From Blastocystis hominis (Eukaryota > Sar > Bigyra > Opalinata > Blastocystidae), in NCBI RefSeq assembly GCF_000151665.1, contig NW_013171866.1, positions 310,001 through 374,000 of the forward strand: a stretch of DNA of 64,000 nt, read 5' to 3'. The position numbers and the translations under genes are program-made. Below, one piece after another: positions 1-64,000 of the stretch. Under the pieces are notes generated by a model. It was given only the letters and a program-made list of their open reading frames with translations, searched no databases and was not told the origin of the DNA. Numbering within the stretch: the stretch's first letter is position 1; every line of letters begins with the position of its first letter.

Positions 1-568
1 GTGGCTTCGGATAGATATTGCTTGACGGAGGAGGAAGAATCCGGCTTCAATGAAATTCGAAAGCGTTTACTCGAACCCGGTAATCAGAAATCGTTCTTTG
101 TACTTACTGAATCGCTCTTTCACATAGACGAACAACGGGTGGAAGTATGTTGTCCACCACAAAGTGAATGTCACACAAATTTACACTTCGACCAACACAG
201 AGTACAATCTAGGATTTTACAACGCTACCGCTACCATGGAGCAGGGACTTGACATTGTCCGTCGTTTTAAGCTATCAGATCCGCACGATTCATACGTTAA
301 CCTCATCTATGATAACGTTTGTAACCATTTGGGACATGCACTCTAGGGAGATGAATGCGCAACTACAGGAAGACCTAGAACGACGAATGTTCATCTGGTG
401 TGTCCTTCGTTTAGCGTGCTCACGGATATTGCAATCGAGACGAAGCACTGTCATTACGAAATCTACACGAGCGCTGCGTGGGTTTGTTCTTTACCTTGGA
501 TGAAAAATACGAAGCGTGCCACATGTGATGTTATTTGCTATGATATATCTGATGATATTTCTGCATAG
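1..568 (+). CDS. MRH-domain lectin-like protein (5' partial)
   Basis: The reading frame is open from the first base, so the N-terminus lies outside the window. Exons 1-99, 128-316 and 347-568 join in frame (170 codons) across introns of 28 nt (100-127) and 30 nt (317-346), ending in TAG at 566-568. The spliced protein has the mannose-6-phosphate-receptor-homology pattern: YNLGFYNAT, then IYDNGDECATTGRPRTT and spaced cysteines (LVCPS, KHCHYEI, WVCS). In known families this fold binds mannose-type N-glycans in the ER or endosomes (glucosidase II beta, OS-9, M6P receptors). I cannot tell which subfamily from this fragment. The polyadenylation octamer TGTTTGTT lies at 607-614. Confidence 0.6.
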
Positions 569-828
569 ATGAATAGAGAATACTATTGAGGTTGTTAAAT
601 TCCTGTTGTTTGTTGAAATACCGTGGGTTGGAACCCCTGGGTCGGATACCCCCACAACACTAATTTGGAGTTACATCGATTTGGTTTTCTAAACCATAAG
701 TTTTCTGCACTTACTAAGGGAAGGTTGGTATTCTATCTCTTTCTGGGGAATTCTAATTTTCTCAGGAAACATATTTTTGTGAGAGTTTTGAAGATTTGGA
801 GAATAGTAAAGCTTATTTTGTGTAGACA

Positions 829-1302
829 ATGCCTCACGCTAACGGTTATCGTGCCCGTACTCGTTACATGTTCAAGAGAGCATTCCGCTGCCATGGAGTG
901 ATTCCTCTCTCTACTTTCATGCGCTCCTACCATGTTGGTGACTACGTCGATATTGTAGCCAATGGAGCTAGCCATAAGGGTATGCCTTTCAAGGGATACC
1001 ATGGTCGCACTGGAGTCGTTTTTGATGTGACTAAGACTGCTATTGGCGTTGAGGTCAACAAGCAGGTGAGAAACCGCATCATCAAGAAGCGAATTCACGT
1101 CAAGGTCGAGCATGTTTTGCCTTCCAAGTGCAGAATTCAGCACCTGAACCGTGTGAAGCAGAACGAGGCCATCAAGGCTGAGAAGAGAGCCGAGAAGGTG
1201 TGCCTGAAGCGCATTCCTGCCCAGCCTCGTGCTCCTCACACCGTAGTTCCCACCAAGCCTATCAAGACGGTGTTCGTTCTTCCTTATGAAATTCTTGCTT
1301 AA
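829..1302 (+). CDS. RPL21: 60S ribosomal protein L21 (eL21)
   Basis: A single exon encodes 157 residues, close to the usual length of about 160. Family hallmarks are visible: RARTRYMFKRAF and HGVIPLSTFMR at the N-terminus, GDYVDIVANG, KGMPFKGYHGRTG, and PYEILA near the C-terminus. It is a component of the large ribosomal subunit. The encoded TAA (1300-1302) is followed by the octamer variant TGTTTGTA at 1333-1340. That element directly abuts the inverted element of the convergent kinase-phosphatase gene. The start is the first ATG, and the upstream spacer to the MRH gene's octamer is about 215 bp. Confidence 0.95.
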   Translation: MPHANGYRARTRYMFKRAFRCHGVIPLSTFMRSYHVGDYVDIVANGASHKGMPFKGYHGRTGVVFDVTKTAIGVEVNKQVRNRIIKKRIHVKVEHVLPSKCRIQHLNRVKQNEAIKAEKRAEKVCLKRIPAQPRAPHTVVPTKPIKTVFVLPYEILA

Positions 1303-1350
1303 GCTTTGGTGTCATTCTAGTAAGATGCGTTCTGTTTGTAAAAAAACATG

Positions 1351-4300
1351 TTACATTGCCTTGGTGGAGTTAAAGAAGATGATGATGGCGCTTATGTTGT
1401 CGCGGGATCCGAGCCTTTTGGCTCTTCTTACCAGCTCTACAAAACATTCAAGCGCATTTCTTTGTACCCTGACAACACGAATCTAGATCGTTGTTCGTAA
1501 GTAACTGCCGACGAACGAAGTTGATACATGCTTGTGGAGGAATAACATCGAACAACCCATCACTCCCCATAATGATAAACTCGTCCTACAAAAATAGTGC
1601 TGACAATCAAGACGCACGTCCGGCATTCGATATTCCTTACAGATGTCAGGGAACGAAGAGACTAACTCACCGCTAAACGTGGTCTTCCAAGAATCTTCCT
1701 TCAGCGATTTGTATTCGATATCACCCAGAGATCGCGTCACTTGTAACACTCCCATCACACGGTTGTGAATAATGACTCCTCCTGCATCCACGATCCGTTT
1801 CACCTCATTAACGTTCTGAGTGTTGTGCGTCACATTTAGCTCAACACACGTTCCGTTTCGGCATAATACGCAGCGAGAATCTCCACAATTCACGCAATAA
1901 ATCGTCTTTTCATATTTGGTACTGAATCAAAGGAAGAGTGAATGGAACTACTTTATCAAAATCGCGTTAATCGCCGTGCAACCGCTGAAAAAGCCGTTAT
2001 GTTTCGCGACCTCGAGGAATGAATGATCCAATTCATCGTATGTATTGAGAATTGCAGTGACAATGTCGGTAGAAAACGTTTCCTGGTAAATCTAATAGGG
2101 TAAATAAGCATGCTTACAAAAAATACCAGAGTTCGAATAAAGCGATTATTGATAAAATCAACACAATCCACTCCACCATGACCTACACAAATCAAATCAA
2201 ATCAACAAGTCCAAAATACCATCGAACAAACAGAAAATACTCGCATTCATTTTGGAATTCTGCATGATGTTTCGCGTAGAAAGCAAAATCGATATTCGAT
2301 CTTCCATTGCGTCTCTCCCATTCTACATCACATCTGCCAATCTATCAAACTTTGTCGCTATCAAACGCACAAACAATATGCATATCGTTGCAAACCATGT
2401 TTCCTTGGACCTGCGTTATCGGACTCACTCCTTTCTCGAGTGGTTCGAACTCACGAGCTAGATCTTCGAAGAGAGCATCGGGTATGTTGTAAAGATCCAT
2501 ATCATCAAACGTATAAGTGTTAACTTGAGTATCGTCAAAATCATATTCCCTAAAGTTAACGATAGCGAGAAAAGGAACTCAGACTCGGGAGAATCAGAAA
2601 CGCTGGCTACACATCAGCAAAACCAACAAATGCTCTACAACAACCATATCGTGGAGATGAGATTATTTCATATTGATTGGGTGGATCGTTTTCGAGATTG
2701 GAAGAGGAGTGGGTGCTCGAAAAACTATCTTGGCGGCTTTGCCCTTGATCAGCCATGGGTAAAAGATGGCTATTGCTTGTGGACTGTAGAGACACCGAAG
2801 GACTACGCAGCGAACGAGGTGATGAATTAAACGTGGACGACTGCCTAGGATCAAAATAAAATCACAGAGCAACCGATTGCTTTGGATTTTCTTGGTGTGA
2901 TGGCATTCCGAACTACAAAGCTCTGAATTCGAAATTTGGCGATGAATCGTAAGCATAGGATTCGATTGGTTCGTCGAAGAAACGGCTCCCCGACCCACCA
3001 AAACATGGGATGAAGAAATCGAGCCTTCGGACCGTCTTGATGTGTTGACGCCTACGGGTGGAGCGGGCTGGTCCTGTGGATAATCGTAAGTGTGGATCGA
3101 TAGATTCGGCTGGCCTTCGCTAACCGTCGTGCTGTCAATACTCAAGCAGTGTCGCAAGGAAGGCGTGTACTGCGAGGAATCGTTCATCGGCGAACAAGAA
3201 CGACGGTCATGATCGAAATCGTCGGGTTCTGTGTTCTGTCCAGATAAGGATGTTATCGAATTCGATATCTGAAACGATCGCACATCTCGTTCCAAACAAG
3301 AACTACTCTTTGCTTCTCTTCTCTGCAATGAACAAAACGCAGTGAATCTACCTTTACGAAGCCTATAGATGGTCGATCTTTGAGCGACTCGTCTTCATAG
3401 ATATCCTCTTCTGCCTCATAATCTTCCGATTTAAAATCATCATCGTTCATGTCTTCCAAATTCGAATACGAAGTGCTGTGTCGAACCGAATGAGACTTCC
3501 TCTCGTATTCTGTAGAAAAGCGAGACGATTCCAAAATGTGTTGGAGACGATTGGAGGTAGGAGAGATAAACTGCTCGCCAGAAGCAGTCGAAGTTATATG
3601 CGGCTCTCTCAGATGGGAGGAACCTGGAAACTCTTTCAATTCGGTGGAGAGCAACGACATCGTGTCACCTTTTAATCAGTAGATATCACACGAAACAAAC
3701 TCATGTTGATTGGATAGAAACCATCCATTGTTACCCATTCATGATTGATGATTTGGCCGATCGAGATTCGCTTGATCGGGTTTTTCTCACTACAATCACA
3801 CCAATTTCTCATTCATACAGCATTCGTTTCAACAAATCCTTCAAAGCAAACTCGTACTTCAACGCTTTCACATTATAGTCAGGCTCCCTAAACATAATCG
3901 CCTCGGACAGCTTCTTGATATTCTCAGCCACAAATGGAGGCGTTCCGGTCACCATCGTATATCTCATTACATACATTCCAATCACACATACAACAAAATT
4001 CCCAAACTCCAGATATCGCGAGCCATCCCGAAGTTAAATGAATCCGTACCTTTAAACCCTTTGCGTTTTCGCAGAGTTGCCTTGGCCGTAGCGATGATTG
4101 TGCTGTTATAAACTTCGGGTGGCATGCTCATCGGTGTTCCATAGATGGACGATTCGCTATGACTCATTTCGATTCAACGATTCGACGTGTTTTTGGAATT
4201 GTACGAAACTCCAAAATCGATGATGCGAACTCGATTTTCGTTCTTCTCAATAATACTCGCGCGATTCTGCTGAAACAAATGATCACTACTTTTATCTCTA

Positions 4301-6180
4301 CACCAACACTCCATCCAGCTCTCTACAAATCGAACTTCCTTCCTGTAAAAGGCAGCAATTCTTCTGAAACGATCGACGTTGATCCTTCTTCTGCGCAATG
4401 CATTACTTCGGTTGAAACCGAATCCGGAATCGATGGTTCTGGAGGAGAATTCGCATCGCGGTTGTTCGGAGACAATCCAAGACCTTGGAATTGAGACGTG
4501 GATCCATCGTTCGATTCGAACTGGACGATTTCCTCGTTGGGAAGTTCCTCCCAGGAGTTTTCGATCATGATGTTGCTCACTTTCAAGTCTCCGTGGACGA
4601 TTCCCTTCGAGTGGAGATAATACACGCCTTTCAAGATCCCTCGGAAGATCTGAATGGCTTTAGTGATTGGAATGGGAGGTTGAGGCGTTCTGATGGTCAT
4701 TCAAACATGATTCGAAAACGTGGATTCTTCCATGATGATTCGTCCTCGAATTAGCTCTTCAATCAAAATGAAATCATTCATGATGTTATCCACTATCACT
4801 TCGACTAACTGAACAACGTTCGCGTGATTCAAATCTTTCAGAATGTTCGCCTCCGTTCGCAAACTCTGCTATTGAAATCAATCCTAATTCAAACATCGAT
4901 CGCATTATTTCCCCAGAATCGATAGAGCTTACTGTTGGCTTTTACCGATTTCATATGTTTATTGATCGACTTGAGCGCGTAATACTTGTTTTCACTCTGG
5001 CAATAGCAGGTATAAATCTATGTTTACAACTCTCCCGATCCATTACTCGACTATTAATGCCTGCTGATATTTCCTTGATGATTTTGTATTGATTGATGCT
5101 GATATTCAAATCGCGATCTTCCCGGATCACCATCTACACTCGATTCCATCTACTGTTTCTACGTCTGTCGTAAAAACCACTTCGTGTTTGCGAGGTCCGC
5201 GCGATTCTGCGTCCGAAATCATATCAATATCGAATTGTTCTTCCGTCTTTCCTTGCAAAATGTGATTCACCCACATCATTTCTTTCCAATTCCGCGAATG
5301 AAGCGATTTTCGCAAGTACTATGTTCTCGAAAACGGCGAGAAAGAGTTACTAAATCGTATCGTTTGTTGCTTTCGATCACTGTGCGAAGAATCCCGGCTG
5401 GAATACGAAGAACAACGAGCTGCTCGTAACCATCACTATGACACCTACATCCTCACATGATACACAGTAGTATTCATAGCGATTATTGTTGAAAATGTCG
5501 GTTTCTCCGATTACAGCTCCTGTGTACCTACAGAAAAGCAACAACCCACACGGACATTTTCTGTAAAGAGTTGTATTTTCCTTGGACGTCACTCTGAATC
5601 AGTTCTACTGTTCCGTCAATTATAATGTACAAAAAGGAAGGGATTTCTCCCTGAGAAAAAACGATCGAGTCAGCAGAGTAAGTGATTTGTTCGAGATTTT
5701 CAAGAATGAAACTCCGCTCGTCGTCAGAGAAAATGTTACCAAAGAAAACAGTCTGCTTAAGAACAGAAAAGTATGGCATGTGCTCATACTTCCTACACAC
5801 GGACTATCTCGAAAGATTTCATATAAAAGATACCTCAGGTAGTACAGGAGACATAATACCTGACGTGGGGAGTGACAAATCCGAATCTAAATCCAACTCG
5901 TTCAAGTTATCCATGTTAATCTGATATAAAAATGATAGAGAGAGTATACAGGGACGACTTCTTCTGATAAATTATCATTATCGCTCTCGGAACCCGAAGA
6001 TGAAATATCAGGCTCGAAAACAATCTGGGACAAACCGAGATCCGCACTGACTGCAGAGATCATAGGGTTTTCTTGATGACACGCCTCTTGATCTCGTGGA
6101 GGAAGCTCCGGCATACTGATTTTCCTTGCATCTTGTTGATTGTTTCTACTGAAAGATGACGAAATGTCTCGGAAAAACAT
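1351..6180 (-). CDS. CNBD - CaMKK-like protein kinase - PP2C phosphatase fusion
   Basis: Reading the minus strand through introns of about 28-49 nt gives one continuous protein. An acidic N-terminus (from 6180) is followed by a cyclic-nucleotide-binding domain (about 5800-5380; DGTVELIQ, GETDIFNNN). A kinase domain follows (about 5130-3720) with HGDLKVSNIM in place of HRDLK, an insert of roughly 80 residues, IIDFGVS, GTPMSMPPE, ARDIWSLGILLY and HEWVTMDGFYPI, the last resembling CaMKK/LKB1-type kinases. A Ser-rich linker (3660-2480) leads to a complete PP2C domain (NGRDAMEDRIS, LFDGHGG, NCGDSRCVLC, MGSDGLFDV, GSRDNISAI). The decisive joins are a 32-nt intron after PINMS, an intron of about 29 nt after SPESE, and a 28-nt intron before NGRDAMEDR. 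It ends with TAA at 1351-1353. The HGD change may lower or alter kinase activity. I inferred exons by eye. Confidence 0.75.
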
Positions 6181-6316
6181 CTTATTATTTTTGTTGATCG
6201 GGGTTTGAAGGTAATGTGGTTCTACTATGAATCACTGAACAGCACTTGGATGGAATGAATAAGGAATTGCTTATTTGTTTTTGACTCTCCAGTAGTAGTC
6301 TTTTTATTTTAGAAAC

Positions 6317-7261
6317 ATGGAGTTTTCTGGAAGAGTGGAGGATACTAGTAAGCCAAATCAACAAGAACAGAAGAGTGACGTTCTCAAAAGAATAGACGAA
6401 TTTGCGTCAATGACGTAATTAATTTGCACGATGTATAAGTTTAGTGTTGAGCAGCTCGATGATAACGCTCCAGAAACAGTAATTGGACTTATTGAGGATG
6501 CCATAGGCTACTTTGCTGCCGAGGATGTGCTCTCCCTGTCAGAGCACTTGAATAAGGACAGCAACATCTTTAAGGTAGCCGAACTCGTGATAAAGTATTG
6601 CACAATGAAGGGTGGGCACGAAGATGATATTGTTGCTCTCTTCGATAGTTTAAATCAACTTGCCACTTTTACCACCGACTTTGACCTGTGCATTCAGTAC
6701 TCCGAGCGTTTCCTGAAGGAAATGACGAATATGAATAATGAAGAAGGCATTGCCAATGCTCTTATGTGCTGTGCCAATGCCTGCAGTTCCTCTGTCTTGT
6801 CGATAGTTGCTAGTATCACAGAGGACGTTAATGATAAAGATAATGACAAGTTGCTCCAGATTGACGGAATCGAAAATCCTGTCAAGAAGGTTGAGGAGCT
6901 AGTTTCAGATTCTGTGGAGTACAGCCACCAAGCATACATTAGTCATCTAAAGCTTGCAATTCTTCAAGCAGAGTCGATGGGAATCGTGAAAAAGGGTCTT
7001 TCCACGCAACTGGACGATGAGCATCTGGTAAACACAGTAACGACGCTGAGCGATGCCCTGAACGCTATGAAAGAGAGACCCGATGAGCTGAACTACATCT
7101 ATGATCATCTGCAATACGCTCAGGAGATGAATGAAAAGTGTATGGAGTTTGATGGTCTTTCCTTCGCGGAACTGAAAGAGAAAGTGAGACATATGATGGA
7201 TGATGAGGATTGTTGCTGTGATTCGAGCTGTGAATGTCGTCATGGCGATGATGATGAAGAG

Positions 7262-7293
<32 letters not shown>

Positions 7294-7405
7294 GGAAGAA
7301 GAAGAAGAGGAAGAAGAAGAAGAGGAGGAGGAGAAAAGTAAAAGGAATAGATCGAAGAAGCGAAATCAACGTGGAGCAGCATCACAAAGCAAACGAGTGA
7401 AGCAT
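6317..7405 (+). CDS. Unrecognised protein with long poly-Glu and basic C-terminal tail; stop made by polyadenylation
   Basis: Exon 1 (6317-6414) and exon 2 (6445-7405) join across a 30-nt intron to give 353 codons. The first two thirds look alpha-helical, with repeated short helices around VEQLDDNAPETVIGLIEDA, and may be a solenoid. A Cys cluster (CCCDSSCEC) is followed by an unbroken Glu tract of about 30 residues (about 7255-7334) and a Lys/Arg tail. I do not recognise the family; a nuclear or histone-interacting role is only a guess from the acidic tail. The downstream element TGTTTATT is at 7411-7418 and T7406 is codon position 1, five bases before it. The mRNA should therefore end ...KRVKH then TAA, before the genomic TGA at 7418. 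Confidence 0.6.
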
Positions 7406-7418
7406 TGTTGTGTTTATT
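7406..7418 (+). terminator. Polyadenylation element TGTTTATT with stop-creating T
   Basis: T7406 (codon position 1), four bases, then TGTTTATT at 7411-7418. Cleavage after the T plus poly(A) would make TAA. The genomic in-frame TGA overlaps the element itself and is probably not in the mature mRNA. Confidence 0.6.
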
Positions 7419-7520
7419 GAACAAAGAACTGCAACTATTTACAAACTGACTTGTGAGCAATATCGATACAAAGCATAGGAGACACGCAATTGATCCTTCG
7501 CGCGATAAAATAAACAAACC

Positions 7521-9357
7521 CAGGTGATGAATAATCGACCTACAGTTCATCCACCAACACAACACATCTCACATTAATCACGAAATACTGATGAACTTCG
7601 TATCGCAGCATTTCCCCTTTAAACAACACATCTAATTCCGATCCTTCTTCCAACTCCGAAGGCGAATACAGCGCAATAATTTCGCTCTCTTCCGACACGA
7701 ATCCTTTCAAATACTTCTACCGATCAACACCATGCTCATCCTTCCACCTTCCCTTCTTTCTCCGCAAACTCCAACGAAAACCGAAACGTCAAGCACTGCA
7801 AGATCTCATCGCGAAGCACCGCCAAATGCTTGAAGTTCGTCACGCTCTCCTGCACCGCCAAATGCAGCGAATCCGTCGCATTCAACTCAACAACGTCCGC
7901 AGTGCGGATCGAGCAGCGATACCGATAATTGCTCTCAAACCGCGTCACTTCCAACGGCTTTCTCGCAACGATTGGCGTCGGGAGAATCTGCGAAAAGGAG
8001 TAGAACGCCTCGCAGAAGGGCTGATGCGTGTCGGTGACCTTCTCCGGAAACGAAATAATTCCGAAAATCTCGATGACCGGTGCGATCTTCAGCGTAGAAC
8101 TGCGAGGAACGAAGAGAGGAGACGAGAGATAAATGGGACGAGGCTCGGACGGCGAGGCGGGAGACGAGACAAACCGGAAAAGATTCGAGTTGCAGGTCTT
8201 CGTTTCGGACTGGATAACCATCCAAATCAGCTGGTTTCCTTCGATTTTTGACTTGATCTACCATTCAGAAAGCGAAGGAAAGCGACGCGAAGATCCGCGG
8301 GATCCGAGGAGAAGATCGAAAATGCCTCGCCCATTTGGAGAACCTGCTCGATCGAGGGGTGCACGCCGTGTTTGTCTCGAAGTTCCGAAAGCACGGTGAG
8401 ATAAACCGGGTAGTTCGCAGCCTGCACGCTCACAGAAAGCACCCAGTTCCCGTTTGCATCTTGTTTTGTGCTCAGCAAATCGACGCTGTCGGTCAGATAA
8501 CAAGCTTGGCGTTAAGAAGAGAGAGAGCTGGAAACCAGGGATCGCGAAGTCGTAATAATACACATCGCTGACCGTCGATTTGTCCACTAAAACCATCCAG
8601 AGCTGATATTCTCCACTGTTGGCGAGCGTCCCCACATAGAGAGAGGCTTCGTCTGCGAAGAGACCAGCGTAGTAGCCGCGTTGTTCGATGTCGAAGCGAG
8701 AGCGCTCGATTGGATGAGAAGTGTCGTTTGTTTTCCTCTCGATGTGGTAGAATACGTGGGAGGGGTTTGAGATGGAGCAGGAAATATAGCAAACTTCATC
8801 ATTGACTATTAGGTGAGGGTTCCAGATATGATAGTTGTTTGAACGTTCTGGAAATGAGACGATTGAGGAGGCCTACGCTTTTCGGTAGATGGCTGGTCCA
8901 AAACAAGCACCGAAGAGTGGCAATGGGATAATAACTCTTCAGCAACGAGAAAAATCTGGTAAACTCCTTGATCCCGAATACTCAGTGTGAACTCTTTTCC
9001 TTCCCTCGCAATAGTTGATTTTCCTTGCTGAATAATGCGATCTGTTGATACTTCTTGAGCTCGATAAGTTTTCAAGTAATAGATGATAGCATCACCGCCA
9101 TGAACTATGCCTGATAAGCGATAGAAATAATCATTCCAAGAAAACTCAGATACTTCGATTTCGATTCTATGCTCAGTACAGTCTATTTATTAGCAAATAC
9201 CCGATATTTTACTAATTTCATTGCGGAGCGAATAATCCAAATCTGTTCTCTGGTTTAACCTGTGATCATCGGCATTCTCTATGTATTCATTCTTCCCAAT
9301 AGTATAAATGAAAATGGGAAGAAAGTACACAATGAGAGCGTTCAAAAATAGATTCAT
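7521..9357 (-). CDS. Putative secreted or ER-lumenal protein, unrecognised
   Basis: The minus-strand ATG at 9357 is followed by a hydrophobic signal-like stretch (MNLFLNALIVYFLPIFIYTIG). Several exons of beta-rich sequence follow, separated by introns of about 30 nt: FTLSIRDQGVYQIFLVAEE near 8970, LFADEASLYVGTLANSG near 8660, and FEIFGIISFPEKV-type strands near 8090. The last exon reads through VDYSSPGFVY around 7530. The exact C-terminus is unclear: GGTTTGTT (7513-7520) and TGTTTATT (7509-7516) overlap there. I do not recognise the family. The start codon lies only four bases from the polyadenylation element of the upstream NAA38-like gene. Confidence 0.45.
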
Positions 9358-9413
9358 TTTGATCAAACAAAGAACTGACTATCTGAAAATAATCTACTTA
9401 AAAGCTTGCACCA

Positions 9414-9764
9414 CTATTCAAGTGTTTCACACTTGACAATATACTGCCCAGAAATCATCACACAACCAGCGCTTCGATGAAATTCCTTTCCTTCTTCTTC
9501 TACGAATTATTCGAATATAAAAAGTAAACCAAAATTGATATACTCTGTTGCCTGCATCAAAATAAGCCCCATCTTGTTATCCACTGCCTAGATGTTACAT
9601 ATTTGTCAAGAAGAGCCAACACTAAGATAACCAGTGAACACACGACCATCACTGATATGAACTCTTGTTTTTTTGTTCAAATACTTTCTCAGCTCAGCGC
9701 ACTTTTCCCCTCCTTCTCTTAAATAGGCATCTCTCAGTGTAAATGGTAATTGAGCTTCAGACAT
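9414..9764 (-). CDS. Lsm-domain protein, NatC auxiliary subunit NAA38/LSMD1-like
   Basis: This small gene has three exons with introns of about 30-32 nt. The spliced protein runs MSEAQLPFTLRD, LRKYLNKKTRVHISDGRVF, GYLSAVDNKMGLILMQATEY, CVMISGQYIVKCETLE, then TAG (9414-9416). This is the Sm1/Sm2 pattern (DGR-x-F-x-G, then N-x-x-L-x-x-x-E, then the G-x-x-I-V strand) as in the Lsm-like NatC subunit NAA38. That protein helps N-terminal acetylation of nascent chains; another Lsm family member is possible. The element TGTTTGAT (9362-9369, minus) is the likely polyadenylation signal, almost touching the next gene's ATG at 9357. Confidence 0.65.
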
Positions 9765-10046
9765 GTTATTCTTCAAGTGAATATAGTAAACAGTATAAGG
9801 AAGATCCGAGTTCCGCCTTAAAGAATAGGAAATATGAGAAAAATGTAATAATAATGTGTAAAGGGGCAGAATATCAATTTGCCTCCAAGACGAGGTTATT
9901 ACTATGAAAGCAGTGTCTCTAGCTTATCTGTTTGTCGATCCACAAAAATGGAGCATTCACTATTCTTTACAGCAGCAAAATAGCAGTAGCTTATTTATAG
10001 AAGAACTATAAACCGGTTTCTTATTTTCTGTAGACGTTTTCTGTTA
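9765..10046. other. Intergenic spacer, divergent promoters
   Basis: About 280 bp lie between the divergent NAA38-like and golgin-like genes. I see no conserved ORF, tRNA or repeat. It presumably holds both promoters. A TGTTTGTC at about 9930 on the plus strand has no upstream gene to end. Confidence 0.4.
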
Positions 10047-10928
10047 TGTCTAGTGTTGGAATGGTTGAAGGGAGTAACATGTAGTCAAACACCGTGGAAC
10101 AAAAGTTAGATATTGAAAATAATGCTACCTCTGCACCCATAGTAGAAGGTAACGAATAGTAGGAAAGATGAGTATTTAGAAAATGGTACAGCCGCTCTTC
10201 CGAATTCTGGAAATCAAAATTTGGAAAACCAAGCTACCGACGATATCAACGAACTTTCTGTCGATGCTATACTTCAAGACCTTTCTGATACTGATTTTGA
10301 GGAAGAAGTTCTATTTAGTGGAAATCAAGAGAACTGCCCTGATTCAAAAGATGTTGGCTCGGGAATACCACAAGAAATGCCCAAGCTTCCCGCATTGCAG
10401 CTAAAATTAGTTGATAATCCTAAATTAGTTTTAAAGATAAACGAAAACAGAGATGGCAATACGGATGGAGCAGGCGAGCCCAATGCTCAGGAAGCTGGGG
10501 ATAGGAAGGAGAGTGAAGTGGTGAATGCTGAGGAAGGAGAAGGAAGACAGAAGAAGGACGATCCAGAAGAAGTAGAACGTCGAAAAAGAACCTTGGAAGC
10601 AATTCGTCTAAAACGTCAAGAAATGTTTATGAAAACTTATCAAATTAATTCTCTTAATGCTCAGATTGCTGAACTGAATGCTCCGGTTGCGAAAGATGTC
10701 TCGAAGCTACGCAATCAAGTGGATCGCTGCTTCACCCAGTTACGAGAGTTGCAAGATGAAAGTATTCGCGTGAATGAATCGATCGAGAAGGCAGTTCAAG
10801 TGCAGCAAAAGCTGCAGGACCAGTTGGATGCCTTGGAAGAGAAGAGGAAGGAAGCGATATTTGAATTAGAGAACAAACATTTAATGCAGCTGAAGGGGAT
10901 TGAAGAGGAAATTCGACAGTTGTTGTAG
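10047..10928 (+). CDS. Coiled-coil protein, RAB6-interacting-golgin-like
   Basis: The main exon runs from about 10171 to TAG at 10926-10928. One or two short upstream exons (about 10047-10150) are joined by an intron ending TTTAG at 10170, so the start is uncertain. The N-terminal half is acidic and disordered. The C-terminal half (10570-10925) is one long coiled coil: RLKRQEMFMKTYQINSLNA, then APVAKDVSKLRNQVD, then QDQLDALEEKRKEAIFELE. The layout and the DVSKLR-type motif resemble golgin/GORAB proteins of the Golgi, but coiled coils match easily, so this is tentative. Confidence 0.4.
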
Positions 10929-10951
10929 TGTGTGTATGGGATCGTGGTTCT

Positions 10952-10966
10952 GTTTTATGAAAACAA
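10952..10966. terminator. Back-to-back polyadenylation elements of a convergent pair
   Basis: Plus TGTTTTAT (10952-10959) and minus TGTTTTCA (10966-10959) overlap by one base, forming a short inverted repeat between the golgin-like gene and the Hsp110-like gene. Both genes have encoded stops. The elements are less canonical than elsewhere. Confidence 0.4.
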
Positions 10967-10980
10967 AGCTCACCAGATCA

Positions 10981-13963
10981 TCAGTAACAAGTACAGCCTT
11001 TCTTGCAATCGTCATCACTATCATATTCTGCATCTTGATCTTGATGATCACTCTCGTCTTCATTTTTATGCTGAGTGGGAACATTACCATCATTCTCATT
11101 TAATGTTGATGTGCAAAGGGTGGGGGGGTTTGGAGCCACATCCTCCGATACACCAGACCTATCTATGTAAGCAGGATTTTCAGGGGCTTGATTCCTGTAT
11201 TTCTCGTTCATCTCTCGGCCAGTTCCTTTTTCGACAGGTGGAGGAGAAATCGAATCACCAGAAGCATTACTTGGTTGAGAATGATTATTATCACCATTTA
11301 AAGATATCTCGTTGTTTTGAGGGACAGTAGAATTCGATAGAACAGGATTTGGGATAAACAGAGAAGAGTTTTCCGGATTTGAATTCGTAGAAGAAATACC
11401 ACCAATAGCATTGTTATTCAGAGAACGATTTACAGAATAGGTGATCGAACCAGATTGCGTATAATTGATTCCACTGGTAGGAGGAGAAATCATGGGAATG
11501 TTCATTGGTCCATTGGGCGCAGCAGTAGCATCAGCAGTAGCAGAAGAAGAAAGAGGAATGGAGATAGAAAGTTCTGTATCTTGAGTTGTAACAGTAGGAG
11601 GAACGGTAGGAGGAGTGGGAATAGAAGCACTGTCAACTTGAGTTGGACCGGAAATAAAAGGAGGATTCAGCACTGTGGGGTTACTTACACTTGGCTGTTG
11701 CTCGGTAGCCGATAAAGCAGGGTCGCATATCACATTCACATTAGAGGGGACATTCGGATTGGTGTTGGAAGTAGTCGGTACTGACTGGCTGCTCGGTTGA
11801 ATTGATTCTGGCACAGAACTGCCATTGAGCTGATTTGATGAAGACAAATTTCCGCCGATTGGGGCGGTCTGAGTTGGAGAGACGGAAGCTCTGCCATCAT
11901 TTGTCTGATCCTGGAAAGAAGAAGCGTGCTTGGATGGCGCCATTGAGTTAGCAGAAGGCTGGTTTTCGGAAGAATTACTCTTCTGCTGCGAATTCGATGC
12001 CGAGTGTTGCGAATTGAGTCCATCTATTACTCACCTCTAATGACCCATCCTTACTGTACTGATTTCCCATAAGCGAAGGCACGTATTTCCCAGCATTCTC
12101 ATCGATCGGGATATTGTTCTGCTTGCACCATTCATCCAAATCGCGCTTGATATTCTCTCGCGCTTCCTTTGTCGCAAAGGTCGCTGGCTTGACGCATTTC
12201 ATCTGGTACTCTTTGTATTTGACATTGATCGGATTTTGGGGATCGTTCAGCTGATTTCGGGTGATAAAGTTATTCACAGAGACCAGAACCGCATCCACAT
12301 AATCATGCGTCTTCGTGACTTGCTTGCTTTCTTCTTCGTCCTCTTTCGTTTTATTCAGCAAATACTTCACACCCTTTTCTATTTCTATTCGCTCATTCCT
12401 CCCAACCAATCCTCACCCTCACTACACTGCGCCAATTCCTCCGGACTGCACTCGCTCAGCGACTGCCACATGGACTCCTTCAACCCATTCAAATACTCAT
12501 CCGAGCAATTCACGAAGTAGTACATCTTCCCTGCGCTCTTCACGAACATGCTGGAGTTTGTTTCCTCCGGATCGTACACTCCGCAATTCTTCAGCTTCTC
12601 ATTGAACGTAATTCGCTTTTCTCGCAGTAGATGGGAGATTCGGCACGCTCCCATCGCATTCTCTTCGTCCATTCGAGCCGTGAGCGAGAGCGGCTTCTTC
12701 AAAATCGTGGTGGTCACTTCCTGAAGCAGAACGGATCGCATCGCGCCGCCCATCGGAACAACCGAATACATACTAATCTTTTTGCTTTCCAAGTACTACA
12801 CATCACGCTCTCCATCCATCGCACTACCTTCAATGTCACTTGCAAAACCTCCTCGAACGGCTTCAAACTCTCCTTGCAGTAATCCTCAAACTCGGAGTGG
12901 TTGATCAGAAGCTCCAAATCGTCGTCGTTTTCGTTTCCAAAGGCTCCGATAATCGACATCATCGTCGTATTGATCTGGTGAGTGTTGATTTGATTCTTCC
13001 ATTTCACCATCTCTTGAAGCAACTGGTACTCCGTTAAGGAGGAAACATCCTTCCGATTCGATTTGCTGATTGCAAAATCGCGAAGCCGCTTCGTTAAAAT
13101 GCGTCCTCCAAATTGTGCTGACTTGGTGTACATCATCTTCATTTCGTTCTTCTTGAATTCGATCACAGAAACAGTGAGGAAAACATCTCCGCAGTTTACA
13201 ACAACCACGTATTCTTTCTTCCTCATAGCTTGATATGTCAAAAAGCCAAAGGAAACACCGAATGCTATGCTGCCTTCAACGAAAATAGGCTTGGGAAGAT
13301 TGTAGCAAAGCATAGTTTTAGAGAGCAACTTCAAATGCTCCGGGGACATCACTGTAGGAACCTAATTTTGAACCTGACGAAAGCTACATACGGCTATAAT
13401 TGGCCTATACTCTGAAATTTTATTCTTTCGAGTCTCCTCATTCACTAATGAGTACATGTTTGTATATAAATCCCCATGCTTCATTGTGATTCTATAGAAT
13501 ACGAACAACATCACATATCCGATGAGGGAATACGTATCGATGGAGATTGGGTCAGTTTTTCCAAACTTGAGTTTTACAAGGCAATTCTTCCACTTTTCGA
13601 TTTCAAGTGGACAGAAAATATGTTCTTCTTCTTCATTTACAAAAAAATCCAATAAACTGATGTACAATGGAGTCGTGTTATTGATGGTTCTATTAGACTA
13701 CAAAATTCAAAATACACATGAATCCATACATATTGCTTAGTATGATTCGAGACATTGATGATTCTTTCGGAAACTGATATTTGATTTCTACGTCATTACA
13801 TACATTATATCAAAGCCAACGGGAATGACTTCTTACCAATATCATTGGTCACAACTTCATAACAAGAATCAGGATGAGCAGTAATCGTATTTGATCCTTT
13901 GAAACATGTAATTTCAAAAGACCCAAGGTCTATTCCAGTTTCGTTCAAATATCCAGTGCTCAT
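10981..13963 (-). CDS. Hsp110/Hsp70-superfamily protein with long low-complexity tail
   Basis: The ATG at 13963 starts MSTGYLNETGIDLGSFEI, which carries the GIDLG phosphate-1 motif of Hsp70 ATPases. Later exons show the degenerate nucleotide-binding domain (VVVVNCGDVFLTVSVIEF, KSAQFGGRILTKRL), a substrate-domain-like region around 12780-12410, and an Hsp110-like helical C-terminus (KYLLNKTKED ... WCKQNNIPIDENAG). Introns are about 30-49 nt. A tail of roughly 330 residues rich in Ser, Asn, Pro and Thr (11990-10990) ends in CKKGCTCY and TGA. Hsp110 proteins act as nucleotide-exchange factors for Hsp70 in cytosol or ER. The divergence and Cys-rich end are unusual. Confidence 0.6.
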
Positions 13964-14261
13964 TACAAAATTTCTGTGATGAAAAAAAGGTTAATTTTGT
14001 AGTGTTTGTTTAAAGCATCTTTCATTTTTATATACTACATCCTTAAACTTGTGAATGGATTAAAATATATTTGCATGGTAAAGAAATTACTGTTCATAAT
14101 AATTAACCTCCCCCATCTTGTCAAATTAGTTTATCATTTCTTTCAAATTGAATAAAAGTTCATTATTTTTTTAATTCTCAATGTTTTTGAACTCAGACAT
14201 ACAGGAAGGCAACTACGTAGGTGCTATACTCTGCTTTTACTGTTAGTCCTATTTGCAGAGA
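13964..14261. other. Intergenic AT-rich spacer, divergent promoters
   Basis: About 300 bp separate the Hsp110-like gene (minus) from the Mei2-like gene (plus). It contains an orphan TGTTTGTT at 14003-14010 on the plus strand with no plus-strand gene upstream. No RNA gene or repeat was seen. Confidence 0.4.
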
Positions 14262-15684
14262 ATGAATGGCTATGAAGGTGATAGAACCGTCTTCTGGAGT
14301 GACGCGTCAATCTCTTCTTCGCCTAGAACATGTATACTCTGAATTGGGAACTGACTTTTAGTAAATGACGATTTATTCAGTACTCAAGGTCACTCTCTGG
14401 AGGACCCTCTCTCGCAGAGAGTACGGGAACAGGACCTGATGTTTGCTGCGGATCAACCTAACGCTAATTTATATGTTGAGAGAAATTCACCTAACACCCC
14501 TTTCTTTTGGGAAGAATACGAAGATCCTTTCTTCCAAGAGGAGATTCTTTTGAATCCGATGTCTCCTAATAATGTTGCTACTTTTGATGATCCTAGCAAT
14601 TTGTTATATGGGAGTCGTTATGAGAGGCCTCCCTTTCCTCTTCCCACGCCTCAGTCTTTTGCTATGAGTCCATCTCCCTACACTGTTCCCCCCCATATTT
14701 ATCGGCGACCTTATCCACAGTACGAACCTCCCCGCATAGCGGAGGGATTTGTACGAACTCCCTCTCCTCGTTATGATTTTGGTATTCACTCAATGCATCA
14801 ACCTGTACCTACATCGATGCCCATGGGTACGGTTGCTCCACCTCCATCGATGCCCATGGGTACGATTGCTCCACCTCCATCATTGCCCATGGGTACGATT
14901 GCTCCACCTCCATCATTGCCCATGGGTACGATTGCTCCACCTCCATCAATGCCCATGGGTACGATTGCTCCCCCTCCATCATCGCCTGTGTCGACAATCG
15001 CTGCACCTCCATCATCGCCTGTGTCGACAACAGCTCCTCGTCCTCCTGCTCCTACTCCACTGCCACAACCCCAAGTGATGTCTATCCCATCGAGCAATAA
15101 GAAGCATAAGAAAGGCATGAACAATTACAACAAGAAGGAATTGAATGCAAGCATGTACAAGATTGACCTATATAGAACTCTTACAGGAAAGGATATGCGA
15201 ATGACCCTAATGATCCGAAACATCCCCAACGGGTATTGATTGTTGTTAGTAATACTAATCATTCAGCTTTACGAGAACGAAACTGCTCAGATATTTGGAC
15301 GGGTTTGTAAAGAACAAATACGACTTTTTGTATTTGCCTGTGGATTCCATCTCGTTAAGCAATCTCGGTTTCGCTTACATTTCAATGATTAATCTCAAAA
15401 GCGTGGAAACTATATACAATGAGGTATGCGATAAGAAAAAGGATTGACCTTGTAGATGCATGGAAAAAGATGGAAGGACACGTTCAGCATGAAGGTGTGC
15501 CAGATTGTTTATGCAAGAATGCAGGTAGGAATTGGAAAAGAGGTTTGATAGATAGGGGAAACTAGCGATGAAGCGACTATGCAAGGACTGGAGTGTGATG
15601 CAGCTCCCTGAAGAATATCATCCTATCTTTTTTAAGCCGATTATTGATGAAAGGGGGCATACAGTAATGATTGTTGAAGATATT
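14262..15684 (+). CDS. Mei2-like RNA-binding protein; stop made by polyadenylation
   Basis: The start ATG at 14262 opens MNGYEGDRTVFW; a 30-nt intron (14332-14361) restores frame into the long exon. The N-terminal half is disordered and Pro-rich, with a 33-nt tandem repeat (about 14812-15035). The C-terminal half is the Mei2-type RRM: LMIRNIPNGF, KNKYDFLYLPVD, NLGFAYISM, MHGKRWKD, VCQIVYARMQGK, YHPIFF. These match the conserved C-terminal RRM of Mei2 proteins, which bind non-coding RNA in meiotic or growth regulation in other eukaryotes. T15685 (codon position 1) is five bases before TGTTTGTT (15690-15697), so the protein ends ...MIVEDI. Confidence 0.8.
14812..15035 (+). repeat. 33-nt coding minisatellite in the Mei2-like gene
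   Basis: About seven copies of a 33-nt unit encode the 11-residue repeat S-x-PMGTIAPPP. The last two copies diverge to SSPVST-type units. Copies are nearly identical, which suggests recent expansion and likely length polymorphism. Confidence 0.8.
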
Positions 15685-15697
15685 TTGTGTGTTTGTT
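15685..15697 (+). terminator. Polyadenylation element with stop-creating T (Mei2-like gene)
   Basis: T15685, four bases, TGTTTGTT at 15690-15697. The T is codon position 1 of the Mei2-like frame, giving TAA after poly(A) addition. Confidence 0.75.
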
Positions 15698-15731
15698 GAT
15701 AGACTTCGCGCATATTTCCTCAAAGAAAAAG

Positions 15732-16570
15732 ATGAATTTCACACTCTCTGACTATTGCATTGTGAACTTTGGAGAGAGATTTCTATTAGAAAGCTCGTGC
15801 ACCGACAAAGCAGTACCCCCACCTGTCACTAGTTGACAAACACTTTCAACAAAGCGTTCCCTGCTTGCAACCAAAAGAGCTAGAAGAGCTATTTAAGTAT
15901 CGATGAGATTTCGGTTCGAGATAGATATCCCATGCCTTCGCTCCCTCTAAATGGAACCTTTATGATAGGACCAACAGATGCAAGACAGTTTAACTTGATT
16001 TCCGATGTGTATATGTTGACTGGCTTGAAAACAAGATATTCTACTCAGCTTTGCTCAGGACATGGAGGAGAATCTACAATTGACCTAAACAACCATCCTA
16101 TAACCAAAAGACTTTGGAGACTTCGATCTTTACTTGTAGATCTTTTCCAGAGGTACGATTTGACTTGGTGCGGACTCTACCTTTTGAAGGCAAACGTCTG
16201 CTCCACAGAATGGGCCCTTGTGAGAGAGGGTTCCGTTGGAAGTGCTATGCGCTGTGTTATTCCTATGACTCCTGAATGGGTAACAGAGAACAATTGTGCT
16301 TGGACTGCTTATTACGAAAGAATGTGCTACTGTCCAAATCTCAGTCTACTCGTATTCCTCTGGTCCTGCAACTTCTGAATAGTCCAACCATCAAGGATAC
16401 CCATCGTCAACAAGCCAGCTGTGCCTCCCCCTATTTGAGGTATAAAACCAACAGTAATTATAGAGTAGTGTGATGGTTCTCGTGCAATTGGTGTATTGAG
16501 CTGCTATTCAAGGAAAAAGGATGGGTTCTGTGAAAGAGGAATTGCTGAGTTGTGTGAGGTAAAGAAACGT
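15732..16570 (+). CDS. Unrecognised protein, faintly GAF-like
   Basis: The ATG at 15732 is 34 bp after the preceding element. An exon opening MNFTLSDYCIVNFGERF joins by short introns to a long open stretch from about 15930 (YPMPSLPLNGTFMIG ... LWRLRSLLVDLFQRYDLTWCGLYLLKA). The WCGLYLL context loosely recalls the GAF fold of free-methionine-sulfoxide reductase, but I cannot follow the rest of a GAF domain with confidence. Exon structure after 16200 is uncertain, and no canonical octamer is seen before 16737. Confidence 0.35.
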
Positions 16571-16736
16571 TAGAACCCTCATTTACAGACATGCTACGAT
16601 TTAGGAGCATCAAAGGCCTTTTGTTGGCGAGAATAAAAATTGGGTATCGTTATGTTTACTAAAAAAACGGAAAAAAGAGTACATGTCAAGGGCGTTTCGG
16701 CATTTGCATTTTTGAAAATAATAATTAATCGTTAGA

Positions 16737-17717
16737 ATGGAAACTATCTTGGTTACTGGTGGAACTGGCTTAGTCGGAAGAGGTATTCAGTTGGCCCTTG
16801 AAAGAATGAAGGAGAATGGAAAGAGAGAGAATGAAAACTGGGTTTTCCTGAGCTCCAAGGACTGCGACCTTTTGTAGTGCTATTACTGTTTCATGATATT
16901 TAGAGACCGTGAAGCATCCCGTGCTGTTTTTGAAAAATACAAGCCTGCTTATGTGATTCACCTGGCTGCTAAGGTCGGAGGTCTGTTCAATAACATGGCC
17001 CACAAGGTGGAGTTTTACAATGATAACATTATCATGAACATGAACGTGATGGAGTTGTGCCGTGAGTTCAAGGTGAAGAAGCTCATTTCTTGTCTTTCTA
17101 CGTGCATCTTCCCTGACAAGACGACCTACCCCATCGATGAAACCATGATTCATACGGGTCCTCCACACTATTCCAACGAAGGATACGCCTACGCCAAGCG
17201 TATGATCGAGGTGATGGATCGTCTGTATGCTGAGGAATACGGATGCCACTTCACCGCCATCGTGCCCACCAACATCTACGGTCCTTATGATAACTACGAG
17301 ATTGAAGGTGGCCACGTCGTTCCCGGTCTGATCCACAAGTTCTACAAGGCCAAGCAAACCGGCGAGCCTGTGTGTGTCTGGGGTTCTGGCAAGCCTCTGC
17401 GCCAGTTCATCTACAACGTCGATATGGGAGAGCTGATTGTGTGGGTGCTCCGTGAGTACGAGGAGATCGCGCCCATCATTCTGTCCGTTGGAGAGGATGA
17501 GGAGGTGTCGATCGGTGATGTGGTGAACTACATTGCGGATGCGATCGATTACCACAATATCGAGTACGACCATACCAAGGCGGACGGACAGTTCAAGAAG
17601 ACGGCTTCGAATGCCAAGCTGCGAAAGTACCTGCCTGATTTCAAGTTCACTCCGATGAAGGAGGGAATTAAGGAGACTGTGGACTGGTTCGTGGCGAACT
17701 ATGATACTGCCCGAAAG
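16737..17717 (+). CDS. GFUS: GDP-L-fucose synthase; stop made by polyadenylation
   Basis: Exons 16737-16873 and 16904-17717 join across a 30-nt intron to 317 codons, the normal family length. The short-chain-dehydrogenase fold is clear: N-terminal [11 protein letters not shown] Rossmann motif, [10 protein letters not shown], catalytic Ser in LSTCIFP, YAYAKRM carrying the Tyr and Lys of the triad, [16 protein letters not shown], and the C-terminal ANYDTARK. The enzyme epimerises and reduces GDP-4-keto-6-deoxy-mannose to GDP-L-fucose in the cytosol. No stop follows ...TARK. T17718 in codon position 1 lies five bases before TGTTTGTT (17723-17730), and the family's usual C-terminus ends exactly there. 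Confidence 0.95.
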
Positions 17718-17730
17718 TGGATTGTTTGTT
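17718..17730 (+). terminator. Polyadenylation element with stop-creating T (GFUS)
   Basis: T17718, four bases, TGTTTGTT at 17723-17730. The conserved GFUS C-terminus ends at the codon before this T, the cleanest family-based support for a stop made by polyadenylation in this window. Confidence 0.9.
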
Positions 17731-17770
17731 TTAGCAATTTTCATACTACGTTGAACAGAAAAAGGATATC

Positions 17771-19000
17771 ATGCAGAGCATCGTTGATAGCATTGTGGGA
17801 GCGCAGGTGAAGAACATGATCTTTGAATTTCACTTGCTGAGCGATGTCAAGGATTGTGTAAACGATTTAGTATCTCAGGTGGAGGCGGATGATAAAGACA
17901 ATACAATGTTCTGTTTTCGTGCCGATGATAATATAGTAAGGAGCTTCAGAAGCAGATTTTGCAACTGCAGCAGGAAAACAAGATTCTGGAGGATGCAAAC
18001 GCTAGATACAGTGATTTACAACTAATCGAAGCGAATGTTCGCATGGTTGAAAAGGATGAAGTGTAGAGGTGCTTTGAACTGCAAGAATTGTTTCAGAATG
18101 AGATGGAAAGCATTCGAAAGGAGTTGCAGCAAGCAGCTCTGTACATAAACACTTGTTGTCTCACGAAAAGGCTTGAAAACGAGATAAAACAGTTGCAGGA
18201 AGAAAAGAAAGAGTTGGAGAAGAAGAGGGAAGAGTCTGAGCAGCGAATTGTCGCTCGAGAGGCAGAAATGGCTTCTATGCAGAAGATTATTCGAACTCTC
18301 CAGTTCGCCTATGTGAAGTAAGTTGTAAGAGCCAGCTTTCATGAGTACGATCGCTCCTTCTCTTCCTATTCCGTCTCCTTCTCTCTACTCTCTTCCTCCA
18401 GAAACCCTTATCCACGTATTTTCTTTCTTAGATGTAGTATTCTTTGAGTCCATCCCCATCTTTAGACAAAGACCATGATCGAATTGAGTAGTATCAATTC
18501 CTATTTTAGAACGTGCTACGAAGCCACAGTCTTAGGTGAGTTTTACAATAAAGAGCCAACAGCCGACTCCATCTCGCCAAAGATTGTGATTGCTCGCTTG
18601 CGAGTGGTAATTCAACCAATCCATGACCTATAGGAGGAAGTTGCAACTCTTTCTAGCCAAAAGCAAGAGCTGGAGGAAGTGGTGGGAGTCAAAGTGTGGA
18701 TTGATTTTAGAAAAAACACATGGAACAGTCGATATTGGAGCTCAATCAACAGATGAACGAGATGAAGGACCGAATCAGCAGGATTACTTCCGAGCTCGAA
18801 TCTGCGCATAATCAAATGGCAAGTGACCGCGAAGTGAAATACTACTTGGATGAGAATCTCACGAGAATCAGCCAAGAGTTGACGTAGATGAGGGGTTTGC
18901 ATATTTATAACATAGAGAGAAGGAAAATTTGATTCGAAGTATGCAGGAGAGGAGTACTGAAGGGATGAGAACGAGAACCACGTCTGTTGCTGTTTGATTG
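17771..19000 (+). CDS. Multi-exon coiled-coil protein
   Basis: The ATG at 17771 is followed by several exons whose translations are heptad-like and rich in Glu, Lys, Gln and Leu: LQKQILQLQQENKILED near 17945, EIKQLQEEKKELEKKREESEQR near 18190, ELNQQMNEMKDRISRITSELE near 18740. Introns of about 30 nt, some holding in-frame stops, separate them. The end is probably ...TTSVAV and TGA at about 18996, overlapping TGTTTGAT (18991-18998). It could be a cytoskeletal or centrosomal rod protein; the family is not recognisable from coiled coil alone. Confidence 0.45.
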
Positions 19001-19135
19001 GTGTTTTTTGTTAATGATAGAAGGAACACTAGAAGTGAATCCAGTGATTTTGGAAGCTAAAGTCCATGAACGTCGTGTTTGCTGTTTAAGGATATTGTTT
19101 GAGAAAATCAAATTATCCTATTACTAGCTTTTGAA

Positions 19136-19745
19136 ATGTCTGATGAGAATAGCGTTCCGCTTACCTCTCTTAATACTCGTTCGATTGTACTAAAATGCAC
19201 CTTCATTAACCACGACGGAGTCGAACTGGTCATGAAGGTTCCCAGCAGCACCTCAATCCGACAGGTGAAGAAGCGCATTATCAAAAACCTAACGAATCTG
19301 GAAGTTAGCAGGCCACCAAAGAAGCAAGAGTCTCCGGCAAAGGAGGACGTGATCTATATAAGTTCTGAAGGCACAGAGCAAACGAGTGCTTCTACCCTCT
19401 CTACAACTTCAACACTAACTTCCGTTTCTGAGTCTATTAGAGTCGAAGGTAGATATTTTTACACTAATATCCAACTCTAGGAGGTGATGAGCAAAGGGAA
19501 GAGCTCATAGAAGTCATTCGCAGTAATCCCGATGTGCTACTAAACGCGAGACTCTTCTGTATGGGGAAGGAGCTAAAATCAAACCAGAAACTAAAACGTA
19601 GTGTAGAAGGATATCGTTCAACATAGAAATGAAGCTTCCCTGCTTTCCAGATTGCCCTACTCCTCTTCAAATAATGATCGCAGAAAAACCAGACGTGGTT
19701 ATTCAAAAGTCGAGTGATCTCTGCTATTATGTATATCACTGCTAG
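19136..19745 (+). CDS. Ubiquitin-like-domain protein
   Basis: Three exons with introns of about 30 nt. The protein starts MSDENSVPLTSLN and has a beta-grasp pattern: IVLKCTFINHDGVEL, then MKVPSSTSIRQVKKRI, then after a Ser/Thr-rich insert NARLFCMGKELKSNQKL, which matches the L-x-F/Y-x-GK-x-L-x-x-x-x-x-L strand of UBL domains. The insert of roughly 60 residues inside the fold is unusual. It ends ...YYVYHC and TAG (19743-19745). No Gly-Gly terminus is seen, so it is probably not a conjugated modifier. Membrane-anchored UBL3-type or Dsc3-type proteins are possible relatives. Confidence 0.5.
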
Positions 19746-19850
19746 AGAGAGATCAATGCTACCTCTGTTTTAATTCGGCGCTGTATAACTGTACCATATT
19801 GTGAAATTGCTTTGTTCAGAAACACTTTTTCCAGGGAGAAGATTGTGGAA

Positions 19851-21395
19851 ATGGAAAAGGGATGGAGGACAGCCTGGAGCAAAAAGGAGAACGCGTATTA
19901 CTATTGGAATGAGAGTACACATGAGACACTTTGGAAGGTGGAGTGTCCAGAAGATTGGTGGGCCAAAAAACTAATAAAAGGAAGTGATTCCAGTGTTTCC
20001 TGGATCTATGTAAACCTAAAAACCGGACGCGAGCTCCATTCGAAATCCCAGTTTACAGAATACATCAATTCTCTTGGTGGAAGCCATGCGCCCAATCCGT
20101 ATCTGCAATAGCTAACAACTGATCTGTAGTCAACCGAAGACGGAGACGAACGCTTTCGGAACGGCTATTCAAGACAAAGGCAATAAGAATGTAGAAAATT
20201 CAGATGGATTTGTCTCCATGTCATTAAAGAGGGAAGCCGATAATGGAGACGAATTTGTATCCATGTCTTCGAAGATGATACAGTACAATGGCGTAGTCAA
20301 TAACTACAACAAGGAAGACAAGACAATAGAACAACGAAATCAGTCCTCCACACTTCATCTCCGCAAACTAGACAATTGGGTAAAGCTCTACTTAATTCAG
20401 GAATACTGCAGAAACTGCAAGAGAGTCTTGGATCTAGCTTGTGGCAAAGGAGGAGATCTTCAGAAGTGGAGAGAGCATAACATTAAGGATTATGTCGGAG
20501 TCGATATAGCCGACCGTTCCATTGCTGATGCAGTTGTTCGGTTTAAGAATATGAAAAACCCAGAGTTTTGTGCTCGTTTCGTTGTGGCGAACATCGGTCA
20601 AATCAATCTGACGGACGTTTTGCAGCAAGTACTCTCCTCTCTGTCCCTCCTATTATTCACTAGGGAGAGATGTTTGACATTATAAGTTGCCAGTTTGCAC
20701 TTCATTATATGTTCGAGTCGGAAGTAGCATTCTCTGCAGTCTCTCCTTCCCTAGGCGATGATTCGAAACTTTCTTAGCAACGTCAGTCTTTTTCTCAAGC
20801 CTGGCGCTGCGTTCGTAGCCACTCTGTGCGATTGCGATGCGATCGTGCGGTGCTTTCGATGTCTAGCGCATCGCGAAGGCGAGGAATGGGTGTGGAGAGT
20901 GAGCCGTCGCAACGACTTTACGAATAGAACTCCATCTGCTGCATTGCCATTGATCAGGAAAACTACGAAAAAATCGATCATATCGATGAGAATCCGTATG
21001 GTATTCGCTACAGCTTCACTCTGGCCGAGTCGGTGGATGATGTTCCGGAATACCTCTCGCCATTGTCGTGTATCGAATCGCTTTGCGAAGAATACGGACT
21101 TGTCGTGGAAAAGAAAGTGAACTTCAATGTAGCAATGAGGGAGCGTTGTTATGGGTAGGAGTACATTCAGAACAGCCTCAAGACAAATGACGATCGGACC
21201 AAGTTTTCGAGTATGGGAGTGCCGAACATCAATGGGGTTATTAGCAGGGACGAAGTGGATGTCGCTCTGCTCTATTGCGTGTTGGTTTTGCGACAGCCCA
21301 ACAACGATGAGGACCTAATGGACGATGTAAGCGATGAGGTGCTTGGGAAATCGAATCGGGACATCTCAGAGCAAGATATTATTAATGCAATGAAT
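19851..21395 (+). CDS. WW domain fused to mRNA cap guanine-N7 methyltransferase; stop made by polyadenylation
   Basis: The ATG at 19851 opens MEKGWRTAWSKKENAYYYWN, a WW domain (W...YYYWN...ETLW). A 31-nt intron leads in frame (GSHAPNPQPKTE) into the cap methyltransferase: FVSMSSKMIQYNGVVNNYN, VLDLACGKGGDLQKW (SAM-binding motif I), YVGVDIADRSI, FDIISCQFALHYMFES, FLKPGAAFVATLCDCD, NPYGIRYSFTL, and a C-terminal SRDEVDVALLYCVLVL. All joins use introns of 30-38 nt. N7-methylation of the cap is essential for mRNA. T21396 (codon position 1) is five bases before TGTTTGTT (21401-21408), so the protein ends ...DIINAMN. Confidence 0.85.
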
Positions 21396-21408
21396 TCGAG
21401 TGTTTGTT
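21396..21408 (+). terminator. Polyadenylation element with stop-creating T (cap methyltransferase)
   Basis: T21396, four bases, TGTTTGTT at 21401-21408. It lies only 31 bp before the tRNA-Lys gene. Confidence 0.75.
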
Positions 21409-21438
21409 GTATAAGCAACGTTTTTCGAGGATAAACAA

Positions 21439-21511
21439 GCCCGTCTAGCTCAGTCGGTAGAGCGCCAGGCTCTTAACCTGGTGGTCGGGGGTTCGAGCCC
21501 CCCGGTGGGCG
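21439..21511 (+). tRNA. tRNA-Lys (anticodon CUU)
   Basis: The 73-nt cloverleaf folds fully: 7-bp acceptor stem with two G-U pairs, D-arm GCUC/GAGC, anticodon stem CCAGG/CCUGG with loop CUCUUAA, 5-nt variable loop, T-arm GGGGG/CCCCC with UUCGAGC, discriminator G. There is no intron and no encoded CCA. A T-rich run just downstream (from 21513) fits a Pol III terminator. It sits between two convergent protein genes. Confidence 0.97.
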
Positions 21512-21677
21512 TTTCTTTTTTCCTTTTTCTTTTTCTTTTTCAATACATATAAATGAATCTATTTGTATTTTATATTATTATCTTCTATAATAATCACACT
21601 CGATTACTTACCTATTGGATTCCATGGAAACCCATACAACGCATTGGCATTTAGACCGATAACACAATGGCATTTCA

Positions 21678-21685
21678 AACAAACA
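21678..21685 (-). terminator. RPL7 polyadenylation element
   Basis: TGTTTGTT on the minus strand, about 55 nt after the RPL7 TAA. The 3' UTR between them contains a (GA)n-type simple repeat (about 21715-21738). Confidence 0.65.
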
Positions 21686-21738
21686 ACTCACTCATATCGT
21701 TCTTACCATAACTCTCTCTCTCTCTCTTAGCCTCTCTC

Positions 21739-22523
21739 TTAGATCATTCTGTTCACCAGCTTGCCAATCAGCACCTCGTGGTTACCATAGTCACCTCCCT
21801 CGTTGAAGTGACGCAGCTTCTTCGAGAATCCGCCGTTGGGGCTGTTCAGCTTGAAGGGCCACAGGAAGTTGTTCGCCTCCTTGAAGTGGGGTCCCACAGT
21901 GTAGATCTCGTGGATCAGATCCTCCACAGACACAATGCCGAACTTGCCGAGCACCTGCTCAATCTGCTCGTTCAGCATCAGAGGAACGCGCTGCTTGTTC
22001 AGCTTAGCATAGCCACGCTTGTAGATCAGAGAACGCACCAGCTTCAGGTTGGGGTAACCGTAGGCGATGTAGGGCTCCACCAGACGCAGCATCTCCATCG
22101 TAGCCTTGTTCAGACGCACGAACACGGCGTTGTGGATCTGGCGCAGACGAAGCAGACGCAGGGTCTTCTTCACCTTCGGAGAGCACTGGTTGATACCACG
22201 AATACGCACAACGATCGCCAGACGGCCTTCTCCCTCACAGAACAGATGACCGTTGTTGTGGGCATCTCTTCTCTGGGCAATCAGATCAGCCTCCATCTGA
22301 GCGTACTCCTTGTAGTACTGCTCAGTGCGCTTCACCATCGCCTCTCTCTTGACCTGCTCGGCCTTCTCGAGGTTGGCAGCATATTTCTCAGCGGCAGCCT
22401 TCAGTTTTTCATCACGGCGTTGCTTCAGAGCCACAGATTCAGGACTACACGGAAATGAGCATTCAATTGCCAAAGAAGTCAATAAAAGCACACTCTAGAT
22501 GAAGCAAATACTTACACGGACAT
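21739..22523 (-). CDS. RPL7: 60S ribosomal protein L7 (uL30)
   Basis: Exon 1 (22516-22523) encodes only the first residues MSV; a 71-nt intron (22445-22515, GTAAGT...TAG) leads to exon 2 (21739-22444). The joined protein starts [16 protein letters not shown] and has the L7 hallmarks [54 protein letters not shown], and the C-terminal [19 protein letters not shown]. This is the longest clear intron in the window, more than twice the usual 30 nt. Long introns near the start of ribosomal protein genes are common in many eukaryotes. Its start codon is just 35 bp from the stop of the preceding MORN gene. Confidence 0.95.
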
Positions 22524-22558
22524 ATTGATGTAAGAACAATACAATATGAGGTCCATCC

Positions 22559-25500
22559 CTAAGACTGTAGGGGGTTCGAAATGTCGTGGATCCTTTCTGG
22601 ACAGAAAATTGTTACCCCCATGATAGTAAAACAAACAGAATACAATGTTTTGATTTCTCCTATTGCACGATTTTTTGAGTATACAGCTGACAGCAACAAA
22701 TTTCCGTACTTGTCGAAAATCTTAGCAAAACCGCAAACCTCGCCCTTTCGGAACTGTCCTTCCACCACCATTCCGTTTTCCATGGTTGCTCTCCCCTGCC
22801 CACTTCTCTGCCCCTTTTTGTAGGCTCCATTATAGATCACCTCTCCCCTTTCGTCGTATTCCTTACCATTTCCGTACGCCTTGTTCTGCGCAAGCTTTCC
22901 CTCGAACATCAGCTTTTTGCCCTTAAAGAACTGCACCAGCCCATCACACACATCATTCACAAACGACCCAGAGCAATACCAACTCTCGTTGAAATGATAC
23001 TCTCCCTTCCCATTAAACCGGTTATTCTCGATGTGCCCAATGTACCACGACCCATCCGCGAAGAAAAACCGTCCATCGCCACTGAACACATTGTCCGAGA
23101 ATACGCCTCGGGACACTTCGCGATCGCTTTCATCATAAAACACGGCAGGACCGTTCATCACACCATTCGAAAACTCCACTTTCATGTACGACCCGTCTGG
23201 GAAATACTCCGTTCCCGGTCCGTTTTCGATGTCGTTCTTGTACGTTCCTTCGAATAACAACGTGCCGTGCTTATTGCACACTTTCCCAGAGCCAACGCGC
23301 TTGCCCTGAACCAACGAGCCATCATAATAATCCCCATTATCGAAGAAGAACGTTCCCGGACCTGTCATCTCGCCATTGACCCACTGCCCGTCCCACGACG
23401 CAACGCGGCCATTGGCGTAATAGGTTCCTTCTCCGTTCGGAACCCCGTTGGAGAACGTGCCTTCGTATCGAGCTTTGTTGTTGTATGTGAGAACTCCCTT
23501 TTTCGGGTGGTCCATTTCGAAAACGCCGTCAAAGAAAACTCGGTTTTGTTTCGATCGCATGATTCCTTTCCCATGGCGGAGGTTTTCGCGGAAGAATCCT
23601 TGATAGACGGAGCCATCGGAGTACGTCATGACGCCTTGGCCTTGACGCTTCCCGAAGCGAATTCCGCCGATATACGTGGATCCATCCGCATACCGATGGA
23701 GTTTTCCATGGGATGTGTTTCGTTGTGGAATGTGCTCTTGGTTTTGTGAGTTAGCGTATAAAGAAGAGATGAGATTTTCGTTCCAGCCTTGCGAATGAAA
23801 CGTGAGAAGATCGGGAATGGTGATAATGTATCGACGTTTTTCGGGGTGCTGATTGAATGGAATGATGGGAAGTTTTGTGGGAAGAATAATGGGTGGAATG
23901 GTGAGAACGTACGGAAATGAGTTGTGAGAAGCTCGCGCATTTCGAGGCAATTCGATTCGTTTTTCTCCCTTGACGACGGCTTTTTCTTGCGATTTCTCTT
24001 TCTTTTCTTGCGTTTTCTCTTTCTTTTCTTGCGCTTTCTCTTTCTTTTCTTGCGCTTTCTCCTTCTTCTCCTGCGCTCTTTCTCTCTTTTCTTGCGCTTT
24101 TTCTCTCTTTTCTTGCGCTTTCTCTTTCTCTTTCTCTTTCTTTTCCTTCTTGTCTTGGATCTTCTCTCTCTTTTCTGCCATTTTCTCTTTCTTCGCTTCT
24201 TTCCTTTCTTGCATCCGCGTTTTCCTTTCCTGAACTCTCTCTTTTCTTTCTGTACCCCTCTCCGTTTCGCGTGCTGATAATAATCGCGATGATCGGCGAA
24301 CCAATTTCTCTGACTCCTGTTCTGATTCCACCTCCATATTCTCCATGCTAACCGTCGAATCACTTCCCGAATCGCTCGCGAATTCTTTCTCTTTCGGAGG
24401 AGGCTCAGCGGCGACAACTTTTGGTTTGGGTTTGGGTCCTGGCTTTCCTCGTGGTTTGGAAGCTTTATTCAATGGCGCTGTTGCTGGCGTTGCTGGCGTT
24501 GCTGTTGCAGATGCCGTTGATGTTGATGCTGTTGCTGGGGTTGCTGGCGTTGCTGGGGTTGCTGTTGATGTTGTTGCTGCTGGAGTTGGCGTTTTTTCTT
24601 CCTTATTCTCTTTCATTTTGGCCTTTTCGATTCCCTTCTTTGTCTTTTCTTTCTCCGTTGACTTGGTTCTTCCATTTCCTTTTCCTTTTCCTTTGCCCTT
24701 CGCTTTTGATTCTGGTTCCACCTTCGCTTTGACTTCCGCTTCCGGTTTCACTGCGGCTTTCGCTTTCAATTTCGTCGCTGCTTTCGGCTTCCCCGTTGTT
24801 TTCGTTTCAACACTTTCACTTACTTTTTCTACAAAATGCTGATTCTCCTCTTCACATTCCTCTCGAGGCGCCTGCGTTTCCTTTTCAACAACCGGCTGTT
24901 CTGCATCCTTCTTTGCTGCTGTAGGATCATAGATATCCTTTTCCAACAGCTCCTTGTTGATCTGAAAACTCGGCGGTACGAGTTCGGATGGTTTATCGTC
25001 TTGAAACACCAAATCGCTGTCGCTTCGCTTCGTTTTAAACGGAGGTCTTAGTATTATCTTCGTTGAACTTTGCAGTATCGATACATCGGGCTCCGGACTC
25101 TTTACCGATGTCGATTGTTCGGGAAGTTGATCCACTTGATCCAAATTCACTTGTTCTTTGGGCAAACGAATCGTATCCAACAGGTTATAACTGATCTTTT
25201 CCAGCTGATTCATCTCATAAATCAATTCCACTTTGGGATCGGACATGATGAATTCGTTGATATGGTTATTCACAACCACTCTCTTTTGAGGAAACAGGAA
25301 TTCGATCCATCGTTGATAGAGTGGGACCGAACTAGCATTCCCAGAGATAATGCAGGTATCGATGGATTCCAGCTTCCATTTCAGATTGTTGATCACATTC
25401 TGGATTTCAGAAGAAGCTATTTCTAATATGGGGCGTATAAACTCCAGAAAACTTTCAAAATAGATACGACTCACATGCTCCACAGGTGTTAGCTGGACCA

Positions 25501-26338
25501 CGAATGTTCGAACGGATTGACTATTAAAACTATCAAGTGCATTCATGCAGGAAACCGACATTCTCTCAATAAAATCAGGTGACATTTCGCACTTATTCAC
25601 AATAGACAGGTACTTCATGAGATGAAGACAAAGCTGATTTTTCGATAATTCGTTTGTTGCCAAGTGTTGTTTGACAGTGATTTCAGATCCTTCATATACA
25701 CAGGCATAGATATGGAATGTATCAATATCACAATGGAAAAGAAAGACGAACGAGCGCTTTATGGGGATCGATTGAATCACGCTTGAGGCGATTTCATACA
25801 AAATAATGTTATCAAAATGGACAACATATTGAGTAAATCTCTGAAAAATATGGGAGAGATGATCAGCGTGAATAGCATCCAAGGACGCCGGGTGACAAAC
25901 CGTAATTTCAGATATCACGTTATTGCAACGCTGCTCTTCGTACAAAAGAAGATATTTAAAATACAACTGGAGCATAGAAGAGCTGGTTACATACCGGTTT
26001 TTGAGACTCTTCAGCATGTACATCACCTCTCCATCTGTCCCCAGCCTGGCCTTGCAGGTACACACTTGGTTGAGCTTTTCTACAAAATCCACACTATTTT
26101 CCCCAAGAAACGAGTGCAGAAATCCAGAAACAATGTCAAGCGATGAATAATTGTTTATATCATGCTTCGTCATACCAATAGATACTGAGGTACAATTCAG
26201 ACCCATAGAAAGCGGCGTTTGGATGGGGAGACAACTCGGGACTAAATGTCTTCTTGAATCATTCCAGTAAGGGCAAGAGATGCAGTAATCCTTTTCAATA
26301 ATTATGAAAACGCCATAGACTCCATTTAACTTGCTCAT
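22559..26338 (-). CDS. Degenerate Hsp70-like ATPase domain fused to MORN repeats
   Basis: One exon of 1,259 codons. I chose the ATG at 26338 (MSKLNGVYGVFI) because the ORF upstream overlaps the end of UTP23. Residues 1 to about 400 follow the order of an Hsp70 nucleotide-binding domain (VCHPASLDAI near the NDAQR position, FLFHCDIDTFHIYACVYEG at the DLGGGT position, CIISGNASSVPLYQRW at the VGGSTRIP position), but the catalytic glycines are lost. A Lys/Glu-rich and Ala/Thr-rich linker (about 24840-23930) contains QEKKEKA-type repeats. The C-terminal third holds roughly 15 MORN repeats (Y-x-G-x-F/W-x-x-G-x-x-x-G-x-G). MORN repeats usually serve membrane or cytoskeletal scaffolding. Confidence 0.75.
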   Translation of the reverse strand: MSKLNGVYGVFIIIEKDYCISCPYWNDSRRHLVPSCLPIQTPLSMGLNCTSVSIGMTKHDINNYSSLDIVSGFLHSFLGENSVDFVEKLNQVCTCKARLGTDGEVMYMLKSLKNRYVTSSSMLQLYFKYLLLYEEQRCNNVISEITVCHPASLDAIHADHLSHIFQRFTQYVVHFDNIILYEIASSVIQSIPIKRSFVFLFHCDIDTFHIYACVYEGSEITVKQHLATNELSKNQLCLHLMKYLSIVNKCEMSPDFIERMSVSCMNALDSFNSQSVRTFVVQLTPVEHVSRIYFESFLEFIRPILEIASSEIQNVINNLKWKLESIDTCIISGNASSVPLYQRWIEFLFPQKRVVVNNHINEFIMSDPKVELIYEMNQLEKISYNLLDTIRLPKEQVNLDQVDQLPEQSTSVKSPEPDVSILQSSTKIILRPPFKTKRSDSDLVFQDDKPSELVPPSFQINKELLEKDIYDPTAAKKDAEQPVVEKETQAPREECEEENQHFVEKVSESVETKTTGKPKAATKLKAKAAVKPEAEVKAKVEPESKAKGKGKGKGNGRTKSTEKEKTKKGIEKAKMKENKEEKTPTPAATTSTATPATPATPATASTSTASATATPATPATAPLNKASKPRGKPGPKPKPKVVAAEPPPKEKEFASDSGSDSTVSMENMEVESEQESEKLVRRSSRLLSARETERGTERKERVQERKTRMQERKEAKKEKMAEKREKIQDKKEKKEKEKEKAQEKREKAQEKRERAQEKKEKAQEKKEKAQEKKEKTQEKKEKSQEKAVVKGEKRIELPRNARASHNSFPYVLTIPPIILPTKLPIIPFNQHPEKRRYIITIPDLLTFHSQGWNENLISSLYANSQNQEHIPQRNTSHGKLHRYADGSTYIGGIRFGKRQGQGVMTYSDGSVYQGFFRENLRHGKGIMRSKQNRVFFDGVFEMDHPKKGVLTYNNKARYEGTFSNGVPNGEGTYYANGRVASWDGQWVNGEMTGPGTFFFDNGDYYDGSLVQGKRVGSGKVCNKHGTLLFEGTYKNDIENGPGTEYFPDGSYMKVEFSNGVMNGPAVFYDESDREVSRGVFSDNVFSGDGRFFFADGSWYIGHIENNRFNGKGEYHFNESWYCSGSFVNDVCDGLVQFFKGKKLMFEGKLAQNKAYGNGKEYDERGEVIYNGAYKKGQRSGQGRATMENGMVVEGQFRKGEVCGFAKIFDKYGNLLLSAVYSKNRAIGEIKTLYSVCFTIMGVTIFCPERIHDISNPLQS

Positions 26339-26349
26339 TCGAGAAATAT

Positions 26350-26357
26350 AACAAACA
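26350..26357 (-). terminator. UTP23 polyadenylation element
   Basis: TGTTTGTT on the minus strand, about 20 nt after the UTP23 TGA and only 11 bases before the next gene's ATG (26338). Confidence 0.7.
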
Positions 26358-26375
26358 ATTTCAAACTTCCATTTC

Positions 26376-27268
26376 TCACTCCTCCTTTGTTTCCGCACTT
26401 TTTTCTTGCTTCGATTTCTTGCTACGACGCACTTTCTTTTTCTCCCCTGCCTCTCGAGGTGGAGGGGGCACATTCTTCTTCTTTTTCACAGAAAGTGGAT
26501 TTGGGTTCTTCTTGTGGTGGTGGATATCAATCAATGGGTTCTAGTTCAAAATTCAGAACAACATGTACATAGCTTCGCTCCTCTCGCTTCTCCTTCCGAA
26601 TTCCGATTTCTTTCTTCTCTTCCTTCGTTATTCCAAGCTTACTCATCACCGCATTGTCGACAGCGTGGTGGGAATTCTTCGATGGCGTATCTAACGTGAG
26701 CACGCTGCGGTTGAAGTAGATTAGTGGAACTCCGGGAATTCGGCGTAAGTCCATTTTGTACAAATCCTTCTGGGTGCAAATCACATATTTCTCTTTCGAT
26801 TTTTTCATGTCTGCTTCTTAGTTCAAACAGAAGAAGTACTTTTAGCCAAATCCATGATGCATTTGATTGACGATAAGGGCTCTTTGTGATTACACTTTAT
26901 GCAGCGTAATCGCTTCGTATACTCAAAATCACGCTGGTTTTTATCCTTAAATTCCAAAAATCGCTTGCGAATACAGTCGGTAATAACCAACTCCGCCTCA
27001 GGGTCCTAGCAAATCACATTGTTTTGCAGACGCATACCTGCACAGCTGAACGAATCAAATCTTCAATCGAATTCGGCAAATTCAAGTCAAGACCATATCG
27101 AATAAAAGACTCTTCTAAAATGACCTATCGGTAACTCAATGCGAAATCTATCATACGGTGTATGGAGATCGAAAACCATAGTTGATCTCATAGTACTGCA
27201 TGGTTTTACGATTCTGAATATGAAGCGGTGAATGAAACGATTACTTGCTTATTCCTACGAATTCTCAT
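26376..27268 (-). CDS. UTP23: rRNA-processing protein UTP23
   Basis: Six exons separated by five introns of 28-32 nt join cleanly. The protein starts MRIRRNKQNRKTMQYYEINYGFRSPY, then CIKCNHKEPLSSIKC (the UTP23 zinc-binding cysteines), then YVICTQKDLYKMDLRRIPGVPLIY, and near the C-terminus NPNPLSVKKKK, the conserved UTP23 basic motif. It belongs to the FAF1/UTP23 PIN-domain family of the SSU processome, involved in snR30/U17 release during 18S rRNA maturation. Canonical PIN acidic residues are largely missing, as is known for UTP23. Encoded TGA is at 26376-26378. Confidence 0.85.
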
Positions 27269-27434
27269 GGTATGAGCGATCGAGGGAGGAACTAATTATG
27301 CTGTGTGATGTGTGTTTGTGATTTCTGTGAATGTCTTTATTAATTTTGCTTCTTCCATTTCGTGTATGGCTATTCCCTTTTAAGAAAATAGCTCAAAGGT
27401 TTTTTCACTGACAGAGTATTCTCGCTTCGGAGCT
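27269..27434. other. Divergent promoter spacer
   Basis: 166 bp between UTP23 (minus) and the zinc-knuckle gene (plus). A TGTTTGTG near 27314 has no gene to terminate. Nothing else recognised. Confidence 0.35.
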
Positions 27435-28085
27435 ATGTCCATTCAAGGTAACGATCCTTCATATCAATTGTCCGCAGATTACTCTAGTTCCTCTCGAAGT
27501 AGGTCGTTTTGAAAATGGATGATCGAATTAGATAGCAAACGTTGCTACGTCTGTAATGGCATAGGCCATATCGCAGCCCAATGTCCATCTCGCTTCACAC
27601 TCAAATCATCGTCTCATAGTTCCAACGGTGGATACTATTTCCGAGGAAATACGAAATACCCAGGTCGCGACAAAATACCGTACTCCCACAACAATTCTAG
27701 TTTTCAAGCAGTACAGTGTTACATTTGCGGAAAGAAGGGGCACCTGGCGAGAGATTGCCGAAACAAACTGTCGAGCTATTCCACCTATAAGCCATCATCC
27801 TCGGGCATTCGAAGCACGCGTCCCTACTGGTAGACTTTAATCATCCCAACGTCATGCGTCAGTCTGAACTGCCACAAAGAAGGTCATTTGGTGAAAGACT
27901 GTCCGGAAGGCAAAATCTGCCGTCGTTGCGGCGAAGTGGGTCATATCGCCGCGGATTGCTGCAATGCCGTGCGGTGCAACCGCTGTTACCAAGAAGGCCA
28001 CTTCGCCAAGGACTGTCCGAACGCCGTGGTGTGCAGCGTTTGCAATCAAAGCGGACACCGAAGCGACTGCTGTCCCAACCGCCAA
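27435..28085 (+). CDS. CCHC zinc-knuckle protein (CNBP/Gis2-like); stop made by polyadenylation
   Basis: Four exons with introns of about 30-34 nt give MSIQDYSSSSRNSKRCYVCNG and then six CX2CX4HX4C-type knuckles: CYVCNGIGHIAAQC, CYICGKKGHLARDC, CLNCHKEGHLVKDC, CRRCGEVGHIAADC, CNRCYQEGHFAKDC, and a final CSVCNQSGHRSDCC. Such proteins bind single-stranded RNA or DNA and often regulate translation. T28086 in codon position 1 lies five bases before TGTTTGTT (28091-28098), so the protein ends ...CCPNRQ. It converges on the amino-acid transporter. Confidence 0.85.
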
Positions 28086-28113
28086 TGCTTTGTTTGTTCG
28101 ATCAAACACAGGA
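28086..28113. terminator. Paired inverted polyadenylation elements, both creating stops
   Basis: Plus T28086 and TGTTTGTT (28091-28098); minus T28113 and TGTTTGAT (28108-28101). Both Ts are codon position 1 of their own genes, so both stops are made after transcription. The two mRNAs would end about 27 bp apart, with both downstream signals between them. Confidence 0.8.
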
Positions 28114-29541
28114 ATGGAACACCGAGAGACACGTCATCGCCGTGGTTCCGATCATCACGAGCACGCCCAGCACGACCAGAACTAAATCGACATACCAGCT
28201 TCCCTTGCTGTGGTTGGGCAGAATCTTCATGTGCAGCAAGGGCGGCAAGATAAACGACACGATCGAGATCGTGAAGCATCCAAGTTCGATTAAGGCTCCC
28301 TTTTTTTTCTCTGTTCCTATCGCTGCTCTCTCCACAGCGCCCGCTCCAAAGGATATTGAAAGACACCACCGCTTTGAAATTGGGGATGAAATACGCGAGC
28401 AAACACGTCACCACCACCACGCCCAATCGCTGCAGCACGCGCCGCCAGTCCGTCACCATCACCTTGCTCTCTCCGCCGTCGATCCAGGCCTCCAGCGCGA
28501 TCAGAGCGGGGTAGACGGCGATGGGGTAGGAGAGGAAGCACACCAGCGAGAGGCCGATCGCGGAGATCACGTAGAACCAGGAGCTCGATGGGATGTTCGA
28601 CAGAATCAGGTCCTTGATGCCTTCTGCATGTTAGACAGGAGAAACGGGGAAACCGGGGGCGTTGGCGTAGAAGATGACGCCGCAGACGGCGAAGAGGATG
28701 TAGACGATGCCGGGGATGACGAGAGAGACGACGAGAGCGTTCTCGAAGCGAGAAGGGTTCTGCATGCTGGCCTGGCGGTCAAAGAGGGCGAAGAAAATTT
28801 ACGCGGGAGGAGAGACTGACGAAGGCGACGCCCATGGAGAAGCAAATCACGCCGAACATGTTGGCGATCTCGAGATAGTCGGAGGGCCAGAGCATGGCGA
28901 CGGCGAAGCTGGGCTTGTTGTGGAGGATTCCGTAGAGAATCACGCAGACCATCACGAAGAGCAGAATGTAATTGCCTGCCTGCGAGGCGAACGAAATCGC
29001 GCTCATGGTGCGCAGCAGAACCAACGGGTAGATGCACACGCCGAAGGCGATCGTCCAGAAGAGGATGTTCTTGCCCCATTTGAAGTTGAAGACTTCCCAA
29101 TGGAGGTCCGACAGCAACTGGTTGAAGGTAATCTGGTACGCGGCACCGACACCGATCAGGGTGACGATGAAAGAGAAATTGAGGAGGAAGACGCCGAACT
29201 TGCCGAGTCCCTACGATAAACTCGTTAAAACAGAGATACCTTTCTGGCTACAATCTTGTAGGGGTCATCGTTCGACGGAAGCAGAGTCAGAAGGGTAACC
29301 TCGTTCACTTGGATCAGCAGTTTCATGCAGTAGTAAACCCAAAAGGCAATTAGAGCAACTAAGAGAGTAGCGCTAACAAAACCAGTCTAAAGCTTATCCC
29401 AGCATTCAAAAACACACATGGAGAGTCGTAATGGGGAGGGCGAGAATACCGACTCCCATACAAGTCTTAATCAGATTTCCTGTTGTCTATGGATTACCAC
29501 GCACATCTCGATCTCAGTACCTGAGAAAAAGTGGCGGACAT
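28114..29541 (-). CDS. Amino-acid transporter of the AAAP (SLC36/SLC38) type
   Basis: The ATG at 29541 opens MSATFSQ, and an intron leads to TTGNLIKTCMGVGILALPITT, the typical first helix of AAAP permeases. Several hydrophobic helices follow: TGFVSATLLVALIAFWVYYC, ILLFVMVCVILYGIL, ANMFGVICFSMGVAFV, LVVSLVIPGIVYILFAVCGVIFY, FYVISAIGLSLVCFLSYPIAVYPALIAL. Introns are about 30-40 nt. The last exon ends ...CLSVFH, with T28113 in codon position 1 five bases before TGTTTGAT; a genomic TGA follows at 28102-28104. Substrate and membrane cannot be told from sequence. Confidence 0.8.
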
Positions 29542-29598
29542 TGAAGGGTTAAAGAAACGATGAGAAACACAATTGGAATACAAAAAAAAAGCTTCTAA

Positions 29599-29606
29599 AA
29601 CAAACA
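29599..29606 (-). terminator. SSRP1 polyadenylation element
   Basis: TGTTTGTT on the minus strand, 25 nt after the encoded TAG of the FACT subunit gene. Confidence 0.65.
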
Positions 29607-29631
29607 ATCCGAATAAGCCATCGCATGTACA

Positions 29632-31523
29632 CTACTCATTCAGCTTCACTCGCTTCTGTACATCACAACCCACACCCAATCCTACAGCCTCCGAACTCGT
29701 CCGTTCTTCATTATCGTCGCTCTCGGGCACCAGCTCGTCCATCACATCTTCCGAGTCGCTCGATTCATTGCCTGCCTCATCTCCGCGGTAATCCACATCC
29801 TCGCTCTCCTGATTCGCCGCACTGTTGTCATCGAAGTCCTCGTCGTCCGAATCGCTCTCCAGATTCATCATCGTCGGTATTTTGAGTCCCAGCTGTCGAA
29901 TATCCTTGCTGGAGAACTTCGAGTGGATCGCAGAGAAATCCGCACTGTCCGTTACTCCCTCCCAGCAATGCTACTATTCGATATTATGGAACGAGACAGT
30001 GGAAGTGGACTGTCCTTTCAGCAAAATCTATCTGACATCGCCATCACATGGCTACATGAATGTCGAACATGCGGTTCCCCGACCTCGAATTGGGGTCATA
30101 CCGACTGTACTTCACGGAGATGATTTCCTGCGTGTCATTCCGTCCGCCTCCCGCACATCGTAAGTGATCTGGAGCGTGGGTTTGTGGATGAAGAAGATGC
30201 TTTTCTCCATGAAATACAGCAGTCCGCTCTCCGATTTGTGCACGCACCGCACGAACGGGAACCCGCGCGACGTGCGGAAGTCGCCCGACGCGTACAGCTT
30301 CACGCCGCCGATGAACTTGAAGAGCTTGGCGATGAGCTTGTAGCCCTCGTCGCGCATTTCGGGCTGCAGTTTGCCCTGGTATCGCTCGTTCAGCACGCTC
30401 TACGATCGATTCGCGAAGCGATCCCGACCTCGCTGAGGCTCAACGAGAGCGAATAGCGCTCCGTCGGCGCGTAGAGAACGAGGTGCGGGTAGGTCTGCTG
30501 CCCCTGCCGGAGAGGCCGCGTGAGACAGAAGACGAGGGCGCGGTGAGCGAGGTCGGGCTGCTCGAACATGTAGATGCACGAAATCGTTTTGTATCTGCAC
30601 TCAACGCGTGGAGACACGGCTACAGGATCTTGTACGTGTAGTTATTGCCGTTCATTCGCATGTAGTTGTCGTAGAACTCCATCATGTAGCGGCCGCGAGG
30701 CGTCACGAACTGCCCCAAGCGGTCGTCGATCTCCGCGATCATGTTGCCGTTGTTGTTCACCAGCACCGCGCGCTCCAGGATCTGCTTCTGCAGACGGTGC
30801 GCTGCCGTGTCGTCCTTCTCGTTCACGTCCTCGCTGGCGCTCTGCGGGACGTAGAAACGCACGGTGACGAGCGATTCTTCCTGGATGGTTAGAAAAAAAA
30901 TCAAAAGGAAACGGTGGTTTTGGAGGTGTCTTCCTCGACGAACTGCAGCTCCACTTCGTTTTTGGAGGGGAAGGCGCATTGGCTCAGCTCGTTTAGACCC
31001 AGTTCGAAGAGGCGACGACCTTCGGTGTCTTTCATTACCACGCTCTCTCTGCCGATGAGAATTTGGAGTCGATGGATACTCTCCCTCGGGGCCCTCGAAG
31101 TCGATGGTTCCCCAGTTTACGCCATCCGAACCAAGAACGTCATCTTTCAGATCAATCTTGAATACGGACTTTAGGAATGGAGACAGTGCGTCATAGTCCT
31201 TTCAATCAGCAGAATTCATCAAAAGTTGTACCGAGCGCTTAAAACCGTCGAAACGGGAAAAGGTTCCACTTCCCAACACTAAACGGAGCTGAAAGCGTGA
31301 TCCAACTTTGCACCAAAAGGCTTCTTTGATATCTGAAGGTCCAAACTAGAGAGGGTTAGAAAAGGAGCCAACCAATCTACACTGACCGTGCTGTCATCGC
31401 TTTTCCAAGTAATGCCATTCTCGGCAGTCTTCATCTGCCCAAGAATCTACAACTTATCCCCGGAATCAGAAAACAGACTCTTCTGTGGTCCGTCAGGCTA
31501 ATGTTGTTGAAGGTGTTCTCCAT
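29632..31523 (-). CDS. FACT complex subunit SSRP1/POB3
   Basis: The start MENTFNNISLTDHRR joins across a 32-nt intron to ILGQMKTAENGITWKSDD, the POB3 N-terminal domain. The middle region has the tandem PH-like fold signature (LFKFIGGVKLYASGDF, GFPFVRCVHKSESGLLYFMEKSIFFIHKPTLQITYD). The C-terminus is acidic (SDSDDEDFDDNSAAN...) and ends KRVKLNE with TAG at 29632-29634. As the partner of SPT16 it reorganises H2A-H2B during transcription and replication. There is no HMG box, as in yeast POB3 and unlike animal SSRP1. Six or more short introns are present. Confidence 0.85.
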
Positions 31524-31578
31524 CGTCAACCAGATTTCGAATGAGTGTGAAAAAAGGAATGACAAAAAAAGTCCTTAA

Positions 31579-31586
31579 AACAAACA
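31579..31586 (-). terminator. Ataxin-2 gene polyadenylation element
   Basis: TGTTTGTT on the minus strand, about 30 nt after the encoded TAG at 31617-31619. Confidence 0.65.
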
Positions 31587-31616
31587 AGTCCTTTCAAATT
31601 CCAGCGTTAACACGAA

Positions 31617-33835
31617 CTACTGACTTGACACATTGGTTTGGTTCCGTGCAGCATTGAAATTCGCAGCGTTGTTATATGGGGTAAAAATACGCAGCATCTG
31701 AGGATTCGGCTGCATCATGGGGTTTATCGGCACCATCGGAATGCCCTGCTGATTCATCGGCACCATCGGGTTTATCGCAGCCATAGGAGGCATCGGATTC
31801 ATCTGAGCAGGTTGATTCCCAGGGCTCATCTGTGCAATCTGGGTCATCTGACCCATTTGTCCCATTTGTCCCATTTGACCCATCTGACCCATCTGACCCA
31901 TTTGACCCATCTGACCCATTTGTCCCACTTGACCCACTTGACCCATCTGACCCATCTGACCCATCTGATTGACTTGGATTGGCTGCGCAGGCTGTTTCAC
32001 CTGGCCTCCGGGACTCATCTGCGGCTTCTGTCCCATTTGTCCCATTTGATTGATCTGTCCCATTTGACCCATTTGATTGATCTGTCCCATTATATTCACT
32101 ACATTGACCGGATTCATGGGAGTAGGTTGGTTCGGCGTGTTCACCTTATTCACTTGACCCACTTGACCCACTTGACCCACTTGACCCATCTGGTTGACCT
32201 GCACGGGCTGGCCCATCTGGTTCACGGGGACGAACATCATCTGCTGGCCCATCATCATCTGTCCGGTGGAGGCCATGAACATGATGGGCTTCGCGGGCAC
32301 CGGTACGAAGCACGGCGCCATCGGCACCGACGGCGACGACTTCGCTTTCGGATTGAACTCCGGCGCGTCGACGCTCATTTCTACATCCAACCTCCCTTCC
32401 AATCCTACTCGTCTCCTTCTTCGTCTCCTTCGTCTCCTTCGTCTCCTCCGGCGAGCCCGTCGAGCCCGATCCATGCGCTGAGCCCGCGCCCGAAGCGCCC
32501 GAAGCGACCGAAGCGACCGAAGCGACCGAGCTGCTGGGAGAGTCGCTGCTCGACGCTTCTCTCCGGCTTTCCTTCGAATCGTCCGCTCGCTCCGCGTTCT
32601 TCTTCGATGATCGCTTCGCCAGCTTGCCCGGGCTTCGATACGCCGCGCTCTCCCCCGCTTTCTCCACCGGCTTCTCTGATAGTTTCTCCAATGGTTTCTC
32701 CGATAGTTTCTCCATCGGCTTCTCCATCGGCTTCTCCGCCGGCTTCTCCATCGGTTTCTCCGCCGGTTGCTTGTCCGCAGGTCGCTTGGTTCTCTCCGAA
32801 TAGTCCGCATGGCGCATGATGCTCCGCGAGAGCACATGCTCGTCCTTGGAGTAGCGCCGATACATCTCCCTGTGGTCCGCTCGCTCGCTCGAATGCACCT
32901 TGCTGTACAGCTCCTCTTCGTCCGCGTCCACTTTGATCCCTCGCTCCTCCAGCACGTGCAGATTGCTCGTTCGGTCGCCGTTCTTCATGGACCGCTCCAT
33001 CAGCTCCGCTTCGTGCACGATATCCCTAGCTAGCACGCCAGTCAAAGCGATACGCGGGCAGTTCCTCGGTGCTCACGTGCGACGTGTACATCGTGATGTC
33101 GAAGTCGCTGTTCACGCCGAACTTCGCGCGGTTCTCCGCGAATTGGTCGTAGGCGCCCATCTGGAAGTTGCTCTCTTCGAGAGTGAGACGCTCGTCGCGC
33201 TCGGTGAGGAACCCGAAATTGCTCTACACATGCACTCCGCACAGAGAAATGACTTGAAGTTCACGGTGACGATTGGCGTTTTTGCCAGATTGGCGACGTT
33301 CGGAGTCATCGAATGCAGAAAAATCGGCATCTGCAAGCTTGAGCGAATCCATGATACCCATGGAGAGCTTCTCTGGCTTCGCATCACTGCCAGTTCGTTC
33401 TGTGTTTTTGTGAGTTGCCAATTTTATAATATCTTTAAACTCAAACTTTATCACTTTGTTTTCTGTTAATTGCTCACAAGGGACGGGACTAGTCTACGCA
33501 ATTATAAATAGAACGGACATTCACTTCAATGTAAGAGTACGTCAACTCAAAATAGTTGAGTTTCTTGTCCATGCTCTTGACATAGCCGCAATACACCGAA
33601 CCATCTTTTAACTACTCGGTGAAACAAGAATTCATCATCTACCACACAGCGAACGAAGTCATTACGAATTACGTCACAAATAAAATCGATTCGCTTTGAA
33701 TTCAGCTCCTCCACTACCAGTAAAATATTCACCACAAAATCGACATGAATACCGCTTCTTCTCCGATGTTGCTCTACAAATAAAATAACTCGATAACCAC
33801 TACTTCTTTCCTCCTTGCCGAACTTGCTTACTCAT
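31617..33835 (-). CDS. Ataxin-2/PBP1 homologue with MGQ-rich tail
   Basis: The ATG at 33835 (MSKQVRQGGKK) is followed by an Sm-like fold (NDFVRCVLKDGSVYCGYVKSMDKKLNYFEL) after short introns. The LsmAD region reads LEESNFQMGAYDQFAENRAKFGVNSDFDITMYTSHVS. A Lys/Glu/Ser-rich linker with KPMEKPAEKPLEK-type repeats leads to a PAM2-like APEFNPKAKSS motif for poly(A)-binding protein. The C-terminal 230 residues are imperfect MGQ/VGQ repeats. The protein ends NVSSQ and TAG. Ataxin-2/PBP1 binds RNA and PABP and shapes stress granules and mRNA stability. The MGQ tail is reminiscent of the low-complexity Met-rich region of yeast Pbp1. Confidence 0.8.
31835..32240 (-). repeat. MGQ/VGQ coding repeat in the ataxin-2 homologue
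   Basis: Imperfect 9-nt units (ATGGGTCAG, GTGGGTCAA and variants) in two blocks encode (M/V)GQ-x repeats, interrupted by short NQ- and P-rich spacers. Confidence 0.8.
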
Positions 33836-33939
33836 TTTACAGAATGATATTCACAATATTCAAGAAGCTAAACCCCAAATTAAGGAGTGAAAAAACTCCA
33901 GAAAACAGCTAGTTTTTTTTGTCTGGCAAAATGAATGGG

Positions 33940-34650
33940 TAGATCATCTGCATCGGAGATGACTATATAGTCGGCCGAAGGAAACGACAGCTGGCGTGAA
34001 ATCGATGTTACGTTCATTAGTGAGTCTACAAATTGTACCGTACTTTTGTTTTGTTTTTCCATAGGATATGATGAAATATTCTGTTGAAAATGACCTTGAT
34101 TCTCTTGTTGCCCATCTAGAGCAGTCAAAAGGTATTGTTTGTCAACGTGTGTATATTTTAGATATCAACGTAGACTCGTTACTCCTATATGCCAACTCGA
34201 TCAAGTATACTGCAAATTGTCCTGTAAATATGGATACAGAAAATGTACTTCTGAATAATCGTTATTATGGATAGTTATTAGCACCTTATCCTACACTTAA
34301 ATACATATCTGCTTCTTTGTTACTAAATAGCAGGATTCTATCAGGTATATGCTTTCTGTGCAGTTAAAAAGCAGAATGGAAGAATGGCGATATGCAGTCA
34401 CACATGTCTATGTCAACCACACAGGAGAACCAGGATAATGACTTAAATGATATGGTTGATGATGATGAAAGCAACCTTACTCCTACAATGGAGGACGAAA
34501 CTCTTTCCGTTATTACACAGTCCATTTTCAAAGGCTCTACACACGTCGTTTGTGATTTTATTGTATGGTTCTCTGTAGAATCGTCCTAGGAAGCCCCCTG
34601 TCAAGTGGGATATTTCAGATGACAGCGATAGCAGTGATAGTAGTGAGTGA
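33940..34650 (+). CDS. MED4: Mediator subunit 4
   Basis: Exons separated by short introns give SVENDLDSLVAHLEQSK, then DINVDSLLLYANSIKYTANCP, which matches the MED4 core motif (V-x-x-x-x-L-x-x-YAH-x-IS), then APYPT, and an acidic C-terminus KWDISDDSDSSDSSE that closely resembles the Ser/Asp end of MED4 in animals. Encoded TGA is at 34648-34650; TGTTTGTT follows at 34664-34671. The start and first exons (about 33900-34060) are uncertain. Mediator links activators to RNA polymerase II. Confidence 0.6.
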
Positions 34651-34671
34651 TGAACAGTGTGATTGTTTGTT

Positions 34672-35009
34672 TAAATCCATATTGCTGGGAGAACAATCGC
34701 ATCCTATTGAAAGGGATTGGTTGGGTGGCTTTTCGTCTGCGACCATTCCTGATCTGTGGGTCACACCTTTCTTTCAGTGAAATGGTCAGAAAAGAAGAAG
34801 AAGAAGAAGGGTATTCGAATCAGTGAATCGTGTTATTGCTTTGAGAAATGATGATGAACCTTATCATGAAAACAAGAGAATCACTTTCTCATGGCTGATT
34901 CTCTCCCGTTTCACACGATTCTTGCATTCATCTCGATGCTATGAGCAATTGTGTTCTCCACTGCTCTTCCCCCATTACATTCATTCATTCATTCATTCAT
35001 TCTGTGTTC
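34672..35009. other. Intergenic region with ATTC microsatellite
   Basis: About 340 bp between the convergent MED4 and TIM21 genes. It contains a GAA run (about 34790-34810) and an (ATTC)n repeat (34981-35001). No convincing ORF or RNA gene. Confidence 0.4.
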
Positions 35010-35022
35010 CTCAAACATTTCA
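35010..35022 (-). terminator. TIM21 stop/polyadenylation overlap
   Basis: The encoded TGA (35022-35020) has its T exactly five bases before TGTTTGAG (35017-35010). Cleavage at the usual place would convert TGA into TAA. Confidence 0.55.
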
Positions 35023-36105
35023 TTTTCCTACTATCTTTTGACACATCACCTCCAAATCGTCCAATTCTTTTACTCCTGCATACATTTTACCCCGAATATT
35101 CCACGACGGCAAAACCGCCGGGTTCATTTGTTTGCACAATTCCCAGTTTTGAGTGCAATCCACGAATTCCACCTTATCCCTCAAGTTTCCGAACATAGAC
35201 AGCTGCTTTTCCGTCTCCGGTTGGCCTCGTGCACCCAGAAACACAGCCTTCAGCATATGGAGCTTGCTCACGATCAATTCCTGCTGCTTCTCCAGAGGAA
35301 GGTACACACGGTTGTCGATGATGCCGATGACTACACCAGTGCGCCCGTCCTGGAAGACCAGATACAGGAACTCACCAGTGCCCATTTCCTTTGACTTCTC
35401 GGCGTACACAACGCCCTTTCCCCACTTTCCCTGGACATTAAACTTAATGCGGCAGTGCTTCATTCCGTCCTCGTCCTCATAGATGCAACTATCGATCTGG
35501 TTACGACGACCCTCGTATTGTCCTTGGTAGTCTCTGCCGTAGCCTTTTATATTGGGGCCCAAACAACGCTTCACATCGGGATCTTGAGTAACGATCTTCA
35601 AAGCATCATTGAAGACATATGTTGCGCTCAGGCTGGATGGAATTGTGTCACGGATGAATGCGAATGCGCTTACAATACCACAAATACCAAGGAAGACATA
35701 AACGGCTGTCTTAGAAGCTTTCTTTGCACCTACGACGTCAGCATCTCTAGGGAAAGACTACCCCGAACCATTTTGACGGCCATGATTTCCTGACCCTCTT
35801 TTACAGTACGATATGTTCTGGGACCTGCAGCTCCCTGAGCAGCTCCCTGAGCAGCCTCCTTCACTGCATTCGCCTCCGCACCAGAGGCCTATCGCTTACG
35901 GATTAACTTCATTCCTTACTTCGGTGGCAAACAATCTCTTCGACTTGAAAAAAGCAGTTCTCATATATTGTGGATCACGGAATACAGAAGTCGAAAACAC
36001 TCGGCGCGCGACAAGCTCCGATGTTCGAAACGAAGTGGGAGCAAGCACAATTACCTCCCTAACAAGAAGGGATCTGCTTCCTAGAGTTCGGAGAGTTGAT
36101 AACAT
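35020..36105 (-). CDS. TIM21-like mitochondrial import protein with thioredoxin-like C-terminus
   Basis: The N-terminus MLSTLRTLGSRSLL is a basic, Ser/Leu-rich presequence. After two or three short introns come a transmembrane segment (TAVYVFLGICGIVSAFAF) and the TIM21 core (NDALKIVTQDPDVKRCLGPNIKGYGRDYQG, RRNQIDSCIYEDEDGMKHCRIKFNVQGKWGKGVV, YLVFQDGRTGVV). TIM21 links outer- and inner-membrane translocases. A roughly 90-residue extension (KAVFLGARG ... VEFVDCTQNWELC ... PAVLPSWNIRGKMYAGVKELDDLE) has the strand order and cis-Pro-like PSW of a thioredoxin fold but no CxxC. It fits a mitochondrion-related organelle. Confidence 0.8.
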
Positions 36106-36274
36106 TCTGTGGTTGCAAGTGTAGGAGAAGGAAAGGGGAAACAGGGAAACGCCGAGGTTCGATTGAACGGACGATGGAACCTTCCCAACTTCCTATATTC
36201 ACCATCTGGTTATAAATAGAACCAGGAAGCAATAAAAAGCCAGGTACGGGGAAAATAAGTCATTGTTTGTCTTA

Positions 36275-37709
36275 TGCCTGGCTGGGAATTGATCGTTGGG
36301 TGTGTAGGAAAGCCCTCTGCTGGAAAATCGACGTTTTTTAATGCAGTAACCGATGGTTCGGCAAAAGTACGAGTTTGGAAGTATTCAGTGATGGAACTAG
36401 GTGGGAAACTATCCGTTCACAACAATTGAACCAAATACAGGTATTACGTACTATATGACCGATTGTCCTTGTAAAACGAAGGGACTCAGCAAAGAATGTC
36501 ATCCCCTATATGGCTTCTGCAAAGATGGTCAACGCCAAATTCCTTTGAAGCTGCTGGATGTCGCAGGACTCATTCCAGGAGCTAGTGAAGGTGCAGGTTT
36601 GGGAAACAAGGTATTGATATAGATTTTCGCTGATTATCTGTCTAGTTCCTCGATGATTTGCGTCATGCTCATGTTTTGGTGCATATCGTGGATGTCTCGG
36701 GGAGAACAAACGAAAAGGGAGAGAACACAGTGGGATACGACCCGTCTCGCGTAGGTCTTGAGAGCAGGCTCGACTGTAGGACATCGACTGGCTCTACGAC
36801 GAGATCCACGCCTGGATCTTCAACAACATTTACAAAAAATGGAGTGGGATCATCCGCAAGTACAGCACGTTCTGCAACAGCGAGAAGCCCAAAGGTCTTG
36901 CGGAGCTCTTGCAGCTGCAGCTTTCCGGCTACGGAACGACTCCCTCGCAGAGTGCAGCGATCGTCCGCTACCTGAACCTGAAAGAGCCAGTCGACCTAAA
37001 CAGCTGGAGCGCAGATGATGTGCATCGCCTGGTCGATGCCTTCATGTACATCCGCTTTCCGATCGTGGTGGCGCTGAACAAGGCGGACTGCAAGGGAAAG
37101 ACGGACGACAACATCCTCAAGATCATGAAGCGGTACAACAAAGACAACGTCGATTGGAAGTCGAGGGACCATTTGAAGGTCCGCGACATCGTCGTGATCT
37201 CCGCGGCCTCCGAGTGTTTCCTCAAGAAACTCGCTGCGCAGAAGTATATCACGTACAACCGCGGGGATACGATGTTTTTAACGCGGGAAGACGAGATGGA
37301 GGCGACGGGGAAAAGCGTAGCGGTTTGCGTGGTTTGGGATGCGTAGAAACTGAAGAAAATCGACGCCACGGTGTCGGACCGGCTGGAGAAGATCATGGAC
37401 ATGGTGCTGTTTCGGTATGGATCGACGGGAGTGTGGAATGTTGTGACTTCCGCGGTTAAATGCATGAATCCGACGATTGTGTACCCGGTGACCTCGATGA
37501 CGACGTATAAGGGACCGCGAGGAGGCGTGTTCTCGACGTGTTATGTGCTGCATCAGCACGCCACGGTGGAGGATCTGCGAATGTTGCTGGTGAATGCGGA
37601 GAATATTCCGTGCGTGTCGATTGAGGCTGCGGATGGAAGGGTGATGGGAGAGGAGGACGAGATTGAGAACAACTCGATTGTAAAGATTAACACGCGTAGT
37701 AACGTTGAT
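36275..37709 (+). CDS. Obg/YchF-family GTPase, Ygr210-type; stop made by polyadenylation
   Basis: Exons joined across introns of 29-36 nt give [27 protein letters not shown] (P-loop G1), [11 protein letters not shown] (G2), [25 protein letters not shown] (G3 DxxG), ALNKADC (G4 NKxD), and the C-terminal [20 protein letters not shown] (TGS-like). The length and the insertion between G3 and G4 fit the archaeal/eukaryotic Ygr210 branch rather than OLA1. Ribosome- or translation-linked roles are known for the family. T37710 (codon position 1) precedes TGTTTGTT (37715-37722) by five bases, so the protein ends ...NTRSNVD. Confidence 0.85.
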
Positions 37710-37722
37710 TTTAGTGTTTGTT
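37710..37722 (+). terminator. Polyadenylation element with stop-creating T (GTPase)
   Basis: T37710, four bases, TGTTTGTT at 37715-37722. Without it the frame would run on into an unconserved SVCYIKG tail. Confidence 0.75.
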
Positions 37723-37804
37723 ATATCAAAGGGGTTTCATCGACCAGACTATACTGATATTCTTTTAAATCTCTGTTATTAGTAGTTGCGATTTCAAAAT
37801 AGAT

Positions 37805-40800
37805 ATGGATACTAGTAAGGGCAAGGCCAATAGGACCGTTAATTCTGAAACTGGTTCCACACTGTATCTACGAGATATCAATGAAGCATATCTTCTTAAG
37901 TATACAGAGAATCGTATGTGGGCCAAGGTAGGTTTAGAATCCGCTTAGGTGTTGTATTAGAAGTTTAAGGAGCTAACGCGCTATTTTTATTTATCCGATT
38001 ACATACTATCCTATGCTGACTCCCCGAAGTCCAAATCGAGGAAGTTGCCATGTCCATCCTGACTTACTCATAGAAGTTTTAATTTACAAGATGTTATGAA
38101 AGTGAATTCCCCCTCGAAAAGGTTTGTAGATGGTGATATCCCAAACAAAAGTGTTGTTGACCTTGTGTTTCGTGATAATACTATTCTGACTATTGCTGCT
38201 AGTCGTAGTCTCCCAGATTCGAATGTTTTATTGTCAAAGGTCTTGTCTGCGCAGAACCTGAACCGTAGATTTTAGATACCATCAAATTGGTTCTAAAATA
38301 TCAGCAAATACCCGATGATGAGGAGCTTAATAAGCTCTTAGAGGAAACATTAGATGATATGATGCTGGTGGATGAGCAACATCGCGATGCCTTGCGATAC
38401 CGAAGTCGTGAAGACAAATGGAATTTAGTGTTATACCAAATGAAAACCAATCTCCAGAGCCGGTCGGTGATTCTCTCCTCTGTCGAGCTCCTCAAACACG
38501 TTTAATGCCTGTCTCTCTCACTCACCATGCAGCGGACGATCACAATCGAAGCCGCCAACGAGATCAACGCCGTGCTCCGCTCCGCCAACCGCACACAGAT
38601 GCAGCTGTTCGTGGACCACAACGGCATTCTCTTTGTCTTCGACGTATGCTTTGTCTCTGTCTGCCAGCGTAGATGATAAAGCGATACTGCACGAACTTCG
38701 ATAACACGCCAGAGGTTCGCAATATCGTCTTTTCGCTTCTGCAAATGGTGCATATGCTATTGAACACCCCCGTTTCCGAGCCTGCGACGGTGCAGTGCGA
38801 GGAAAGCGGGTCTGCGTTGATGCATGTGTATTTGCTCGATAATGGGAAACTGGCGGAGTGTGTGTTTCCAAAGCTGAACTATTTGATTATGCATATTAAA
38901 GACGATAGCAAGATCGATTCATGGGTGAGTTTGTTTTCGAAGAGCTTGCATGAAACACATCGAATGGAGAGATTGGTGAACGTGTTGGACACCACGATGA
39001 ATAAAGACGTGGCGTGGTGCTTGTTCTATTTTATCAATCTCGCGATCCAGGGACATAATTCGTTGTTTAAACGAAATGCCGTAAGCGAGCAAGAAGCGAC
39101 TGACACTTAGTTCCGACATATCTTTTTGGAGTTGGGCATTTTTGCAGTGATGGATGGCGTGATTCAACGCGGCGAAGAGAGGAATTGGAGCAATCTCGAA
39201 GACTTAAGAGAAGAGTATAACATTTTTAGCGAGGAGGAAGCGAAGGATCGCGAAGACGCTACGGTAAATGGCGTCGATTTGTCCAACTCGCTGAGTCTTT
39301 TCCGTTCGGTTTGGAGTCTGCTTTGATTCATAGAGGCGATTGAGAAGGAAACGACGGCCAATGGTCGAAGTGAGCTGCTAACGAGATTGTTGCGAAACCT
39401 GCATACAATTCCACAGGAAGAGGATCGTGGCAATCAGATGTGGGAATTGGTGGTTCAAATCACCGATTTCAGTTTGAAAGCCACGGCGAACATGTTTAAG
39501 TCTACATTTGGCGAAACCGTTACTGTATTTTCGTCCTCGTCGCTTAACTTTTAGGACATTTCGCAAACTCTCATCAACATCGGAAAGAACATCATGAGCG
39601 AAGGTCCCAGCCAGTTCCTGGATCCGAAGTACGTTCGGTTCTTGCAGATGAAACTCTTCGGCGAGCCGTTGGAGAAGATCAAAGAGCAGGCGGCAGCAGC
39701 CGGATTGGATCCGTCCTATCTCGATCAGGACTTCCCAGATTATCGATTGGATCCGGATTACAAGTATTATTTGGATGAGATGCAGCACGGCACGGCGATT
39801 GATGTGCTGAAGGAGAAAATGCTGGAGCGTGGATTGGATCCGACGGTGTTGGATGTGTATGACATAGGAATGAGAGATACGGTTCGTGTGGATTATGCGA
39901 AGTATATTAAGTGGTTTACGATGAAGGAGCAAGGAGGTGATCTTGCGTTGATTCGATTGAAAATGGAACAGGAAGGATTGGATTCGTCGTATCTGGATCG
40001 AGATACGAAGAATATTGAGTTTTATAATATCCCTTATGATTTGGTGGTTAATTCATTCAGAACCGAGAAGGAGCCAGAGAAGAAAGGACCAATTCCTGAA
40101 GTTCCTAAAGAAGGTGTGTGCAATCATAAATATGCTCGTCATGTTGATTATGCTTACTACAAAAAGTTCAAACTATTGAAAATGCATCTCCCAATAGAAC
40201 AAGTGAAACAAAAGATGGAAATGGAAGGATTGGATCCATCAATTTTAGATTTGGACATGAACACATTGGCATTCGATAATATTCCTGAAGACACAGTTGT
40301 ACGATACGACGATGGCCATTATGAACCTTGCTGGAAACCTGATCCTGACGCAGAACCAATTCCTGCCGCGAAGCCAGTTCCTGAAGCTCCTAAAGCTCCT
40401 AAAGAAGGCGTATGCAATCATAAATATGCTCGTCATGTTGATTATGCTTACTACAAAAAGTTCAAACTATTGAAAATGCATTTCCCAATAGAACAAGTGA
40501 AACAAAAGATGGAAATGGAAGGATTGGATCCATCAATTTTAGATTTGGATATGAACACATTGGCATTTGATAACATTCCTGAAGACACAGTTGTACGATA
40601 CGATGACGGCCATTATGAACCTTGCTGGAAATCTGATCCTGACGCAGAACCAGCTCCTAAAGCTCCTAAAGCTCCTAAAGAAGGCGTGTGCAATCATAAA
40701 TATGCTCGTCATGTTGATTATGCTTACTACAAAAAGTTCAAACTATTGAAAATGCATTTCCCAATAGAACAAGTGAAACAAAAGATGGAAACAGAAGGTT

Positions 40801-42571
40801 TGGATCCATCAATTTTAGATTTGGATATGAACACATTGGCATTCGATAACATTCCTGAAGACACAGTTGTACGATACGATGATGGTCATTATGAACCTTG
40901 CTGGAAACCTGATCCTGACGTCGAAACAACTTCGAATCCATCCAAAGAGCCTGCCAAAAAACCGAAACCTGCGCCAACTCCCAACCCTCCTCCTGTTAAC
41001 AAAGATAATCGAGATCCTCGACCTCCTCTCTCTTCTGGATTGAAACTGCGTCCTTTGTATTGGGACGTCAACAATTCCGAATCGTTAATCCGCAATTCCA
41101 TGTGGGACAAGATGAATGACCGCGAAATCAAAATCGACCAAGACATGATGAAGCGAGAATTCCAAGCCAAGACCTCCACGGTGACCTTCGCGATGCCTAC
41201 TTCGCAGTCGGAGAAGGTAACGACGCTGCTGGAAGGACAGCGAGAGCAGAATGTCGGTATTGTGATTGGACGTATCCGACTGGATGTCCAGGACATTCGT
41301 CATGCTTTGTTGTTTGTGGACTTCAACGTCCTAACAAGAGAGCTTGTAATAAGGCTGGCGAGTGCGATCCCCACTACCTCCGAGCAAGAAGCCTTCTTGG
41401 GCTACACGGGCGACGTAAGCAAGCTGAGCAAAGCGAGCCAGTTCGGGTATTATCTGTCGGATATTCCGAATCTCCAGGCGCGCGTGAACTGCTTCAAAGT
41501 GATTCTTTCGTTCGATGACGAGCTGGAACGACTGAAGGGCTCGCTGCAGAAGTACTTCGACGTGATTCGAATGGTTCGCAACAACAAGGGGCTCTACACC
41601 ATCATCGAAATCATTCTGGCCCTGGGGAACTTCTTGAATGGAGACAATCCGCGTGGCGGAGCGTGGGGTTTCCACATCGGTTTCTTACAGAAGCTGAATG
41701 AGACGAAGACGGCCGACAATAAGAAGACCTTAATGACGTAAGTTTCTTTCTAGAAGTAGAGTTGATCGAATAGTGTGATCTGCGATATGGTCGCCCATTC
41801 TTACCCGTCCATTCTGACGGATTTGCAACAGTTGGATCAGTTGCAGATGATCGAGAAGGTGGATATTAAGGATATTCTGAAAGATATCACCAACCTGCAA
41901 GGAGCAATCAAGTTGGTCAAAGCTCAGAGCGATTTGAAGCCGTTCTGCGATGAAGACTTGTATGGAATGCGATGGAGTGTTCTCTCTCTAGATTCCCTCA
42001 GAAAATAAGCCCCAAGGTCGGAGACATGACGACTCGCTTCGAGGAACTCCACAGCTTGCAAGCGAAAGTGAAGGACGCGTTCCGTGACTTGCTGGCTTGG
42101 TTTGGAGAGTCGGAGAAGGACTACACGGAGAACACGTTCTTTAAGGTGATCTCTGATTTCTACAAGATGTTCAACAACGAAATGAGGGAATTGGAGAAGA
42201 GGAAGAAGCAGTCGGAGGAGATCAAGAGACAGAAGCAGCTGCAGGAAGAGCTGCTGCATGCGGCTGGGCAGCACGCGATGGATGAATTCCAAAACGATAC
42301 GCAGGGAAAGAATTCTAGAATGGTGTCACAGTCTTTCAGACAGAGTATGCGTGGTATTGCGAGTCGAAAGTCTATGCAACCGATGCCCTTTGAGCCTATA
42401 TCAGCACAGGGTCGAAACACGATTTCTCGACAGCTTGGAGTGCCCACTAATAGGTTGAGTATTATGAGTTCGGAAAGCGATACGATGAATGAAGAAGATG
42501 ATTATAACAGTCTAAGTCAGAATGAATCCGATATCAGTGATGATTCTTGGATGATGCAAGGAAGAAGATAA
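37805..42571 (+). CDS. Diaphanous-type formin with N-terminal PH-like domain and tandem repeats
   Basis: The ATG at 37805 opens MDTSKGKANRTVNS and a PH-like fold (YLLKYTENRMWAKKFKELTRYFYLSDYILSYAD). GBD/FH3 follows (LLEETLDDMMLVDEQHRDALRYRSREDKWNLVLYQMK; armadillo-like helices to about 39550). The region 39594-40950 carries about six copies of a KFKLLKMHLPIEQVKQKMEMEGLDPSILD-type motif, seen also in WASH-complex CCDC53 and other actin regulators. A short Pro stretch precedes FH2 (LKLRPLYWDVNN, EIILALGNFLNGDNPRGGAWGFHI). TAA is at 42569-42571 and TGTTTGTT at 42591-42598. Formins nucleate and elongate actin filaments downstream of Rho GTPases. Confidence 0.85.
40105..40930 (+). repeat. Three near-identical tandem coding units of about 280 bp in the formin
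   Basis: Units beginning at about 40107, 40401 and 40677 encode almost the same segment (GVCNHKYARHVDYAYYKKFK ... DDGHYEPCWKPDPD) with only a few synonymous or Leu/Phe changes. The linkers differ in copies of PKAPKAP. This suggests a recent duplication. Confidence 0.85.
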
Positions 42572-42598
42572 TTGTGTGAATATTGCTTTGTTTGTTTT

Positions 42599-42982
42599 AT
42601 GAACTTTTAAAAAATCGACTGCAGGGTCGAATAATGGACATGACAAATGTTTGAAATGGAAAAGATATTTTTTTGTGCATTGTACCGCATATCCTATGAC
42701 AAAATTAAATAGTAGGATAATAATGAGAGTCTAGGTATTTAAAACAAATAGTAGAAACGTGGTTTCGAAAATGTCTCCGAAAATAAAAACCAGAGGTGTC
42801 ACGGCAGAATTTGGAACATATAACACACAAATTTGTAATATAAATTTCTATTAACAATTGAGCACCCGAATGATTCAAATATTTTATCGTGGAACCCATG
42901 AACCACATTCTCCAAATTCATAATTCCATAAGTTATTGGTACAAGAAGGTATGGTGAAATCTAGAATAGTTCATTCTCTAGA
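42599..42982. other. AT-rich intergenic region
   Basis: About 380 bp between the tandem formin and transporter genes. A minus-strand open stretch (42908-42705, several Cys and His) is not convincing as a gene. Probably a promoter. Confidence 0.35.
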
Positions 42983-44104
42983 ATGGTTGATAAGTTCACT
43001 AGAGTTTCTTGCATTCCTGGAATGTTGATTTTTGGTACCGCCACGGTCACCATCCAGAAGTACGTCTTCGAGGTTAAGGCCCCTGGAAGATACGGTGATG
43101 TTCACGCATTCAAGAAGCCTTGGTTCCAGACGGAGGCCATGTTCATTGGAATGCTTTCCTGCCTGATTGTCTACGAGATTATCAGATGCATGAGAAAGAT
43201 TAAGAAGAACGATATTGATGAGTCTATTCAGCATTGGAAGCATTACTTCTACGTCGGCGCTCCTGCCATGTGCGATCTTTGCGCTACTTGCTTGATGAAC
43301 ATTGGTCTGTTCTACTTGGATGCTTCGATCTGGCAGATGCTCCGTGGTTCCATGGTCATTTTCAGTGCCCTGCTGTCCATCATCTTCTTGAAGAAGCGTG
43401 GATACTACAAGGCCTACCACTGGGTTGGTATTCTTTTGGTGGCTGTTGGTCTGGTCACTGTCTCCTTCTCCTCCTTCATGAAGACTTCTGAGGGTGGTGA
43501 GAAGACTGCTACGGCTGCTCAGATTGCTATGTCTATTGCTCTGGTGGTCGGTGCTCAGATCATTCAGGCTTCCCAGATTGTCATTGAGGAGTACCTGCTG
43601 AAGAACGTGAAGGCTGCTCCTTCTCTGATTGTCGGTCTGGAGGGACTCTGGGGTGGTCTTGTGGGTTGCTTGGTCATGTGGGCCGTGCACAACACCTCCA
43701 CCAAGTCTGCTCTGGTGGCTGATATGTTCCATGAGGATAGCATTGATACCTACTACATGCTGAAGAACTCCAAGTCCCTGGTGGTTCTGATCATCTTCTA
43801 CATTCTCGCCATTCTTTTCTACAATCTCTTCGGTATGATGGTTACTCAGACCTACAGTGCTGTGTACAGAACTATTATGGAGGCTGTTCGTACCATGTGT
43901 ATCTGGATTGTCAACATTATTATCTACTTCTTCGATAGCACTCACGGAGAGAAGATTGAGTGGGCTTCTTTGGTCGAGGTTGTTGGATTTGCCATTCTCT
44001 TGTTCGGTAACTTCTTGTACAACAAGGTCATTCGCCTGAAGTGCTTCTACTACGAGGATAAGGCTGCCGAGGCCGTTCCTCTGGTGGAGAAGACTGAAGT
44101 TTAA
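42983..44104 (+). CDS. SLC35F6-like drug/metabolite-superfamily transporter
   Basis: A single exon encodes 373 residues with about ten hydrophobic helices, for example MLIFGTATVTIQK, TEAMFIGMLSCLIVYEII, MLRGSMVIFSALLSIIFL, WVGILLVAVGLVTVSFSSF, VVLIIFYILAILFYNLFGMM and ASLVEVVGFAILLFGNFLY. The two-repeat layout and the HAFKKPWFQTEAMF entry resemble SLC35F6/nucleotide-sugar-transporter-like EamA proteins. Codon usage is strongly biased to C/G-ending optimal codons and there are no introns, unlike its neighbours, which suggests high expression. TAA is at 44102-44104. The next gene starts 34 bp later, with CGTTTGTT between (44116-44123). Confidence 0.8.
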   Translation: MVDKFTRVSCIPGMLIFGTATVTIQKYVFEVKAPGRYGDVHAFKKPWFQTEAMFIGMLSCLIVYEIIRCMRKIKKNDIDESIQHWKHYFYVGAPAMCDLCATCLMNIGLFYLDASIWQMLRGSMVIFSALLSIIFLKKRGYYKAYHWVGILLVAVGLVTVSFSSFMKTSEGGEKTATAAQIAMSIALVVGAQIIQASQIVIEEYLLKNVKAAPSLIVGLEGLWGGLVGCLVMWAVHNTSTKSALVADMFHEDSIDTYYMLKNSKSLVVLIIFYILAILFYNLFGMMVTQTYSAVYRTIMEAVRTMCIWIVNIIIYFFDSTHGEKIEWASLVEVVGFAILLFGNFLYNKVIRLKCFYYEDKAAEAVPLVEKTEV

Positions 44105-44137
44105 TGGTAGTGTTGCGTTTGTTAGAAACACGTTTGG

Positions 44138-47100
44138 ATGGAAGGGAAGATCGATGCCAAAGAGTTCTTAGGCTTGGAGAACAACTTCTTTCACGCTGTT
44201 GATAGCAACACCCTAGCACCGAACGATCTGGACACGGGTGACATTCTCCTCTTTTCTCGCCGATGTACCGATATGAACTTGTTCGGAGCACTTCTTTGCT
44301 ATGGAGCTAAGGTCAACTTCGGCAGCTTCGCTGTAATCTGTAGCAGTTCTCTCCTTGGGACCATATTTGCGTTGTCGTGAAAAATCCGGACACGGAGAAG
44401 GTGTATGCTCTCGAAGCGGCGCTCGATGGGGTCCGGGTTTGTTTTTTTTACTCGTGTAATATAGCTATTTGAAGTGGACGACCGTATTCGGCACAGCAAA
44501 GCACCTGCGATTGCCGTACGCTATTTACGGGTAATGGGAGAGTGTACTTTGTAATGTAGCTGTCTAGAACGGACAAGCAGCGTAAAGAGATTTGGGATTT
44601 GGTGAAGGCAATGGAAGGAAAGCCGTACATGTCCGATCCAGATATTCTCATAAAAGCGGGCGTCTGGAGTCCCCAGAAGGTGAAGCGCCTTCTGATGCAG
44701 AGTCAATCCTATTACCTGGATCGTCGGATAGGCGAAGTGGAGCAAGCTCTCCGCTCCATTGCAGCGGATCCTCTCACTCTCTCACTCCTCTCTCAATCGC
44801 TTTCTTCGCTCCGCAGCGAGCAGCAAGAGCTGTCGAACGCGATTCAGACGGAGCGGAAAAGCAGGTTGGAGTCGGAAGACAGCTCATCAGCGTTCTTCTG
44901 CAGCCACAGCGTCGCCGTGGTTCTACGAAGTCTGGGCGTGCTGCCCAGTTCGGTCCCTGCGACGGAGTATCTGCCGTACTCGTTTTCGAGCGAGATGAAT
45001 CTGCCGCTGCTGAAGGGAGCGACGTTTTCAGGGGAAGTGTTTCTTCGCGGGACGAAGAATGACGTGTTTGCGTCAACGGGGAAGATCGTGGATGAATTGT
45101 ACGCGACGATGGTGAAACGAAAGAATGAGGAAGAAGAAAAGGAGGAGGAGGGAGTGGAGAACGAAAGGAATGGAAAGCAATTGGATTTAAATGGAAATGG
45201 AAATGGAAGTGAAGCGGTTTATTCATCTGGAAATAGCGAGGTGAACATCGAAGATGACAATCGTAATCATAGTAAAGAAAACCAAAACCAGAACCAAAAC
45301 AACAACGAACTCATCAATCATGAAATCGAAACTGAAGAAAATTCCACCCTCCTTCATTCACCATCCCACTCTTCTTCATCCAATCACCCGCCAGCCGGCT
45401 CGCCTCCCCCTCCCACCACCACTTCTCTCGAGAACGTTTCGGTGCCCCACCGCGACGTCACGTCCCTCCTCTCGCCCTCCGATCTCTCCTACGTCCTCAC
45501 CCAGCTTCGTCTCACGCGGCCGCTCGCTCGTTCCTCCGACGCCTCGCTCCTCGCTCTCCTCCAGCACATGGCGATGTACAGCCCGCAGCTCTCTGCGCAC
45601 TAGAACCTACCACATCCCCGGAGACCTCCTCTCTCTCCGATCCTCCGACCTTCTCCTCGCCGTTTTGCTCCGCGGCACCCTCCAAATCCGACAATTCAAC
45701 GAACCCATCGGAGAAACCACCATCGAATCGCGGGACCCGCTCTCGCTTCTCGGGCTCCTCGCCTTTCCCACCGATCCCTCCCATCTCGTACGCATTACCG
45801 CGGGAGACGTCGCCGTTCTCGGCTGTGTCGACGCGACGGAATTTCACGCTGCAGAGAAACCGGCGCACGGGATTCACCGCCTCGAACGGCTCCGATTGGC
45901 GCAGAGCATGCGCCATCACCCCGTGTTTTCCCGCTTTTCCGCCAAGGAACTCACCGAGATTTCCCTCTTTTTCCACAAAGTCAAGCTTCACCGCGGGGAA
46001 ACGCTCCTTCGCGAGGGGAAAATCCCCGCGTACGTCATCTACGTCGATGAGGGAACCGTGGAACGCCAGGCCCGGAGTTCGCAGGGAAATTCCACTCCCG
46101 CGGTTATGGAGCATGGGAGTTTCATCGCGATGGAGCCGCTGATGCACGGGAGAAAAAGCGATGCGACGTACACCGTGAAGTCTGATGAAACCGTCGTGTT
46201 TGTGCTCCCTCCCGCGGTTCTGGAGGCGTTTACGGGGAACAGACCGTTCTGTGCGGTGGACCTGTTGCACCAGGTTCGTTTTCCCGCGGGGATGGATATA
46301 ATGAAGTTGATTGGTCATGCGGTGAGTGGGGTTCAGTCGTATGTGACGGATACGTTTTTGAGCAATATGCGAACCAGTTTTTCGAGTATGCTTCGAGATG
46401 ATCCGTTGAATCTCAATGAGGAAACGGAGAAGGAAATACAGTGTTTGATCGATTTGTTACGATGGATGTACCCTGAAATGAGCCTATTGGCTCATCCGAC
46501 CGGGGATCAGTCCTCGGAACACAATTCGACAGAGTCATCCACCAACCCTTCAACTCTCCCCGAAATGGTTATCAACGCGGTGTATTCCCTGTTTTTCCAG
46601 GAACACAGTTCCGAAGAAACGCCCAGCGAGGGAGCGAAGTTCAACACGCTGAACGATTTTTCGGACGGCCAAGTGTTTTCCGTGCTGCAGTCGCTTTTGT
46701 ACCGCGACGCGTCAAGCTCTGCGGCCTATCTTTTGTTTTTGGCGCTGAGCGGAAGCGACGAGTTGGCGAGTCTTTCGAAATCCATGTTTGAAAAGCGTGT
46801 CGAAAAACTGGGGATTTTGGATGAGCGAACCAAATCGGAGCTGGTAAAATTCTTTTTTGGTTCGAATGCGACCTCGCTTTCTTTCGATTCATTCATTGAA
46901 AAGTGCGAATCGGCCGCTGCGCCGTCCGTCGTCCGTGATTGGCTGCACCAGATCCGCTCGTGCGTGCAGACCATCGCGCCGCATCAATCGGAAGTGTGGG
47001 AGCAGCAATACGAGCGACGCAACCGATCCACCGCGTTCGGGAAGTCGGTTTTGAAGTCGCACTCGCCGTTCCAGCTGCTTCCAATGCCGCTTCCGGTGCC

Positions 47101-48423
47101 GTACATGATGACGTACACGTTGTATTTCCAGAATAGCGATGTGGATTACTGGAAATACGTGCTGGGCGGGTTTGTGGGCGAGGTTTTTGTATTGTGCGGT
47201 TGTGGAGAGTGAGGCGTAGGGGCGATTTATGCTCTATCCGACCTATCTGAGCTCGTTTTCGCGCCTGGTCGAACGGGATATTCGACCCATTTCTTTAGTG
47301 AACGTTCTTCGAGGCAAATCGACCGCGTCCAAAGCGGTTCAGCCGCCCTCAATTCCCCCACCCGCTTCACTCAAAACCCCATCGAACTCTTTCTCTTCTT
47401 CTTCATCAATAACAACAACAACAAAGCCCACAAAACCCACAAAACCTTCCACATCGCCCATCATCATCAAAGATTCGCGCGTTCGTTCCACTCCCAAACC
47501 TTCCTCGTCTCCTCCACTTCTTTCCACGGACCCATCCATCAACACAAAACCCGATCTCATCAAACCAAAACCCGATCTCATCAAACCCGTCAATCAACTC
47601 ATCGGGGGATTCGGGCGTTATTTCTTCATGCTTCTTCTCGAACGATCCATCCAGCTCATTTCCTTCCCCTACGTTCCCTCCACGCTTTCCACGTTACCTC
47701 TAGTTCCTCCGATCCCTCACAGACCACGAAATAACCGCGGATCTCCCGCTGTGGTCGCAAACCTTTTTAGCCGGAGGTCTGGTTGGTGCCTCCATTTCCG
47801 TGCTGCGCTATCCCTTGGAGCGCCACTATCTTCGCCACATGTTTCTTTTACACCCTTTCACATCACGTTTAGTTTAGGAATTCCAAAAGAAACGGGGATT
47901 TCGTTGATTCGTCGGTTGTATGGCGGTTGGGGCGCTGCGTTGCTCCATTCCACGCTCTTTAACGCTCTGTTCTTAGGCGGCTTCGCTCTGATTTGGCGCC
48001 AAATGAATGCTTCGTTTGCGCGGGATTTGGGCCTTCATTTGGCGGCAGCGCACCCGCGGGACGAACGCAATAGCCAGGAGTTTCCGGTGCATTATGAGCT
48101 GTTCGGCAAGGGGATTATTGGGATTTCGTGTGCTTGTGCTGCTACTCAGCTTGTTTGTTATCCGATTGGGGTGTATCGGAATATGAGGTAGGGACAGAGA
48201 AGAGATGATGATCAGAATGTTGGCGACCTTCAACAAACCATCGCTATCGCCGCTGTTGAAGCAAAGCGCATCGATTCGAAGCTTTTTCTGCAAGGCAAAT
48301 CGCGCCGCTCTGTACGGAGGAATGTGGACGCGTGTGTGCTGGTCGGTATTGAGCTGTTCGATGGGAATAGCGTTTGGTTCGGCGCTTCTCACGAAGGATT
48401 ATCGAAACAAGTCGAAGTATTAG
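44138..48423 (+). CDS. Permuted-papain-like hydrolase + two CNBDs + mitochondrial-carrier-like domain
   Basis: Reading across introns of 28-37 nt gives one open protein. The first domain is a YiiX/YebB-type permuted NlpC/P60 fold: NDLDTGDILLFSRR, catalytic-type His in FSPWDHICVVV, ALEAALDGVR, GKPYMS, and Cys in AFFCSHSVAVVLRSLGVL. A Glu- and Asn-rich linker leads to two cyclic-nucleotide-binding domains (45430-45830; 45890-46270: MRHHPVFSRFSAKELTEISLFFHKVKL, GKIPAYVIYVDEGTV). A helical region follows, then a divergent six-helix carrier (WKYVLGGFVGEGRFMLYPTY, GGLVGASISVLRYPLERHY, TQLVCYPIGMMIRML). TAG is at 48421-48423 and twin TGTTTGTT elements are at 48439-48450. The join at 45579 is a 28-nt intron in an open frame. 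I know of no such architecture elsewhere. Confidence 0.6.
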
Positions 48424-48438
48424 AATTCCATATAATTG

Positions 48439-48450
48439 TGTTTGTTTGTT
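48439..48450 (+). terminator. Overlapping double TGTTTGTT
   Basis: Two octamers overlap by four bases (48439-48446 and 48443-48450), 16 nt after the encoded TAG. Confidence 0.7.
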
Positions 48451-48477
48451 GTTCAAACGAGGCTTTGACGTGCCGAG

Positions 48478-48827
48478 ATGAGTAACAAGAAGTACCCTAG
48501 TCCAGACATGGTAAAACCGCACCGCTGTGCATTTCTTATGGATAACCTGTTTGACGCAATGCATCCATGGAACACGAGCGAACTAAGGATTGCGTACCAT
48601 GCTTTCCGTGATTGTTTGAAGAACGAAGAAATAAATGCAGATCTCTCGCAGAAACCAAAATATTTAACGCCCAAGCCGGAGTACGAAGGTACCATGAAAA
48701 TAGATTGGTCAATTTCGTAGACATGTTTGATTCCGAGAAACTCAAGGAAAAAGCGGACCAGGCGAGAGCTCAGGAGAAGCTCCGACGAGAGAGCTTCAAG
48801 AGAGACAAGACGAAAGATCAGGATTGA
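48478..48827 (+). CDS. Small unrecognised protein
   Basis: The ATG at 48478 opens MSNKKYPSPDMVKPHRCAFL; a 31-nt intron (GTACC...TAG, after PKPEYE) leads to MFDSEKLKEKADQARAQEK and a basic tail ending KTKDQD, TGA. About 105 residues with two conserved-looking Cys (HRCAFL, FRDCLK). It might be a small organellar assembly factor, but I do not recognise it. It starts only 28 bp after the double octamer of the preceding gene. Confidence 0.45.
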
Positions 48828-48913
48828 ACAGGTGAGCAAGTGGCTTGTGCTATGTAATTGGTTTTTTTATTTCGTTCCCTCTGTTTGATCTGTACTAATG
48901 AACTTGCACTTGG

Positions 48914-50626
48914 GATGAGTGTTGTTGATTTGTATCTCAGTTCAACTGTCACGCTTCCCAGCATTTCGATCCGGTAGTTTACTGTCTGCACAGAACAAAA
49001 GGACGTTTCGTGGACGATCTTCGCATGAAAACCTGATTCGCGAAGCAAAGGGATCATTCATGGAAATCATGTTAATCACAAAAATATCCATGGATATTAA
49101 TCAATCCATTCCCGTTTTGCAGAGCGCGCCTCGCACATCAACCGATAGCTCGCAAACGGCTCTAACAACAAACAGCAATGAGACTGTTGATTGCTCTACA
49201 ACGCGTAGTGATTCTCTCCAACGGGGAGCATCCCTTTCGATGAACCCTCTGTTGTCTTTGTCTCTGTCCCGCGGGTTTCTCTCCTGCCTATCAGGAAAAT
49301 CGGACACGTTTAATCTCTTTCCGAGTCTTCGTCTGGATGAAATGACAGCAGACGATTCGCAATCGCTTCAATTCTGTCTACAGCAAGTAGACCAGGAGCT
49401 TCAGCCGCTGCAGCAAAGACAGTCCAAAATGCCTTCTCTTCCTATGGACGAGTTCACATTTCAGCTCTCTCCGAGGAACGAGCAGGAGTCAGACGATCCG
49501 TTTCTTGTGAATTTGTTTCTCTCTCCTTCAGATCGTGGCTTTTCTGAACTAAAAGGGTCTCTGTCGATTAGCAGACATCCCTCTCTTTCTTTTGCTACAA
49601 ATTTCGAGAAACCGGAAGCTGCACATGGCCCTCTCTCGAGTGGTTGGATTCGGAATGTGACTGCATCTGTGATCCAATCAAACAATGAGCAGCCTTGTAA
49701 TCCCAACGCCAAATTGCCTTTTTCTGGAACAAATGCCGTTCCGATGTTTGATACTCCTTTCATTCCTTGCGCCACGGATACGGAGTCGGATGGAAATCCG
49801 TATTCCGGATCAATGTCCGACCTGTCTTCCTTTGACGACACAATCCAAAAGAAACAGTCCACGAAAAACCGAAAAAAGTGGATTTGCTCCAATTGTCGCT
49901 ATTACAACAACCTGAGTTTGCCTCCGATCTGGGATTCATCATAGAGACGAAGCGCTGCCTGAACTGTGGGAATCCATCTCCTTACCAATCCCAGCACTCC
50001 AAAGACTATCCCAACTCCCCCATCCCATCGATGGAGGTAATGAACCAACTGGCGCTCAACTCCAATCAAATCAACCTAGATATTGATGTAGGTGGAGGAT
50101 ATACGCTGCGTGACTTCCCTTTTGCCTACCTTCCCTCCATTCCTTCAGGAGATAGTTCGGAAGCCGCTCTGAAACTTGTAGATGATGAGTGTGGTGTGTG
50201 TGAAAATAGCTGGCTCTGCGCTCGAGAAAGTCGGAGCCGAGAATCTGTGCTCGGTGTGGAAGTACCAACACTCCGAAGTGGAGACGCTCACCTCCTCCCA
50301 TGCGGTTTCTGCTCTGCAATGCATGCGGTTTGCAATACAGTAAAGGGATCAATGAGCACACGCACTCCATTTCTCCTCTTGAGGAATGTCAAGTATGTGT
50401 TATATAGAAATGGAGAGAGTGTAATATAGGGAGAATATTGTGTCCGCGCTCGAGCAGAAGGAAGAAACATCAAGCGTAGACTGTTCAACAGACATATCCT
50501 AAGTGTTGTCAATGTGCCTTCTTAACGCCAGGATTGCGTCTGTGCTATTATTGCAATAGGTTGCGAAGACAATCACTCAACATAAATGAGCAAAAGGCAG
50601 AAATCACAAACAAAAATCTGTGTTAA
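48914..50626 (+). CDS. GATA-type zinc-finger protein
   Basis: The N-terminal two thirds (from about 48914; exact start and first exons uncertain) are Ser/Gln-rich and disordered. Zinc-finger pieces follow: WICSNCRYYNNL near 49880, KRCLNCGNPSP near 49955, a clear GATA core ICARCGSTNTPKWRRSPPP with LLCNACGLQYSKG near 50235-50350, and a shortened CCQCAFLTPGLRLCYYCNRLRR near 50515. The order suggests several GATA-related fingers, of which the third is canonical. Probably a transcription factor. Ends about 50626 (TAA). Confidence 0.6.
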
Positions 50627-50680
50627 TCATTTACATTTTTTATGTTTCATAATTAAATTTGGAGGTTTGTTGCATACTGA

Positions 50681-52225
50681 ATGAATATCCCGACATGTAT
50701 TATCAATGTTTCAGAGCTCGATATATCTGTTTGCTACGTGGAAGGAAATGACTTGTTTCGCATTAATATGAGTCAAACAGAATATCTCCTGAAGGGAACT
50801 GTCTCATTCGGTAAAAATAAGGACATATTTTTAAATGCTCTCCCATCACAGGACGATTTGGGAACAGTCAAGAATTTCTTCAGATATCCTGGTAGAACAT
50901 ACCGTGAAATCTATGACAACTTCAATCTCAAAGAAGACCTCATTAATGTTCGTCTTCTGGATTATGTGGATGGACCGTGTTTTGTTGTCAATGAGGAGTA
51001 CAGCATGTCTGTCATTTCTGTATTTGAGTATATATTAACACATGTAGTGAAGACTATTTTTTCGTATCATCGTACATTTTACAAGTTTGTTGTATGTGTT
51101 CCTCGTTTCTTTGGTGAAACAGAATTCAACATCATCAAGCAGTGCTTTAATGAGATGCAAGTAGTCCCCAATATTATTCACGATTATACTGCTATCGTGT
51201 CAAGTATGATTCATAAAGAGACGCTCTCGGGTCAGAAGAGTTATTATGCATTGATCCACTCGAAGTACTTCAGTACCGATTATCTGATTATTCAAGTTCA
51301 ATATCAAAATGGCATACCTGTCCTTTCTGTGTTAGAGCACCGAGAACTAATGAACGTTTCAATAGAAGCGCTCAAAAGGCATGCTCAGGAGCTGTTTCGG
51401 AAGCGATGGATGATGAGTATGGATAAAGGAAAGGTGCCCGATGGAGTGTCTTTCAGTCTGGACGATGATTTTTGGACAAAGCGGGAAGATGTGGTGTATG
51501 TACATGCAATCATTGGGAACAAAGGCTCGGGGGAATACCGAATGAAATTGGAATCTTGGATGATCGAGATGTTTTTACGCCAGTGCGGCTATGCCTCTCT
51601 ATTCCTAACGAACCGCATGCTTGATACTTGCGGAATCGATTTCAAAAATGCTACGATTTTGGTGGCTGGATTGTTCCTCCAGTCGGATTCCTTCCTTGTG
51701 GACCGCAATGTCTTTGCGCTAGAGAACCAAATCAAGTTGTTGGATGTTGCGAATTACTTGGTTTGGGGGAGTGAGAACGCGCTCTCTCTGCGAATTGTCG
51801 AACAAACGAATACCACCTTGCTCCCTGTTAGTATCTGGTTCTATTCCAGTGCGAATAGCATCCGATTGCTTCTCGAAAAGGGCACGTTGCTTCCGAACTC
51901 GAGTGGCGCCGCGTTTATCCCCAAGCTGAAAAGCGGCGTGGAGCCTGTGCGGACCGAAAACGCGAGCCAATCTTTGGGAACAATGAAGTTTGCGCTGGTG
52001 ACTAGCGAGCAGAGCGGCGACGAAGCCCGACGTGTGGTCGAGGAGGGAGAGGGGAAAGTGATTCTCAACGGGGAGATGAAGTACAGTCCGGATAGCAAAG
52101 AGGAGAATAACAACGTGTTCTACATGCATCTCACCGTCACTCAGGACTTCGAATTGGATTTCACGGTGAATCACCTCACAAAGAACAATATGGTCTTCCA
52201 GCATCGAGCTCAGCTCTCTTTTTCG
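50681..52225 (+). CDS. Divergent Hsp70-superfamily protein; stop made by polyadenylation
   Basis: The ATG at 50681 opens MNIPTCIINVSELDISVCYVE, aligned with the start of an Hsp70 nucleotide-binding domain but lacking GIDLGT. The order of features continues: FYKFVVCVPRFFGETEFNIIKQCFNEM (AVITVPAYF position), YALIHSKYFSTDYLIIQVQYQNG (DLGGGTFD position), ILVAGLFLQSDSFLV (VGGSTRIP position), then a beta-rich part like the substrate domain. Active-site residues are degenerate. It is a single exon of 515 codons; T52226 (codon position 1) is five bases before TGTTTCTT (52231-52238). The open frame runs on to 53776, but that extension is antisense to the pyrophosphorylase gene and is not coding. Confidence 0.6.
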
Positions 52226-52252
52226 TTCTCTGTTTCTTCAACAAACACGCAA
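52226..52252. terminator. Paired inverted polyadenylation elements, both creating stops
   Basis: Plus T52226 with TGTTTCTT (52231-52238), minus T52252 with TGTTTGTT (52247-52240); a single base separates the two elements. Both genes lack a conserved encoded stop. Confidence 0.75.
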
Positions 52253-54266
52253 GACTTTTCTCACCACCAGATCCTTCTCCACCACATACTCGCCCGGCTC
52301 CGTGATCTCGAACGTGCACGTCTCCTTCTTCACCAGCCGGTATCTACGCCTCACTCTCCTCGTCTACGCCCACCCTCGCAGCGCGTACTTGTTCTCCACG
52401 CTCGGGTCCTGCTTGTCCACCGCCTCCGCTTCCCATCCCGCGTTCTTCACGCAGCAATCGCGGATCGTCAGCTTCACGCCGTGGCTCGTCTTGATCACCA
52501 GCGCGCCCTCCAGCACGAAGTTCTCGATCTTCAGATCCTCCGCGTCGATCGACAGCACCGACTTCTCGCGGATCTCCACGTTCGCGCCGAAGTGGCTCGC
52601 GATGTCCGCCGTCGTCAGTCCCGACCGCGCCGACAGCGCCACCAGCGGGAACCGCGGCATGCCCAGCGGCTGCGTGAGCGCGAGATCGTACTCCTCGCTG
52701 CCCAGCTTGACGCCCTGCGCGCGCAGCACGCGGCGGTAGAACTTGTAGATGTCCTCCTCGCCGGAGAAGAAGGACTCGGGGTAGCCGGTCGCGTTGAACT
52801 GCGCCACGGCGTTCTCGTCGCTGTTCTTCACCGCGGAGAAGCACAGCCAGCGCGGCAGGGAGACGAAGCCCACGGGCGCGGAGTGGTGCATGAGGAGCTT
52901 CGGGTAGTCCTGCATCATGCACTCCAAACGCACGGGAGCCTTGAAAGCAGTGCGCGTAGCGTCCTTGTACTTGGGATTGACGAACTCCTGCACCACGCCG
53001 CCGCTCTCGCGGAGAATCTCGCGGTAATTATCCAGACGCACGCAGAGAATGTTGATGTTTCCGGGGTAGCTGCGCGTCAGGCCCGCTCCTCACTCGCACT
53101 TGCTGTTGCCCTGCGCGTTGGGCACGTCGCCCTGCCCCGTGCACGCCTTCAGCACGTCTTCCAGCTGGTTGTACTCCACGTTGCACGTCAAACTCGCGCC
53201 GTTCTCGCGCACCAGCTTGCAGATCCCGCCCACCTTCTCGCCGGGACGACGCACGATCGCCATGCTGCCGAACGCGTAGCCGAACTTCTCCATCACGCCG
53301 AGCAGCAGCGGGAAGCCGTGCATCGACAGCCCGTTCGTGTCTTGGAAGAAGACCACGTAGCGGATGCCTTGGGCCGCCCAGGCGTCCGGAACGCCGTGCT
53401 GGCTCATGAGCAGGTGGATGTCGCCGTGGCCGTGCGGCTTGAAGAGGATGTGGCCGTCTTCGCGGACGGCGATCTCGCCTTGCGTGTTGCAAATCGCAGG
53501 AACGCCGTTTTGCTTCATGATCGTCACGTTCTCTCGCTTCAGATCGAAGTATTTGTGCGACTCCAGGAGCTTCACGGTGCTAGGAGTGAAGGGAGGAGAA
53601 AAAGGGAACTCGTCGTTCGTGCCGTCCGACGTCATGATCGCAAGAGGAACCTCGCAATCCATGGTGGTCTGAATGGAAGGCGGAGAGAGCCAATACCTCG
53701 ATGGCGTGGAAGAATCTGCAGTAGTCCTCCAGGAAGGAGTAGCCTCGCACGAGATCCGACGTCAGAGACAGTTTGATGTACTTCGAGTTCAAACGCTCGC
53801 CGATACCTCCGCCGACGAGAGCAAATCCGGCGTGCTTCAACGCCTCCTTACCCAACTTCTCGAGCTCCACAAACTGGTCATCTTTGTACTCGAGGTTTAG
53901 ACCGGAGGGAATCTTTTGTCAGAGAAAAAGAAAAGGGTACTTCCGTTTTAAAACCATCGAACGGGTTGACATTCTTGGTGGATGCCTCGATCAGTTTTGA
54001 GGCAGATTCGATGTACTTGGGAACACCGCCGGGGTATGTCTTTGAGACCATACGAACGTCGCTCAGGAAGTTTTGGAGCTCTTCAGATTAAGATACTATC
54101 TAGCGCGAACGTTCCAGGGTGGTCAGAGAAGCAATTACATTCTTCTGGCCGCATGCACAAAGCGAGTCACACAATTCAAGGTCTTCCTTGGTAAGAGAAG
54201 GAATCCTAGATGGTATCTTACACGAGAAAGAGCTTACAATTCAGGATTTACACAAGAGCTGGACAT
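52253..54266 (-). CDS. UDP-sugar pyrophosphorylase; stop made by polyadenylation
   Basis: The ATG at 54266 opens MSSSCVNPEL, then exons with introns of about 28-35 nt: SKTYPGGVPKYIESASKLIEAS, VNPFDGF, FALVGGGIGERLNSKYIKLSL (nucleotide-binding loop), MTSDGTNDEF, KPHGHGDIHLLM, VFFQDTNGLSM, YPGNINILCVRLDNYREIL, VGFVSLPRWLCFSAVKNSDENA. These are USP/UGPase-superfamily signatures; USP makes UDP-sugars from sugar-1-phosphates and UTP. The last exon ends ...VVEKDLVVRKV, with T52252 in codon position 1 five bases before TGTTTGTT. The exon region 52330-53550 is noticeably GC-richer than its neighbours. Confidence 0.85.
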
Positions 54267-54468
54267 TCAAACTACAAATAAGCAGTGGTGGGGGATTGCC
54301 TGATCGGGTTTTGATGGAATTAAGATGCGTTTCGTGAACTTCGATTCCTTCCAAGAATCGATTATTCTGGCTCCTAAACAACATCCATGGAATGAAGGAG
54401 CTGTTCATTTCATATTCTCAAACAGGGAAATACTGAACGAGCAATCATAACAACACATCTAAACTCAC

Positions 54469-56148
54469 TCAATCCTTCTTTTCTTTCTTTTCCTTCTTCT
54501 TATCCTTTTTCTCCTTTTTCTCTTTCTTTTCTTTTTTCTCCTTCTTTTCCTTCTTTTCCTTCTTCTCCTTCTTCTCTTCCTTCTTTTCCTTCTCCACTTC
54601 CTTCTTCTCTTCCTTCTTCTCCACCTCCTTCTTCTGCCCCTTCAATTCCTCCGCCACCTCCATCATCGCATCAATGTTCTTCTGCGGCGGCACTCCGGTC
54701 TCATAGAAGTTCAATCTCTGCTCGACCTGCTCCTTCATCTTCATTCCATACAGCTCGGTGGGTTCCTCCGCGAACGAGTCCAGTCTGGACGCGATGGAGC
54801 ACTTGTTCGCCAGATACCGCGAGATTCTTCCCTTGTTCTTCGCCCCCGCGCGTCCGATGAAGCTGCTGTGGAAGATGATGCCGTACTTCGGCGTGTTGCT
54901 GCGCGTCTTCAGCGCGCGGAAGAGCGCCTTCTCGGCTCCGAGGATCTGGATGGTGGACGCTGGGCACTTCGCGAGGGAGACCAGCGACCCGGAGTGCGCG
55001 ATCAGCCGCGCGCCCACGACCTCTCCGATCAGCGCGGAGAGATTCGGCGCCACCGAGTGCATGCGCTCCTGCAGGTACGCGAAGAGATCCTCGCGGTACT
55101 CGGCGAGCTCCACCACTCTGCGCGTTAGCCGAACCAAAGCGAAGCCCACTTGGCCGCGAAGAGGTTCACGCTCTGCAGGTCCGTCGCGGAGAGCTCCTGC
55201 CCCATCGACGCGCGGCCCGCGTCGCGGATCTCGCGCGCGAGCGCCTCGTCGAGCACCACGGGGACGAGCTTGGCGACGCAGTCGTCGTCGTGGAAGAAGG
55301 CGCGCGACTGCACGGTGCGCACCACGCGCGCGTAGAGCGCGTTGTCCTTGACGAGCTCCTTCAGCTCGGGGAAGTGCCAGCCGTACCACTCCTTCACGCG
55401 CATCGCGAAGGTGTTCAGGTCCTTGTCGATCTGCGGGTTAGAGAGAGAGAGAGAAAAAGAGAGAAGGTACCTGGTCTAAGAGGCAGATCGCTTGGATGAT
55501 CATGTTGTCTTCGCGGTTCACGTTGAATTTCACGTGGGCGCGCGAGTAGGAGTGCCCGAGACCCAGCATCGCTTTCTCCGCCGCGCCGTTCGACAGAGAC
55601 GTCACGAACTTGCTGTAGTGCTGGCGGATTCCGCGGCAGAGTTCGGCTACCACATCGTTCGTCATGCAGGGGATCTTCAACTCTTCTTGGATGGCTTGGC
55701 CGATCTTTGCGTCGATCTGAAGCAATGACTTCCAGGAGTTAAAACACCTACGACGCCCAGAGTGATCGTGCTATCCTTCAGCTTCTTCACAGAAGGAATG
55801 TTCACCTCCAAAAATAGTTTTAATGTGTTGCTCAGAACGCCCTCAGATATATTGTTGCAGTTTTCTAACGCATCTTCTGCACTCTCGAAAGGCTGCGCGT
55901 CAATATACAAACCCAACCCATACAACGAACGCCTTCAGTTTCACCAGATTGCTGAAATTACTGAAATCATTCAGACTCTCTTGTACCTACAAATCAGCCA
56001 TTCCACACTACATATCACTTGTTTGGTAAGGCTCGCAATCTCCTCCTTCTCCACAACTTCGTATAGAGAATAGCCCGAGGCAGCTTCAAACAGGATGTAC
56101 GTTGTTTTACCCTACATTCTAACTCTCTCCCTGACGCTTCCATACCAT
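54469..56148 (-). CDS. NOP56: Box C/D snoRNP core protein NOP56
   Basis: The ATG at 56148 is immediately followed by a 34-nt intron (GTATGG...TAG); exon 2 reads [19 protein letters not shown]. Further exons give the NOP fold: [138 protein letters not shown] long Lys/Glu tail (KKE repeats, 54480-54650) ends with TGA at 54469-54471. [14 protein letters not shown] and the AEKA context favour NOP56 over NOP58. It holds the 2'-O-methylation guide RNP in the nucleolus. Confidence 0.92.
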
Positions 56149-56271
56149 GACTCAACAAATTTCACTATCAAAACAACTGAATGTCGGTCAATACTGGAGA
56201 AAACCAATCTTGTTGTGGGTGGAAAAGTCCCAATTAAGAAATGGGCCCTATCTCATGTTAACTCATTTCTC

Positions 56272-56279
56272 AACAAACA
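56272..56279 (-). terminator. NDUFAF6-like gene polyadenylation element
   Basis: TGTTTGTT on the minus strand, six bases after the encoded TAG (56285-56287). Confidence 0.65.
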
Positions 56280-56284
56280 CAACT

Positions 56285-57367
56285 CTACAGACGTTCAAAC
56301 TGCTTTTGAATCAACAAACGGTTCTGCAACTGCACGTTCATAAAAGGACTGGTCAGAGAGGCATCGAGCAAGTTGTAACCCTTCTTTCGCAGCTTCTCCA
56401 GATAGAAGACGCCCGGCGTCGACAGCAGAAACATTGTTTTGTACTGCTTGTTCTCTCCATTACAACCCGCTTTCCACAGTGCTCTTGCCTCTTCATACGT
56501 CGAGAGTGCGCTATCTGCGATCTCTTTCACTACTTTCTTCACCGCTTCCGACTTTACATCACAGGCATCGATTGGCGCCAAGCCGTTCTTCTTGCAAATA
56601 TCGAGAGGGAAATAGCATTTGTCATGCTGTAGATGGTACGGGGATCCCCGCAGGAGTGTGGAGATGGACATGACATGCGACGCTCTCCTCCATCCCTCGA
56701 CCAAATTATTGTCGGTAATCCCAAAACTCTGCATCAGAAGCTACCCGTGACACCCGCTGTTCAACCCAACATATCCTATAGAACCATAAATCCGTTCTCC
56801 ATAATCTCGTAAATCATCCAACGTGTTGATTGCTTCGTCGTTCAGATCCATCTCCTAGAATCGAGAGAAACAAACAATACACACGCGGGCTTCAATAATC
56901 CTATCCAAGAAGGTGTATGACCACCCATAATCATGGATCATTTGGAAAAGACACCGTAAAAAGGGAGAAGCGCCCACTGCTTGCTTGTCATAATACGCCG
57001 TGATTTGGTCTCGGAACCACTGCAATCTCATACGTCCTGCGATTACATTTCCATCGATTTGATCTCTCACACTAGCTATTTCGGTATTGAAGCATTGCTA
57101 CATGTTAGCGGCAAAGTAAAACAAGAAACCGCAACAAAAAACAGCACGCGCATCTTCTCTGGAATCAAACAGCCAGCATGGAAGTAATCTATGCTCCTTT
57201 TTCTAGATTTTGATATAAGAAAGAATGTACTACTTAACTAAATCAATTGTTTGCCTAAAGTCGTCATCATTTGCAATCGACTCTATTTGCCTAATCGGAA
57301 TGAAAGGCTTTCTTCCAGTCACTCTTCCAAAAAGTTTGACACTCCTTGAAAGACTTTGTGAAAGCAT
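56285..57367 (-). CDS. NDUFAF6-like complex I assembly factor (squalene/phytoene-synthase fold)
   Basis: The ATG at 57367 gives MLSQSLSRSVKLFGRVTGRKPF, a typical organelle presequence. Exons joined by introns of 30-32 nt read DFRQTIDLVKKRSIDYFHAGCLIPEKMRVLFFVAQCFNTEIASVRDQ, GRMRLQWFRDQITAYYD, YGWSYTFLDRIIEAREMDLND, VEGWRRASHVMSISTLLRGSPYHLQHDKCYFPLDICKKNGL. This matches NDUFAF6 homologues, not true squalene synthases, as the DxxxD motifs are lost. It supports a mitochondrion-related organelle with complex I. One intron (56884-56855) carries a complete TGTTTGTT. TAG is at 56285-56287. Confidence 0.85.
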
Positions 57368-57389
57368 TTTGTGTAAGGAACAAACTCAG

Positions 57390-58609
57390 TCATGAATCAG
57401 TATTAACGTGCCTTTTAAACAACGTGATCGAGAAGAGAAGCAGAGCCAGCACACCTACTGTCACACAATCGAATCGCATAGTCGTATCTGGAACCGGAGT
57501 AAAAGCCACCGCTTCTATTTATAAGATTTTTGTTTTTGGTATCACCTAACGAGTAAATCCGTGTCCATGTCCCGTTGAGTGTTCGCTCAAGATAGGTTGG
57601 TGGAATGATTCTCCCCAAATCTGCGTTAAAAGACATTTCGTCCAGAGATATGGGAAGCTTGAATAGTGGGATACGAATTGAAAATGGTCTTTCTGCCTCA
57701 ATTTCGAAGAAGAAGAAGAAGAAGCGATCATCGTTTCGTCGTTTATATGTGCAGTTCTCACACTTTATATGGTGTGGAAAGAATCGGATTCCATGTACCT
57801 GTTGAATGGTCATTACACAAGAAGGACATGGCTCTCGATAGTGGATATTCAACCATCCGTGAATATAATCAGTGTCTAGCGTATTATTTTGAGGTTTCAA
57901 AAGCGAACTGATCACAACTTGGCGCAACGGAGACTCAACAAACGGTAATCTTGATGATTCCATAACTTGGAACTGAACATGGATTTTTGATTCATGGAAG
58001 TGAATATCTACTTATCGGCAGTCTCACACCAACAGTACGTAGCGAGAAGAACGGATAATCCAAAAGTGATCGAACTGTCTCTCTTGACAATGGAGAAAAC
58101 AATTGGTTTTGTAACTCATCTAAAAACATAGTACATGGCTTTTCAGCGTCATAATAATAAGATGAAAAGAACTTGGAGGCAGAAAACAGAGTACCGATCG
58201 ACAGGTGTAAACTGATTTGATTTACCAAGGATTGGATTGCGCTCGGATCGGCCTGCTCATTCCAATCAATAAGCAAGCCAGGAGGATAGTGTGCACCCCA
58301 CTGTCCATGAGTAATATGGATTTTGAAGCCATGATATGCAGGTATCGATTGTACACGGATTCCCCGATCGAGGATATCAAGAAAGGGGAGCGAGTTCGAG
58401 AGAACGGCTGAAATTCACTCAACGAAAGGTTATTTACGGACGGAAACGCTTTTTGTCAAGGTGATCATGCTATCTACAGTCGAGTGATTGCTTGTTGAGA
58501 CATCAAAAGCGCCAAGCGACTGCAATAGACGTAAGGACATTTTGCTAGTAAACATCTCTTCATCGCAAGAGCACGCGATGAAGAAGGTGAGGGTTAGGAG
58601 AGTGAACAT
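57390..58609 (-). CDS. GPI transamidase component PIG-T (GPI16)-like
   Basis: The ATG at 58609 opens a signal peptide (MFTLLTLTFFIACSC) followed by DEEMFTSKMSLRLLQSLG, the lumenal N-terminus as in PIG-T. Exon edges in the middle are uncertain. Near the C-terminus, FFEIEAERPFSIRIPLFKLPISLDEMSFNADLGRIIPP corresponds to the PIG-T region ending EYPPDANRG, and the last exon AVAFTPVPDTTMRFDCVTVGVLALLLFSITLFK matches the PTPDFSMPYNVI plus single-TM ending. PIG-T anchors the GPI transamidase complex in the ER. TGA is at 57390-57392 with AGTTTGTT (57386-57379) directly after, 11 bases from the next gene's ATG. Confidence 0.7.
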
Positions 58610-58755
58610 AATCTCTTTGCAGAGGAAAAGGAAACAAAAAGTTGGAAGTGAGTCACTTTTCACACAAACAAGTTACGTCAAATTGAAAGGAATCTAAAAT
58701 AATACAACTATCGCCATCTCTTCTTTAAAAATACAGAACGATACGATAAAAAACC

Positions 58756-59095
58756 TTACTTCAAACACTGTCGCAAATGAACAGTATAGTCTGGAGCAAA
58801 AACCTGCACTGTGACTCAAAATGAGAATTCTCATACCACTTTTCCACAATTATCGCACTTGAGTGCATATAAGAATGGATCTCTAGAATTCCTCGCATCT
58901 GGAAATAGAACAGGCTTCGGTTTATGATACAACATCTTCACGTAGTTTATGACTTCATCATCAGCGCTTCCAAAAAAGTCATCAAGACGAGTCATTTCCT
59001 AGCTAATAAAAATGGAATATAGCTACCTCCTCCTTCTTTCCAAGATTAAACTGATAATGGTCTAATGGGGGATTATGATTCGATTCCGTATCCAT
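58756..59095 (-). CDS. SAGA Sgf11/ATXN7L3-type C2HC zinc-finger protein
   Basis: Three short exons (28- and 33-nt introns): MDTESNHNPPLDHYQFNLGKKEEE, then MTRLDDFFGSADDEVINYVKML ... YALKCDNCGKV, then VFAPDYTVHLRQCLK and TAA (58756-58758). The pattern C-x2-C-G-x-x-V-x-A-x-x-x-x-x-HL-x-x-C is the Sgf11 zinc finger of the SAGA deubiquitinase module, which docks on the nucleosome acidic patch. About 90 residues. It is divergent from the plus-strand gene at 59172, with 76 bp between. Confidence 0.6.
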
Positions 59096-59171
59096 TCCAA
59101 CTTTCCCCTCGATCAGAACTCTCTTCCCGTTGAATAGAGATCGACTGTCAAATTAAAATTTGGAGTAAGCG

Positions 59172-59672
59172 ATGGCAGACGATTTCGACCTGGACAACTT
59201 GCTAGATGATGTGCTGAACGAAACGGTTCCTCCGAAGAAGGATGATATACTCGACTCGTTAATGGACGAAATGTTAGACTCTCCACAGCCAGTGCCAAAG
59301 AAACCTGCTTTAAAATATGAGCAGTTACAAGTTTTGCCGGAAGATATGCAGAATAGCTGGGAACAGACGATTTCCTCTGATGAGGAGGCGATGAAGAGTC
59401 GAGTCCATAAACCACTGAGTAATGCATACACTATGAAGCATGGATCGGTGAAAGAGAAGACTCTAGAAGAGTTTCTTCTGTCTGTGTGTCGAGAGAGCTT
59501 CGGGAATCAATCGAACCGCGAGGAACTGTTAAGAATGATTAGTGGAGACAAGAAGTTGGCGATTCTATTCCGAGAGGAAGTTCTACGGAAGATTCGAGCA
59601 AAGGTGAATAAGAACGACGGAGATGTAATCAGCGGGGATTTCCCTCATCTGAAAAAGGTTTTAGAGATGTAA
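59172..59672 (+). CDS. Unrecognised acidic protein
   Basis: A single exon of 166 residues: acidic start MADDFDLDNLLDDVLN, a middle QVLPEDMQNSWEQTISSDEEA that looks like a conserved short motif, and a helical C-terminus (EEFLLSVCRESFGNQSNREELLRMI ... FREEVLRKIRAKVN). TAA is at 59670-59672; TGTTTGTG follows at 59680-59687. I do not recognise the family. The acidic amphipathic start could be a docking helix. Confidence 0.55.
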   Translation: MADDFDLDNLLDDVLNETVPPKKDDILDSLMDEMLDSPQPVPKKPALKYEQLQVLPEDMQNSWEQTISSDEEAMKSRVHKPLSNAYTMKHGSVKEKTLEEFLLSVCRESFGNQSNREELLRMISGDKKLAILFREEVLRKIRAKVNKNDGDVISGDFPHLKKVLEM

Positions 59673-59713
59673 CATGCTTTGTTTGTGTCAAACCTTTTTT
59701 GCAGAGATTCAAA

Positions 59714-60082
59714 ATGCCTCGAATTGTGAACGGTCAGATTGTAAATGACGAGCCAGCGAAGAATCCATCGGATAGACCCCGCGTAATGACGTGGAGAAAC
59801 TTTTCGGAGAAACCTGCAGGCGGAGAGGGTGTGCGCAACCGTGCGAGTAACCAGGGAAAGCCTGAGGAGAAACAGGAGGCGGCTCCTTCTACACCTCCTC
59901 CAAGCGGCATTATCCAGTTTTTTTCGAGCATGTTAGGTTTGGAGGATTACAATTTGAAGATTCCAAACGATCATCCGACCGTCGTTCTCAATGTGGTGTA
60001 TTTCTTGTTTTTCCTCTTTTTCACACTGATATTTGGATATAAAATGGCCGTACTCTTTATAAGAATTGAATCTCACGCATAG
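59714..60082 (+). CDS. FAM241/DUF4605-like tail-anchored membrane protein
   Basis: The ATG at 59714 gives MPRIVNGQIVNDEPAKNPSDRPR, resembling the MVRILANGEIVQDDDPR start of FAM241 proteins, a Pro-rich middle, and one C-terminal hydrophobic segment (VLNVVYFLFFLFFTLIFGYKMAVL). About 122 residues. TAG is at 60080-60082 and TGTTTGTT at 60133-60140. Function in other organisms is poorly known (ER/endolysosomal membrane). Confidence 0.5.
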   Translation: MPRIVNGQIVNDEPAKNPSDRPRVMTWRNFSEKPAGGEGVRNRASNQGKPEEKQEAAPSTPPPSGIIQFFSSMLGLEDYNLKIPNDHPTVVLNVVYFLFFLFFTLIFGYKMAVLFIRIESHA

Positions 60083-60132
60083 CTCCTTCTGACCGTTGCC
60101 TTATATTTCATCGAACCCAGCCAGGAATGCCT

Positions 60133-60149
60133 TGTTTGTTTCACAAACC
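60133..60149. terminator. Back-to-back polyadenylation elements of a convergent pair
   Basis: Plus TGTTTGTT (60133-60140) for the FAM241-like gene and minus GGTTTGTG (60149-60142) for SDA1, separated by one base. Both genes have encoded stops. Confidence 0.55.
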
Positions 60150-60211
60150 CAACCATAAAATCATAAATAGTAGTAGAAGTAGTAACAATCCTATTCTAAA
60201 TAATAAACGAC

Positions 60212-62833
60212 TTATATTCTTCTTCTCTTGGCCGCCTTCTTTCCCAGCACCTGCAATCTCCGCACCTGCTTCTTCGCGGCCTGCTGCTGCTCGTGAATGC
60301 TCTGCTTCAGCTTTCTCTTCACACGCTCGCTCTGCTTGACCATCACGAAGTTCTTCTTTCGTTCCTTCTCCTTGTTCGTCGTGCCGCCTCCCTTCAGCTT
60401 CATCACGTGCTGCTGCCGTCCTTCGATCGCCTTTCTCCGCCGCTCCTCGATGTCGTCCTTCCGTTTCTTCTGGTAACCCAGCAGATCGGCGGGGTTCACG
60501 ACCGCGTCGTGTGTCTACGTCATGAAGCAAGCTAAAAAAAACGATACGATTTCGTTGGCCACATCGGCGGTTTGCTCTTCGGAGTCGTCGGAATCGCTGC
60601 TGTCCGAATCGTTGCGATCGCCTTGGAGAATACGGAAGAGCTTGGGAGGAAGGATGTGCGTGGACATGAACTCGCGAGCCAGCGCGATTCGGCGTTGCCG
60701 AACCGCCTCGGCTTTCTCCGGACTCATCGAATCGCTATCCTCCGATTCCTCCTCCATGGAAGATGATTCGTTTTCATTCATTTCATCGTTTTCGTTTTCA
60801 TTCTCTTCTTCTTCCTCTTCTTCTTCTTCTTCTTCATTCATTTCATTTTCATTTTCTTCTTCTTCATTTTCTTCTTCTTCATTCTCTTCCTCTTCGATTT
60901 CTTCTTCTTCTTCTTCTTCCAGCAATGCTTCGTCTTCCTCTTCGTTCTTTTCCTCTTCGTTCTCTTCCTTTTCTTTCTCCTTCTCCTTCTCCTCCACTTC
61001 TTCGCCCTCTCCCTTTTTGGCGCCAATCCGATCCCACTGCTTGTGCCTCGCTCCCTCCGCGAACTCCAGCGCCTCCTTCGAGATCTTCATCGGCTTCTTC
61101 TTCTTCCTCGTCACCGTGTTTCCCTCCCAATTCTTCTCCTTCTTCTCCTCCTTCCACGCCTCCAAACTCTCCAGCTCCGCCTCGTCGATCTCTCCCTTCT
61201 CCAGCATCCGGCCCAGCGCCTCCATTCCCTCCACCGACACGCGCACATGATCCTCTCCGAACGCCAGCGGCCGCATCGTCTTGATCGCCTCGCGTCCGCG
61301 GTCCTTCTTCTGCAGACAGGCCGGATAGATCATCCTCGCTTTCTACAATCAACAGTCCTCTCCGAAGCGAACGTTGAGGAAATTGCGTGACGCCACCGCG
61401 ACGCCCTTGTCTTTATTTGTCTTCATTTCGACCAGCTCGAGGATCAGCGGCTGCAGCTCGTCGGCCTCGAAGAGCAGCGGAATGCGCGCGAAGATCTCGC
61501 TGATCGTGTTGATGCCAAGCGCCACGATCTCGGGACTGGAATGATCGTTCACGAAGTTGTCTGCGATCACGCGAACCAGCGGGAACAGCTCTTCGGGCGG
61601 CACGAAATCGTGGCACGCCTGCGTCAGGAAGACGAGGATGCGCGTCACGTGCTGCTGGTGCGCGGTGAGATACGACTGGATGAACGTGTAGAACGGAAAC
61701 ACGCACAGCTTGTGGTACCCGATGAACCGCGAGATCAAATCCATCAGCAGCAAGCGCACCGAGAACTGCTCCTTCGTCTACTCCTCACCGCGTTTCCACG
61801 TTTCTACTCGCCGCAGGAGGTTCAGAAGCTTCTCCGCGAAGCCTTGCGGGTCGTAGACCAGCGCAATCGCGGGGAAGCGCGGGTTGCTTTCGGTCTGGTT
61901 GGCGCGGCGAAGCTTGCGGCGACGCGCGGCGACCTGGCGGTCGGTGTCGCGCTTGCGCGCCTTGGTTTTGTGGCTGTGGCTGTGGTTGTCGATCTCTTCG
62001 TTCTCCACTTCGCGCTCCTTCTCTTGGTCCTCCTCCATGCGCGTCTCGATGCCGAGGAAAAAGCGGATGCCGCCGATGCTGACGCGAGGATGCTGCGAGT
62101 TAGAGAGGAAAGATTATTAAAAAAACGCGGGATAGACACGCGGCCGCGATGACATTGACAGAGCGGGCATCCGTCCAGACTTGGCGGCGGTATAATTCTA
62201 CCATTACGTCGAGTGCTTTGCGGGCAATTAGGTCGGAGTCGTTTTCGAGCAGGTCAAACATGAATGATTTCAATTGGCGGTTGAGCTAGGAAATGAGGAT
62301 GGAAAAAATGGAGTGAAACGTTTTCGTTGGTTTTGCCCTTGTTCGCAGAGCTGATGTCGGTGATGATGTGAGAGTAGATGAGAGCACGCAGCTGCTTGTC
62401 GTTGATACGGAAATAGTGGAATAGACTCTTGAGAAGAGGAATCACCTCGATGAGGCCTTTGTTTCGCATTAGAATCAGAACGCGAACGATCGCAATTCGC
62501 GTTTCACGGTGCATCACTTCAGCATGCTCATCCATTAATCCAAACAAGAGAGAAGGGTAATCAGCCAAGACCTAAAGTCAACTTCCCTAAACAGAGCGTA
62601 CGTCTGGATAGCACTGAGCTACCTGACCCATAAAATTCATTAAAGCCACAAAAGAATTGGCTGGTTCAGACAGATGGGCTTTAAATAGAGCTAGCTCGGT
62701 TTGGAAGTGGTCATACTATTTGATTAGCGTATTCCACCATATCGACCTGTTGCAAAAAGTCCTCCTTGTAGATTTGAGGATCACGCTTAATCAAGTTCTG
62801 AAGACTTGGTAGATCGTTCCCTGGAATCGACAT
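60212..62833 (-). CDS. SDA1: Ribosome-biogenesis protein SDA1
   Basis: The ATG at 62833 opens MSIPGNDLPSLQNLIKRDPQIYKEDFLQQ; a 31-nt intron leads to YDHFQTELALFKAHLSEPANSFVALMNFMGQVAQCYPD, typical of the SDA1 N-terminus. Armadillo-like exons follow (MADYPSLLFGLMDEHAEVMHRETRIAIVRVLILMRNKGLIE, FPLVRVIADNFVNDHSSPEIVALGINTISEIFARIP). A very long Glu-rich acidic stretch (60760-60990) precedes the conserved C-terminus NPADLLGYQKKRKDDIEERR and GGGTTNKEKERKKNFVM. TAA is at 60212-60214. SDA1 acts in 60S subunit maturation and export. Confidence 0.88.
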
Positions 62834-62910
62834 TGTCCAACACTTCAAAAAGGCACGCGATGCTGGGACTTTCTATGGTTGATTTCCAAACGCCAAAACG
62901 CCGTTTTCAA

Positions 62911-62923
62911 AACAAACAACTCA
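62911..62923 (-). terminator. PDI stop/polyadenylation overlap
   Basis: The encoded TGA (62923-62921) has its T exactly five bases before TGTTTGTT (62918-62911). Cleavage there would replace TGA by TAA. Confidence 0.6.
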
Positions 62924-64000
62924 CAATTCCTCATTCGCGTTTTCCTCTTCAACCCCCGTTTCTTTTTCCTTTTTCTCCTGCTCCTGCTCCTGCTCTTGCT
63001 GCTTTTTACCCTCATCTTGCTCCTCTTCCTCTCCATCCTGCTCCTCTTCCTCCTTTTTCACCGGTTCCACCCAATCCCCGCTAATCTTCAGCTGTTCCTC
63101 CATATATCCCATAAGCGAATCCACCGTTCTCGCCGAATCCACCATCTTGGGCATGAGCGGGTCTTCTCCCTTCGCAAACCACAACAACGTCGGATACCCG
63201 CGCACATCATACTTATCCTACACTCAATCCCCTTCCCTCCCCATCTCATACACCGATGTCCTTATAATGGTCTGCATCGATTTCTGCGATCACGACTCCA
63301 TCAAACGCGACCGTTGCAAGCTCCTCCTGCATTTTATCCGCCCATCCTGATCCGTACATAAATCGGCGCCAGCGCTCTGCAATGTCCACACCACGGCGCA
63401 AAGAACTTCACCATCACATTCCGCTTCCCGTTCACCACGAAATCGAACGAATCCTGCGTCAGCGAAACCTACGCTTTAACCGCGGTTCTCGCCTCCACCA
63501 CCGTGTGCGGCGTAATCTCCACGCGCTCAAACTGCGTCAGCACGTTCTGCATGGCCCGGAGCTTGGCGTACTCCTTGGAGTCCTCGTCGACGGCCTCGAT
63601 GGCGGTCTGGACTCGTTGCCGTTCCTCGACGACGAAATCCGGTCCCGATTTCGCCACGTTTTTCATGATTTTGTAGTACCGGAAGCTTGCCGGGTGATTC
63701 TGCTTCGCCTTCAACACCTGCTTCATCACGCGCTTGTAGTTCGCCATCGAGTTCTACGCACAATCGGGGAAACCAATCGGGGAAACCTCCTCCATGAAGC
63801 TGTGCGCCAGCACGTCCAGCATGTCGTCGCGCCCGTATTTCTCGTTCAGCCCGCCCGCGGAGCGGAGGAACGTCCCTGCCCGTGAAAGGTGGAAACAGTG
63901 GAAACCGAGGTAGCGGTTGAGGTAGCTGTCGATGCCCTCGCGACGGCGGAAATCGAGGATTTTTCCGTCGAAGGGAGTGTGGGAGTTGTTGAAGAGGCGG
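62921..64000 (-). CDS. ERp29-like domain fused to a thioredoxin (PDI a-type) domain (5' partial)
   Basis: The gene runs off the right edge. Minus-strand exons read [25 protein letters not shown] (end of a thioredoxin-like b domain), [21 protein letters not shown] and [37 protein letters not shown] (ERp29 helical D domain). After an intron comes an active a domain ([41 protein letters not shown]). A Glu/Gln-rich tail ends ENANEEL with TGA at 62921-62923; NEEL may act as a KDEL-type ER-retention signal. CGHC indicates disulfide oxidoreductase/isomerase activity in the ER. Confidence 0.8.

Follow-up and report, generated by a model that had tools for sequence, protein, structure and literature searches.

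Candidate polyadenylation-made stop codons at nine gene ends and mirror-image octamer pairs read as bidirectional poly(A) signals in Blastocystis hominis

Introduction

In Blastocystis, the poly(A) tail can supply a stop codon that the gene itself does not encode. The main text of Klimes et al. 2014 (PMC4159000), who mapped EST ends in Blastocystis ST7, reports that poly(A) addition creates the stop in 372 of 2,419 genes (15%), 359 of them as UAA and 13 as UGA. Allowing up to two substitutions, the same text places the octamer TGTTTGTT at a distance of exactly four nucleotides downstream at 2,333 of the 2,419 sites. In ST1, the main text of Gentekaki et al. 2017 (PMC5608401) gives 1,693 genes (26%) with poly(A)-made stops; it also describes overlapping ST4 gene models, which the octamer would separate. 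Mutating the octamer together with nearby T's lowered output 324-fold in a transient ST7 reporter system (PMC6395660).

We followed up an initial annotation of a 64,000-nucleotide stretch of the B. hominis genome (contig NW_013171866.1, positions 310,001 to 374,000, forward strand; here, the window), which had proposed nine genes of this kind. Their stops add members to an established phenomenon and are not a new one. We also describe octamers that stand back to back between convergent genes (dyads), which we read as bidirectional poly(A) signals on the basis of their sequence and setting.

Results

Nine gene ends share one octamer geometry. The initial annotation had placed a T in codon position 1 exactly five bases upstream of TGTTTGTT, or of a one-base variant, at nine gene ends. 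We confirmed all nine T's by coordinate and strand, and the octamer starts five bases further on each time. Six octamers are exact (15690, 17723, 21401, 28091, and 37715 on the plus strand and 52247 on the minus strand), and three carry a single substitution (TGTTTATT at 7411, TGTTTCTT at 52231, and TGTTTGAT at 28108 on the minus strand). At all nine ends, the frame that places the T at codon position 1 is open upstream, with a last uninterrupted stretch of 37 to 515 codons. For the spliced genes, we built full or partial models by chaining exons over GT-AG introns (28 to 37 nt in the parts used). The genes and octamer pairs are as follows.

Gene 1, 6431 to 7405, plus strand: single exon, 325 aa, family not recognised; T 7406, where the tail is proposed to make the stop; TGA in frame 4 codons on.
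Octamer variant pair, 7411 to 7427, unstranded: TGTTTATT at 7411 to 7418 and, opposite, AACAAAGA at 7420 to 7427; spacer 1.
Gene 2, 14262 to 15684, plus strand: RRM_2 (Mei2-type) protein, 5 predicted exons, 432 aa, RRM_2 E 3e-23; T 15685; octamer 15690 to 15697; TGA in frame 4 codons on.
Gene 3, 16737 to 17717, plus strand: GDP-L-fucose synthase (GFUS), 2 predicted exons, 317 aa; T 17718; octamer 17723 to 17730.
Gene 4, C-terminal part, 20130 to 21395, plus strand: mRNA cap guanine-N7 methyltransferase, E 6.9e-69; T 21396; octamer 21401 to 21408.
Gene 5, 27519 to 28085, plus strand: CCHC zinc-knuckle protein, 2 predicted exons, 178 aa; T 28086.
Dyad, 28091 to 28108, unstranded: TGTTTGTT-CG-ATCAAACA, between convergent genes; predicted cleavage positions 28086 (plus) and 28113 (minus), 26 bp apart.
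Gene 6, 28114 to 29541, minus strand: amino-acid transporter (Aa_trans), 412 aa (start inferred from exons), E 4.2e-50; T 28113.
Gene 7, 36274 to 37709, plus strand: YGR210-like Obg GTPase, 5 predicted exons, 438 aa; T 37710; octamer 37715 to 37722.
Gene 8, 50681 to 52225, plus strand: 515 aa, family not recognised; T 52226; frame open for 516 further codons antisense to gene 9.
Dyad, 52231 to 52247, unstranded: TGTTTCTT-C-AACAAACA; predicted cleavage positions 52226 (plus) and 52252 (minus), 25 bp apart.
Gene 9, 52253 to 53662, minus strand: UDP-sugar pyrophosphorylase, C-terminal 450 aa, 3 predicted exons; T 52252; TGA in frame 4 codons on.

Two of the longer models are probably fusions: the chained 988-aa model of gene 4, of which we used only the C-terminal part and whose start is not settled, and the first model of the 28113 gene (1,491 aa), of which we likewise used the C-terminal part alone. 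Gene 1 has no Pfam match; its one homologue, which is unnamed, is 57% identical and differs at the C terminus. On its own strand, the opposite arm of the 7411 pair lacks a T where cleavage would be predicted (7432). We consider this arm putative.

We found the same geometry in a 264-kb sample made up of the window and 200 kb of a second piece of contig. Five bases upstream of 100 nonoverlapping exact octamers, the base is T in 61% of cases versus a background of 27%. At offset 5, 20 of the 100 sites have a T at codon position 1 that closes an open frame of at least 40 codons; at 23 other offsets, 0 to 13 sites do (mean, 6.6). The 381 one-mismatch octamers give a weak peak (37 at offset 5 versus 16 to 33 elsewhere). 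Genome-wide, the single octamer occurs 7,304 times in 18.7 Mb, versus 5,456 times for the octamer read backwards.

Several proteins end at or near their family C terminus. The initial annotation held that the conserved GFUS C terminus stops at the codon before the T. This is what we found: residue 275 of 275 aligned with the last residue (321 of 321) of the GDP-L-fucose synthase 4e5y, which we take to be the human enzyme. Of the 120 GFUS relatives listed, the best one with a name comes from Blastocystis sp. Blastoise (73%); with the octamer and predicted introns near 30 nt, this points to a probable Blastocystis lineage. Elsewhere in the window, residue 406 of 412 of the 28113 gene aligned with position 408 of 410 of Pfam Aa_trans, residue 441 of 450 of the UDP-sugar pyrophosphorylase at 52252 aligned with residue 599 of a 600-residue relative, and residue 115 of 121 of the last exon of the Obg-like GTPase at 37710 aligned, weakly (E 0.0006), with position 393 of 397. 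An ATM-like kinase gene lies at another, perfect dyad. The codon just ahead of its T aligned with the last residue of ATM (3056 of 3056), and its FATC match covers positions 3 to 32 of 32. The gene facing it across that dyad codes for an EamA-family protein and has an encoded stop, and Pfam families score above the cut-off on both sides.

That post-transcriptional stops occur in Blastocystis was already in print, as were the octamer and the 4-nucleotide offset (PMC4159000, PMC5608401, PMC4360255). The nine sites resemble those described for ST7 and ST1 in the main texts of the first two papers in the octamer, the four-nucleotide spacing, and the T of codon position 1 that becomes TAA. The match to this geometry at nine sites, together with the family C termini, supports the proposal that cleavage would occur after the T, four bases before the octamer.

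Back-to-back octamers are in excess in the convergent orientation. Between convergent genes, the dyad takes the form TGTTTGTT-N(0-3)-AACAAACA, of which the 28086/28113 and 52226/52252 pairs are members. Genome-wide, with two microsatellites left out, we found 47 exact pairs at spacers 0 to 3, versus about 3 expected. At spacers 4 to 30, there were 32, at least 9 of them microsatellite, versus about 19 expected. Of the exact pairs within 0 to 30 bp, 10 are divergent and 81 convergent, with the two microsatellites contributing at least 11 of the latter. With up to two mismatches, dyads outnumber the backwards pattern at spacers 0 (172 versus 26), 1 (249 versus 56), 2 (373 versus 14), 3 (236 versus 69), and 8 (76 versus 43), and the mode is spacer 2. 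Spacers 0 to 3 together give 1,030 places, background included. This control is imperfect: the reversed octamer fits the real motif at a one-base shift. We therefore added the divergent orientation and mirrored flanks as controls. The divergent patterns are outnumbered by their own backwards forms (19 versus 10 and 152 versus 53) because those forms are shifted convergent dyads. For the divergent spacer-2 pattern, 28 of the 50 places listed (53 in all) are one repeated sequence.

Both sides of dyads carry gene-end signatures. T occupies the cleavage position at 111 of 156 dyad ends, versus 23 of 80 mirrored controls. In the flanks of 38 exact dyads, it does so at 56 of 76 ends; single octamers have a T at 46 of 80 upstream positions, and the mirrored controls are the same 23 of 80. 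Frames of at least 80 codons end there at 48 of the 76 ends (single octamers, 36/80; mirrored, 10/80). A second set comprised 40 dyads with one TCTTTGTT arm. Here, T was present at 27 of 40 variant-arm ends and 28 of 40 consensus-arm ends, and frames of at least 60 codons ended at 25 and 28 of them, respectively, versus 16 of 80 mirrored. Unlike in dyads, TCTTTGTT as a single octamer showed no T excess (5/19, 26%).

At the 26 dyad ends crossed by a longest open frame of at least 100 codons, the T is at codon position 1 in 12, position 2 in 8, and position 3 in 2, and 4 have another base. Given these mixed phases, it is poorly known what share of dyad ends have poly(A)-made stops. Dyads appear enriched in such stops (28/76 versus 10/80, p 0.0007; mirrored, 6/80), but we do not rely on this because the stricter frame test was ambiguous and because T ends that close a frame of 40 or more codons fall in all three phases (33 at codon position 1, 26 at position 2, and 17 at position 3). 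A codon-usage score for orienting the neighbours was too weak, leaving 54 of 95 sites unclassified.

T is also the commonest base at the cleavage position where a stop is encoded. The initial annotation described this base as variable in genes that encode their stop. It does vary, but T is still the commonest (26 of 49 single-octamer ends and 21 of 35 dyad ends), and T is likewise reported as a general mark of cleavage sites (PMC4360255). T marks cleavage sites in general, and its standing as a special feature of stop-less genes is not supported.

Encoded stops, hairpins, and compaction as alternatives. In one alternative, an ordinary encoded stop a few codons on would end each gene, and the octamer would be a generic downstream element that acts imprecisely. 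Five of the nine sites speak against this, since their next in-frame stop is 12, 15, 30, 55, or 516 codons away. The other four (7406, 15685, 28113, and 52252) speak for it: a TGA follows in frame 3 to 4 codons past the T-initiated codon; in gene 6, it lies 3 codons downstream, inside the octamer TGTTTGAT itself. With a TGA so close, the absence of a genomic stop at these four sites hinges on cleavage as predicted. Since these TGAs lie at or just past the octamer, we asked whether they serve as fail-safe stops. We rejected this idea: GA follows the octamer no more often in stop-less candidates (2 of 20) than in the others (11 of 77), which also tells against ordinary encoded stops. The same is true of GFUS and the ATM-like gene, which finish exactly at the family C terminus, and of other Blastocystis, where EST and RNA-seq data in the main texts of PMC4159000 and PMC5608401 show precise cleavage at the same offset. 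We consider encoded stops very unlikely as the explanation. Scarcely more probable is that a dyad is an RNA (or DNA) hairpin marking the 3' end of a single gene, selected for the pairing of its arms and not as two signals. The 28086/28113 dyad does fold at -6.0 kcal/mol (z -2.4), and perfect palindromes are common (the 47 exact pairs at spacers 0 to 3 outside the two microsatellites). However, the values for the 52226/52252 and 7411 dyads are only -0.4 and -1.2 kcal/mol, respectively, and the GFUS site reaches -4.2 kcal/mol (z -2.5) with no dyad. A hairpin of one gene also fails to account for cleavage-position T's and ending frames on both sides. We rejected the hairpin as a selected feature because the arms do not covary for the variant that we tested: 47 dyads have one TCTTTGTT arm and 1 has both arms changed to match, where about 12 would be expected if independent.

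It is nearly an even question whether dyads are a by-product of compaction, in which convergent genes drift until their octamers touch and selection does not act on the dyad as a unit. This is compatible with bidirectional use. The exact-pair excess is confined to spacers 0 to 3, which looks like a packing limit, and arm substitutions are independent or nearly so. On the other hand, the mode falls at spacer 2 and not 0 (172, 249, 373, and 236 for spacers 0 to 3), though footprint size could explain this, and compaction is hard to tell from selection without variation data.

Discussion

We favour an account of octamer-set cleavage, tail-made stops, and bidirectional dyads, which we consider highly probable as a whole. 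In this account, the 3'-end machinery would read UGUUUGUU and cleave exactly five bases before its start (four spacer bases), preferably after U. A U that is the first base of a codon would be turned into UAA by the poly(A) tail, so the gene would not need an encoded stop. Because the octamer would set the cleavage position, 3' UTRs could shrink to nothing. A CstF64-like protein may bind the octamer. In the genome, a 141-codon open frame, taken by itself and not as a full gene model, matches RRM_1 and CSTF2_hinge in part and stops shortly past the hinge.

In convergent genes, the octamers abut with 0 to 3 bp between them, making a near-palindrome of 16 to 19 bp with what would be a separate poly(A) signal for each strand. 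The two cleavage sites of a dyad would lie only 24 to 27 bp apart, and the DNA between them would be nearly all poly(A) signal. The signal stands in both orientations between convergent genes, as a bidirectional poly(A) site requires, and both arms may be used in vivo. The part that looks new is a single mirror-image signal, able to serve both genes, at which many convergent pairs end. We did not find it in print; the main texts of PMC4159000 and PMC5608401 contain no description of back-to-back octamers that we could find. Probably, several hundred convergent pairs share TGTTTGTT-N(0-3)-AACAAACA, most commonly with a 2-bp spacer, which would fix both poly(A) sites at once; their coding regions, in some pairs both stop-less, would lie as close as 24 to 27 bp, with only two poly(A) signals between them.

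The dyad would show the degree to which convergent eukaryotic genes can be compressed when one short motif sets cleavage at a fixed distance. The geometry also offers a sequence-only rule for splitting fused Blastocystis gene models; the 1,031-aa open reading frame at 50681 to 53776, for example, is a gene plus the antisense of its neighbour. Octamer recognition becomes testable on both strands of a single 16- to 19-bp element.

The completion of UAA by poly(A) in mitochondrial mRNAs is organellar and is not known to involve an octamer. What it shares with the tail-made stops described here, as summarised in the main text of PMC4159000, is that one or two A's of the stop come from the tail.

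Dyads are closer to two other bidirectional systems. In convergent Arabidopsis genes, sense and antisense transcripts end in one region, and the authors expected such signals to be palindromic in form (relevant passages of PMC3032780). Those passages concern three gene pairs, two of them with an effect, whose transcripts overlap and for which they define no motif, whereas the transcripts predicted here would not overlap. Budding yeast has bidirectional cleavage/polyadenylation sites in which, as here, convergent genes have common terminator elements with palindromic features, and the authors' model puts the predicted share of convergent genes with overlapping terminators above 40% (relevant passages of PMC3875857). 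The yeast sites as described there depend on Hrp1 sites and A/T content, with the two strands offset by about 90 bp. In contrast, a dyad as described here carries one octamer per strand, placed at a fixed offset, with 0 to 3 bp between the two.

Nine predicted gene ends lie at octamer-positioned Ts

The published poly(A)-linked motif of Blastocystis, TGTTTGTT (the octamer), predicts cleavage 4 bases before its start, preferably after a T. The initial annotation had placed the ends of nine genes at such a T, in codon position 1, where the poly(A) tail would complete a TAA stop. We found all nine Ts at the positions it gave, each with TGTTTGTT or a one-substitution variant five bases downstream, and the upstream frame was open at nine of nine sites. 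Its claim for the GFUS C terminus also held, as the residue before T 17718 aligned with the final residue of 4e5y. Using gene models (introns of 28 to 37 nt in the parts used), we found a Pfam family match for seven of the nine genes.

Genes predicted to end at the nine Ts (window coordinates, Pfam search)
7406, plus strand: no Pfam family found
15685, plus strand: RRM_2
17718, plus strand: GFUS
21396, plus strand: cap guanine-N7 methyltransferase
28086, plus strand: CCHC zinc knuckle
28113, minus strand: amino-acid transporter
37710, plus strand: YGR210-like GTPase
52226, plus strand: no Pfam family found
52252, minus strand: UDP-sugar pyrophosphorylase

The family alignments stop 6 residues short of the T for the transporter, 9 residues short for the pyrophosphorylase, and 6 residues short for the GTPase, the last in a weak match. 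Unnamed relatives were found for the 7406 protein (one) and the 52226 protein (two). A tRNA-Lys (CTT) gene at 21439 to 21511 begins 43 bases past the point at which the cap methyltransferase transcript is predicted to be cleaved. A 1,031-amino-acid ATG open reading frame at 50681 to 53776 is an artifact; its first half is a gene, and its second half runs antisense through the UDP-sugar pyrophosphorylase gene.

We compared the gene ends with those of homologues. The GFUS homologue with 94% identity terminates at the identical residue and so may have an encoded stop. P0122, a homologue of the 52226 protein (49% identity), extends 20 alignment columns beyond the end of the window protein, and P0121, the other homologue, ends near the same place without the extension. 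Working from protein alone, we found that the back-translations allowed by the degenerate code for the P0122 peptide SSVWQQT include one that contains TGTTTGGCAACAAAC. The extension may be what a naive open reading frame caller would produce by reading through a similar octamer and dyad (two octamers back to back on opposite strands). The C terminus of the 7406 homologue differs and did not help to place that gene end.

We then set the geometry against chance in 264 kb (the window plus 200 kb of contig C1). A T was present five bases upstream of 61 of 100 exact octamers, against a background of 27%. Counts of a T in codon position 1 preceded by 40 or more open codons in frame peaked at offset 5 (n = 20), with 0 to 13 at the other 23 offsets. 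One-mismatch octamers gave a weak signal, with 37 at offset 5 versus 16 to 33 elsewhere; thus, the sites on variant octamers (7406, 28113, and 52226) are individually less secure, although 28113 and 52226 are better supported because both lie in dyads opposite an exact octamer. We conclude that the nine-site finding is real and that its reading as poly(A)-made stops is well supported.

Several octamers in the window and in C1:100001-300000 that were classed, on weak grounds, as same-strand are followed by an ATG at a distance of no more than about 20 bases; this hints that the next gene has nearly no 5' leader, or may be chance.

Octamers are paired back to back between convergent genes

Two pairs of sites, 28086/28113 and 52226/52252, belong to convergent genes whose octamers stand back to back, with spacers of 2 and 1 bp. 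In the 264 kb, allowing one mismatch per octamer, 10 of 22 convergent pairs within 40 bp had spacers of 0 to 2, and no divergent pair did. Genome-wide (18.7 Mb), 3,601 plus-strand and 3,703 minus-strand exact octamers predict about 0.7 pairs per spacer; we found 8, 17, 19, and 5 exact pairs at spacers 0, 1, 2, and 3. Removing two spacer-2 pairs in microsatellites left 47. Within 30 bp, there were 81 exact convergent pairs versus 10 divergent ones. The 32 convergent pairs at spacers 4 to 30 are near the expected 19, and at least 9 came from two microsatellites among the 50 of 81 pairs listed.

With up to two mismatches, we counted 172, 249, 373, and 236 pairs at spacers 0 to 3 and 76 at spacer 8. 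A backwards-pattern control gave 26, 56, 14, and 69, with 43 at spacer 8, and is imperfect because a one-base shift makes the backwards pattern match the motif. Among 50 listed places of the divergent spacer-2 pattern, 28 were AACAAACAAATGATAGTT or its complement, spread over many contigs; AACAAACAAATGATAGTT probably belongs to a repeat family. Near-identical flanks are shared by dyads L032 and L042, which lie on separate contigs (C2/C34), and likewise by L036 and L040 (C7/C24), suggesting recent segmental duplications, which have been reported for ST7 (PMC3129679).

Both arms resemble gene ends

We examined 40 of the 42 exact spacer 0-to-2 dyads outside the two microsatellites and dropped two duplicates, leaving 38. 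A T occupied the predicted cleavage position at 56 of 76 ends, and at both ends in 21 of 38 dyads. Single octamers had a T at 46 of 80 upstream positions and at 23 of 80 mirrored positions on the downstream side. Frames of at least 80 codons ended at the site for 48 of 76 dyad ends, 36 of 80 single octamers, and 10 of 80 mirrored positions. We also examined 40 of 47 dyads with one TCTTTGTT arm (arm, one octamer of a dyad). The T was present on the variant-arm side in 27 of these 40 dyads and on the consensus-arm side in 28 of 40. In contrast, single TCTTTGTT octamers had it in only 5 of 19.

Thirteen dyads had frames of at least 80 codons on both sides, and we scanned 19 of their 26 flank peptides against Pfam: 8 of 19 exceeded the family cutoff, 3 matched weakly, and 8 had no match. 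Good matches on both sides were found only at L029, a perfect dyad. On its left is an ATM-like kinase with no encoded stop there, whose final residue aligned with the last residue of ATM, and on its right is an EamA-family protein. Since a frame test at dyads gave an ambiguous outcome, we do not claim a share of dyad ends with poly(A)-made stops.

The dyad has a fixed geometry, a base preference, a convergent orientation, and gene-end signatures on both sides. RNA pairing between the two arms does not appear to be the conserved feature: for the TCTTTGTT variant, we counted 1 compensated change versus 47 single changes. Dyads with TCTTTGTT in both arms are rarer than independence predicts (1 versus about 12; spacers 0 to 3, genome-wide), as if each dyad needs at least one consensus arm. 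A CstF64-like protein, part of which, with RRM and hinge matches, is present in the genome, could bind UGUUUGUU on the transcript of either strand. At the sequence level, there is good support for reading the dyad as a compact element that would supply poly(A) signals in both directions where two genes converge.

Comparison with known systems

Cleavage at the same offset is established in ST7 (PMC4159000) and ST1 (PMC5608401), and changing the octamer and two nearby Ts lowered reporter output 324-fold (PMC6395660). The nine genes add further cases to this known Blastocystis phenomenon (PMC4159000, PMC5608401); the literature compared also included PMC4360255, PMC9896827, PMC3129679, PMC8767320, and PMC12817076. 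We found no description of the dyad in open-licence literature on convergent genes in Blastocystis or on palindromic or bidirectional poly(A) signals, nor by term checks in the main text of four Blastocystis papers (PMC4159000, PMC5608401, PMC4360255, and PMC6395660), which does not prove absence. Related poly(A) arrangements at convergent genes are described for yeast (PMC3875857) and Arabidopsis (PMC3032780). The dyad goes beyond the published Blastocystis phenomenon, which it would extend to a bidirectional poly(A) element.
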